In this document: one piece after another, positions 1 to 40,859 of the stretch
Numbering within the stretch: position 1 is the stretch's first letter
Layout of the letters: every line of letters starts with the position of its first letter
Assembly: GCF_900166625.1 (NCBI RefSeq)
Contig: NZ_LT800499.1
Coordinates: 407,197 to 448,055, forward strand
DNA from: Halobacillus massiliensis
GTDB lineage: Bacteria; Bacillota; Bacilli; Bacillales; Halobacillaceae
Length of the DNA: 40,859 bases
Direction: 5' to 3'
The notes under the pieces: generated by a model
What the model was told of the DNA's origin: nothing
What the model saw: the letters and a program-made list of their open reading frames with translations, nothing else
Databases searched by the model: none
Position numbers and translations under genes: made by a program

Positions 1-772
<772 letters not shown>

Positions 773-781
773 TAAAACATG

Positions 782-812
782 AAAAGGCGTGCCAAGTGCA
801 CGTCTTTTCTTA
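782..812 (+). terminator. Intrinsic terminator after the collagen-like gene
   Basis: An 11-bp stem (782-792 with 798-808, one G-T wobble) has a 5-base loop. The descending arm ends in TTTTCTT. It lies 10 bases after the stop codon. Confidence 0.8.
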
Positions 813-832
813 TGAATTAGGTTTTAAAACAT

Positions 833-859
833 ACCCTTATACCTGTTAGTCATACATTA
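833..859 (+). promoter_or_regulatory. Possible SigK-type promoter for the glycosyltransferase
   Basis: CATACATTA at 851-859 fits the SigK -10 pattern CATANNNTA, and an ACC lies 15 bases upstream at 833-835. It would agree with mother-cell expression of a spore-surface glycosylation enzyme. The motif is short and chance occurrence is possible. Confidence 0.3.
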
Positions 860-893
860 ATGGGGAGTGAACTTTTGAAAGGGGATGGAGAAG

Positions 894-2039
894 TTGGTGA
901 CGATCAGTTTATGTATGATGGTCAAAAATGAAGAAGAGGTATTAGCCAGGTGTCTTGATACAGTGAAAGACCTTGTAGATGAGATCAATATTGTAGATAC
1001 GGGGTCCACAGACCGAACGGTAGAGATTGCTAAGGAGTATACCGATCGAGTCTTCTTTTTTGAGTGGACGGGAAAGTTTACGGATGGACGGAATGAGTCG
1101 TTTAAATATGCAACAAAGGATTATATTCTTTATTTGGATGCTGATGATGTCATCCTCGAAGAAGACCGGGAAAAATTTAAGAAGCTTAAAGAAACGCTCG
1201 ATCCATCGGTTGATTCGGTTTCTATGTTTTATAATGCCGGGACGGATGAATTCGGCAATGTAACCCTTCAGTACCGCAGAAACAGGTTAGTCAAAACGAG
1301 TAAAAATTTTAAATGGGGCGGGGATGCCCATAATTATTTAAATGTTTATGGAAACATAATAAATTCCGATGTTGCGATTACCCATAAAAAAATCAAGCAT
1401 TCCGTGGGCAGAAACCTGGAAATTTACAAGAAGAAAATCGAAAATGGAGATGTCTTCAGTGCCAGGGACTGGTTTTATTATGGTAATGAGCTGAGGGAGA
1501 ACGGACATCACGAGGAAGCGATTAAAAGTTATACAAAGAATATTGCAATGAGTGACGGCTGGGTCGAGGATAAAGTTTACGCCTGTATTAACAGGGCGGA
1601 TTGCTACAGATTTACCAATAATCTTGAAAAAGAATTGGAATCTTTATACGAATCCTTTAAGTTTTCTAAAACTCCTCGTGCAGAAACCTGCAGCCGAATT
1701 GGGTATAATTTTCAGAGGAAGAGAGATTTCCAATCGGCAATTTATTGGTATGAGCTCGCGACTACCTTAAAGTCAGATCCAAATCGCTGGAGTTTTCAAT
1801 ACCCTGCATACTCTACGTGGTATCCGCATCTACAGCTTTGCGTTTGTTATTATAACCTTCAGGATTTTGAAAATTCTTATTACCATAACGAGAAAGCACG
1901 TGAATATAGACCTCAGGATGAAAGAGTACTTTTAAATAAGGACTTATTAGAAAAGAAACTTAACATTAAACCAGCTGAAGAAAGTAAAAAGCAGGAATCA
2001 GAAGAAGAGCAGTCATCAGCTTCAAAAGAAGATGTATGA
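894..2039 (+). CDS. Family 2 (GT-A) glycosyltransferase with TPR-like C-terminal half
   Basis: The N-terminal GT-A domain starts with VTISLCMMVKNEE, carries DTGSTDRT, and has the DxD-type metal and sugar-nucleotide site LDADD at about residue 85 (counted from the ATG at 885). The C-terminal half contains helical repeats of TPR type (DWFYYGNELRENGHHEEAI and later units) and ends in a Glu/Lys/Ser-rich tail. The ATG at 885 touches the AAAGGGG ribosome site directly. The TTG at 894 or GTG at 897 has normal spacing and gives the usual family start (M)VTISLCM, so 894 is chosen. The neighbouring collagen-like gene suggests it adds sugars to Thr-rich collagen triplets. The acceptor is inferred from context. 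Confidence 0.8.
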   Translation: MVTISLCMMVKNEEEVLARCLDTVKDLVDEINIVDTGSTDRTVEIAKEYTDRVFFFEWTGKFTDGRNESFKYATKDYILYLDADDVILEEDREKFKKLKETLDPSVDSVSMFYNAGTDEFGNVTLQYRRNRLVKTSKNFKWGGDAHNYLNVYGNIINSDVAITHKKIKHSVGRNLEIYKKKIENGDVFSARDWFYYGNELRENGHHEEAIKSYTKNIAMSDGWVEDKVYACINRADCYRFTNNLEKELESLYESFKFSKTPRAETCSRIGYNFQRKRDFQSAIYWYELATTLKSDPNRWSFQYPAYSTWYPHLQLCVCYYNLQDFENSYYHNEKAREYRPQDERVLLNKDLLEKKLNIKPAEESKKQESEEEQSSASKEDV

Positions 2040-2045
2040 ATTAAT

Positions 2046-2086
2046 AAAAAAGAGTTAGGGACAGCTGCCCTGACTCTTTTTTATTT
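2046..2086. terminator. Bidirectional intrinsic terminator between convergent genes
   Basis: The stem AAAGAGTTAGGG pairs with CCCTGACTCTTT, with a G-T/mismatch position, an A-run on the left and a T-run on the right. It serves both the glycosyltransferase (+) and nagB (-). The nagB stop codon at 2081-2083 lies within it. Confidence 0.85.
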
Positions 2087-2809
2087 AAGCAATGACATGG
2101 CTTCATAGTCAGCAATTAAAGTAAGGTTCGGATGTCTTTTTAAGACAGAAGCAGGGAAATCTTCCGTAATCTCATCTTCGACCAGACGAAGAATAGCTTC
2201 TGCTTTCTTTTTTCCTGAAGCAATCAATAAAATTTCCGAGCTCTCCATAATGGACTGGATACCCATCGTAATTGCGTGAGTGGGGACGTCATCTTTATTT
2301 GAAAAATACCTTGCATTTGCCTTGCGAGTGGATTCCGTCAGCTCAACCACATGGGTTCGGCTGTTAAATGAAGTGCCTGGCTCGTTAAACCCGATATGTC
2401 CATTCTGGCCAATCCCGAGCAGCTGAAGGTCAATTCCGCCCAGCTGTTTAATCACCTGATCATACCTTTTGCATTCACCATCTAAATCTTCCGCAAGTCC
2501 GCGAGGCAGATGAGTATGAGAAGCAGGAATATCCAGATGCTGAAATAGGTGCTCATCCATATAGGTGTGATAACTTTGTGGGTGGTCATCGGCCAGCCCT
2601 ACATATTCATCAAGGTTTACTGTGTAAAACTTTTGAAAGCTTTCCTTTTTCTGAAGATGCAAGTGAATGAGTTCCCTGTATGTCCCTAAAGGAGTTCCGC
2701 CGGTAGCTAATCCTAACACAGTGTTTGGCTTGCTTTTAACCTGTTCATAAATCACTCCTGCGGCTTTTTGACTCATTTCCTCATATGACGCTGTTTCTAT
2801 CAACTTCAT
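2081..2809 (-). CDS. nagB: Glucosamine-6-phosphate deaminase NagB
   Basis: This 242-residue protein converts glucosamine-6-phosphate to fructose-6-phosphate and ammonia in the cytoplasm, the entry of amino sugars into glycolysis. It shows the family features TGGTPLGTY, NLDEYVGL, GIGQNGHIGFNEPG and the C-terminal TLIADYEA, and the length matches Bacillus NagB/GamA. The frame extends upstream, but the ATG at 2809 (MKLIE) has a good GGAGGAAG site, and upstream sequence overlaps the preceding regulator gene. It lies 16 bp downstream of a GntR gene, so the two are probably one transcript. No nagA (GlcNAc-6-P deacetylase) is nearby; a ChbG-type deacetylase sits in the divergent operon instead. Confidence 0.95.
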   Translation of the reverse strand: MKLIETASYEEMSQKAAGVIYEQVKSKPNTVLGLATGGTPLGTYRELIHLHLQKKESFQKFYTVNLDEYVGLADDHPQSYHTYMDEHLFQHLDIPASHTHLPRGLAEDLDGECKRYDQVIKQLGGIDLQLLGIGQNGHIGFNEPGTSFNSRTHVVELTESTRKANARYFSNKDDVPTHAITMGIQSIMESSEILLIASGKKKAEAILRLVEDEITEDFPASVLKRHPNLTLIADYEAMSLLK

Positions 2810-2825
2810 TTGTCTTCCTCCTCCC

Positions 2826-3539
2826 TTAAAATCGTTTGGAAGTAAATTTGAACGTATACTTTTCGCTTCTAAAATAAAGCTTAGTAAATTCAAAAACCGT
2901 ATCATCTTCCAGGTAGGCCCATAAATTCATCGATAATATAGAAGAGTCATTGGCTAAATGTAAAATTTCTTTTAATTCCTCATCAGGCGTCATCGGGAGG
3001 ATTTCTCCCTGTCTTTCTTTAATAACATATCCTTTTCGTTCGACATACTCATATTTTGATTTTGTCATTACTTCTACTGACAAATCAGGAAATAAAGACA
3101 CAGGCATGTAAGTTTCTTCAAGAATCATCGGTTCTTCATCAGCACAGCGCAGACGACGGATAAAGAAGACCTTCTCTCCTTCTAGAAGACGAAGTGTCTC
3201 ACGAATAGAGTCTTTTGGCTGCTGCATTGAAAATTCAAGGATCTGGTTAGTCGGCTCCTGGTTAAGGTGAAGCATCTCTTCTGTAAAACTTTGCAGCCGG
3301 TAAATATCATGCTCGATTTTTGTGTTTTTTACATAGGTACCGCTTCCTCTAACTTTGTAAAGAATATCTTCTTTCACTAGAAGCTGAATAGCTTGTCTGA
3401 TCGTTACGCGGCTTACGTCATATTTAACCGCTAATTTATTTTCAGAAGGAATGGCCTCATCTTTATTTAGTTTTGAGGAGACAATGTCCTTTTTTATTTG
3501 GTATGCCACTTGTTTATATAGGGGAGAACTCGTGTTCAA
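2826..3539 (-). CDS. GntR/HutC-family transcriptional regulator (NagR/GamR-like)
   Basis: The N-terminal winged helix (PLYKQVAYQIKKDI, IPSENKLAVKYDVSRVTIRQ, GSGTYV) is of GntR type. The C-terminal half (residues about 80-237) is a UTRA effector domain of the HutC subfamily, which binds phosphorylated sugars. The start is a TTG at 3539, giving 237 residues, with a GGTGAAAG ribosome site. Placed between nagB and a divergent GH4/deacetylase/PTS operon, it is the likely local repressor responding to an amino-sugar phosphate, comparable to NagR and GamR of Bacillus. A 21-bp inverted repeat upstream (3573-3593) is a candidate operator. Confidence 0.88.
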   Translation of the reverse strand: MNTSSPLYKQVAYQIKKDIVSSKLNKDEAIPSENKLAVKYDVSRVTIRQAIQLLVKEDILYKVRGSGTYVKNTKIEHDIYRLQSFTEEMLHLNQEPTNQILEFSMQQPKDSIRETLRLLEGEKVFFIRRLRCADEEPMILEETYMPVSLFPDLSVEVMTKSKYEYVERKGYVIKERQGEILPMTPDEELKEILHLANDSSILSMNLWAYLEDDTVFEFTKLYFRSEKYTFKFTSKRF

Positions 3540-3572
3540 AGTCTTTCACCGTCCCTTGGAAGTATCAACAAC

Positions 3573-3593
3573 TTGTATTGTTATTTAATACAA
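3573..3593. promoter_or_regulatory. Candidate GntR operator, TTGTATT inverted repeat
   Basis: TTGTATT and AATACAA form perfect 7-bp arms around a 7-bp centre, 34 bp before the regulator start. The half-site TTGTATT recurs at 3719-3725, between the -35 and -10 of the divergent operon. The outer TTGTAT/ATACAA form resembles operators of HutC-subfamily GntR proteins such as TreR. Binding is inferred. Confidence 0.45.
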
Positions 3594-3712
3594 CTATAAA
3601 CCATTTTGTTACATAATTCATTATTGAAATTAATTTTAATGAGAATCGATGTTTTCTTCTACGGTATTTTATCCCTAAACATTTAATAATACTAATTAAA
3701 ACATATTCGGTA

Positions 3713-3741
3713 TTGAATTTGTATTATTTTAATGATATAAC
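3713..3741 (+). promoter_or_regulatory. SigA-type promoter of the GH4-chbG-PTS operon
   Basis: TTGAAT (3713-3718) and TATAAC (3736-3741) are separated by 17 bp. The spacer begins with the TTGTATT half-site shared with the 3573-3593 inverted repeat, so a repressor bound there would block RNA polymerase. Confidence 0.6.
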
Positions 3742-3775
3742 TGAATTAACACATAATTTTGAAGGGAGAAGCCGC

Positions 3776-5101
3776 ATGAAAAAACAGCGTCTTGTAGTAG
3801 CAGGAAGTGGAAGTACTTACACCATGGGAATGATGATGAGCCTAATTGAAGAAAAAGATCGATTCCCTTTAAAAGAGATTGTCTTTTACGATATTGATGA
3901 ACAGCGGCAGGAGCGAAATGCGAAAGCCACAGAAATATTATTAAAAGAAAGATATCCAGAACTGGAATCATTTTCTTATACAACAGATAAAGCGAAAGCC
4001 TTTGAGGGTGCAGACTTCGTGTTTGTACAAATTCGTACAGGCGGGCTTGCGATGCGAGAGCAGGATGAACAAATTGCATTACGGCATGGAGTCGTCGGGC
4101 AGGAAACTTGCGGTCCGGGCGGCATGGCATACGGAATTAGATCTATTAAAGATATGATTCAGCTTGTGAAAGACATCCGGAAATATTCGGGAGATGCCTG
4201 GATTTTAAATTATACAAATCCTGCCGCCATCGTAGCGGTGGCATTAGAAAGAGAATTTCCAAACGATCAAAAGTTATTGAATATATGTGATATGCCGATC
4301 GCAATTATGATCAGCTATGCAAAGCTGCTAGAGGTAAACGTCTGGGAGCTTGTACCTGAATACTTCGGACTGAATCACTTTGGATGGTTTACAAAAATCT
4401 ATGATAAAGAAGGCAATGACCATACCGAACGATTGAAAAATTTAATCATTGAAACAGGGTTTACACCGGAAGATACGGAAATCGCTAATGATGTGTCATG
4501 GCAGAAGACCTTTGAGCAGGCGAGGAAAATGCTGATCGACTTTCCTGAGTTTTTACCAAATACGTATTTACAGTATTACTTGTATCCAAACCAGATGGTT
4601 GAGAAAGAAGATCCTGACCATACGAGGGCCCGTCAGGTTATCGATGGAAGACAAAAACGTGTCCACGATACCTGTGACAAGATTATTGAAGAGGGGACAG
4701 CCGAGAATGCTGATCTTCATGTCGATATTCATGGAGTGTTCATGGTAAGGGCAGCTGAATCACTCGCTTATAATCTGGCAGAAAGATTTATTGTCATTGT
4801 TAAAAATAACGGGATTATTCCAAACCTGCCGAAAGAGGCGATGGTGGAGGTGCCGAGCCTGCTGACGAGTCAAGGGCCTAAACCATTTGCAGTCGGCGAA
4901 ATCCCCCTCTTCTATAAAGGCTTAATCGAAGGACAGCTTGCCTACGAGCAGCTTGTCGTTGATTCATATTTTGAGAAGAGCAGACAGAAACTAATACAAG
5001 CTCTAACTCTAAACCGTACCGTCGTGAATGTAGACAAAGCAAAAGCGGTTGTGGACGATATGCTGGAAGCTAATAAAGGATACTGGCCGGAATTTAAATA
5101 A
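3776..5101 (+). CDS. GH4 6-phospho-glycosidase, GlvA/MalA-like (CDMP subtype)
   Basis: This 441-residue NAD- and Mn-dependent family 4 glycoside hydrolase cleaves 6'-phosphorylated disaccharides delivered by a PTS. The Rossmann motif is AGSGSTYT (residues 9-16). Catalytic and metal residues line up with Bacillus GlvA: Glu110 (GQETCGPGG), Cys171-Asp172 in CDMP, His201 (NHFGW), and LQYYLYP. The CDMP motif is associated with 6-phospho-alpha-glucosidases, while beta-specific members usually have CN(V/I)P. The frame is open to 3713, but the ATG at 3776 has GAAGGGAG and family-like MKKQRLVVAG. The neighbours (ChbG deacetylase, NagB, GlcNAc/glucose-type PTS) point to an amino-sugar substrate, unlike classic GlvA. 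Alpha linkage is inferred from the motif. Confidence 0.9.
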   Translation: MKKQRLVVAGSGSTYTMGMMMSLIEEKDRFPLKEIVFYDIDEQRQERNAKATEILLKERYPELESFSYTTDKAKAFEGADFVFVQIRTGGLAMREQDEQIALRHGVVGQETCGPGGMAYGIRSIKDMIQLVKDIRKYSGDAWILNYTNPAAIVAVALEREFPNDQKLLNICDMPIAIMISYAKLLEVNVWELVPEYFGLNHFGWFTKIYDKEGNDHTERLKNLIIETGFTPEDTEIANDVSWQKTFEQARKMLIDFPEFLPNTYLQYYLYPNQMVEKEDPDHTRARQVIDGRQKRVHDTCDKIIEEGTAENADLHVDIHGVFMVRAAESLAYNLAERFIVIVKNNGIIPNLPKEAMVEVPSLLTSQGPKPFAVGEIPLFYKGLIEGQLAYEQLVVDSYFEKSRQKLIQALTLNRTVVNVDKAKAVVDDMLEANKGYWPEFK

Positions 5102-5121
5102 CGGGGCTTGAGGTGAAATGT

Positions 5122-5868
5122 ATGAAAAAGCTGATTATTAACGCAGATGACTTCGGATATTCAAGGGGGGTGAACTATGGCATAATCGATTCTCACCGAA
5201 ATGGTGTGTTAACTTCTACGACGTTTATGACAAACATGCCGGGACGGGACCATGCCGCTGAGCTGGCTAAAGAAAATCCAAACCTTGGGGTAGGTGTTCA
5301 CTTAGTCCTGACCTGCGGGCGCCCGCTGCTTGACAGCCATCGAACAATTGTGGATTCCAATGGGGACTTTCGAAATTTAAAATTTTATAAAGGTGCTTTT
5401 ACGATTGATTATGATGAAGTGTATAAAGAGTGGAAAGCACAAATCGAGAAATTTCTTTCTTACGGGTTAACACCGACTCATTTAGACAGCCATCACCATA
5501 TCAATTCATTTGGGCAGATGCCGGAGGTTTTTCTAAGGCTGGCTGAAGAATACAGCTTGCCTGTTAGAAACAACATGGATACGGAGAAGACAAAGGATCT
5601 TATAGAAAAAGAGATAAAAACGACAGATTCATTTGCTTATCTAATCGAAACCTCTTTGAAGAATAAAGCAGCACTTGACGAACTATTTGCGGAATCAGAA
5701 TCAGTAGAGGTAATGGCCCATCCGGCTTATTTGGACAAAAAACTATTGTCGACCTCTTCATTTACTTATCCGAGGGTGGATGAAGTTGAATTTTTAACGG
5801 ATCCAGACAGAGTAAAGCTGATAGAGTCACGAGTCGACATTGTATTAACGACATTTGAGGAGCTTTAA
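5122..5868 (+). CDS. ChbG/YdjC-family carbohydrate deacetylase
   Basis: The 248-residue YdjC-fold deacetylase shows the metal-binding motifs NADDFGYS near the N terminus, GVHLVLT, the HLDSHHHIN metal site in the middle and MAHPAYLD near the C terminus. In Escherichia coli, ChbG removes an acetyl group from phosphorylated chitobiose before the GH4 enzyme can act. Here the gene lies 20 bp after a GH4 gene, so the same order of steps is likely. A GTG at 5113 is in frame, but AGGTGA at 5111-5116 is spaced for the ATG at 5122, which is chosen. With this enzyme NagA would not be needed, consistent with its absence. Confidence 0.88.
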   Translation: MKKLIINADDFGYSRGVNYGIIDSHRNGVLTSTTFMTNMPGRDHAAELAKENPNLGVGVHLVLTCGRPLLDSHRTIVDSNGDFRNLKFYKGAFTIDYDEVYKEWKAQIEKFLSYGLTPTHLDSHHHINSFGQMPEVFLRLAEEYSLPVRNNMDTEKTKDLIEKEIKTTDSFAYLIETSLKNKAALDELFAESESVEVMAHPAYLDKKLLSTSSFTYPRVDEVEFLTDPDRVKLIESRVDIVLTTFEEL

Positions 5869-5874
5869 TAGGTT

Positions 5875-5899
5875 CAGTTTTATGTTCTTCATAGAACTG
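5875..5899 (+). other. Intercistronic stem-loop before the PTS gene
   Basis: A 10-bp stem (5875-5884 with 5890-5899, one G-T wobble) encloses the loop TTCTT. No T-run follows, so it is not a simple terminator. It may be an mRNA processing or stability element that sets the level of the membrane permease apart from the upstream enzymes. Confidence 0.5.
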
Positions 5900-5922
5900 T
5901 TCTGAATTAATAAGGGGGAGAA

Positions 5923-7326
5923 ATGATGAAAAGCTTTATGCAGAAGTTAGGGAAGTCGCTGCTCATTCCAATTGTTGCCCTGCCTATTGCTGGTCTGACG
6001 CTTCGTTTAACCGCTGAGGATATGCTTAATATTCCGCTTTTTCAGGCTTCAGGAGTCATCCTTACACAAATGGATGCCTTAATTGCGATAGGGATAGCCA
6101 TGGGACTCGCGAGAACGAAGGATAAAGGGATCCCTGCACTCACAGGTTTTCTAGCCATCATTGTGCTGAAAGAAGGCTTAAAGATCATGGATCCAGAGCT
6201 GAATATGAGTGTATTTGGCGGAGTCATGGCCGGGTTAATTGCTGCTTTTATTTATAACAAGTTTAAAAATGCCAGGCTGCCAAGTATGTTTGCTTTTTTC
6301 AGTGGAGAAAAATTCCCGATTACGATGATTATAATCACAATGATACCCGTTGCAGGTCTCATGTCTCTCGTCTGGCCATATCTTCAATCAGGCATTGATT
6401 CTTTTGGACAAACACTCGTTAATCTTGGAGCCGCTGGTGTCTTCATCTACGGATTCTTAAACAGGTTCCTTCTGCCGTTTGGACTGCACCATGTATTGAA
6501 TACCTACACTTACTTTGGCTTAGGAAGTTATGAAACCGCTTCAGGAGAAGTGGTAGCAGGGGAGATCAACCGTTTTCTAAGCGGCGACCCGACGGCTGGT
6601 TACTTTATTGGCGGATTTTTCGTAACGATGCTGTTTGGAGTACCTGCGATTGCTCTCGCGATTACTAAAGCTGCAAAGAGAAGAAAACAGGAGACGAAAA
6701 CGTTAATGTCCTCAGGTGCGGCCACCTCTTTTGTAACAGGGATCACCGAGCCAATTGAGTTTACATTTCTATTCACTTCTCCATTGCTTTACTTCATTCA
6801 CTCCGTTTATACAGGTCTTGCAGGAGCCGTGCTTTATTTACTGCATATCCGCCACGGATTTTCCTGGGGTGCCGGAATAATCGACTATGTCGTTAACTTA
6901 AATCTATCAGACAACGGACTGATGATTATCCCAGTAGGATTGGCGTTCTTCGCTCTTTATTACTTTACCTTCTACTTCGTAATTATTAAACGGGATATCC
7001 CGGTAATCGGAAGAGAAGAAGACGTTGAATTCGGGGAAGAATCAACAGAAAAAGAGAAAGAATTAGAGCTTACTCATTCGAATCACGAATATATGGCGAA
7101 GAAAATTCTTCAGTATATCGGAGGAAAAGAGAATGTCATCGTCAACGATAACTGTATGACACGGCTGCGTCTTGAATTGAAGGATGTTAGTGTAGTCGAT
7201 GAAGATAAAATTAAACAAACCGGAGCTCACGGTGTGGTTAAAATAGATAAAAATAATGTTCAAATTATCATTGGTTCTGAAGCGACGACTGTTAAACAGG
7301 AAATAGATAAATTTTTAGAAGAGTAG
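5923..7326 (+). CDS. PTS permease EIICB, glucose/N-acetylglucosamine family
   Basis: The protein has 467 residues. Residues 1-360 form a multi-spanning EIIC domain with the conserved GLHHVLN (GFLNRFLLPFGLHH) and TGITEPIEFTFLF segments. A linker rich in Glu leads to an EIIB domain whose phosphorylated cysteine is Cys411 in NCMTRLRL. There is no EIIA domain, so phosphate must come from another glucose-type EIIA. The EIIC sequence resembles both NagP/NagE-like and GlvC/MalX-like members. Context suggests an acetylated amino-sugar disaccharide, delivered as a 6-phosphate to the upstream deacetylase and GH4 enzyme. Two adjacent ATGs (5923, 5926) follow a GGGGGAG ribosome site. Confidence 0.9.
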   Translation: MMKSFMQKLGKSLLIPIVALPIAGLTLRLTAEDMLNIPLFQASGVILTQMDALIAIGIAMGLARTKDKGIPALTGFLAIIVLKEGLKIMDPELNMSVFGGVMAGLIAAFIYNKFKNARLPSMFAFFSGEKFPITMIIITMIPVAGLMSLVWPYLQSGIDSFGQTLVNLGAAGVFIYGFLNRFLLPFGLHHVLNTYTYFGLGSYETASGEVVAGEINRFLSGDPTAGYFIGGFFVTMLFGVPAIALAITKAAKRRKQETKTLMSSGAATSFVTGITEPIEFTFLFTSPLLYFIHSVYTGLAGAVLYLLHIRHGFSWGAGIIDYVVNLNLSDNGLMIIPVGLAFFALYYFTFYFVIIKRDIPVIGREEDVEFGEESTEKEKELELTHSNHEYMAKKILQYIGGKENVIVNDNCMTRLRLELKDVSVVDEDKIKQTGAHGVVKIDKNNVQIIIGSEATTVKQEIDKFLEE

Positions 7327-7433
7327 ATAGCGGAATCATGCGAGGCTTCTGCTTGGAATACCCCCACTTCTCCTATCTCATTTCTGGTACTAATATATAT
7401 GGAAAGTGGGTTTCGTTTGTCTTGGTTGCGGGA

Positions 7434-7470
7434 TCTCACCTTGTTCTATACTCCTGTAAAGGTTTCATAG
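7434..7470 (+). repeat. Remnant of an A-type hairpin repeat
   Basis: GGGATCTCACCTTGTTCTAT and the following CTCCTGTAAAGG-type sequence resemble the right arm of the A repeats at 7486 and 36751. The left half and both termini are missing. The rest of 7327-7485 shows no gene or clear terminator. Confidence 0.45.
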
Positions 7471-7485
7471 ATTAAGGAGATTATT

Positions 7486-7657
7486 GTTCCGTTTACCGTG
7501 ATAAAGAGGACCGGGCCTGGGGAAACAACTCGCTTTCCATGGGCGAACGGTGAGCTTCCTCGGGCTTTTAGCCCTCCGGGATCTCCCCCTGTTCTATCCT
7601 CCCATAGGAGTCTCGCTGTTTCCCCCGGCCCTTTATGTTTTCTTAGAGTAACGGAAC
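7486..7657 (+). repeat. Dispersed hairpin repeat, type A (cluster 1)
   Basis: It is bounded by GTTCCGTTTA and TAACGGAAC. Internally GGGCCTGGGGAAACA pairs with TGTTTCCCCCGGCCC as an outer stem, with an inner GGGCTTTTAGCCC hairpin. It is nearly identical to 36751-36920 and is present inverted at 20696-20856. An ORF crosses it on the minus strand but has no ribosome site or conservation with the other copies. Confidence 0.9.
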
Positions 7658-7703
7658 CATAAAGCAAGAGGACTAAGGTATAGGATCTTCTTCCAAAAAA
7701 AGT

Positions 7704-7868
7704 GTTCCGTTTATACCATCAATGGTAAAAGAGGCTGGGAAATGGCGAGACTCCTGCAGGGAGATAGAGCCATGGTGAGATCCACGAGTGTAACGAGTTA
7801 GCTCACCGGCTCCCCGCGGAAAGGGAGTCATTTCCCAGCCTCGTTCCTCTTTATAAAGTAAACGGAAC
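7704..7868 (-). repeat. Dispersed hairpin repeat, type B (cluster 1)
   Basis: It is bounded by GTTCCGTTTA and TAAACGGAAC. GAGGCTGGGAAATG pairs perfectly with CATTTCCCAGCCTC. Inner stems are GACTCC/GGAGTC, GAGCC/GGCTC and GGTGAG/CTCACC. It is oriented opposite to the A copy 46 bp upstream, and closely matches 36969-37131. Confidence 0.9.
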
Positions 7869-8022
7869 CGTCTTTACCCATTCTAAAAATGGGAAATAGC
7901 AGGCCTCCTACTGGAAGATAGTGACAGGGCGTGATCCGAGGGTGAAACGAGCTAGCTCACCGGCTCTCCACAGAAAGTGAGTGAATTCCCAGCCCCTTTT
8001 GCCTTTCAATAGTAGACGGATC
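7859..8022 (-). repeat. Dispersed hairpin repeat, degenerate type B (cluster 1)
   Basis: It shares its left terminus TAAACGGAAC with the previous copy and ends in the decayed TAGACGGATC. The GGGAAAT arm, the GCTAGCTCACCGGCTC core and the ATTCCCAGCC arm are retained. Confidence 0.75.
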
Positions 8023-8098
8023 AGCTCTTTCTCTATCACAATTGAGAAAAAACGGGTAATTTCCCAGCCTCTATTTTCATAACTATAGTAAACGGGAC
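8023..8098 (-). repeat. Truncated hairpin repeat remnant (cluster 1)
   Basis: Only the AATTTCCCAGCCTC arm and the terminus TAAACGGGAC remain, ending 18 bp before the pspC-type gene's 3' end. Confidence 0.6.
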
Positions 8099-8116
8099 AG
8101 GCATAAACCAGGAAAG

Positions 8117-8317
8117 CTATTTCTGTGCCTCTTGGTCTGTCGGCATAATAATAGCGGCTACAATATATACGACAAGCAGGAAGCCGCTGCTTAAGAAAAT
8201 ACCGACAGCATATAAAATTCTCAGCAGGCTGGCATCAATGTCATAAATCTCGCTAATCCCGCCAAGGGTACCTGTCAGCATTTTGTTACTTGTGGATTTG
8301 TACAGTTTCTTTTTCAT
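8117..8317 (-). CDS. Small PspC-domain membrane protein
   Basis: The 66-residue protein has the PspC core: KKLYKSTSNKMLTGTLGGIS, YDIDASLLRILYAV and a hydrophobic segment SGFLLVVYIVAAIIMP. PspC domains are found in membrane-stress sensors and in small Bacillus proteins such as YvlC. The frame extends further upstream, but the ATG at 8317 follows AAGGAGATGG at good spacing. It overlaps the 3' end of the GNAT gene by 32 bp, so the two are translated from one message. The function is not clear from sequence alone. Confidence 0.8.
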   Translation of the reverse strand: MKKKLYKSTSNKMLTGTLGGISEIYDIDASLLRILYAVGIFLSSGFLLVVYIVAAIIMPTDQEAQK

Positions 8318-8783
8318 TTTTACCATCTCCTTCATGTAAATCCTTCGAGAATACAACCATATCAAGGGCCTGTATTCCATTTTCAAAAATCGGGTGGGGA
8401 TAACTTAAAAAGAAATCTTTACGTATCCTTTCAAATCGGAATCCAGCTTTTTGATAAAAGCTTAAGTTAGCCAGGCTGGAATTGGCAGTCCCTACAATCA
8501 TGCGGGCATATCCTTTTTGTTTATAAAGTTGAAAGGCTTCACCTATGACTGCCTTACCTATTCCTTTCCCTTGTTCACCTTCCTTTAAAGCTATATTTTT
8601 GATTTCGACCATATTGGCTTCAGGGAACGTAAACAGGCAGACACCGATATTATTTTGTTGATATTGGATAACATACATTTCACCTTCATTAATATACTCC
8701 ATAATAATATCTTCATTCTCATCCGCTAACAGGAGAAGCGGCAGATAATCCTTGCGATTATGAACATGTTTTAAATAAGCCAT
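8286..8783 (-). CDS. GNAT-family N-acetyltransferase
   Basis: The 165-residue protein shows the acetyl-CoA pyrophosphate loop EQGKGIGKAVIGEAF at about residues 68-82, preceded by the beta strand MVEIKNIAL and followed by ANSSLANLSFYQKAGF, the family's B motif. The substrate is unknown. The start ATG at 8783 is preceded by AAGAAGGAG. Its last 32 bp overlap the PspC-domain gene. It is not similar to the acyltransferases of hydroxamate siderophore pathways, although an N-hydroxylase gene lies divergently at 9266. Confidence 0.85.
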   Translation of the reverse strand: MAYLKHVHNRKDYLPLLLLADENEDIIMEYINEGEMYVIQYQQNNIGVCLFTFPEANMVEIKNIALKEGEQGKGIGKAVIGEAFQLYKQKGYARMIVGTANSSLANLSFYQKAGFRFERIRKDFFLSYPHPIFENGIQALDMVVFSKDLHEGDGKNEKETVQIHK

Positions 8784-8896
8784 TTCAAAATCTCCTTCTT
8801 AATTGCTGTTATTCTCTACGTCTAGTAAGAAAATTCGTTTCATTTTGAATTCATGTTACAATTTTTATAATAAACAAGTTCACGAGGAGGGGTTAT

Positions 8897-9067
8897 ATGC
8901 AGCGGAAAATATCGGTTGCCGGATGGTTGTTATTTTTGTGTGGGGGTGCGCTGTGGCTTTTTGGTATCGACTTGCCGATTGAGGAAGCGGATTCTGTATT
9001 GATCGGTTTAGGAGCGGTTCTGCTTCTCTTCTCAGGAATTATGAAAATGAACAGCCAGCAATCGTAA
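8897..9067 (+). CDS. 56-residue two-helix membrane protein
   Basis: The reading frame starts at an ATG behind GAGGAGGGG, a strong ribosome site, and codes MQRKISVAGWLLFLCGGALW followed by a polar turn (DLPIEEADS) and a second hydrophobic segment (VLIGLGAVLLLFSGIM). It ends in a short polar tail. A promoter-like TTGAAT/TATAAT region lies at about 8851-8872 and a terminator follows, so it looks like a free-standing small gene. I do not recognise a family. Confidence 0.65.
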   Translation: MQRKISVAGWLLFLCGGALWLFGIDLPIEEADSVLIGLGAVLLLFSGIMKMNSQQS

Positions 9068-9082
9068 TTTTCCTTGCTTCGG

Positions 9083-9108
9083 GCGTGGTGAGAAACCGCG
9101 CTTTTTTT
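9083..9108 (+). terminator. Intrinsic terminator after the 56-residue ORF
   Basis: GCGTGGT (9083-9089) and ACCGCGC (9095-9101) pair around GAGAA, followed by seven T residues. Confidence 0.85.
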
Positions 9109-9265
9109 GTTGTTTTATTTATTGCATAGATTTCAAAAATAGTAAATGCTAAAAAAGGGATTAAGATCGCTGTTACTGTTTTTAAAAAGATTATGGTAAC
9201 ATGAGAAAAGCGAAAAGTTCTGGAAACATAGGACGTTTTTCAGAAAAAGGAGTAGTGAACAATTA

Positions 9266-10576
9266 ATGGCACAGCAGGATGAAAAAATATATGACTTAAT
9301 CGGGGTAGGAATTGGACCTTTTAATTTAAGCCTCGCTGCTTTACTGGATGAGATAGATGAGACAGATACCTTATTCTTTGAAAAAAAGGAACACTTCGAC
9401 TGGCATCCGGGGATGTTAATCGAAGGAACGAAGCTGCAGGTTCCTTTTTTAGCGGATCTCGTCACAATGGCTGATCCTACTAATAAACACAGCTTCCTAA
9501 ATTACATTAGTGAAAATGACCGTATGTATCAGTTCTATTTTCTTCAGCGTCTTGATATTCCTCGCAGGGAATATAATGATTACTGCCAGTGGGCAGCCAA
9601 TCGATTGGACAGCTGTAAATTCGGGTACCGTGTTACCTCCATTCAGCATGTAAGGGAAGACGAATCCTATTTCCTTGTAGATGTTGAGAACAATGCAGGT
9701 GATTCCAAGACGTACAGAACAAAGCATGTCGTTATGGGAACAGGGAGCGTACCGGCTATGCCTAAGTCATTTAAAGGACTTTCGAATAAAGATGTCTTCC
9801 ATACAGCTGACTATGTACAAAATCAGGATCGATGCACAGCTGCAAAGTCTGTAACGGTCGTAGGGTCTGGCCAGAGTGCGGCAGAAACGTTTCGTGAGCT
9901 GCTGAAAGAGCAGCGTGAGCACGGCTTCCGTCTTGACTGGATTACCAGATCTTCGGGTTTTGCATCTATGGAGGAGTCTAAGCTGAGTCTGGAGCACTTT
10001 TCACCGGATTACGTCAATTATTTCTACAAGCTTCCCCAGGAGGATAAAGATAAGATTTTTGCTACTCAAGGGTTGTATTATAAAGGGATCAGCAACCATA
10101 CGATTGAAGATATTTATAATCTTCTCTATGAGTATTCTATTGGGGATGATGAGTTAAATGTCGGGCTGCAAGTATTAACAGAGGTAAATGGTGTTAAGCA
10201 GAAAGGAGACGGTTACGTACTGGACTGCTATCACTGGCAGAAAAAAGAATCCTTTCAGCACGAAAGCGAAGTAGTGATCACAGCTACAGGTTATCAGCCG
10301 AATATCCCTGAGTTTATCCATTACTTAGAGGATTTTCTTGAATGGGATGACCGTGGCCGATATAAAGTAGAAGCCGATTACCGATTAAAGAAAACAAAAG
10401 ATGTGCCTAATGAAATTTATGTACACAGCGGGATTTCCCATTCCCATGGTGTAGGTTCCACTAATCTTGGACTGGCTGTACATCGTAACAAAGTAATAAT
10501 CAATCATTTGATGGGACGGGAAGTATTCAAGATTCCGGCAAAAGGAATCTTTCAATCATTTGATGTTCAACATTAA
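9266..10576 (+). CDS. Amino-acid/diamine N-monooxygenase (IucD/SidA/RhbE family)
   Basis: This 436-residue flavin monooxygenase is of the class that N-hydroxylates lysine, ornithine or short diamines as the first step of hydroxamate siderophore synthesis. It has the FAD motif GVGIGPFNLS (13-22), the substrate-pocket region FLADLVTMADPTNKHSFLNY, the NADPH motif VVGSGQSAAE and the C-terminal ATGYQP. It uses FAD and NADPH in the cytoplasm. No siderophore synthetase or acetyltransferase is adjacent; the next genes make ornithine. Which amine it uses cannot be told. The ATG at 9266 lies 13 bp after AAAAGGAG. I found no clear Fur box upstream. Confidence 0.88.
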   Translation: MAQQDEKIYDLIGVGIGPFNLSLAALLDEIDETDTLFFEKKEHFDWHPGMLIEGTKLQVPFLADLVTMADPTNKHSFLNYISENDRMYQFYFLQRLDIPRREYNDYCQWAANRLDSCKFGYRVTSIQHVREDESYFLVDVENNAGDSKTYRTKHVVMGTGSVPAMPKSFKGLSNKDVFHTADYVQNQDRCTAAKSVTVVGSGQSAAETFRELLKEQREHGFRLDWITRSSGFASMEESKLSLEHFSPDYVNYFYKLPQEDKDKIFATQGLYYKGISNHTIEDIYNLLYEYSIGDDELNVGLQVLTEVNGVKQKGDGYVLDCYHWQKKESFQHESEVVITATGYQPNIPEFIHYLEDFLEWDDRGRYKVEADYRLKKTKDVPNEIYVHSGISHSHGVGSTNLGLAVHRNKVIINHLMGREVFKIPAKGIFQSFDVQH

Positions 10577-10578
10577 AG

Positions 10579-10621
10579 AACTGCATGGAGTGCTTATACA
10601 GCACCCGTGCAGTTTTTTTTA
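10579..10621 (+). terminator. Intrinsic terminator after the N-monooxygenase
   Basis: AACTGCA pairs with TGCAGTT and inner GTGCT with AGCAC, followed by eight or more T residues. It isolates the gene from the arginine operon. Confidence 0.85.
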
Positions 10622-10698
10622 TATTTTTTGTAAACGCTTACTAAGAGGCGGCTGTCGTATTTATTTATTTGAATGACATAAAACAGCAAAAAATACGG

Positions 10699-10727
10699 TT
10701 GACAGATTTTATTACAGGAGTGATAAT
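10699..10727 (+). promoter_or_regulatory. SigA promoter of argCJBD
   Basis: A perfect -35 TTGACA (10699-10704) and GATAAT (10722-10727) are spaced by 17 bp, 60 bp before argC and immediately upstream of the ARG boxes. Confidence 0.75.
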
Positions 10728-10730
10728 AGC

Positions 10731-10764
10731 ATAAATATACGATATTTATAATATTTATACATAC
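10731..10764. promoter_or_regulatory. Tandem ARG boxes (ArgR/AhrC operator) before argC
   Basis: ATAAATAT-ACG-ATATTTAT at 10731-10749 is a perfect 19-bp palindrome of ARG-box type. A second half-site-rich stretch ATATTTATACATA follows at 10751-10763. They lie over the transcription start region, as expected for arginine-dependent repression by an ArgR/AhrC hexamer encoded elsewhere. Confidence 0.7.
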
Positions 10765-10786
10765 AGATAAAAGAGGTGATGAACGA

Positions 10787-11818
10787 TTGGAAATCGGTAT
10801 AGTGGGCGCAACAGGATATGGCGGTGTAGAGCTGTTCAGGCTGTTAAACGGACATTCAAATGTAGAAAATATTCATCTGTATTCTTCTTCCCAGGCAGGT
10901 GAGTTTTTTGAAGGAATATACACTCACGTGAATAATCAATCATATGAGCTTCAACCGCTTCATCCAGATAAAATGAAGCAGCTCGATATCATCTTTCTTG
11001 CGACACCTCCCGGGGTCTCAAGTGGTCTGACACCTCAGCTTACGGGCGGTAAAGCTAAAGTAATTGACCTATCGGGAGATTTAAGGCTGAAGGATACTGA
11101 AGTTTATACAGAATGGTATAAACAGGAGGCTGCACCACAATCAGCTATTAATGAAGCAGTGTATGGTCTTCCGGAATGGAATAAAGAACACATAAAGCAG
11201 GCATCAGTGATTGCAAATCCCGGCTGCTATCCAACCGCCGTATTGTTAGGGCTTGGACCTGTTGTAGAAAGCGAGATAGCGGATCCTGACACCATCATAA
11301 TTGATGCAAAGTCGGGTGTTTCCGGGGCAGGGAAAAATGCCAATGCAGTCACTCATTTTGCACACACGCAGGAAAATCTCCGAATCTATAAAGTGAATCA
11401 GCACAAACACATTCCTGAAATTGAGCAGCAGCTTAAAATTTGGAATGAAACGATAAAACCGGTAACTTTTTCTACGCACTTAGTTCCGATGACACGAGGA
11501 ATCATGGCAACGATTTACGTTGAACCGGCCAAAGAAGTATCGTTGGAAAATATTCACGCATTGTATGAAGAGGTTTATGAGTCTCACCCGTTTATCCGTA
11601 TTCGAAAGCTTGGTGATTTCCCGAGTACCCGCGATGTTTATGGATCGAATTACTGTGATATCGGAATAACTCTCGATGATCGAACCGGCCGTCTGACAAT
11701 AGTTTCAGTCATTGACAATTTGATGAAGGGGGCTGCGAGTCAGGCCGTTCAAAATATGAACATTATTTTAGGAATTGATGAAACGACAGGACTGGATCTT
11801 GTGCCAGTCTTTCCATAA
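10787..11818 (+). CDS. argC: N-acetyl-gamma-glutamyl-phosphate reductase ArgC
   Basis: The 343-residue NADPH-dependent enzyme makes N-acetylglutamate semialdehyde, the third step to ornithine. The Rossmann motif GIVGATGYGG is at the N terminus and the catalytic Cys147 lies in ANPGCYPTA. The SGVSGAGKNA and C-terminal sequences are typical and the length is normal. The start is TTG at 10787 with AGAGGTGATG at proper spacing. It is first in argCJBD, 25 bp before argJ, downstream of a TTGACA promoter and ARG boxes. Confidence 0.97.
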   Translation: MEIGIVGATGYGGVELFRLLNGHSNVENIHLYSSSQAGEFFEGIYTHVNNQSYELQPLHPDKMKQLDIIFLATPPGVSSGLTPQLTGGKAKVIDLSGDLRLKDTEVYTEWYKQEAAPQSAINEAVYGLPEWNKEHIKQASVIANPGCYPTAVLLGLGPVVESEIADPDTIIIDAKSGVSGAGKNANAVTHFAHTQENLRIYKVNQHKHIPEIEQQLKIWNETIKPVTFSTHLVPMTRGIMATIYVEPAKEVSLENIHALYEEVYESHPFIRIRKLGDFPSTRDVYGSNYCDIGITLDDRTGRLTIVSVIDNLMKGAASQAVQNMNIILGIDETTGLDLVPVFP

Positions 11819-11843
11819 TAGGTAAAAGAAAGGGAGAGAGCGA

Positions 11844-13070
11844 TTGATTCAACTAACGGACGCAGGCAGTATCAAGAAGGTGGAAGAGGGGACGGTAACC
11901 TCGCCTAAAGGATTTGTTTCAGGAGGAGTGCACTGTGGGCTTCGTCGATCAAAAAATGACTTTGGATTATTAATGAGTGAGCAGCCCGCCTCCGCAGCGG
12001 CCGTTTACACGCAGAGTCATTTTCAAGCTCCTCCGCTTAAGGTAACACAGGAGAGTATAGCAGAAGAACAGAAGATTCAAGCCATAGTGGTCAACAGTGC
12101 GGTTGCTAATGCGTGTACGGGTAAAGAAGGTCTCTTGAACGCTTATCAAATGCGAGAGCTGGTGGCGAAGCGTTATCAAATTTCATCTCATTATGTAGCT
12201 GTCGCTTCAACAGGAGTAATTGGAGAGCAGCTGGATATGGAAAAAATAAAATACGGAGCAAAGGCAGTAGAGGTTAACCAGCAGGAAGCGCATGCTTTTC
12301 AACAGGCAATCTTAACAACAGATACTTGTGAAAAATCCTCCTGTTTCCAGGTAGAGATCGACGGGCAGACGGTAACGATTGCTGGTGCGGCTAAGGGATC
12401 TGGAATGATCCATCCCAATATGGCCACAATGCTAGGGTTTATAACGACAGATGCGAAGATCGAATCTGAACACTTACAAACTGCTTTAAGTCATTGTATT
12501 GATCAATCGTTCAATCAGATTACGGTTGATGGAGAGACATCGACAAACGACATGGTGCTAGCACTTGCAAATGGAAAAGCTGCAAATAAGGAATTACATC
12601 CAGAACATAAGCAGTGGGCAGAATTCCAGCAGGCCCTTTTACTCGTTTGTGAAGATTTAGCGAAACAAATTGCTAAAGATGGTGAAGGAGCTACGAAGCT
12701 GATTGAAGTGAATGTCTCAGGAGCCAACTCCAACAAAGAGGCTAGAGCGATTGCCAAAAAGGTTGTAGGCTCGAATTTAGTAAAGACGGCAGTGTATGGA
12801 GTGGATGCCAACTGGGGTAGAATCGTTGGGGCTATCGGCCATAGTGAAGCGGAAGTACAAGCCGATCGCTGTGATATCTTTATTGGCAAGCAGCTCGTTT
12901 TTAGTGAAGGTACACCGCATCTATTTTCTGAGGAACAGGCGAAGGAAGATATGAAGAAGGACAAGGTGAAGATTCAAATAAACCTGCATCAGGGCAATGG
13001 AGCAGGAACAGCCTGGGGGTGTGACCTGACCTATGACTACGTCAAAATCAATGCCAGCTATCGCACATAA
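11844..13070 (+). CDS. argJ: Bifunctional ornithine acetyltransferase / N-acetylglutamate synthase ArgJ
   Basis: The 408-residue enzyme transfers the acetyl group from N-acetylornithine to glutamate, recycling it, and in bifunctional members also makes acetylglutamate from acetyl-CoA. The precursor cleaves itself before the nucleophile Thr195 in HPNMATMLGF; GAAKGSGMIHP precedes it. YGVDANWGR and the C-terminal [15 protein letters not shown] region are conserved. The start is TTG at 11844 behind AAAGGGAGAG. The 3' end overlaps argB by 38 bp. No separate argA or argE is present here, consistent with the cyclic pathway. Confidence 0.96.
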   Translation: MIQLTDAGSIKKVEEGTVTSPKGFVSGGVHCGLRRSKNDFGLLMSEQPASAAAVYTQSHFQAPPLKVTQESIAEEQKIQAIVVNSAVANACTGKEGLLNAYQMRELVAKRYQISSHYVAVASTGVIGEQLDMEKIKYGAKAVEVNQQEAHAFQQAILTTDTCEKSSCFQVEIDGQTVTIAGAAKGSGMIHPNMATMLGFITTDAKIESEHLQTALSHCIDQSFNQITVDGETSTNDMVLALANGKAANKELHPEHKQWAEFQQALLLVCEDLAKQIAKDGEGATKLIEVNVSGANSNKEARAIAKKVVGSNLVKTAVYGVDANWGRIVGAIGHSEAEVQADRCDIFIGKQLVFSEGTPHLFSEEQAKEDMKKDKVKIQINLHQGNGAGTAWGCDLTYDYVKINASYRT

Positions 13071-13845
13071 ACCCGTCATCGTCGTGAAAATTGGAGGCAG
13101 TATGGTTGACTGCTTGAGTGAAGACTTTTACAAAAGTCTTGCTTTATTATCGGAGTACTATCATTGTGTAGTCGTTCATGGCGGCGGGCCGGCGATTACT
13201 TCATTGCTTCAAGCACTGAAGATTGAAGGAGAATTCTATAATGGCCTGCGTAAAACAACACCTGAAACTCTTGAAGTTGTGAAAATGACACTCGGAGGTA
13301 CAGTCAGTGCACAAGTAACTTCAGCTCTTGAAAAACATAGCGTTTCAGCACTTGGATTAAAAGGATGTGACGGTCAGCTTCTTCAAGCAAGCTTTGTAGA
13401 TCAGGAGAAGCTGGGTCTCGTAGGAAATATAGAACAAGTCAACACAGCCTTGATCCATCAGCTTCTTGTAACTGGCTACCTTCCGGTGATAGCCCCGCTT
13501 GCAGTTACGGAGAATGGTCAGACCGTTAACGTCAACGCCGACGTCGCAGCTGCTGCCGTTGCGGATGCCCTGCAGGCAGAGAAGCTTTTATTTGTTACAG
13601 ATGTACCTGGTATTTTAAACGGTGAAACAATGATCGAGCGAATTACGCCGAATGAGATTCACCAATTAATAGACACAGAGGTCATATACGGCGGTATGAT
13701 TCCAAAGGTAAATTCAGCGATTGATGCTTTATCTGAAAAGTTAAAAGAAGTACTGATTGTCAGTGGAGAACAGTCACTGTTGAAAGATGGAATGATTAAA
13801 GGAACAACGATTTACCATGAGGTAACGGAAGGAGCGGTTCGATGA
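13033..13845 (+). CDS. argB: Acetylglutamate kinase ArgB
   Basis: This amino acid kinase phosphorylates N-acetylglutamate. Visible features are VVKIGGSM (phosphate loop), [22 protein letters not shown]-type sequence and [10 protein letters not shown] near the C terminus. As annotated it has 270 residues, about ten more than Bacillus subtilis ArgB. The ATG at 13033 lies inside argJ and has only a weak GGGGGTG site. The ATG at 13051 would give a more usual N terminus but lacks a site of its own, so translational coupling is likely and the start is uncertain. The stop overlaps the argD start by 4 bp (ATGA). Confidence 0.95.
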
Positions 13846-14993
13846 GTTTATTTCCGACCTACAATCGGTTTCCATTTACGATTGAGTCCGGAGAGGGGAC
13901 GGTTGTCCGGGACGACAGCGGAAAAGAATATCTGGATTTCGTTTCTGGTATTGCTGTCTGTAATTTAGGCCACCGCCCTTTAGTTGTCCAAGAAGCCATT
14001 GAGGAACAGCTGAAAAAGGTATGGCATGTTTCTAACTTATATCAAATTCCTATTCAGGAAGAAGCGGCTCAACTGCTTACAGAAGCTTCTGGTCTTGACT
14101 ATGCCTTTTTCTGTAACAGCGGAGCTGAGGCTAACGAAGCAGCTATTAAGCTGGCTCGGAAGCATACAGGGAATGACAAGATCATTACATTTAAACAGTC
14201 CTTTCACGGCAGGACATTTGCGACGATGAGCGCAACCGGCCAGGAAAAGATACAGGAAGGCTTTGGAACCCTGCTGCCTACCTTTGAATACCTCCCATTT
14301 AATGATGAGTCTGCTGTGGCAGAGCTAATGGGAGAGGGTGCAGCAGCCATTATGGTTGAAGTCATTCAAGGAGAAGGCGGCGTCATAGAAGCTGATGAAG
14401 CCTTTCTAAAGGCGATAGAGAAAAAGTGTGCGGAAACAGGAGCGTTATTCATTATAGATGAAGTGCAGACAGGAGCAGGGAGGACGGGGTCACCGTTTGC
14501 GTTTCAACATTACGGGCTTTCCCCTGATATTATTACATCAGCCAAAGGGCTAGGAAGCGGTTTTCCTGTTGGCGCTATGGCAGGGAAAGCTTACTTAAAG
14601 GAATCATTTTCTGCAGGCTCCCACGGCTCGACATTTGGAGGGAATCCGCTGGCTTCAGCTGCAGTGAAAGCAACGTTATCTACCATTTTCAAAGATCAGT
14701 TTCTGCATGAGGTGAACGAAAAGAGCACTTATTTTATGAAACTGTTAAAAGAGAACCTGGAAGGTCTCCCGGGAGTAATGGAAGTTCGGGGAAAAGGAAT
14801 GATGATCGGAATAGAGGTTGAATCAGAAGCCATCGAGTATGTTCACAAGCTGCGTGAAAACGGACTGCTGGCTGTTTTAGCAGGACCTAAAGTTATCAGA
14901 CTTCTGCCTCCATTAACGGTCAGTTACCAGGAACTTGATCAGGCGCTTCAATTGCTGAAAAAAGTCTTAAGTACAGAGTTCAGCCGGACTTAA
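13842..14993 (+). CDS. argD: Acetylornithine aminotransferase ArgD
   Basis: The 383-residue class III aminotransferase converts N-acetylglutamate semialdehyde to N-acetylornithine with glutamate as donor. The pyridoxal-phosphate lysine is Lys235 in [43 protein letters not shown] and STFGGNPLA are all conserved. It overlaps argB by ATGA, indicating coupled translation, and is followed by a terminator before carA, so it closes the first arginine block. Confidence 0.96.
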
Positions 14994-15027
14994 ACTTTGA
15001 CAGGGAAGCCCCCTGCAAAGTTTTTTT
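14992..15027 (+). terminator. Intrinsic terminator between argD and carA
   Basis: AAACTTTG-A-CAGGG pairs with CCCTGCAAAGTTT with one bulge, followed by a T-run. It splits the arginine cluster into two transcriptional blocks, unless read through. Confidence 0.85.
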
Positions 15028-15068
15028 ACGGGTTTCAATGAATTAATATACTATTTAATTTATAAATA
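15025..15068 (+). promoter_or_regulatory. carA promoter with overlapping ARG boxes
   Basis: TTTACG (15025-15030) and TATACT (15047-15052) with a 16-bp gap form a plausible promoter that starts in the terminator tail. AATGAATTAATATAC (15037-15051) and the palindrome TATTTA-N5-TAAATA (15052-15068) resemble ARG boxes and overlap the -10 and start. This fits separate arginine repression of carAB-argF. Confidence 0.55.
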
Positions 15069-15085
15069 TACGGTGAGGTGGAACT

Positions 15086-16150
15086 ATGCAAGGGTTTCTA
15101 ACATTAGAAAAAGGTCAGGTGTTTGAAGGCAAAGCCTCGAACAGCTGGGAGGCTCCTATTGAGGGGGAGGTTGTATTTTATACAGGGATGACAGGCTATC
15201 AGGAAGTTTTAACAGACCCTTCTTATCGCGGGCAGATCGTAGTCTTCACCTATCCCCTAATCGGAAATTACGGCATTAATGAAGCCGACTCAGAAAGCGT
15301 GCAGCCGCAGGTGAGCGGTGCAGTGATGTTTCAATGCTCAGATTCAGTCTCTCATTATCAGGCAGAGATGACATTAAAGGACTATTTGAATAAATGGAAT
15401 GTCCCTTTCCTGACTGGTGTAGATACACGAGAAGTTACGAAAGCGATTCGGACAGAAGGATCTTGCCAGGGGGTGCTCGCCAATAAAACGGTGAAGCCAT
15501 CTGATACAAAGTCGGCAGGACAGATTTTCCAGGCTCATGATCCGAAAATAAAAAAATATGGAACAGGGAATAAGCGCGTGGCGCTGATTGATTTCGGATT
15601 TAAAACATCCATTCTTGATAAGCTGCTTGAGGAAGACATCCAGGTTACTGTGTTTCCTTTTACGAAAATACACGAAGTGCATAAACTTCAGCCGGACGGG
15701 GTGGTGCTCTCTAACGGACCAGGAGACCCTAAAGACGCTTCTCCCTATTTACCCGAAATAAAAGCAGTGCTTGAGAAATATCCTTCGCTTGGAATCTGTC
15801 TGGGACACCAGGTCATTGCTCTAGCTTTCGGGGCGGACACGAAGAAGCTTGCCTTCGGCCATAGAGGGGCCAATCACCCGGTAAAAGACCTACAGTCCGG
15901 TCAAGTATTTCTCACATCGCAAAACCATAATTATGTCGTTAACCGTGACAGCCTTGCCGGTACGGTGCTTGAAACGTGTTTTATAAATGTAAACGATGGA
16001 TCAGTGGAAGGGTTACTGCACCCTTCAAAGCCGATTCTCACCGCCCAGTTTCACCCCGAAGCAAATCCGGGACCGGAAGACGCTCAGTGGGTTATTGAAG
16101 AATTTCTATCTATGATGTCATCGGCGAAAGGAGCAAAAGTATATGTCTAA
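15086..16150 (+). CDS. carA: Carbamoyl-phosphate synthase small subunit, arginine-specific
   Basis: The 354-residue glutaminase subunit supplies ammonia to CarB. The N-terminal interaction domain begins MQGFLTLEKGQVF. The class I amidotransferase domain has the nucleophile Cys238 in LGICLGHQ and the His-Glu pair in QFHPEANPGP. The gene sits with argF rather than with pyr genes, which marks it as the arginine-regulated copy. GGTGAGGTGG precedes the ATG, and the last 8 bp overlap carB. Confidence 0.96.
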   Translation: MQGFLTLEKGQVFEGKASNSWEAPIEGEVVFYTGMTGYQEVLTDPSYRGQIVVFTYPLIGNYGINEADSESVQPQVSGAVMFQCSDSVSHYQAEMTLKDYLNKWNVPFLTGVDTREVTKAIRTEGSCQGVLANKTVKPSDTKSAGQIFQAHDPKIKKYGTGNKRVALIDFGFKTSILDKLLEEDIQVTVFPFTKIHEVHKLQPDGVVLSNGPGDPKDASPYLPEIKAVLEKYPSLGICLGHQVIALAFGADTKKLAFGHRGANHPVKDLQSGQVFLTSQNHNYVVNRDSLAGTVLETCFINVNDGSVEGLLHPSKPILTAQFHPEANPGPEDAQWVIEEFLSMMSSAKGAKVYV

Positions 16151-19100
16151 GAAAGTACTCGTCATCGGTTCAGGACCAATTGTTATCGGGCAGGCAGCTG
16201 AATTTGACTACTCAGGAACACAAGGCTGCCTGGCTTTAAAGGAAGACGGTCACGAAGTCGTACTCGTTAATAATAATCCAGCAACGATAATGACAGATAC
16301 AGAAGTAGCCGACACCGTCTACTGTGAACCACTGACTGTGAAAAGTATAGAAGCTATTATTCAAAAAGAACAGCCTGAAGCTGTGCTCGCAGGGCTGGGC
16401 GGACAGACAGGCTTAAATTTAGCGGTTGAAATGAATAAACATGGAATCTTTGAAAAATACAATCTTGAACTTCTCGGCACTAGTGTTGCTTCCATTCAGC
16501 AGGGAGAAGACCGCGAACTGTTCCGTGAGCTGATGCATGAGCTAGGGCAGGATGTTCCTGAAAGCCGAGTAATAGCAAGTGTAGAGGAAGCTGTACAATT
16601 TACGGAGGATTTCGGCTTTCCAATCATCAGCCGTCCAGCATATACCTTAGGAGGCCGTGGTGGCGGGATTACCGATAATCTTGAAGAAATGAAGGACCTG
16701 GTCCATAACGGTTTAAAAGCCAGTCCGATCGGTCAGGTTATTATAGAAAAAAGTATTGCCGGCTTTAAAGAGGTCGAATATGAAGTAATGCGTGATGCGA
16801 AAGGTACGTGTATCAGTGTCTGTAATATGGAAAACTTTGATCCCGTCGGGGTGCACACCGGAGATTCTATCGTAGCTGCTCCGTCCCAGACGCTTACAGA
16901 TCAGGAATATCAAATGCTGCGTACCGCTGCCTTTAAAATAATTTCAGCTCTCGAAGTCATTGGAGGCTGTAATGTTCAGTTTGCATTGGATCCTTATAGC
17001 AAGAAATACTACGTCATTGAGGTCAATCCCCGGGTAAGCCGCTCATCAGCTCTTGCCTCAAAGGCGACAGGTTATCCTATTGCAAAAATGGCAACAAAGC
17101 TGGCGCTTGGCTACTCGCTCGATGAGCTGATTAACCCATTAACTGGTACAACATACGCAAGCTTTGAACCTGCTTTAGACTATGTGGTAGTTAAATTCCC
17201 GCGCTGGCCTTTTGATAAGTTTTCAAAAGCCGATCGTAAGCTTGGCACAAAAATGAAGGCGACAGGTGAGGTTATGGCTATCGACCGGACACTGGAGGGG
17301 GCTTTTCAAAAAGCAGTATCCTCCCTGGACCAGTCGATACCAGAGCTTAACGAGGAAGAGCTTTATGATCATCTCACTAAACCTACAGATTTACGCTATT
17401 TCGCGATTCAGGATCTCTTAAGAAAAGGGAAGACGATTGAAGAAATTCATCAAGTGACAGGCATCGATTTATTTTACTTGCAAACGGTCAAACACCTGAT
17501 TGATACGGAAAATAAGCTTAAGCAAAGCGAGCTGGACAACGATCTAATAAAACAGGCGAAAATCTATGGATTCACAGATGAGCAAATTGCCAGCCACAGC
17601 GGGGTAACATCACATCATATAAAGAAAACGCGAGAAGAGTACGGCATCAAGCCTGGCTATAAAATGGTAGACACATGTGCCGCTGAATTTGAAGCAGCCA
17701 CCAATTATGTGTACACCACTTATGCAGGGAACAATGAAATACAGCCGCTGACAGGGAATAAAAAAGCATTAATTGTAGGTTCAGGTCCGATTAGAATCGG
17801 TCAGGGTGTCGAATTTGATTATAGTGCCGTAAAAGCCATTGAAAGCCTGAAAAAACTAGGCTGGACGACAATTATGATTAACAATAACCCGGAAACCGTC
17901 AGCACGGATTATACAACAGCAGATCGGCTATATTTTGATCCAATTAACAAAGAAGTCATTCAATCGATTGTCGAGCATGAAAACGTGGATCTCGTATTTA
18001 CACAGTTTGGCGGCCAGACAGCGATTAACATTGCAGAAGAGCTTGAAAATGCAGGGATACCTTTGGCCGGCGTAAGTGTAGATACTATCGCTCAGCTTGA
18101 GGACCGAGAGCAATTTTACACGATGCTGAAGGAACTTGATATTCCGCACATCCCAGGTTCTACATGTCACAGTATGGAAGAGGCCTTAGAAGCGGCAGCC
18201 TCTTATTCATACCCGCTGCTCTGCCGTCCATCTTACGTCATTGGCGGCCAGGGCATGTTCAAGGTAAACAGCGAAAAAGAGCTGGAGGAAGCCTTAAAAG
18301 AAACGGAAGCTCACCATTATCCGATCGTACTGGATCAGTTTATGACAGGAAAAGAAGCAGAGGTCGATCTTGCAGCAGATGGAGAGCATGTTTATATTCC
18401 CGAAATTATGGAGCATGTAGAGCCTGCCGGTATTCACTCAGGAGACAGTATGGCCGTATTCCCATCACAGAATTTGTCGCCAGAGGTAAAAGAAACACTC
18501 GTTCAATACGCCAAACGTATCGTTCAAAAGGTGAAATACAAAGGGATGATGAATATTCAATTCCTGCTTACTGATAATGAAATTTATGTACTGGAGGTTA
18601 ACCCACGTGCGAGCCGTACAGTACCTATTATTAGTAAAGTATCGGAAGTCTCCATGATCGACCTTGCCGTAAAAGGCTTAACCGACGATCCTAAATTAAA
18701 CCTTAAAGAGATAAAGCAGCCGGAATTCGGAATGATTGCCGTCAAATATCCCCTGTTTTCTTCTCACGCGCTTCCTGAACTGGACCATAAGCTGGGGGCT
18801 AATATGCTATCTACAGGAGAAGGCATGTGCTTAGGCCAAACGGTAACAGAAGCAATGGCTAAAGTGTTTGAACACCTGCCAAGTCCATTTGAGAATGAAG
18901 AAGTCTGTTTAATCGAAACATCTAAGCTTGTAAAAGGAAAGTCGAGCGACCTTAAATTTTCGGATTGGATTCAATCGGAAGAAGCTCAAGTTTATATGAA
19001 TGATCAGAACACAAAGGAAGCGGCTGAAAAGAGAATACAGGCATTAAAGAGCGGCATTACCGTATTCAGTCAAGCTGATACCTTTAACGCTTATATAGAT

Positions 19101-19169
19101 TCACTCAGTGGGGACCCTTATCAGCCAGCCCCGCTGCCAGGAAGTTTAAAAAAAGAGGAGTGCGTATAA
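16143..19169 (+). CDS. carB: Carbamoyl-phosphate synthase large subunit, arginine-specific
   Basis: At 1008 residues it shows the expected tandem architecture: two homologous ATP-grasp halves, the first starting KKVLVIGSGPIVIGQAAEFDYSG and the second (about residue 540) KALIVGSGPIRIGQGVEFDYS. A helical oligomerisation region lies between them. The C-terminal allosteric domain is shortened compared with pyrimidine-type PyrAB (about 1070), which fits arginine-specific CarB that is not controlled by UMP/PRPP. It makes carbamoyl phosphate for the adjacent argF. It starts within carA and ends one base before the argF ATG. Confidence 0.96.
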   Translation: MSKKVLVIGSGPIVIGQAAEFDYSGTQGCLALKEDGHEVVLVNNNPATIMTDTEVADTVYCEPLTVKSIEAIIQKEQPEAVLAGLGGQTGLNLAVEMNKHGIFEKYNLELLGTSVASIQQGEDRELFRELMHELGQDVPESRVIASVEEAVQFTEDFGFPIISRPAYTLGGRGGGITDNLEEMKDLVHNGLKASPIGQVIIEKSIAGFKEVEYEVMRDAKGTCISVCNMENFDPVGVHTGDSIVAAPSQTLTDQEYQMLRTAAFKIISALEVIGGCNVQFALDPYSKKYYVIEVNPRVSRSSALASKATGYPIAKMATKLALGYSLDELINPLTGTTYASFEPALDYVVVKFPRWPFDKFSKADRKLGTKMKATGEVMAIDRTLEGAFQKAVSSLDQSIPELNEEELYDHLTKPTDLRYFAIQDLLRKGKTIEEIHQVTGIDLFYLQTVKHLIDTENKLKQSELDNDLIKQAKIYGFTDEQIASHSGVTSHHIKKTREEYGIKPGYKMVDTCAAEFEAATNYVYTTYAGNNEIQPLTGNKKALIVGSGPIRIGQGVEFDYSAVKAIESLKKLGWTTIMINNNPETVSTDYTTADRLYFDPINKEVIQSIVEHENVDLVFTQFGGQTAINIAEELENAGIPLAGVSVDTIAQLEDREQFYTMLKELDIPHIPGSTCHSMEEALEAAASYSYPLLCRPSYVIGGQGMFKVNSEKELEEALKETEAHHYPIVLDQFMTGKEAEVDLAADGEHVYIPEIMEHVEPAGIHSGDSMAVFPSQNLSPEVKETLVQYAKRIVQKVKYKGMMNIQFLLTDNEIYVLEVNPRASRTVPIISKVSEVSMIDLAVKGLTDDPKLNLKEIKQPEFGMIAVKYPLFSSHALPELDHKLGANMLSTGEGMCLGQTVTEAMAKVFEHLPSPFENEEVCLIETSKLVKGKSSDLKFSDWIQSEEAQVYMNDQNTKEAAEKRIQALKSGITVFSQADTFNAYIDSLSGDPYQPAPLPGSLKKEECV

Positions 19170-19170
19170 T

Positions 19171-20118
19171 ATGAAGCTGATGGAAGAAATTCTCACACGC
19201 CCCCAAACCTTAAAAGGGCGTAATGTCTTGACATGGCTTGATTTTTCACAAGAGGAAGTTTCGCAAATTCTGGCCAACACACAGAACTTGAAAGCAAACC
19301 CTCATAACAGCATGCTAAATGGAAAAACACTCGGCATGATTTTTGAAAAGTCCTCGACCCGTACTCGTGTCTCCTTCGAAGTAGGCATGACACAGATGGG
19401 AGGCCATGCTGTATTTTTAAACCCACGTGATATTCAGGTGGGAAGAGGGGAAACCATTGTAGATACCGCTAAGGTCTTATCCAGATATGTGGATGCCCTT
19501 ATGTATCGTACAACTTCTAATAAAAAGCTGACAGAACTGGCAGAGCATGCGACGGTTCCGGTCATTAATGGGTTATGCGATAAATATCATCCATGTCAGG
19601 CGCTCGCTGATATTTTCACTATCCTTGAATTAAAGGGAAGCTTAGCAGGAGTGAAAGTCGTTTACCTGGGAGATGGCAACAATGTCGCACATTCACTAAT
19701 GATTTTATCTGCCATGATGGGCATGGAAGTTGTCGTGTCAGCCCCTAAAGGATTTGAGCCGGATCCAGAGATCGTTAAGAAGGCGGAAGAAGCAGCCAAA
19801 AAGAACAAGGGATCTGTAAAAATCGAAAATGACCCCGTTGCTGCTGTTCAGGATGCGGACATTGTTTATACGGATGTATGGGCAAGCATGGGGCAGGAGG
19901 AAGAAGCTGAGGAGCGCCATAAAGCGCTAAATGGCTATCAGGTCAATGACGAGCTGCTGAAACATGCAAAGGAAGATGTCCACTTTATGCACTGCCTTCC
20001 TGCTCATAGAGGGGAAGAAGTGACAGCCTCTGTAATTGATGGTCCGAAATCTGTCGTATTTGATCAGGCGGAAAATCGTCTGCACGTACAAAAAGCGATT
20101 TTGCTTTCAGTCATTTAA
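19171..20118 (+). CDS. argF: Ornithine carbamoyltransferase ArgF
   Basis: The 315-residue enzyme joins carbamoyl phosphate and ornithine to give citrulline. The carbamoyl-phosphate loop SSTRTR (61-66), HPCQALAD, the ornithine-side DVWASMGQE and the catalytic FMHCLPAHRGEEV are all present. The ATG follows GAGGAGTG and lies one base past the carB stop. A G/C-rich terminator follows. The final steps (argG, argH) are not in the window. Confidence 0.97.
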   Translation: MKLMEEILTRPQTLKGRNVLTWLDFSQEEVSQILANTQNLKANPHNSMLNGKTLGMIFEKSSTRTRVSFEVGMTQMGGHAVFLNPRDIQVGRGETIVDTAKVLSRYVDALMYRTTSNKKLTELAEHATVPVINGLCDKYHPCQALADIFTILELKGSLAGVKVVYLGDGNNVAHSLMILSAMMGMEVVVSAPKGFEPDPEIVKKAEEAAKKNKGSVKIENDPVAAVQDADIVYTDVWASMGQEEEAEERHKALNGYQVNDELLKHAKEDVHFMHCLPAHRGEEVTASVIDGPKSVVFDQAENRLHVQKAILLSVI

Positions 20119-20124
20119 TGAATG

Positions 20125-20154
20125 AACCCCCTGCCGGTTTCCGGTGGGGGTTTT
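20125..20154 (+). terminator. Intrinsic terminator after argF
   Basis: AACCCCC-TGCCGG pairs with CCGGTGGGGGTT (one bulge) around TTT, followed by TTTT. Confidence 0.85.
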
Positions 20155-20175
20155 CGTATTTTATCTTATCTGTCT

Positions 20176-20330
20176 GTTCCGTTTATCAAGTATGGATAAA
20201 AGCGGCTGGGGAAATGACTCGCTTTCCACGGGGAGCTGGTGAGCCAGCTCGTTGCACCCTCGGATCACGGCCCGGACACTATCTCCCAGTAGGAGTCCTG
20301 CCATTTCCCAGGTTTAAAAAGGTAAAGACG
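20176..20330 (+). repeat. Dispersed hairpin repeat, type B, tandem copy 1 (cluster 2)
   Basis: It begins GTTCCGTTTA and carries GGCTGGGGAAATGACTCGC and the arm GCCATTTCCCAGG. It abuts the next copy through the shared boundary GGTAAAGACGGTTCCGTTTA. Confidence 0.85.
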
Positions 20331-20482
20331 GTTCCGTTTACTGTAGAAAGAGGAACGAGGCTGGGAAATAGCTCGCTTTCCGTGGGGAGCTGGTGAGCCA
20401 GCTCGTTGCACTCGCGGATCACGCCCTGCCACTATCTTCTAGTAGGATCCTTCCATTCCCATGTTTAGAAGGGGTAAAGACG
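20331..20482 (+). repeat. Dispersed hairpin repeat, type B, tandem copy 2 (cluster 2)
   Basis: The 152-bp unit repeats in direct orientation. GAGGCTGGGAAATAGCTCGC and the GAGCTGGTGAGCCAGCTCG core match copy 1 closely. The right arm has decayed (CCATTCCCATG). Confidence 0.85.
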
Positions 20483-20645
20483 GTTCCGTTTATTGTAAAA
20501 AGAGAAAAGCGGCTGGGAAATAGCTCGCTTTCCGCGGGGAGCCGATGAGCTAGCTCGTTACACTCGCGGATCTCATCTTGGCTCTTCTCCCTGCAGGAGT
20601 CTCGCCATTTCCCAGCCTCTTTAAATTTAATGGGGAAAACGGAAC
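20483..20645 (+). repeat. Dispersed hairpin repeat, type B, tandem copy 3 (cluster 2)
   Basis: It begins GTTCCGTTTA and ends AAAACGGAAC. The outer arms are GGCTGGGAAAT and ATTTCCCAGCC. The inner stem reads GATGAG/CTCATC where the sister copies have GGTGAG/CTCACC, a paired change. Confidence 0.9.
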
Positions 20646-20695
20646 GCTGTAATCTCAGTAAGCTCTCTAATGGGAACGATCCTATCTTCTTAAAT

Positions 20696-20856
20696 GTTCC
20701 GTTACTCCAAAAAACGTAAAGGGCCGGGGGAAACGGCGAGACTCCTATGGGAGGATAGAACAGGGTGAGATTAAAAGCCCGAGGAAGCTCACCGTTCGCC
20801 TATGGAAAGCGAGTTGTTTCCCCAGGCCCGATTCTCTCTCCTAAGGTAATCGGAAC
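20696..20856 (-). repeat. Dispersed hairpin repeat, type A (cluster 2, inverted)
   Basis: It is bounded by GTTCCGTTA and TAATCGGAAC. Read on the minus strand it matches the A copies at 7486 and 36751, including the AGCTTCCTCGGGCTTTTA segment. The 50-bp spacer to the B copy shares sequence with the cluster 3 spacer. Confidence 0.9.
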
Positions 20857-20872
20857 CATTCTTTTAAGTACG

Positions 20873-20910
20873 GTTCCGGTTACTCACCTTTGGGAAATAA
20901 GCTCCTGCCA
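20873..20910 (+). repeat. Truncated repeat remnant next to nhaC
   Basis: GTTCCGGTTA followed by TTTGGGAAATA(A)GCTC resembles the start of a B repeat that decays into the 3' end of the antiporter gene. Confidence 0.45.
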
Positions 20911-20922
20911 ATGGATGGATTC

Positions 20923-22335
20923 CTAGCCAAAGAACGAGAGGATCAGATATCCTGCCGCTGCCACACCTGCCGCAATCAATGCCGGACGCAGCTTGAACTT
21001 TGCATATTCGATTGTGTTCAAATCCAAAATCCCTGCAGACGTATTTGTATCATCACTGAGCGGGGAAGAAAAAGCTCCAAACGTTCCGCTCGCAAAAACG
21101 GCACCAATTGTAACAGGAATAGAACTCCCAGCTGTAACAGCTATAGAAAGGGCAATAGGCATCAGGATCCCCCACGTGCCCCAGGCCGAACCGATAAAGT
21201 AAGACAGACCACAGCCCACTACAAAAATTACAACCGCAACAAAGCTGGCTGGAATCCAGTTGAATGACTGAGAGATCGTACCCGCAAAATCGAGGGCTTC
21301 TGTTCCTTTACTTAATCCCCAGACCATTGCAAGAAGAAGGATAACAGCCATCATATCATTTCCACCATCGATTAAGCCGTCCATCATCTTTTTCAAGTGT
21401 TCTTTTTTGAATTTTAAAAAGACAACAAGCCAGACTATGGTGACGACAACAGACAGCACCATGGCATCAAGGACGCCATCATTAATAAGGGCACCAAAAC
21501 CACTTTTGCCGCTTTCCACTCCTATCGCATACATAAAAATGAAAGTGAGGGCAATTACGCTGATGAGAGGAGCGATTAAGTTCCACGGCTTAGCCGGGAG
21601 ATCCTTCATAACAGCAGGGTGGCAGTCTTCCCAGCGATCATCTTCCTCTTCTTGTTTATTTTCACCCGTCTTCGGTTTATCGTTAGCTTTCTTTTTGCTT
21701 CGGTGAAAAAAGCTGAGATAAAAACCTAGAATCAGCATGGCGAAAGCAAAAAAATTAAACGGAATGCTCTGCAGGAAAAGCGAATAGGAATCTCCAGACA
21801 TATTCGCCTGCTCAAGCGACAGGTCGATAACAGAAGTCATATACCCGACAAATGCTGTAGCTACCGGAATCAGCACTACAAGCGGTGTAGCCGTCGTTTC
21901 TATGACGAAGGCCAGTTCCTGTTTTGACATCGGAATTTTCCGCCGCATAGCTTTCATAACAGGGGCTATCGTAACAATACGAAAGCTTGGGGCCGCAAAA
22001 GTACCAACAGAGGAAAGCCATGTCAGCATAAAAGCACCGCGCTTATTATTAATCCGTTCTGTCGCTGCCTGAACAAATCCTTTAATGCCTCCGGCCATTC
22101 GAATAAGGCCAATCAGGGCGGAGAAAGCGTATAAAAACATAATAATTTTTAAGTTGGCTTCATCCGACAAGCCTTCCATTATAAATTGTACCGTTTGAAG
22201 CATGCCATTCAGCCAATGGGGTTCTACTAAATAACCCGAAACCACCACGCCCAACAGCAGGCTCGGAATTACCTGCTTCGTCCAAACGGCTGCTATTATG
22301 ACAAAAACAAAGGGAAGTACCGACAACCATTCCAT
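20923..22335 (-). CDS. NhaC-family Na+/H+ antiporter
   Basis: This 470-residue polytopic membrane protein has about 11-12 hydrophobic segments and a charged cytoplasmic loop (residues about 215-245, Lys/Asp/Glu-rich). The conserved core segments FIGSAWGTWGILMPIA and FGAFSSPLSDDTNTSAG are those of the NhaC superfamily. Members exchange Na+ for H+ or, in MleN-like proteins, couple to carboxylates, so the exact substrate pair is open. Na+ extrusion fits a salt-adapted host. AGAGGTGG precedes the ATG. It follows the VOC gene on the same strand, with an 88-bp gap that holds a stem-loop. Confidence 0.85.
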   Translation of the reverse strand: MEWLSVLPFVFVIIAAVWTKQVIPSLLLGVVVSGYLVEPHWLNGMLQTVQFIMEGLSDEANLKIIMFLYAFSALIGLIRMAGGIKGFVQAATERINNKRGAFMLTWLSSVGTFAAPSFRIVTIAPVMKAMRRKIPMSKQELAFVIETTATPLVVLIPVATAFVGYMTSVIDLSLEQANMSGDSYSLFLQSIPFNFFAFAMLILGFYLSFFHRSKKKANDKPKTGENKQEEEDDRWEDCHPAVMKDLPAKPWNLIAPLISVIALTFIFMYAIGVESGKSGFGALINDGVLDAMVLSVVVTIVWLVVFLKFKKEHLKKMMDGLIDGGNDMMAVILLLAMVWGLSKGTEALDFAGTISQSFNWIPASFVAVVIFVVGCGLSYFIGSAWGTWGILMPIALSIAVTAGSSIPVTIGAVFASGTFGAFSSPLSDDTNTSAGILDLNTIEYAKFKLRPALIAAGVAAAGYLILSFFG

Positions 22336-22353
22336 ACAGCCACCTCTTTACAC

Positions 22354-22375
22354 AGCTAACTTATCTTCGTTAGCT
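22354..22375 (-). other. Stem-loop in the antiporter leader
   Basis: AGCTAAC and GTTAGCT (7 bp, perfect) enclose an 8-base loop just upstream of the nhaC ribosome site. No T-run follows on either strand, so it is not a standard terminator. It may affect translation or mRNA stability. Confidence 0.4.
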
Positions 22376-22423
22376 TTAGTGAAGAAGGGGCTGACTATGC
22401 ATATAAACCAAAATTAAGTTGAT

Positions 22424-22846
22424 TTACTTTTCAATTGGGTAATCACAATATTCAATAATTGTGCCTTCTGTATCGGCCGGATTCAAATAAATAAGCCGCC
22501 TTCCGTGTTTGTTCGTCCGGCGAGTTTCTTCCATCACCCGGATTCCCTGTTTCTTTAACTCCAATAAAGCTTCTTCAAGATCATCTACGCGATAAGCGAT
22601 ATGGTGGACACCTTTTCCTTTTTGTTTAATAAACCGGGCAATTGGGGATGTCGTATTATTGGTCGGACAGAGCAGCTCGGTGCGCTCTCCTTTTATATCC
22701 ATAATGGCGATTTCACTTTCAACGCCTTTCGCTTCACTGCGATAACGGTCGATGAGCTCGGCGCCCAGTACATTTTTGTAAAAACCAATGGCATCTTCAA
22801 TTCGGCGGACAGCTACTCCTATATGATCTAAAGTTTTTTCCATCAT
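22424..22846 (-). CDS. VOC-fold protein, methylmalonyl-CoA epimerase-like
   Basis: The 140-residue protein has the paired beta-alpha-beta-beta-beta modules of the vicinal oxygen chelate fold. Likely metal ligands are His in DHIGVAV, His in VHHIAYRV and Glu in GTIIEYCD. The order and spacing resemble methylmalonyl-CoA epimerase more than glyoxalase I. No mutase gene is nearby, so the reaction remains unproven. The start is the first of two adjacent ATGs (22846), behind TAGGAGC. It is divergent from the KdgR-like gene. Confidence 0.75.
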   Translation of the reverse strand: MMEKTLDHIGVAVRRIEDAIGFYKNVLGAELIDRYRSEAKGVESEIAIMDIKGERTELLCPTNNTTSPIARFIKQKGKGVHHIAYRVDDLEEALLELKKQGIRVMEETRRTNKHGRRLIYLNPADTEGTIIEYCDYPIEK

Positions 22847-22952
22847 TATCTGCTCCTAAAATTTTTAGTCTCATTTTAACATGAAGGATAAATTTTTTAT
22901 AAAAAAGGGGTTGTAAAACGCTTTCATAAGATATAAACTAAGAACTAATAAA

Positions 22953-22997
22953 ACTAAACCGATTTAGTAAACCGATTTAGTAATGAAAATGTATAAT
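22953..22997 (+). promoter_or_regulatory. kdgR promoter with two overlapping LacI-type operators
   Basis: ACTAAACCGATTTAGT (22953-22968) and AGTAAACCGATTTAGT (22966-22981) are near-palindromes with a central CG, typical of LacI-family sites, repeated with a 13-bp period. TATAAT lies at 22992-22997; no good -35 is seen, and the operators cover that region. This suggests autoregulation of the operon. Confidence 0.6.
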
Positions 22998-23011
22998 GTG
23001 AGGTTTTTCCT

Positions 23012-24034
23012 ATGAAATCAGTGACAATGGCCGATGTTGCCAAACGGGCCAACGTATCAAAAAGCACGGTGTCACAGTATTTAAATAAAAGATATGACTA
23101 TATGGGCGAAAAGACAAAGGAAAGAATTAAAGAAGCCATTGAGGAACTGGGGTACCAGCCGAATATTGTAGCCCGCAGTTTAAAACAGAAGTCCACAAAA
23201 ACAATCGGTGTGATTGTAGCTAACATTCTCCACAATTTTTCTACAGAAGTGAGCCGGGCGATTGAAGATGTCTGTCACTCTTCTGACTTTCATACGATTA
23301 TTTGCAACGCGGACGATGATCCGGCAAAAGAGAAAAAGTACATTGAAATGCTGAGAGCCAAACAGGTAGACGGCTTGATCATTTTTCCAACAGGCAATAA
23401 CCGGGAGCTTTACAGGAAGATGCTAAAGGAAGACTATCCGGTCGTCTTTATCGACAGACCTGTTCCCGACATACCCGTTTCATCTGTAATGCTTAATAAT
23501 GAAAAAGCTTCACAGCTTGCAGTCAATCATTTAATGGAAAATGGCCACAAGCGTATCGCTATGATTACTGCCTCTATTAAAGATAATGTCACACCAAGGT
23601 TTGAAAGAATAGAAGGCTATAAAAAAGCTCTTCTCGCGAACGACATTCCAATTCGAGAAGATTTGATCGTAAGTATTCAGCCGGAGCAGATTGAGGAAGC
23701 TCTGAATGAAATGTTTCAAAGTAATCCGCCGGAGGCTGTAATTGCCGGAAATGATTTTATATTAAAGGAAATTCTAAAGTTTGCTAAACATCATAAAGTC
23801 AGGATTCCAAAAGATCTGTCCATCATCGGTATTGATGACGTGCCATATGCCAGTTTTTATACTCCGGCAATAACCGCAGTGGCACAGCCAACCTTTAAAA
23901 TGGGGAAAACCGCCGGGGAGCTGCTGCTGAATAAAATTCAAAAGAAACAATCAACCGATGATCGTCCGGACTTCAGATTTGAACCAACGTTAATGGTCCG
24001 TGATTCGGTCAAACAAGGAGGCCGCAGGAAATGA
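23012..24034 (+). CDS. kdgR: LacI-family transcriptional regulator, KdgR-like
   Basis: The 340-residue repressor has an N-terminal helix-turn-helix (VTMADVAKRANVSKSTVSQYL) and hinge (YQPNIVARSLKQKST), followed by a periplasmic-binding-protein-like effector domain (IGVIVANI, DGLIIFPTG, AVIAGND, IIGIDDVPYASFYTP). The sequence resembles Bacillus KdgR, which controls 2-keto-3-deoxygluconate use, and the next gene is a KDG-type kinase. GTGAGG precedes the ATG at 8 bp. Its stop overlaps the kinase start by ATGA. Two operator-like near-palindromes lie just upstream. Confidence 0.85.
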   Translation: MKSVTMADVAKRANVSKSTVSQYLNKRYDYMGEKTKERIKEAIEELGYQPNIVARSLKQKSTKTIGVIVANILHNFSTEVSRAIEDVCHSSDFHTIICNADDDPAKEKKYIEMLRAKQVDGLIIFPTGNNRELYRKMLKEDYPVVFIDRPVPDIPVSSVMLNNEKASQLAVNHLMENGHKRIAMITASIKDNVTPRFERIEGYKKALLANDIPIREDLIVSIQPEQIEEALNEMFQSNPPEAVIAGNDFILKEILKFAKHHKVRIPKDLSIIGIDDVPYASFYTPAITAVAQPTFKMGKTAGELLLNKIQKKQSTDDRPDFRFEPTLMVRDSVKQGGRRK

Positions 24035-24987
24035 AGTACGATGTTTTAACTATTGGAGACGCAATGATTACATTTAACCCGGTACAGACAGGACCGATGA
24101 GGTTTTCACCTTCTTTTGAGAGAAAAGCGGGAGGAGCCGAATTTAACTTTGCGATTGGCTGTGCACGCTTAGGCCTTAACACCGGATGGATCAGCCGGTT
24201 AGGGAACGATGAATTTGGAAAATTTATTCGCAATTTCGCCCGTGGGGAAGGAATTGATGTTTCCAATGTAGAGCTTGTAGACGGTTATCCGACATCTTTG
24301 AATTTTAAAGAAATTCGTGAAGATGGCAGCGGCAAAACGTTTTATTACCGCCAGAATTCCCCGACGAATGCATTAACAGAGCATACGTTAAACACAGAAG
24401 CCTTAAGGAATTGCCGAATTCTCCATATTAGTGGTGTTTTCGCAGCGATTGATCCGAAGAAAAACATACCACTGCTAAAAAGAGCCATTACAATTGCGAA
24501 GGACCATGGAGCTCAAATCTCTTTAGACCCTAATATCCGCTTGAAGCTTTGGACAAAGCAAGAAGCTAAAGCCGGTCTTAGTGAACTTCTTCCTTATGTT
24601 GATATTCTTCTGACAGGAGAAGAAGAAGCAGATCTTCTTTTTAACACCCATGAACCTAATCAGTTGATAGCGAACTGTAATCAGCTTGGCATTACGACAG
24701 TGGCTGTTAAAAAAGGTGAAAAAGGAGCGATCGTCCATAGCAATGGCCAATGGGCAGACCAGGAAGCTGTGTCGCCTGGAAAAGTAGTGGATACAGTAGG
24801 AGCCGGTGACGGATTTGATGCCGGATTTATATATGGGACGTTAAAAGGATGGACACTTGAACGCACTTTAAAATTTGCCAATATCATCGGCTCTATGGTT
24901 GTCAGTGTGTATGGCGATAACGAAGGGCTGCCTGAGCTTGATGATGTGCTTATGGAGCTTGGAGAAAAAGAATTGATTGAGAGGTGA
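24031..24987 (+). CDS. kdgK: PfkB-family sugar kinase, 2-keto-3-deoxygluconate kinase-like
   Basis: This 318-residue ribokinase-fold enzyme has the N-terminal GGAEFNFAIGCARLG substrate motif and the C-terminal PfkB signature DTVGAGDGFDAGF with the catalytic Asp. Similarity and the KdgR-like neighbour suggest phosphorylation of 2-keto-3-deoxygluconate or a related keto-sugar acid at C6. No KDPG aldolase gene is present; hexulose-phosphate enzymes follow instead, so the true substrate is open. AAGGAGG lies inside the upstream gene. The gap to the next gene is 4 bp. Confidence 0.8.
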   Translation: MKYDVLTIGDAMITFNPVQTGPMRFSPSFERKAGGAEFNFAIGCARLGLNTGWISRLGNDEFGKFIRNFARGEGIDVSNVELVDGYPTSLNFKEIREDGSGKTFYYRQNSPTNALTEHTLNTEALRNCRILHISGVFAAIDPKKNIPLLKRAITIAKDHGAQISLDPNIRLKLWTKQEAKAGLSELLPYVDILLTGEEEADLLFNTHEPNQLIANCNQLGITTVAVKKGEKGAIVHSNGQWADQEAVSPGKVVDTVGAGDGFDAGFIYGTLKGWTLERTLKFANIIGSMVVSVYGDNEGLPELDDVLMELGEKELIER

Positions 24988-24991
24988 TCAT

Positions 24992-25645
24992 ATGAAGCTT
25001 CAATTAGCTCTGGACCGGCTGGAAGAAGAAAAGTGTATGGAGATTATTGAAGAAACACGGGATTCTGTCGACTGGATAGAGATTGGAACCGGAGTGATTA
25101 AAGAGTACGGAATGGCTGTTATTCGAAAAGTGAGAAGCCGGTATCCCCATGCTGTCATTGTTGCAGATATGAAAACATGTGATGCAGGAAAGCACGAAGC
25201 TGAGCAAGCCTTTAAGGCGGGGGCCGATATTACGACAGTGATGGCTTTTTCTGCCGATCAGACGATTAAGGATATGCTTGCAGAAGCAGAAGCCTGCAAG
25301 GGGCGGGTAATGGTAGATCTGCTAGGTCTTCAGGATAAAAAGCGAATGAAAGAGCTTCGCGATCTCGGCGTAGATTTAGTCAGCCTTCATTTCGGAAAGG
25401 ACATGCAGAAAAACGGCCAAATCGATCAGTCGATCTTTGAGCTCGTTCAGGATTTTCCTGAGCTTGAGACAGCAGTGGCCGGCGGTATCAGCCTGGAGTC
25501 TCTTCCAGACGTTATGCCATTCAAACCAGACACACTGATTGTCGGCGGGGCGATTACAAAACAGGAAAACTATAGACAGGCAGCACAGCAAATAAAGGAG
25601 GCGATCCATTCCTATGAAACAGACGATTCATACAGTAGCAAATGA
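24992..25645 (+). CDS. hxlA: 3-hexulose-6-phosphate synthase family (OMP decarboxylase superfamily)
   Basis: The 217-residue TIM barrel has the DxKxxD metal motif VADMKTCDAG (Asp59, Lys61, Asp64), LHFGKDMQ and AVAGGI near the phosphate site. HPS joins formaldehyde to ribulose-5-phosphate, or the reverse. The related KGPDC decarboxylases (UlaD) share the fold. LHFGKD resembles the HPS motif (VHTGYD type) more than the HRSRD of KGPDC. The frame extends upstream to 24977, but the ATG at 24992 follows AGAGGTGATC. It overlaps the isomerase gene by 32 bp. Confidence 0.8.
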   Translation: MKLQLALDRLEEEKCMEIIEETRDSVDWIEIGTGVIKEYGMAVIRKVRSRYPHAVIVADMKTCDAGKHEAEQAFKAGADITTVMAFSADQTIKDMLAEAEACKGRVMVDLLGLQDKKRMKELRDLGVDLVSLHFGKDMQKNGQIDQSIFELVQDFPELETAVAGGISLESLPDVMPFKPDTLIVGGAITKQENYRQAAQQIKEAIHSYETDDSYSSK

Positions 25646-26168
25646 AATCCAGCAAGTTCTTGATCAAGTAGAAGAGGGAGAGGCTCTACGTCTTTCTCAT
25701 TCATTAGAAGAAGCTTCCCGAATTTTTGTGACAGGTGAAGGAAGATCCGGGCTTATGGGTAAGGCTTTCGCAATGCGGCTAATGCATGCTGGATATGAAG
25801 TGTATGTAACCGGGGAAACGATTACTCCGAGTATTACGAAAGGCGATTTGCTCGTTGCTATTTCAGGATCGGGATCAACGAAATCGATTTGTCAGTATGC
25901 AGAGCAGGCGAGGAACGCTGGAGCAGAAGTGTTTGCCGTATCGACAAATCGTCATTCCCTGCTGACAGAAATCAGCGAAAATATACTCATCATTCCTGCA
26001 GCTACGAAAAAAAGACTTCCAGAAGAGCCAGCGACGATTCAGCCGCTTGGCAATCAGTTTGACCAATCGCTTCATTTACTGCTCGATGCCGTCTTGATTG
26101 ATACGATAAATCGTTCCAGCAAAACAGATAATGAACAAATGACTGGACGACATGCCAATTTAGAGTAG
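25614..26168 (+). CDS. hxlB: 6-phospho-3-hexuloisomerase (SIS domain)
   Basis: The 184-residue SIS-fold protein interconverts arabino-3-hexulose-6-phosphate and fructose-6-phosphate. It shows VTGEGRSGLMGKAFAMRLMH, ISGSGSTKSI, TIQPLGNQFDQSLHLLLDA and the ending RHANLE, all characteristic of HxlB. GGAGGCGATC precedes the ATG within hxlA. With hxlA it forms the ribulose monophosphate pair that fixes or releases formaldehyde. A short hairpin follows the stop. Confidence 0.88.
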   Translation: MKQTIHTVANEIQQVLDQVEEGEALRLSHSLEEASRIFVTGEGRSGLMGKAFAMRLMHAGYEVYVTGETITPSITKGDLLVAISGSGSTKSICQYAEQARNAGAEVFAVSTNRHSLLTEISENILIIPAATKKRLPEEPATIQPLGNQFDQSLHLLLDAVLIDTINRSSKTDNEQMTGRHANLE

Positions 26169-26185
26169 AGGACGGAAAGTCCTCT
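26167..26185 (+). other. Hairpin between hxlB and the TRAP genes
   Basis: AGAGGAC and GTCCTCT form a 7-bp stem with the loop GGAAA, overlapping the hxlB stop. Only a weak, delayed T-rich tract follows, so at most partial termination is expected. Confidence 0.45.
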
Positions 26186-26212
26186 CTCCAATGGTTTTAT
26201 TTTTACCAATAG

Positions 26213-26228
26213 ATGTAAGCGGATTCAA
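26213..26228. promoter_or_regulatory. Catabolite-responsive element (cre) before the TRAP genes
   Basis: ATGTAAGCGGATTCAA matches the CcpA site consensus WTGNNARCGNWWWCAW at every position, 28 bp before dctP. Glucose repression of uptake is expected. Confidence 0.75.
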
Positions 26229-26255
26229 TGATGACGACTAGAGGAGGGAACCTTA

Positions 26256-27281
26256 ATGAGGAATTTATTCTTAGCAGTTGCAGGTTTTTTGTTCCTTGCC
26301 TTTGCGGCAGGGTGCAGCACTCATGCAGGTGGACAGACAGATGAGGATGGAAAAATAAAAATTATAGCTGCCCATAATCAGACATCTCCAGACAATCCTT
26401 ATCAATTTGGGATGAAAGAATTTAAGAGAGTCGTTGAAGAAGAGTCAAATGGACAGATAGAGGTAGAGGTTCACGCCGGAACGATTGGGACAGCTGAATC
26501 ACAATTAATTGAAAAGCTTAAGCTTGGCGGAGCCGACCTTGTCCTCGTATCTCCAGGGTTTATGGCACAGACCGGTATTCGAGAGATCGATCTTTTCGCT
26601 ATGCCGTATATATTTGAAGACTATGAGCACTGGTTAAACGTAGTGGATGGAGAAGTCGGACAAGAGGTTGCCCGGATAATCAATGAGAAGTCTGATAATG
26701 ATTTTAAACTGATGGGGTATTGGAGTGCCGGAGTACGTCACTATTACGGGGAGAAACCGCTTGAAACCATGGAAGACCTTAAAGGAATGACCTTTCGTAC
26801 CCAAACTTCTGGAGCAATTGCGGACTACTGGGAGAAGACCGGAGCCATTCCGACAAATGTAGCCTGGGGTGAACTCTATCAGGCCCTGCAACAGGGAGTC
26901 GTTGATTCTTCTGAAAACTCTTACCCTTACTTCGTGCAGCAGAATCACCATAAAACGAAAAACGGCAAATACATTACAGAAACCGGTCATGATTATACAA
27001 CAAGGTTTCTTTTAATGAATGGCAATACCTTTGATAATTATACAGAAGAACAGCAGCAAATCATTAGGAAAGCGGCAAAAGCCGCAACGAAGGAAGAGCG
27101 GGAAGTCGACATGGAACAGGAAGAGGAATACAAACAGAAGGCGATAGATGAAGGGGCAGAGGTTAATCAGATTGACCGTCAGCCATTTATTGATCTGGCA
27201 AAACCTGTTCATGAAGAAACGGCAAAAGAAATTGAAGCGTTAGATCTGCTGGAAAAAATCCGTTCATTAGCTGGACAATAA
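26256..27281 (+). CDS. dctP: TRAP transporter solute-binding lipoprotein DctP
   Basis: The 341-residue protein has a lipoprotein signal peptide ending in the lipobox FAAGC with the lipidated Cys20. The mature part is a DctP-family binding protein (HNQTSPDNPYQFGMKEF, FAMPYIF, the GMTFRTQTSGA region with the carboxylate-binding Arg, VAWGELYQALQQGVVD). TRAP binding proteins of this group take up organic or sugar acids. Context with a KDG-type kinase points to a uronate-like or keto-deoxy acid. GAGGAGG precedes the start. Confidence 0.92.
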   Translation: MRNLFLAVAGFLFLAFAAGCSTHAGGQTDEDGKIKIIAAHNQTSPDNPYQFGMKEFKRVVEEESNGQIEVEVHAGTIGTAESQLIEKLKLGGADLVLVSPGFMAQTGIREIDLFAMPYIFEDYEHWLNVVDGEVGQEVARIINEKSDNDFKLMGYWSAGVRHYYGEKPLETMEDLKGMTFRTQTSGAIADYWEKTGAIPTNVAWGELYQALQQGVVDSSENSYPYFVQQNHHKTKNGKYITETGHDYTTRFLLMNGNTFDNYTEEQQQIIRKAAKAATKEEREVDMEQEEEYKQKAIDEGAEVNQIDRQPFIDLAKPVHEETAKEIEALDLLEKIRSLAGQ

Positions 27282-27306
27282 CGTGACAGGAGGAGGGATT
27301 CACACA

Positions 27307-27786
27307 ATGTTTATTAAATGGCTTGAACGCATACAACTGGGGATTGGAATATTGTTTCTAATCATATTTTTTGTTACGACAGTACTGCAGGTAATTAACC
27401 GCTACATGGGAGTTTCCGCGATGTGGACAGAAGATGTGGCGACATATTCTTTTATTTGGTCCGTTATGATGGGGGCTGCTGTCATGCTCAATAAGAGAGA
27501 GCACTTTCAGTTTGATATGTTATTAAACAAGTTAAAGGGCAAAAAGAAAAAGTCTCTTTATTTATTTAATGATACGATTCTGCTTATTTTCTGTAGTGCT
27601 CTTTTCTACTATGGTCTTATTGTAGTCGACAGTTTCTGGGATTTTCGCTGGGAGTCGCTGCCTGAAATGAAAATGGGCTATGTGTGGATATCTATCCCGG
27701 TTATGGCAGGGACGATGGTTATTTATACCACTGCTCACATGATACGTAACTTCAAAAACTTTCATAACGAGGAGGCGGTTGAATGA
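27307..27786 (+). CDS. dctQ: TRAP transporter small permease DctQ
   Basis: The 159-residue protein has four hydrophobic helices (IQLGIGILFLIIFFVTTVLQ, ATYSFIWSVMMGAAVML, an NDTILLIFCSALFYYGLIVV helix and the last near residue 130). The WTEDVATYSFIW motif is characteristic of DctQ. A GTG at 27283 is in frame, but AGGAGGAGGG at about 27288-27297 positions the ATG at 27307, which is chosen. It overlaps dctM by ATGA. Confidence 0.9.
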   Translation: MFIKWLERIQLGIGILFLIIFFVTTVLQVINRYMGVSAMWTEDVATYSFIWSVMMGAAVMLNKREHFQFDMLLNKLKGKKKKSLYLFNDTILLIFCSALFYYGLIVVDSFWDFRWESLPEMKMGYVWISIPVMAGTMVIYTTAHMIRNFKNFHNEEAVE

Positions 27787-29072
27787 TTGGAATTACATTG
27801 CTCGGGATATTTATCGTTTTATTAGTTATAGGCATTCCTATTGCTTTTGTTATCGCAATTGTAGCACTCGCTGGATTTTTGACGATCCCTTATACACCGG
27901 AAGCTCTGCTTCCTATAAAAATGATCAACGGTCTCGATTCGTTTGTTCTGCTTTCTGTACCGTTATTTATACTGGCCGCTAACCTTATGAACAGCGGCCA
28001 GATCTCTAAGAAGCTGATTGATTTTTCTCTTACAATGGTGGGCCATATCCGCGGCGGGCTTGCACATGCGAATATAATTGTCTCCATGCTATTTGCCGGA
28101 ATCTCCGGAGCCTCACAGGCGGATACAGCCGGAGTAGGGAAAATTCTTATTCCAAGTATGAAGAAGCAGGGCTATTCAACAGGGACAGCTGTTGGAGTTA
28201 CGGCTGCCTCCTCTACGATTGGGGTAATTATTCCGCCAAGCATTCCCATGATTATCTTCGCCGGATTAACAAATGTTTCGGTAGGAGCTCTGTTTTTAGC
28301 AGGTATTATTCCTGGAGTGGCCATTGGACTAGGTATGATGCTTCTGATTTATATCATGGCAAAGAAAAACAATTATCCAACTTATGAAAGAGCCTCTTTT
28401 AAAAAGTTTTTCAAGCAGCTTTTAGACGTGTTTCCAGCGCTTTTAACTCCTGTAATTTTAATTGGAGGAGTAGTGTCAGGGGTTTTCACTGCAACGGAAG
28501 CGGCTGCTTTTGCCAGCATCTATACCATTCTTATCGCGATGTTTTACTATAAAACTTTGAAATTAAAGGACTTTCCTCAAGTACTTAAAGACACGCTTAT
28601 GCTAAGCTCACTGTCGCTATTTGCTTTAGCGGCTGCCAATGGACTTGGAGAGCTTCTTAGCTATTATCAGCTTTCTGCCTGGACGGAACAGTTCTTCAGT
28701 AATAATATTCACAGCAAATGGCTGTTTCTGCTGATTATCATTGCTTTCTTCCTATTTGTAGGAACATTTATGGACGCGATTCCGGCTATGATTCTGTTTA
28801 TCCCGGTTCTCCTTCCTGTAGCGGAAACGTTCAGTATAGATCCAGTCCTCTTAGGGTTGGTTACAGTAATGACTTTGGCGGTCGGTCTTGTTACACCTCC
28901 GTATGGGTTATGTCTGCTGCTGGCAGCTAAGATAGGGAAGCTGCCGATTGAAAGGTCGTTTCGGGCGGTTATTCCCTACATTGCCGTCGTACTGGTTGTC
29001 CTTTTAGCTGTTGCTTTTATCCCTGGAGTGGCTACACACATCCCTCAATTATTAAATCCAGATATGTTTTGA
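27783..29072 (+). CDS. dctM: TRAP transporter large permease DctM
   Basis: This 429-residue protein has about 12 hydrophobic helices and is the ion-coupled channel of the TRAP system. Characteristic stretches are SVPLFILAANLMNSG, FAGISGASQADTAGVG, the TAASSTIGVIIPPSIPMII segment, FTATEAAAFASIY and VGLVTPPYGLCL. It is coupled to dctQ by a 4-bp overlap and followed by a terminator that ends the operon. Confidence 0.94.
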   Translation: MIGITLLGIFIVLLVIGIPIAFVIAIVALAGFLTIPYTPEALLPIKMINGLDSFVLLSVPLFILAANLMNSGQISKKLIDFSLTMVGHIRGGLAHANIIVSMLFAGISGASQADTAGVGKILIPSMKKQGYSTGTAVGVTAASSTIGVIIPPSIPMIIFAGLTNVSVGALFLAGIIPGVAIGLGMMLLIYIMAKKNNYPTYERASFKKFFKQLLDVFPALLTPVILIGGVVSGVFTATEAAAFASIYTILIAMFYYKTLKLKDFPQVLKDTLMLSSLSLFALAAANGLGELLSYYQLSAWTEQFFSNNIHSKWLFLLIIIAFFLFVGTFMDAIPAMILFIPVLLPVAETFSIDPVLLGLVTVMTLAVGLVTPPYGLCLLLAAKIGKLPIERSFRAVIPYIAVVLVVLLAVAFIPGVATHIPQLLNPDMF

Positions 29073-29081
29073 TTGAAATCC

Positions 29082-29121
29082 AGTCCCTTGAGAGAAGCTT
29101 ATCTTCTTCAAGGGACTTTCT
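29082..29121 (+). terminator. Intrinsic terminator after dctM
   Basis: AGTCCCTTGA and TCAAGGGACT pair perfectly (10 bp) with a 16-base loop, followed by TTTCT. Confidence 0.8.
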
Positions 29122-29210
29122 ATAGCAAATATTTGTTTAATCTTAGAGGTTTTTAACGATGAATCGCGAATATGTAAGCAGAACACATCACTGGAATCGG
29201 AGGGAAAAGA

Positions 29211-29648
29211 ATGGCTTTCCTTGAACAGCAGGTACTTATTAAGAAGCCTCTGGATGAAGTTTTTCACACAGCAGTTGATTTTACTAAAAGGCCGGAAATT
29301 ATGGATATGGTCATTAAAGTAGAGCCTTTAACGGAAGGACCTGTGCGCGAGGGCTATAAATTTAAGGAAGTAAGGGAAATTCGAGGGAAAAAAGCGGCAG
29401 CTGTTATCGAAATTGTCGAATTTTCACCTCAGAAAAGCTTTACAGCACAGAGCGAACAGAATGGCCTTGAGCTTCGCTACCATTATCATTTTCTTGAAAC
29501 ATCAGAGGGGACGAGAGTTACCTTTAAAGGAGAGTTATCTACAGAAGGGCTTCGAAATTCTCTTTTTAAACCCCTTATTAAAAAAATGATAAAGAAAGAA
29601 GACGAGAACCATTTGGAAAATATGAAGCATTATATCGAAAAACAATAG
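29211..29648 (+). CDS. SRPBCC (START-like) ligand-binding protein
   Basis: The 145-residue protein fits the helix-grip fold of polyketide cyclase/START-like proteins: VLIKKPLDEVFHTAVDFTKRPE at the start, alternating strands in the middle and a long C-terminal helix rich in Lys. Such proteins bind hydrophobic ligands, and no catalytic residues can be assigned. The ATG lies 7 bp after GGAGGG. It stands alone between two hairpin terminators, the second of which lies in the leader of the helicase gene. Confidence 0.75.
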   Translation: MAFLEQQVLIKKPLDEVFHTAVDFTKRPEIMDMVIKVEPLTEGPVREGYKFKEVREIRGKKAAAVIEIVEFSPQKSFTAQSEQNGLELRYHYHFLETSEGTRVTFKGELSTEGLRNSLFKPLIKKMIKKEDENHLENMKHYIEKQ

Positions 29649-29652
29649 ATTA

Positions 29653-29661
29653 TGGTATAAT
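29653..29661 (+). promoter_or_regulatory. Extended -10 promoter upstream of the helicase
   Basis: TGGTATAAT is an extended -10 (TGnTATAAT) just after the upstream stop codon. No good -35 is visible. Transcripts would pass through the hairpin at 29686-29722 before reaching yfmL. Confidence 0.5.
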
Positions 29662-29685
29662 ATAAATAATAAATGAACGGAAGCA

Positions 29686-29722
29686 AGGTCTCTTTCCATA
29701 GGCATGGGCGGGGACCTGTTTT
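29686..29722 (+). terminator. Terminator hairpin in the yfmL leader (possible attenuator)
   Basis: AGGTCTC pairs with GGGACCT type sequence, and an inner CCAT/ATGG stem has the loop AGGC. TGTTTTTT follows. Only about 25 bp separate it from the yfmL start and contain no promoter, so yfmL transcripts must read through it. Confidence 0.65.
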
Positions 29723-29746
29723 TTATGAGAAGGAGATTATATATTC

Positions 29747-30883
29747 ATGAATACATCACAGCCAAACTGGCTTTTAGAAATGGAGCATTTCGCTAAAGAA
29801 GCATGGCAGCAATCAGGTTTTACAGCACCCACTCAAATTCAGTCTAAGACGATACCATTTATCCTTGAAGGTAAGGACGTCATCGCAGAGGCTCCAACAG
29901 GAAGTGGAAAAACATTAGCATACCTGCTCCCACTTCTTCAGAAGATTGACACCGACAAAAAACATACACAGGTCCTCATTTTAGCCTCTTCCCATGAGCT
30001 TGTCATGCAGATTCATCAGGAAATTCAGAACTGGGCAAAGGGCAGCGGCATAAACAGCATTGCTTTAATTGGAGGAGCGAACGTTAAGCGGCAGATTGAT
30101 AAGCTTAAGAAAAAGCCTCAAATTGCAGTTGGAACACCAGGAAGGATCTATGAGCTTATGCAGAAGAAGAAGCTCAAAGCTCATGAAATCAAAACACTTG
30201 TTTTCGATGAAGCAGACCAGCTCCTCGTCCCGGAACATAGACAAACGGTGGAAGATATTGTGAAAAGCACTCAAAAAGACAGGCAGGTTCTGCTTTTTTC
30301 AGCAACACTTCCTGAAGAAGTTCAGCAGACGGCAAAAGCTTTTATGGATGAACCGGAGATTGTCCAGGTAGCAGAAGAGCAGCTGAAGCCTGATGTAGAA
30401 CATGTTTATATCTTCTGTGAAGACCGTGATAAAGTAGAATTACTCCGAAAGCTTGCCTATCTCAAAGGGTTTAAAGGGTTGGCCTTTATGCAGGATATTG
30501 CCAATTTAAATGTGTATGCTGAAAAGCTGAAGTTTAAGAAGCTTCCACTGGAGATGTTGCATAGTGATACGAAGAAAGAGCAGCGGGCGAAAGCTTTAAA
30601 AGGGTTCAGGAAAGATGAATATCCGCTGCTGCTAGCAACAGACGTAGCAGCAAGGGGTCTTGATATTAAGGATATTACCTATATTGTTAATCTTGATGTG
30701 CCTAAATCAGGTACCTCTTATATACATCGGGCGGGCCGCACCGCTCGTCTTGGTGCCTTATCCGGTACGGTGGTCTCACTTGTAAACCAGGTGGAAGAAA
30801 AGCGCCTTAAAAAGTTTGCCCGTGATTATAATTTCACCTTACAGGAAAGAACACTCTATCGGGGAGAACTTCGAAACAAGTAG
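29747..30883 (+). CDS. yfmL: DEAD-box RNA helicase, YfmL-like
   Basis: The 378-residue protein has only the two RecA domains, with no C-terminal extension. Motif I is AEAPTGSGKT (47-56), followed by IGGANVKRQ, TPGR, FDEADQ (motif II), SAT (III), ATDVAARGLDI and HRAGRTAR (VI). Motif Ia reads SSHELV where most relatives have PSREL, a possible change in RNA contact. The length matches Bacillus subtilis YfmL (about 376), which acts in ribosome biogenesis at low temperature. AGAAGGAG precedes the ATG. A terminator-like hairpin in the leader suggests attenuation. Confidence 0.9.
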   Translation: MNTSQPNWLLEMEHFAKEAWQQSGFTAPTQIQSKTIPFILEGKDVIAEAPTGSGKTLAYLLPLLQKIDTDKKHTQVLILASSHELVMQIHQEIQNWAKGSGINSIALIGGANVKRQIDKLKKKPQIAVGTPGRIYELMQKKKLKAHEIKTLVFDEADQLLVPEHRQTVEDIVKSTQKDRQVLLFSATLPEEVQQTAKAFMDEPEIVQVAEEQLKPDVEHVYIFCEDRDKVELLRKLAYLKGFKGLAFMQDIANLNVYAEKLKFKKLPLEMLHSDTKKEQRAKALKGFRKDEYPLLLATDVAARGLDIKDITYIVNLDVPKSGTSYIHRAGRTARLGALSGTVVSLVNQVEEKRLKKFARDYNFTLQERTLYRGELRNK

Positions 30884-30931
30884 AATACAGTTTTAGGAAT
30901 AGAGTCACCGGGAAAACACTAATATATGGAT

Positions 30932-30982
30932 GTATTCCCGTGAATTACATGCGGAATTCACGCATAATGTAGGAAGGAATAC
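30932..30982. other. Nested palindromes between yfmL and the CAP gene
   Basis: CGTGAATT (30939-30946) and AATTCACG (30955-30962) form an 8-bp perfect stem. Flanking GTATTCC (30932-30938) and GGAATAC (30976-30982) extend it after a 13-base bulge. There is no T-run. It may be a structured leader or a protein-binding site. Confidence 0.45.
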
Positions 30983-31042
30983 TTGCCGCGGCTGACTCAT
31001 TTTGAAATACTTATAGTAAGCAAAAAGAAGGAGTAGACATCA

Positions 31043-31756
31043 ATGCTGAGAAAATACCTTTTTGTCTTTCTAGCCGTCTTGTTTATAGTATCTGTAGCTA
31101 CTCCTGCCTTGGCAGATCAGCTATGGAAATCGGAAGAAAATCATACAGCCACAATAGAGAAATGGACAGGCAATTTCAAAGGGTGGCTTTCTGAACAGGA
31201 TATATCGATCGAAGAATTTAAGACAAACCTTGAGCGTCTTTTTAACCCTTCAAGCATTCCAGAAGAGGACTTTCCTCAAAACCGCAGTGAAGGAAATAAG
31301 GGCAATGTAGAAGTTTCTAAAGAATCGGGCAGTGAGCCTGCTGAAAGCCTGATGGAGCAGGATCCTTCAGAATTTGAAAAAGAAGTGGTGGAGCTCGTAA
31401 ATGAAGAGCGTGCGAAAGAAGGCTTAGAGCCGCTGAAAATGTATGAGCGTTTAAGCGACCTGGCTCGTATGAAATCACAAGATATGGCGGATGAGTCTTA
31501 TTTTGATCATACGTCCCCTACTTACGGTTCACCGTTTGAAATGATGGATCAATATGATTTCAAATATTGGTCAGCCGGAGAAAATATTGCTGCCGGTCAG
31601 CGGACTCCCGAGCAGGTTATGGATGGGTGGATGAATAGCCCAGGCCACAGGGAAAACATTATGAAAGAAGAATTCACTCATATTGGCGTAGGGTATGTTG
31701 AAGGAGAAGGCTCTTATGGAACGTACTGGACGCAAATGTTTATGACTCCAAGATAA
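31043..31756 (+). CDS. Secreted CAP (SCP/PR1) domain protein, YkwD-like
   Basis: The 237-residue protein has a signal peptide (LRKYLFVFLAVLFIVSVATPALA, cleavage near residue 24). An acidic Ser/Glu-rich linker of about 80 residues follows, then a C-terminal CAP domain from about residue 113 (VVELVNEERAKEGLEPL). The metal or active-site His and Glu residues lie in YFDHTSPTYG, AGENIAAG and NSPGHRENIM, and the ending is YWTQMFMTPR. The Bacillus relative YkwD is of unknown role. Function here is undetermined. AGAAGGAG precedes the ATG, and a bidirectional terminator follows. Confidence 0.88.
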   Translation: MLRKYLFVFLAVLFIVSVATPALADQLWKSEENHTATIEKWTGNFKGWLSEQDISIEEFKTNLERLFNPSSIPEEDFPQNRSEGNKGNVEVSKESGSEPAESLMEQDPSEFEKEVVELVNEERAKEGLEPLKMYERLSDLARMKSQDMADESYFDHTSPTYGSPFEMMDQYDFKYWSAGENIAAGQRTPEQVMDGWMNSPGHRENIMKEEFTHIGVGYVEGEGSYGTYWTQMFMTPR

Positions 31757-31757
31757 G

Positions 31758-31790
31758 AAGACAGGTTCCCATAAGGAGCCTGTCTTTTTT
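31758..31790. terminator. Bidirectional terminator between convergent genes
   Basis: AAGACAGGTTCC pairs with GGAGCCTGTCTT (one G-T pair) around CATAA, followed by TTTTTT. It overlaps the 3' end of the minus-strand gene. Confidence 0.85.
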
Positions 31791-32391
31791 ATAGGTTATC
31801 TTTTTTAAGGGACACCACATACCCTTTTACGGTCGGTCTGTCTATATGCTTTTCCGAGTGAAACCATTGAATAAATAAGTAAAGAAACGCCCCCATCATA
31901 ACCGTCATGCCAATGACCATAAATGGCAGTGTCGGCATTCCCTCATAATAAACAAACGTTCCCTGATGGTAGAGGATAAACAGTGCGGTTGCCAGTGAAT
32001 AATAAGCTGCTCTGTCAGCGAATGGCCGGGGCTTATCAAATGGACATGCTACAAGAAGCGGCGCCCAGTAAACCACAGCACTTACACTAAGAAGAAGGAG
32101 ATGTAATCCATATCCCAGCAATGGATGGACCAGACTGGAAAGCTCATAGCTTACCAGCATTCCAATGAAAAATATGAGCAGACTGAGGACAAGTCTATGA
32201 CTTAAGCGGACGACCCAGCGAAAGGACTTTCGAAACCAGAGATGTTGGTTATTGCCATAAATAATCAGCAGCGGTGCCAATAAAAAGGCAATAAGAGCAC
32301 GCACATACTGGGCTTCGAAGAAAGGAATAACCGCCAGCAAAATAATCAGAGCAACGAACAGCAACGGATAGGAGCGCAGAGCCTTTACCAA
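31789..32391 (-). CDS. Polytopic membrane protein, possibly CtaG-like
   Basis: The 200-residue protein has about six hydrophobic helices, starting LLFVALIILLAVIPF and ending MVIGMTVMMGAFLYLFIQWF. His residues occur near helix ends (SSLVHPLLGYGLHLLLL, ILYHQGTFVYYEG), and YWAPLLVACPFDKPRP resembles the later part of CtaG, an assembly factor of caa3-type cytochrome oxidase. It is shorter than usual CtaG (about 280-300), so the assignment is weak. No oxidase genes are nearby. The start ATG at 32391 has no strong ribosome site in the sequence just upstream. Confidence 0.5.
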   Translation of the reverse strand: MVKALRSYPLLFVALIILLAVIPFFEAQYVRALIAFLLAPLLIIYGNNQHLWFRKSFRWVVRLSHRLVLSLLIFFIGMLVSYELSSLVHPLLGYGLHLLLLSVSAVVYWAPLLVACPFDKPRPFADRAAYYSLATALFILYHQGTFVYYEGMPTLPFMVIGMTVMMGAFLYLFIQWFHSEKHIDRPTVKGYVVSLKKDNL

Positions 32392-32576
32392 TGCATCATC
32401 CCCTAGTGATTTTGATAGTAGATTTCCCGGAAATTCTTAAAATAAACCAGATCACTCACTGACAGAAAGGGGAGGGTTCTGGAAATTTACGTATTTATTG
32501 GATGGTAAGCCTCTTATAAGGTTTGGGGAATAATTTTTTAGATTCAGGTTTTTAAATAAAGGGCCTGGGAAAGAGA

Positions 32577-32585
32577 TGTTATAAT
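32577..32585 (+). promoter_or_regulatory. Extended -10 promoter for the oxidoreductase gene
   Basis: TGTTATAAT is a TGnTATAAT element 31 bp before the start codon. No good -35 box is seen. The rest of 32392-32576 holds no gene that I can support. Confidence 0.5.
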
Positions 32586-32616
32586 TTAGTAAATCCATCC
32601 AAGGAGGAATTATGTT

Positions 32617-33585
32617 ATGAAGTGGGGTATTTTAGGTGCAGCAAACATAGCTAAAAAGGCTTTGATTCCAGCTTTACAGAGGACAGAGACAGCCGAAGTT
32701 TTTGCCGTGGCAAGTTTAAGTGGAAAAGAGAAAGATTTTGCGGAAGAGTATCATATTCCTAAAACTTACAGTACATATGAAGGTTTGCTTGCAGATCAAG
32801 AAATAGAAGCGGTTTATATACCACTGCCTAATCATTTACATAAGGAATGGACAATAAAAGCAGCACAGGCTGGAAAACACGTGTTATGTGAAAAGCCTGC
32901 TGCCCTGACTACAGCAGATGCGAAAGAAATGATAGAGACATGCGAAAAGCATGGCGTTCTTTTTCTGGAGGCTTTTATGTATCAATTTCATCCCCAGCAT
33001 GAGAAAGTCAAATCTCTTATTAATGAAGGGGCAATTGGGGAGGTGCGCCTGATTAAAGCAGGCTTTTCCTTTAACTTTGATCGTAACGGCTACAACATTC
33101 GGCTTGATCGGACAAAAGGAGGCGGAGCTTTATGGGATGTAGGCTGTTATGGTGTCCATTCCGCTCTTCATCTCATGGATGAGGAGGTCGATAAAGTGAC
33201 AGCCATTTCACATATCGATGAAGAGTCCGGGGTAGACTTTACGACTGGCGTCTCCTTATCTTTGGAAAATGGCATCATTGTCCAAGTGGATTGCAGCTTT
33301 GAAGCAGAAGGAAGAAACGAATACCAGGTGATCGGTTCAGAAGGGTCCATCAACGTTCACGATGCTTACCGGCCTGATAAGCAGGACCATATCGGTAAAA
33401 TTACATTAAGAAACGAGAAAGGCGTGCAGGAACTCATAGAAACAGGTGATCAATATCGCCTGCAGGTTGAAAAGTTTATGGAAGCAGCTGGACAAAAAGA
33501 TTCCCTGACTGAGCTTCATAACGAGACGCTGAGATACTTGAAAGTCATGGAAGAATCTATTCACCTGATCTATAGGGGGAAATAG
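32617..33585 (+). CDS. Gfo/Idh/MocA-family NAD(P)-dependent oxidoreductase
   Basis: The 322-residue dehydrogenase has an N-terminal Rossmann fold (KWGILGAANIAKKALIPA), VYIPLPNHLHKEW and the active-site CEKPAAL with catalytic Lys. The C-terminal dimer domain includes GGGALWDVGCYGVH. Families of this kind oxidise sugars, inositols or their derivatives. The substrate is unknown. AAGGAGG precedes the ATG. The amidase gene begins one base after its stop, so the two are co-transcribed. Confidence 0.9.
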   Translation: MKWGILGAANIAKKALIPALQRTETAEVFAVASLSGKEKDFAEEYHIPKTYSTYEGLLADQEIEAVYIPLPNHLHKEWTIKAAQAGKHVLCEKPAALTTADAKEMIETCEKHGVLFLEAFMYQFHPQHEKVKSLINEGAIGEVRLIKAGFSFNFDRNGYNIRLDRTKGGGALWDVGCYGVHSALHLMDEEVDKVTAISHIDEESGVDFTTGVSLSLENGIIVQVDCSFEAEGRNEYQVIGSEGSINVHDAYRPDKQDHIGKITLRNEKGVQELIETGDQYRLQVEKFMEAAGQKDSLTELHNETLRYLKVMEESIHLIYRGK

Positions 33586-33586
33586 G

Positions 33587-34987
33587 ATGGAAGAGTTTCA
33601 AAGCCTAGATGGAACAGCTCAATTAGAGCTTCTCAGAAATAAAGAAATCAAACTGAGCGAAGTAAACGAATACTATAAAACACAGATCATTAGAAAGAAC
33701 CCGGAACTTCAGGCTGTCGTCCATACGATGTTTGATCATATGCCTGATGAGTATGACGAAAACAGGGGAAGGTTTGGCGGTTTTCCGTTTTTAATAAAAG
33801 ATTTAAATGCCGTGGAGGGGCAGCCTGTCTCTTTTGGCAGTAAAATAATGAAGGGCTTTAAAGCTTCCACAGACGATGAAGTCGTGAAAAGATACAAACG
33901 GGCAGGGCTCAACATTATTGGAAAAACAAACACTCCGGAATTCGGCTTTACACCGGCCACAGAGTCCAACTTTTTAGGTTTTGCGAAAAACCCATGGAAT
34001 CCTGATTTTTCTCCAGGAGGCTCAAGTGGAGGAGCGGCAGCGGCTGTCGCTTCCGGCATGATACCTTTTGCACACGGCAGCGATGGCGGGGGATCGATAC
34101 GTATTCCAGCTTCCTGCTGCGGGGTGTTTGGATTAAAACCGACACGGGGCCGATCGCCATTGTCAATGCGAATCAACAGCTTATCTGTTCACCATGCACT
34201 GACACGGTCAGTAAGGGACAGTGCCTTACTGCTGAATGTCATTGAAGGATCGCAGCTCGGAGACTCTTTTTCGACACCGCCTTTAGGAGGGCCATTTGAA
34301 AGATACTTAGAGAGGGATCCCAAGCCATTAAAGATTGCCTATATGGCAGACTTTGGAGCGGATTTGAATATCGACGAGGAAGTGCAGCAGGCTGTAGAAT
34401 CAACGGCAAAGCTTTGCGAAGAATTAGGGCATCACGTCGAAATCGCTTATCCAGATTTTAATTTGCACCGTTTTATGAATGCCTATGTTACAGTTTGGGT
34501 CGTCGGCGGGGCACTGGCCGTGAAAAATGCTGCACAGATGAACGGTAAAGAGGTTAACGACGAAACTACAGAACGACTGCTTTATTCCTTAATTGAAAAG
34601 GCGGATGGCTACTCAGTCTTTGAGTATGAAGAAGCACGGCAGTATTTGTTTGATGAAAGTGTGAAGGTGCACCGATTTTTTCAGAAGTATGACGTTCTTC
34701 TACATCCGGTAAACGCCAAGCCGCCGCTTCCATTAGGATGCTATGATGGAGAGAAAAAGACAGTAGATGATATTTTGAAGGTATCTGCTGAATATGCTCA
34801 CTTAACACCAATCGCAAATGTGACCGGACAGCCGGCGATGAGTGTACCTTTATATTGGGGAAGTAATAGCCTTCCCATCGGTTCTCATTTCATGGGGCGT
34901 TTTGGTGATGAAGCTACCCTTCTTCAACTGGCAGCCCAGCTTGAAAAAGCGCGTCCCTGGCAGAATAAATACAGTGAGCTGGCATAG
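33587..34987 (+). CDS. Amidase signature family hydrolase
   Basis: The 466-residue protein carries the Ser-cisSer-Lys triad: Lys71 (FLIKDLN), cis-Ser146 (SPGGSSGGAAAA) and nucleophile Ser170 (DGGGSIRIPAS), 24 residues apart as in the family. The C-terminal portion is typical of stand-alone amidases that act on small amides or cyclic dimers; it lacks the GatB/GatC partners of amidotransferases. ATAGGGGG lies before the start, which is one base after the oxidoreductase stop. The real substrate cannot be told. Confidence 0.9.
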   Translation: MEEFQSLDGTAQLELLRNKEIKLSEVNEYYKTQIIRKNPELQAVVHTMFDHMPDEYDENRGRFGGFPFLIKDLNAVEGQPVSFGSKIMKGFKASTDDEVVKRYKRAGLNIIGKTNTPEFGFTPATESNFLGFAKNPWNPDFSPGGSSGGAAAAVASGMIPFAHGSDGGGSIRIPASCCGVFGLKPTRGRSPLSMRINSLSVHHALTRSVRDSALLLNVIEGSQLGDSFSTPPLGGPFERYLERDPKPLKIAYMADFGADLNIDEEVQQAVESTAKLCEELGHHVEIAYPDFNLHRFMNAYVTVWVVGGALAVKNAAQMNGKEVNDETTERLLYSLIEKADGYSVFEYEEARQYLFDESVKVHRFFQKYDVLLHPVNAKPPLPLGCYDGEKKTVDDILKVSAEYAHLTPIANVTGQPAMSVPLYWGSNSLPIGSHFMGRFGDEATLLQLAAQLEKARPWQNKYSELA

Positions 34988-35051
34988 ATATTAATTAGGA
35001 AAATTTATTCTTGGCCTAAGAGCCTCAGGTTTTCTAAAGGAGGAATTCTAT

Positions 35052-35195
35052 TTGAGTTGGTTACATGGAATCTATACGACCCGCTATCTGTTTGTGGTCT
35101 TTTTTTCGATAACCTCTCTTAGTCTGCTTACTTATCAATCTATCGCTATATTCAATGCATTTGCGGAATTCTTTGAATTTCTCCGGAGAAGTTAA
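35052..35195 (+). CDS. 47-residue hydrophobic ORF upstream of the IS
   Basis: The TTG at 35052 lies 7 bp after AAAGGAGG, a near-perfect ribosome site. The product MSWLHGIYTTRYLFVVFFSI continues as one long hydrophobic segment and ends EFFEFLRRS. It lies 64 bp after the amidase, before the terminator that the IS has split. A small single-span membrane protein is plausible. I recognise no family. Confidence 0.5.
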   Translation: MSWLHGIYTTRYLFVVFFSITSLSLLTYQSIAIFNAFAEFFEFLRRS

Positions 35196-35249
35196 CCTGT
35201 ACAAAGAGAGAGGCGAATCGGTAGTGACCCCTGAAAGTTAGAGTTTTTA

Positions 35250-36051
35250 TTATGCAGCTGATTGGCTGGTTTGAGTTCGGTATTGTATGGGACTTAAACC
35301 AGCCAATTTTGCTTTTATGCGTTCATTATTATAGTAGTTCACATATCCCTCAAGTTTTCTTTTAAGCTCTTCATAAGAAACCAGTTCTTCTCCGTAATAC
35401 ATTTCCTGTTTGAGAATCCCGAAAAAATTCTCCATCGCTGCGTTATCTGCGCAGTTTGCTTTTCTGGACATACTTTGAAAGATTTGATGTTTCTTTAAGG
35501 TTTTCACCCACGTGTTATGTTGATAATGCCAGCCTTGATCGGAGTGGATGGTTGTTCGGTATTCGGCTTCCGTTCGACACTGCTTCATTCAACGGCTTTA
35601 AAACAAGGTCCAGGGTTGGTCGTTTAGAAATTCCAAAAGAGACAATTTCCCCATTAAATAAGTCCATAATCGGGCTTAAATAAAGCTTCTCATTTCCTGC
35701 ACATTTGAATTCCGTCACATCTGTGACTAATTTTTGGAGCCGTATTGGCGTGTGGAACCTGCGTTTTAATCGATTATGAGCCACTTTCCCAACTGTACCT
35801 TTGTACGATTTATACCGGGATTTTCTAGTGAATTTCTCACACTTCAATCCGAGCTCACCCATGATCCGATGAACTTTTTTATGGTTGATCCTATACCCCT
35901 GATTTCTAAGCTCGAAAGCAATGCGGCGATAGCCATATGTCCCGTTGTGCTTATGAAAGAGTTTCGTAATTATTTCTTTCCACTCTTTATTCGGATCTTC
36001 CTTCTGTAACTGCTTCTTCTGGTAATGATAAGTGGCTTCAGGAATGTCCAC
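35250..36051 (-). pseudogene. IS3 OrfB transposase, frameshifted
   Basis: The DDE integrase domain is split between two frames that overlap at 35515-35588. The upstream part carries the helix-turn-helix-like GTYGYRRIAFELRNQGYRI and the first catalytic Asp in VTDVTEF. The downstream part carries the second Asp in TIHSDQGWHYQ and the Glu in NAAMENFFG, and ends with YNNERIKAKLAGLSPIQYR. One extra base (or two missing) near 35570-35580 would account for the shift, after KPLNEAV. Before its first ATG the orfB frame is open into orfA in the -1 frame, as expected for IS3 programmed frameshifting, but no classic A6G slippery run is seen. A sequencing error is possible. Confidence 0.85.
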
Positions 36052-36068
36052 TCTTCGTAAAGCGTCTT

Positions 36069-36632
36069 TTACTTTGAATCCTTCTTGTTTGAGTTCGAAT
36101 ACCAGCGCTGCTTGTGCTTTTCGAGATAGGCGTCCGGATTCTCCTGAAAAGCTTTTAACTTTTTTAGATAAGAATTCTCTAAACGTAGGAGTTCATTTTC
36201 ACGTTCCAATTGTTCTTCCCGAGTTGGTGCTTTTTCTGTTTTGGGTAACTTTTTCTTAGGTTTTTTTGACATAGAAGGCCGTCCTTTCGCTTTTTCCTGG
36301 AGGCCCTCGCTCCCTTCCTTCTGAAATATGTTGGCCCAGCTCGCAATTAAAGCAGGGTTGTTCAGTTGGAAGGCAATCGCAGTCTCCTGAAGAGAAGCTC
36401 CTGTCTGTTTCCTAAAGTTTAATACATCCATCTTGAATTGGACAGGGTGGACTTGTTTGGAATGCTTCCTTTTTAACCCTTCTTCTCCAAATGCTTGATA
36501 AGCACGAACCCAACGTAAGATTTGAGCATCACTAGGAATGGAGTACTTTTTAGCTAATAAAACGTATCCTTTATGTCCTTGAAGATATTCCCTTACCACC
36601 TTCAATTTAAATTCCTTACTATACTTTGCCAT
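36069..36632 (-). CDS. IS3 OrfA, helix-turn-helix protein
   Basis: The 187-residue protein begins MAKYSKEFKLKVVREYLQGH, the usual IS150-type OrfA start. It has two helix-turn-helix units (YSIPSDAQILRWVRAYQ and FQLNNPALIASWANIF), a Lys/Pro-rich linker and a C-terminal leucine-zipper-like stretch (LERENELLRLENSYLKKL). OrfA binds the element ends and is normally fused to OrfB by a -1 frameshift. The frame extends to 36662, but the ATG at 36632 is clearly the family start. Confidence 0.92.
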   Translation of the reverse strand: MAKYSKEFKLKVVREYLQGHKGYVLLAKKYSIPSDAQILRWVRAYQAFGEEGLKRKHSKQVHPVQFKMDVLNFRKQTGASLQETAIAFQLNNPALIASWANIFQKEGSEGLQEKAKGRPSMSKKPKKKLPKTEKAPTREEQLERENELLRLENSYLKKLKAFQENPDAYLEKHKQRWYSNSNKKDSK

Positions 36633-36638
36633 AGAAAA

Positions 36639-36678
36639 CACCCCGGAAGTTAGATTTTTCACTCTAACTTCCGGGGTG
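36639..36678 (-). other. 16-bp-stem palindrome at the orfA end of the IS
   Basis: CACCCCGGAAGTTAGA (36639-36654) and TCTAACTTCCGGGGTG (36663-36678) pair perfectly around TTTTTCAC, partly inside the right inverted repeat. In the orfA mRNA leader it would hide the start region when transcription enters from outside, a common way for ISs to limit impinging expression. Confidence 0.7.
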
Positions 36679-36750
36679 CACTACCATCATGCCTCTCTCT
36701 TTTTTCTAATATTAGGTTCTCACTTAAACGTGGAGATGCAATGCTGCTCG

Positions 36751-36920
36751 GTTCCGTTTACCGTGACAAAGAGAACCGGGCCTGGGGAAACAACTCGCTT
36801 TCCATGGGTGAACGGTGAGCTTCCTCGGGCTTTTAGCCCTCCGGGATCTCCCCCTGTTCTATCCTCCCATAGGAGTCTCGCCGTTTCCCCTGGCCTTTAT
36901 GTTTTTTGGAGTAACGGAAC
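36751..36920 (+). repeat. Dispersed hairpin repeat, type A (cluster 3)
   Basis: It is bounded by GTTCCGTTTA and TAACGGAAC. The interior is nearly base-for-base the same as 7486-7657, including the CTTCCTCGGGCTTTTAGCCC segment. Confidence 0.92.
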
Positions 36921-36968
36921 ATTTAGTGAGATAAGACTATCTCTTCTCAAGATTAATAAGACTACAGC

Positions 36969-37131
36969 ATTCCGTTTTAACTATCACCGGTAAAGAGGCT
37001 GGGAAATGGCGAGACTCCTGCAGGGAGATAGAGCCATGGTGAGATCCGCGAGTGCAACGAGCTAGCTCACCGGCTCCCCGCGGAAAGCGAGCTATTTCCC
37101 AGCCGCTTTTTACTGCTCCAGCAAACGGAAC
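36969..37131 (-). repeat. Dispersed hairpin repeat, type B (cluster 3)
   Basis: It is bounded by ATTCCGTTTT and CAAACGGAAC and oriented against the A copy 48 bp upstream. GGCTGGGAAAT pairs with ATTTCCCAGCC, with inner GAGCC/GGCTC and GGTGAG/CTCACC. It is close to 7704-7868. Confidence 0.92.
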
Positions 37132-37255
37132 AGCCATTTTCCTTCATAAAAGTGAGGTAAACCAAGGGAAATGGTGAGGTCCGGGAGTTCACCGGCTCCC
37201 CGTGGAAAGCAAGTCATTTCCCAGCCGCTTTTCTCCGTTACTTGATAAACGGAAC
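37122..37255 (-). repeat. Internally deleted type B repeat (cluster 3)
   Basis: It shares the CAAACGGAAC boundary with the previous copy and ends TAAACGGAAC. GGGAAATGGTGAGG and the TTCACCGGCTCCCCG core remain, but about 30-40 bp of the left arm and loop are lost. Confidence 0.8.
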
Positions 37256-37307
37256 CGTCATTCCTAATGGACGTAGAAATAGAATTAGAGTAAGACTAGC
37301 CACTAAC

Positions 37308-38060
37308 TCATTTTATTGCTTCAAAAGTAAGAATCTCTGTTGATGCTGATGGAGAGCGGCCATATTCATAATCACTTGATACCGTAACCTCTGTAAAACC
37401 GGTCGATTTCAGAATCTGTTTGAACTCTTCCACGCCATACCACCTCATAGGGAAACGTTCGAGTTCTGTTTGGACAAGTTCTCCGTTGCTCCAGCGTTCA
37501 TACCTGTTATGAGAGACCGTGTATTGTTCAAAGACATTGTGTGCTGTCATCTTACTTTCAAGAGAAATCACATCTCCGTTCTCAAGCTTCCAGGTGCGAG
37601 TGGATACTTTACCGATTGGGAAGTCCTTCGGGATAGATAGATCGAGCAGCAAACTACCGCCCGGGGTGAGACTTTTATAAAATTGATGTAAAGCTTTTAA
37701 CGAATCCTTTCGTTTATGCAAGAGTAAAAACGTTCCTGTGGGAACAATTACAGCTTCATAGTAGGATTCCTTTGAATATGTAGTCATATCAGCTTGAAAA
37801 AGGCGAGGATTTATTTTATGATTCTCGCAATTTCTGCGGCAGACTTCCAGCATGGCACTGGATAGATCAAATCCTTCAACTTCAAAGCCTGCTTGTGATA
37901 AGGGGATGAGAATTCTTCCTGTTCCTGCGGCCGGCTCCAGTATCCTCCCAGAGACTCCTTCCAGACGACTCTTGTAAAATTCCACATCTCCAAAAGAGAA
38001 TCCAATGGGTTTATCTATGTCGTAGACTTGCGTAGATAAATGATGATAGTAGTTGAGCAT
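37308..38060 (-). CDS. SAM-dependent methyltransferase, class I
   Basis: The 250-residue protein has the seven-strand methyltransferase fold with motif I LEPAAGTGRILIPLSQAG, the acidic end of strand 2 in VEGFDLS, LFQADM (motif II) and LTPGGSLLLDLS (motif III). The N terminus MLNYYHHLSTQVYDIDKP is typical of small-molecule methyltransferases in Bacillaceae. The acceptor is unknown. AAGGAGGCGGG precedes the ATG. It lies just beyond repeat cluster 3, and no clear hairpin terminator separates the two. Confidence 0.85.
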   Translation of the reverse strand: MLNYYHHLSTQVYDIDKPIGFSFGDVEFYKSRLEGVSGRILEPAAGTGRILIPLSQAGFEVEGFDLSSAMLEVCRRNCENHKINPRLFQADMTTYSKESYYEAVIVPTGTFLLLHKRKDSLKALHQFYKSLTPGGSLLLDLSIPKDFPIGKVSTRTWKLENGDVISLESKMTAHNVFEQYTVSHNRYERWSNGELVQTELERFPMRWYGVEEFKQILKSTGFTEVTVSSDYEYGRSPSASTEILTFEAIK

Positions 38061-38158
38061 GGACCCGCCTCCTTTTCTTTTATAATATCATAAGGATGAA
38101 GCAGGGGAAGGCGTCTAGTAGAATGGAAAGGTGAAAGTTCAGTAAATAAAAAAATCCA

Positions 38159-38194
38159 TAAAAAAGGCCGGCTGTTCCAAAAGGAAAGGCCGGC
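38159..38194 (-). terminator. Intrinsic terminator after the subtilisin-like gene
   Basis: GCCGGC pairs with GCCGGC and inner TTCC with GGAA around TTTT. A T-run follows on the minus strand. Confidence 0.8.
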
Positions 38195-38229
38195 TGAATA
38201 TATATTTATTAAAAGGGGGTCAACGATCA

Positions 38230-39348
38230 TTAATGGACAGCGGCTTCCACATTCACGAGTCCGTTACCGTAATCAAATGAATCGCCAAGGGGAGTAGCCG
38301 TTTCATTCAAGCGGTCGCGAACATCCTGATTGCTTAAACTGTCGTCATCTGCCAGTACGAGTGCAGCGGCACCAGCTACATGTGGTGCAGCCATAGAAGT
38401 ACCGTTAAATGAAGCATAATCATTTTCAGGTACAGAACTTAAAATATCCACACCAGGAGCCATAACTTCAAGTTCATTTCCTCGGCTTGAAAAAGAAGCG
38501 ACCTGATTGGAACTATCGACAGCACCTACAGCCATAGCTGTCTCATACTTAGCAGGATAGCCGATTGTATTAAAAGGACCAAATTTTCCAGAGTTTCCGG
38601 CAGCGGCTACAACTAGAACACCGTTATGGTAGGCATTATCGACGGCTTCTTTAAGTGCAGCAGAACCTACAGATCCTCCAAGGCTCATATTAATGACATC
38701 CATGTCATTAGCAATTGCCCATTCGATCCCTGCGGCAATTTCACTATAGGCGCCGCTTCCTTCACCATTGAGAACTTTTACTGCATATAAGTCCACATCC
38801 GGAGCAACTCCGAGCACACCGACGTTGTTATCGACAGCGGCAATCGTACCTGCCACATGGGTTCCGTGCCCATTTAGATCATCAAATGGATCAGGTTCAG
38901 AGCTGACAAAACTGGCACCGCCAGCGACATTTAAGTCTTCGTGGCCGGATTCAATGCCTGAATCAAGAACAGCAACTTTGACACCGTTCCCCGTATTCCC
39001 TGTGTTCTGAACAACATCAGCATTTATTTGCGAAATACCTGGCGGGGAGGTTTGAGCTAATGCTTTTGCTTTATGGTCTTTTTCCACATATTCAACATTT
39101 GGATTGTTTTTTAAAGCTTTAACAGCCTGCTCAGGCAGGTTAGCTTTTACAACATTCATATACTTATACTGATGATCGACGTCTCCTCCAAGACTTTGGA
39201 CAGATGCAGTAACGGCATCACCTTTAAACTTGATTAAATAGTCCGAACGGCTTTCTTTTGAATCAGCACTTACCATTCCACCAAAGGCTGCAGTTAACGC
39301 TAGTGTCAGTATAAAAATTAAACTAATCCACTTCCACTGTCTCTTCAT
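38230..39348 (-). CDS. Secreted subtilisin-like serine protease (S8)
   Basis: The 372-residue preproprotein has a signal peptide (residues 1-28), an inhibitor I9 propeptide (about 36-95, [10 protein letters not shown] to [10 protein letters not shown]) and a mature domain starting near [14 protein letters not shown]. The catalytic triad is Asp129 (AVLDSGI), His161 ([10 protein letters not shown]) and Ser318 ([10 protein letters not shown]). The oxyanion Asn is in VVAAAGNSG. The mature domain is rich in Asp and Glu, as in proteases of salt- or alkali-adapted Bacillaceae. AAAAGGAGGAAG precedes the ATG, and a strong terminator follows. It probably supplies peptides outside the cell. Confidence 0.95.
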
Positions 39349-39516
39349 CCACTTCCTCCTTTTCGATCACATCAACTACCCGGGTAAATGTTGTATGTAA
39401 TTCTGAATTGTCACAATTATATGATAACATGGATGTGGAGGGGTTGTTATTGGGAAATGAGGGAGGGGAGAAGGAGTCTAAAAGGCTCAAATTATCTGTA
39501 GTTGCACAAGTTTTCA

Positions 39517-39551
39517 TTAAAAAAGCTCTTCTCAACCAAAGAGAAGAGCTT
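39517..39551 (-). terminator. Intrinsic terminator after the response regulator
   Basis: AAGCTCTTCTC and GAGAAGAGCTT pair perfectly (11 bp) around a 7-base loop, followed by TTTTTT on the minus strand. The 39349-39516 stretch, upstream of the protease gene, holds its promoter region, but I see no clear boxes. Confidence 0.9.
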
Positions 39552-39556
39552 ACAGC

Positions 39557-40177
39557 CTAATGGGTATACCACTCATATAACTTCTTAGGTCTTCCGATTT
39601 TCTGATGGCGGATGACTTGTTTTACTTTTCCTTCTTCAAGTAAATGCATCAAATAGCGATACACGGTAGGATAAGCAAGACCGACACTTGAGGAAATCTC
39701 ATCTACTGATTTAGGAGTATCATTTTCCATTAAACAGGAGGCGACAGAGTCAAGGGTTTCTTTACTGATGCCTTTTGCTGTATACACGTCTTCTTCAACT
39801 GCCAGACGTTTTCTCATATTCACAATTTGTATGTGAAGATGAATTCTTGAGATTAAATCCAGAGGTTTTATCGGCTTTAATGAAAAATCAGTAGCCCCTT
39901 CCTGCCTGAACTGAGCCGCCACATCTTCACGGTCATCCTCTGTTAATACAAGGATGGGGACTTGTTGGTTTTCGAGCCGAACTCTTTTCACGAACTCCAA
40001 TCCATCCATAATGGGCATATGATAATCGACAATCATAATATCGTAATGATTTTTATTAAATAAATAGAGCCCTTCACGACCATCGGAGGCTGTATCTGCA
40101 TACAGTCCGTCTTTCTCGCATAAGCTCTTCATTAAATCACGCATGGATGGTTCATCATCCACGATCAGGAGCTTCAT
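39557..40177 (-). CDS. Orphan response regulator with C-terminal helix-turn-helix
   Basis: The 206-residue protein has a receiver domain (LLIVDDEPSMR, phosphoacceptor Asp51 in IVDYHMPIMDG, Thr in LVLTEDD, Lys in FSLKPIKP). A linker precedes a C-terminal winged helix (DEISSSVGLAYPTVYRYLMHLLEEGKV) of the kind seen in CitB/DctR-type regulators of carboxylate uptake. No histidine kinase gene is adjacent within the window. AAAGGGTGTTAAAGG precedes the ATG. Targets are unknown. Confidence 0.88.
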   Translation of the reverse strand: MKLLIVDDEPSMRDLMKSLCEKDGLYADTASDGREGLYLFNKNHYDIMIVDYHMPIMDGLEFVKRVRLENQQVPILVLTEDDREDVAAQFRQEGATDFSLKPIKPLDLISRIHLHIQIVNMRKRLAVEEDVYTAKGISKETLDSVASCLMENDTPKSVDEISSSVGLAYPTVYRYLMHLLEEGKVKQVIRHQKIGRPKKLYEWYTH

Positions 40178-40318
40178 CCTTTAACACCCTTTCTCTTACA
40201 GTCAACCAAAGCCGTATGAATTTACTCTAATATTATAATGTAAAAAAACTGTTGGCAATGGATTTAAGAGAAATGTTGCAGATTCGCATGGCTTTTCTAC
40301 TCACTTTATTTATAAAGA

Positions 40319-40357
40319 AGAAAAATCACCCGTGGGCCGAACAGTCACAAGGGTGAT
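40319..40357 (-). terminator. Intrinsic terminator after the dehydrogenase
   Basis: ATCACCC (40325-40331) and GGGTGAT (40351-40357) pair around a 19-base loop, followed by TTTTCTT on the minus strand. Confidence 0.7.
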
Positions 40358-40369
40358 TGATAATGAATT

Positions 40370-40859
40370 CTATATTGTGAAACCGATTTTTCCAAAATTT
40401 TTCGTGTCTCTTAAATAGGAAAAAGCCTCTTTATATTCGGAGATATTAAACATTCTATCGACTTCGGGTCTAATATTATGTTTTTCAATGAATTGGATCA
40501 TTTCTTTGAATTCTTCTACACTTCCCATTGTAGAGCCGAGGAGATTGTACTGCCCATAGAAAAACTTACGAATATCGATCGTAACCTCATCTTCAGTAGT
40601 AGCTCCAAATGTGACAATCGTGCCGCCTTTACGGATAATTTCCAATGATTTATTAAAAGTTGCCTGACCAATGCTTTCCACGAGCAAATCAACAGACTCA
40701 TCTTTAAGTTCTTCTTTCCAATCAGATTGTGTTAATACGGCTGCATCTGCCCCGAGCTTTTTAGCATTCTCTAACTTTTCTTCGCTTCGGGAAGTAACGA
40801 TAACGCGGGCACCGGCTGCTTTTGCAAACTTAAGGGCAAATGTCAGGACACCACTTCCG
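40370..40859 (-). CDS. Zinc-binding/quinone oxidoreductase-type dehydrogenase (MDR), 5'-truncated
   Basis: The frame runs off the window edge, so only the C-terminal 162 residues are seen. They begin GSGVLTFALKFAKAAGARV, the NAD(P) Rossmann motif of medium-chain dehydrogenases, and continue with VTSRSEEKLENAKKLGAD, LLVESIGQATFNKSLEIIRKG-type sequence and GGTIVTFGAT. They end FGKIGFTI. The part with any zinc ligands is outside. Substrate unknown. The internal TTG at 40687 is not a start. Confidence 0.88.
   Translation of the reverse strand, partial: GSGVLTFALKFAKAAGARVIVTSRSEEKLENAKKLGADAAVLTQSDWKEELKDESVDLLVESIGQATFNKSLEIIRKGGTIVTFGATTEDEVTIDIRKFFYGQYNLLGSTMGSVEEFKEMIQFIEKHNIRPEVDRMFNISEYKEAFSYLRDTKNFGKIGFTI

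Follow-up and report, generated by a model that had tools for sequence, protein, structure and literature searches.

REP, REPIN and BIME elements consist of inverted pairs of palindromes located behind genes. Insertion sequences of the IS1595 family usually generate 8-base duplications and carry a single transposase gene, with an N-terminal zinc finger in all but one group, as given in the accessible part of PMC8101967. For the Bacilli, the accessible part of PMC2267715 (Petrillo et al. 2008) names Bhal-1, Efa-1 and Sta-1 as stem-loop repeat families and gives a size of 147-167 bases for bcr1 of the Bacillus cereus group, to which the title of a reference cited there ascribes mobile-element features.

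The window analysed here, i.e., the whole stretch of 40,859 nucleotides from Halobacillus massiliensis, holds modules in which two hairpin units, A and B, face each other across a short spacer. Their counterparts in relatives resemble the IS1595 family (and the related eukaryotic Merlin) in GG-starting ends, 8-base duplications and autonomous copies whose transposase has a zinc ribbon and a DDE domain, whereas the window's hairpin modules carry no transposase and the modules of this genome show neither such ends nor such duplications. The modules share with MITEs the short length, the inverted terminal repeats, the many intergenic copies and, in relatives, the target duplications, but are larger composites (hairpin-bearing ones in relatives, 274-1212 bases), mostly with an inner outward pair of structurally conserved hairpins. 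The likeness to REP, REPIN and BIME elements lies in the inverted pairs of palindromes behind genes; the modules differ from them in size, in arms that are tandem rather than alternating and in that no intact RAYT was found in this genome. Compared by description alone, bcr1 is similar in size and in its mobile-element features. We know of no paired grammar for bcr1. Bhal-1, Efa-1 and Sta-1, compared by description as well, are likewise stem-loop repeats of Bacilli and may or may not be identical to the hairpin.

Hairpin clusters in the window

The initial annotation had described three A-spacer-B clusters with spacers of 46-50 bp and had named their flanking genes, and both descriptions hold. 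Inspection of the sequence located the clusters at the same coordinates, with spacers of 46, 50 and 48 bases (Table 1), and gene annotation places cluster 1 between PTS EIICB and PspC genes, cluster 2 between OTCase and Na+/H+ antiporter genes, and cluster 3 between amidase and methyltransferase genes, with an IS3-like element in between.

Table 1. Features of the three clusters, in positions of the window (CM, covariance model)
Feature	Position	Strand	Evidence or remark
Cluster 1 unit A, hairpin core in reverse orientation	7486..7657	+	CM match 7516-7630 minus, 118 bits
Cluster 1 unit A ends			GTTCCGTTTAC / GTAACGGAAC
Cluster 1 spacer, 46 bases	7658..7703	+	
Cluster 1 unit B, hairpin core in forward orientation	7704..7868	+	CM match 7731-7840 plus, 81.5 bits
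Cluster 1 extra tandem B unit, degenerate	7869..8023	+	CM match 7885-7994, 27.7 bits
Cluster 1 further remnant	~8055-8099		Read from sequence only
Cluster 2 extra tandem B units (n=2)	20174..20482	-	CM match for outer unit only, 20205-20315 minus, 42 bits
Cluster 2 (inverted) unit B	20483..20645	-	CM match 20511-20619 minus, 92 bits
Cluster 2 spacer, 50 bases	20646..20695	-	
Cluster 2 unit A, apical part 10 bases short	20696..20856	-	CM match 20722-20826 plus, 84 bits
Cluster 3 unit A	36751..36920	+	CM match 36781-36895 minus, 117 bits
Cluster 3 spacer, 48 bases	36921..36968	+	
Cluster 3 unit B	36969..37131	+	CM match 36995-37104 plus, 89 bits
Cluster 3 extra partial B unit	37132..37255	+	Profile match in sample stretch L069; no CM match
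IS3-like transposase frames, between amidase gene and cluster 3, outside the module	35250..36662	-	HTH and rve domains

The main copies of A and of B in the window share 84-96% identity over gap-free stretches of 61-148 bases, far above chance, and the extra tandem units are more degenerate than the main copies (one at 73%). A also matches B on the other strand, for the most part at 69-74% identity over ~100 bases, and the module is therefore a single imperfect inverted repeat. Both units represent one hairpin of ~110 bases, present as two diverged copies that face opposite ways. The initial annotation had seen a retained pairing of two different units; the pairing is indeed retained, but the units are both versions of one hairpin. 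Folded as RNA, unit A of cluster 3 reaches -69.3, unit B -72.0 and both together -181.7 kcal/mol.

Copies and gene context across the genome

We searched an evenly spread sample of 1.6 Mb (37% of the window's genome), leaving matches below 60 bits uncounted and dropping duplicate clusters by best-unit identity, which reduced 60 clusters to 56 (four removed). In L071 and L118 this step retained a truncated copy and discarded the fuller one, and gap-split clusters in L091, L108 and L109 were each counted as two; therefore, the cluster counts are off by a few. Extrapolation from 56 clusters in 37% of the genome puts hairpin pairs at about 150 places. Both A and B were present in 47 of the 56 clusters, all but one of these (46/47) in one common order and orientation. 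Spacers, which could be sorted by eye into three groups of similar sequence, ranged from 41 to 55 bases, with 52 bases in 18 of 42 full junctions, and A-to-A linkers fell into two length classes (26-31 or 47-52 bases) in 18 of 21 cases. Among 35 modules, inter-module distances for A and B were correlated (Mantel r 0.30, p 0.0026), as were those for spacer and B (r 0.25, p 0.014) and, more weakly, those for A and spacer (r 0.17, p 0.077).

For gene context, a first gene finder that covered 50% of the sample was discarded, and the second, used here, covers 79%. The 56 clusters lay in 24 convergent, 28 codirectional and two divergent gaps, one of the latter adjoining a scaffold gap, with two more at stretch edges; of the codirectional ones, 15 were oriented with the genes and 13 against. 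Hence, an exclusive placement between convergent genes, as initially proposed, fits all three clusters of the window if the IS is ignored but only 24 of 56 in the sample, where convergent gaps are nonetheless enriched (odds ratio 5.7). The pattern that the initial annotation had named as speaking against its module, with independent A and B units, random orientation and no convergent bias, was looked for across the sample, and the data showed instead the common order in 46 of 47 clusters and this enrichment.

Hairpin conservation and distribution

A pattern in which some of the conserved letters were fixed found 58 cores, of which 42 were aligned. Among these aligned cores from different genera, some internal-loop letters were constant and 26 of 42 pairs of the hairpin showed compensatory changes, with a covariation score of 0.387 vs. 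0.175 for shuffled and 0.06-0.08 for slid controls. The 41 A copies of this genome had double changes at none of 36 pairs and are uninformative on covariation. Where hairpins were paired, 49 pairs pointed outward, eight were in tandem and none pointed inward.

A covariance model (R1, at most the 12 best candidates scored per genome) matched the hairpin in 229 of 299 genomes of the order and in 59 genomes beyond it, which bears out the initial impression that repeats with such cores are widespread in Bacillaceae. Rfam gave no match on the window, and in scans of cluster 3, of five distant cores and of two hairpin-bearing stretches no hairpin had a match above gathering; the sole match that passed was a SAM riboswitch elsewhere in L322. 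Weak Rfam matches at cluster 3 (two microRNA families and S. aureus tsr24) were far below the cut-offs and were rejected. The core of the repeat, a covarying structure without an Rfam match here, is present in most of the order's sampled genomes. Plasmids had no match for the window's B core or for the distant core L373, and the core L377, which comes from a different family within the order, matched 15 plasmid records, all from Bacilli; phages had no hairpin match. None of the literature matches listed, from a search that lay mostly outside subscription papers, describes the hairpin. Because one covariance model now finds the hairpin, its transcription, binding partners and mobility are directly testable.

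Transposon ends and target duplications in relatives

Hairpins of sister species and genera, whether paired or single, sit between the ends GGCTNTGTTAAAG...CTTTAACANAGCC, and these element ends are sharp in H. campisalis, which has more than 100 copies, and in Halobacillus sp. A1. Exact 8-base, AT-rich target duplications flank 13 of 23 such bounded elements and 17 match at 7 or more of 8 positions (shuffled controls, mean 0.75 and maximum 5 for exact, mean 1.74 and maximum 8 for at least 7 of 8), leaving six with a match below 7 of 8. The 16 elements that bear the hairpin motif measure 274-1212 bases; nine have exact duplications and 12 match at 7 or more positions. One 660-base module is present in H. 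campisalis and missing in strain A1, whose corresponding segments are 91.7-96.8% identical. No exact duplication was found for this element with its empty A1 site, and therefore its loss in A1 is possible. Interior deletions of hairpins were also seen between close strains. At five sites compared with genome G010, there was another type of hairpin, a pair in reverse order, or nothing, at an identity (~79%) too low for clean junctions to be read. With transposon ends on both sides and, in many cases, 8-base duplications, the hairpin pairs of H. campisalis and other relatives appear to have moved as one piece.

An IS1595-family transposase with the ends of the hairpin elements exists in strain A1 (L356 and L367). 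Specifically, a 2834-base transposon there has the same ends and an exact duplication, TTATATTT, and encodes a protein of 350 residues that scores 209 bits against the NCBIfam IS1595 model (cut-off 75) and 40 bits against the IS1/IS1595 zinc domain (cut-off 28); the second intact copy (1999 bases) also has an exact duplication. An autonomous partner was sought at L079, where no transposase was found, and neither the window's genome nor H. campisalis had a match for the A1 transposase.

A search of the window's own genome found the 25-base end pattern a single time and its 13-base form at three places, and the only occurrence inside the sample falls in a stretch without a module; the end model from H. 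campisalis matched none of the module-holding sample stretches. Across the module flanks, common 8-mers (43/48) were not clearly above shuffles (mean 37.7, maximum 44), common 9- and 10-mers were not above them, and exact outer-end repeats of at least 6 bases were absent from all 23 full modules. The earlier suggestion that the module moves or acts as one piece thus gains from the fixed order of A and B and from the ends and duplications of relatives, but no duplication, IS1595-type ends or transposase were found in the genome for which it was made. For this genome, we infer both the movement of the modules and their IS1595-type nature.

Proposed mechanism and alternative explanations

We favor, as probable, an explanation of the module as a fold-back (MITE-like), non-autonomous element of IS1595 type that would be inserted whole by a transposase in trans. 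Under this model, A and B would be its two arms, now diverged, each bearing one outward-pointing long hairpin, and an IS1595-family transposase would act in trans on the GGCTNTGTTAAAG...CTTTAACANAGCC ends to insert the whole element. Surviving copies would lie mostly behind genes because insertions close to promoters would be lost, and the extra A and B units would stem from local tandem duplication. The hairpin pairs of the window's genome probably come from past movement, past because the transposase would be gone and the ends changed or decayed. We think that the hairpin shape serves the element itself, e.g., by halting incoming transcripts or by signalling the ends to the transposase. The model would thereby tie an intergenic repeat class to a transposase family with testable ends. 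The strong covariation of the hairpin, however, is more than a passive passenger needs, which counts against this model.

Alternatively, and we regard this as possible but doubtful, the hairpin, conserved in shape and in its internal-loop letters across much of the Bacilli, may be a functional component, RNA or single-stranded DNA, that is borne in outward pairs by IS1595-type transposons, that has accumulated by the hundreds at gene ends of host genomes, and that may set transcription or DNA-folding borders there. A host-selected version, in which a host protein binds the hairpin as a functional structured RNA or as a structured site in single-stranded DNA, with transposon ends as carriers, appears unlikely to us: the compensatory changes, the constant internal-loop letters and the spread within the order and beyond agree with it, but the copy number, the decay of tandem units and the target duplications in relatives look selfish, double changes are absent among this genome's A copies, and the aligned cores were picked by a pattern that fixes some of the very letters found conserved. 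In addition, quasi-palindrome correction can hold arms complementary in the absence of function. The strong gene-end bias, the very stable folds of both units and the T-rich stretches after the stems would also suit modules that end transcription from both sides or protect 3' ends and are retained because convergent genes need them, with spread being secondary. We consider this quite unlikely, since codirectional gaps hold half of the clusters, in either orientation, and the T-tracts, as read from the sequence, are interrupted. Moreover, among 70 gene ends that face a module at a distance of up to 400 bases, 33 have no terminator of their own, but at the other 37 an intrinsic terminator precedes the module (prediction on random sequence, 1/350), so that modules are not a rule for terminator-less ends; the 37/70 is near the value for module-free convergent ends (167/288, gap of at least 30) and above that for codirectional ends (185/558).

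Growth and spread of the arrays solely by homologous recombination and tandem duplication of resident repeats, with no transposition, would account for the tandem A and B units, the two linker classes and the interior hairpin deletions between close strains, but the dispersed, sharp-ended elements with target duplications in relatives make it very unlikely. The modules also have the inverted palindrome pairs, fixed spacing and position behind genes of REPINs, and spread of REP/REPIN/BIME-type elements by a RAYT (Y1) transposase could be envisioned on that basis. Nevertheless, we find this hardly credible: a family-model search found no intact RAYT gene in this genome, the lone Y1_Tnp match being partial with two stop codons, the 8-base target duplications of relatives argue against it, and the units measure 110-170 bases vs. 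the 20-40 given for REPs in the accessible part of PMC3733652.

Assembly at the clusters

What looked like 3-kb insertions between long duplications within clusters proved to be scaffold gaps. Scaffold artefacts occurred at clusters in six sample stretches, and genome assembly and annotation would benefit from recognition of these repeats.

Arrangement of the modules and their gene context

The three A-spacer-B modules of the window, and the genes flanking them, were recovered as initially annotated, and a repeat finder returned these clusters as the window's main repeats, apart from a period-9 array at its start. The A and B units are inverted relatives, i.e., diverged copies of one ~110-base hairpin (hereafter, the core); used as a query, either unit also retrieves its counterpart from the complementary strand, mostly at 69-74% over ~100 bases. 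RNA folding of cluster 3 gave -181.7 kcal/mol for the composite (-191 for the other strand) and -69.3 and -72.0 kcal/mol for the single A and B units, respectively; based on these predicted energies, the module could form either two hairpins or one giant hairpin.

Coordinates of modules and neighboring features (L-numbers denote individual stretches)
Stretch	Positions	Feature	Remark
Window	2-424	Tandem array, period 9	28 overlapping copies; extends into the next feature
Window	278-772	Reading frame	No Pfam match
Window	7486-7868	Cluster 1	Spacer of 46 bases
Window	20483-20856	Cluster 2 (inverted)	Spacer of 50 bases
Window	36751-37131	Cluster 3	Spacer of 48 bases
L069	9000-20000	N-adjacent duplications	
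L077	13570-14805, 16700-17950	Small-gene cassettes	
L079	8740-9970	Small-gene cassettes	
L212, L213	4940-6000	argF-nhaC gap	
L356	150-230	Terminator-like hairpin, read from sequence	Just inside left end of IS1595-type transposon
L356	565-1600	Small passenger frames on the same transposon	One YesK-like
L378	1590-1620	Family hairpin, B. subtilis plasmid	

Profiles grown from the window copies were searched against 80 stretches, each 20 kb long, sampled at even intervals across the 4.31-Mb genome (Halobacillus group; the OTCases of the window and of H. campisalis share 80% identity). After four duplicate clusters caused by scaffold gaps were taken out, 56 clusters were counted, comprising 84 A units and 80 B units, or ~150 clusters genome-wide by extrapolation. 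Both units were present in 47 clusters, and all A units preceded all B units, in one orientation, in 46 of these, the lone exception (L137) having one short A fragment reversed. Surplus units extended the respective side of the module as tandem copies, A next to A and B next to B, and the spacer, with borders set by the profile, measured 41-55 bases at 42 full junctions (52 bases in 18 of them). Behind the same tRNA gene, A-A-B is found in this genome (L007) and a pair in the opposite order in a relative, G010 (L190). N runs or a single N lie beside exact duplications of flanks in L069, L071, L091, L108, L109 and L118, including a 4.6-kb stretch that holds cluster 3 and occurs three times in a row; these duplications are scaffold artefacts of the public assembly. 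L101 and L119 also contain N runs.

Using our own gene finder, which called 79% of the sampled bases coding, we observed 24 clusters in convergent gaps, 28 in codirectional gaps, two in divergent gaps (one adjoining a scaffold gap) and two at stretch edges. That is, the initial annotation's view that the module always lies between convergent genes does not extend beyond the window. Compared to gaps of at least 50 bases (121 convergent, 533 codirectional and 184 divergent), convergent gaps were over-represented (odds ratio 5.7, p 3e-8) and divergent gaps under-represented (odds ratio 0.13, p 2.5e-4), and thus modules sit behind genes, beyond convergent gaps alone. Module orientation in codirectional gaps was balanced (15 with vs. 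13 against the genes).

Alternatively, the module might be the main terminator of the genes facing it, given that 33 of the 70 gene ends facing a module within 400 bases (one counted twice owing to a duplicated stretch) show no other terminator. However, the remaining 37 carry their own intrinsic terminator ahead of the module, which argues against such a main role. The same search detected terminators at 167 of 288 convergent ends without a module and 185 of 558 codirectional ends (30 and 344 more, respectively, with gaps <30 bases being excluded), and at 1 of 350 in random sequence.

Probable relation to IS1595-type transposons

We consider the module most likely to be a non-autonomous element of the fold-back kind, with IS1595-type transposons as its relatives. 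The earlier suggestion that it moves or acts as one piece finds some support in this genome, where between-module distances (35 modules) were correlated for A vs. B (r 0.30, p 0.0026) and spacer vs. B (r 0.25, p 0.014), and more weakly for A vs. spacer (r 0.17, p 0.077); clearer evidence came from relatives. Hairpin elements with sharp ends, GGCTTTGTTAAAG...CTTTAACATAGCC, occur in H. campisalis and the close strain Halobacillus sp. A1, and end-to-end pairing is possible for 16 hairpin elements of these two genomes (494-1073 bases). A 40-kb comparison revealed a hairpin pair of 660 bases present in H. campisalis and absent from A1; no exact target duplication accompanies this element, and hence loss in A1 is possible. 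The hairpins that H. campisalis carries in the argF-nhaC gap lack their interiors at the corresponding positions of A1, probably through palindrome-linked deletions.

When at most one mismatch per end was allowed, GGCTTTGTTAAAG/CTTTAACATAGCC-type ends delimited 23 elements in the family loci retrieved (worse-ended elements, e.g., the 660-base one, were dropped). Their 8-base flanks were identical in 13 cases (shuffles: mean 0.75, maximum 5) and matched at 7 or more of the 8 positions in 17 (shuffles: mean 1.74, maximum 8). The hairpin motif was present in 16 of the 23, nine of which have exact 8-base flanks, and the set includes a 274-base single-hairpin element (L338, the same as L358) and a 640-base outward pair from another genus (L362). 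A search of 44 family genomes detected the 25-base end pattern in 20; the reversed control gave 0 matches.

Strain A1 also carries a 2834-base element between ends of this type, with the exact duplication TTATATTT, that encodes a 350-residue protein scoring 209 bits against the NCBIfam IS1595 transposase model (cut-off 75) and matching Pfam DDE_Tnp_IS1595. The motif TGGAAGACTCAGTTTCGAGATA, just inside the H. campisalis element ends, is found on this element as well. A second intact copy exists in A1 and fragments in three other genomes of the genus (G002, G008 and G010); no transposase match was obtained in 7 of 11 genus genomes, including the window's own and H. campisalis. PMC8101967 describes, for the IS1595 family, 8-base duplications and, in most groups, a zinc finger domain. 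Repeated small-gene cassettes in this genome (L077 and L079), between arms with GTGGAAGACTCAGTTTCGAGATA, a motif located just inside IS1595-type ends, may represent another mobile unit, although L077 also holds an N.

The modules of this genome terminate with GTTCCGTTTAC / GTAAACGGAAC; most copies share no homology in the flanks beyond these borders (left 29/42, right 32/38), and no target duplication was evident around the modules. The H. campisalis end model gave 0 matches in module-holding sample stretches; the genome as a whole contains a single occurrence of the 25-base IS1595-type end pattern, within a module-free sample stretch, and three of its 13-base form. Because the IS1595-type ends of H. 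campisalis enclose a similar TTTCCGT border, we infer that the modules here may represent the interior of older insertions, or elements with changed ends.

Conservation and spread of the hairpin core

A core pattern fixing GA.[AT]CTCC and GGAAAGCGA retrieved 58 cores from this and other genera, of which 42 were aligned (the 16 left out were mainly near copies). Paired cells amounted to 91.9%, both sides had changed in 26 of 42 base pairs, and covariation reached 0.387 (shuffles, 0.175; slid partners, 0.06-0.08), with the structure derived from the same alignment. This strong covariation, together with constant internal-loop letters, suggests that the hairpin shape matters, for the element or its host; a neutral alternative is that arm-to-arm correction of palindromes lies behind the covariation. 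Adjacent cores pointed outward in 49 of 57 pairs, with 8 tandem (all in this genome) and 0 inward. No Rfam family matched the window, cluster 3 or the distant cores.

When 299 genomes of the order were searched with a covariance model (E up to 1e-5, at most the best 12 candidates scored per genome), 229 of them, representing 91 of 116 genera, had the core. The model also detected it in 74 of 299 genomes of the class, including 59 that do not belong to the order. Five distant cores, some from the order and some from beyond it, had the same key letters. Using a core taken from a different family of the order, we obtained matches to 15 named plasmids (Peribacillus, Priestia, Bacillus, Paenibacillus and Niallia), and in 13 cases the site carries no annotated feature. 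On a B. subtilis plasmid (L378; a distant genus), the family hairpin adjoins TTTAACAGAGCC, which resembles an IS1595-type end.
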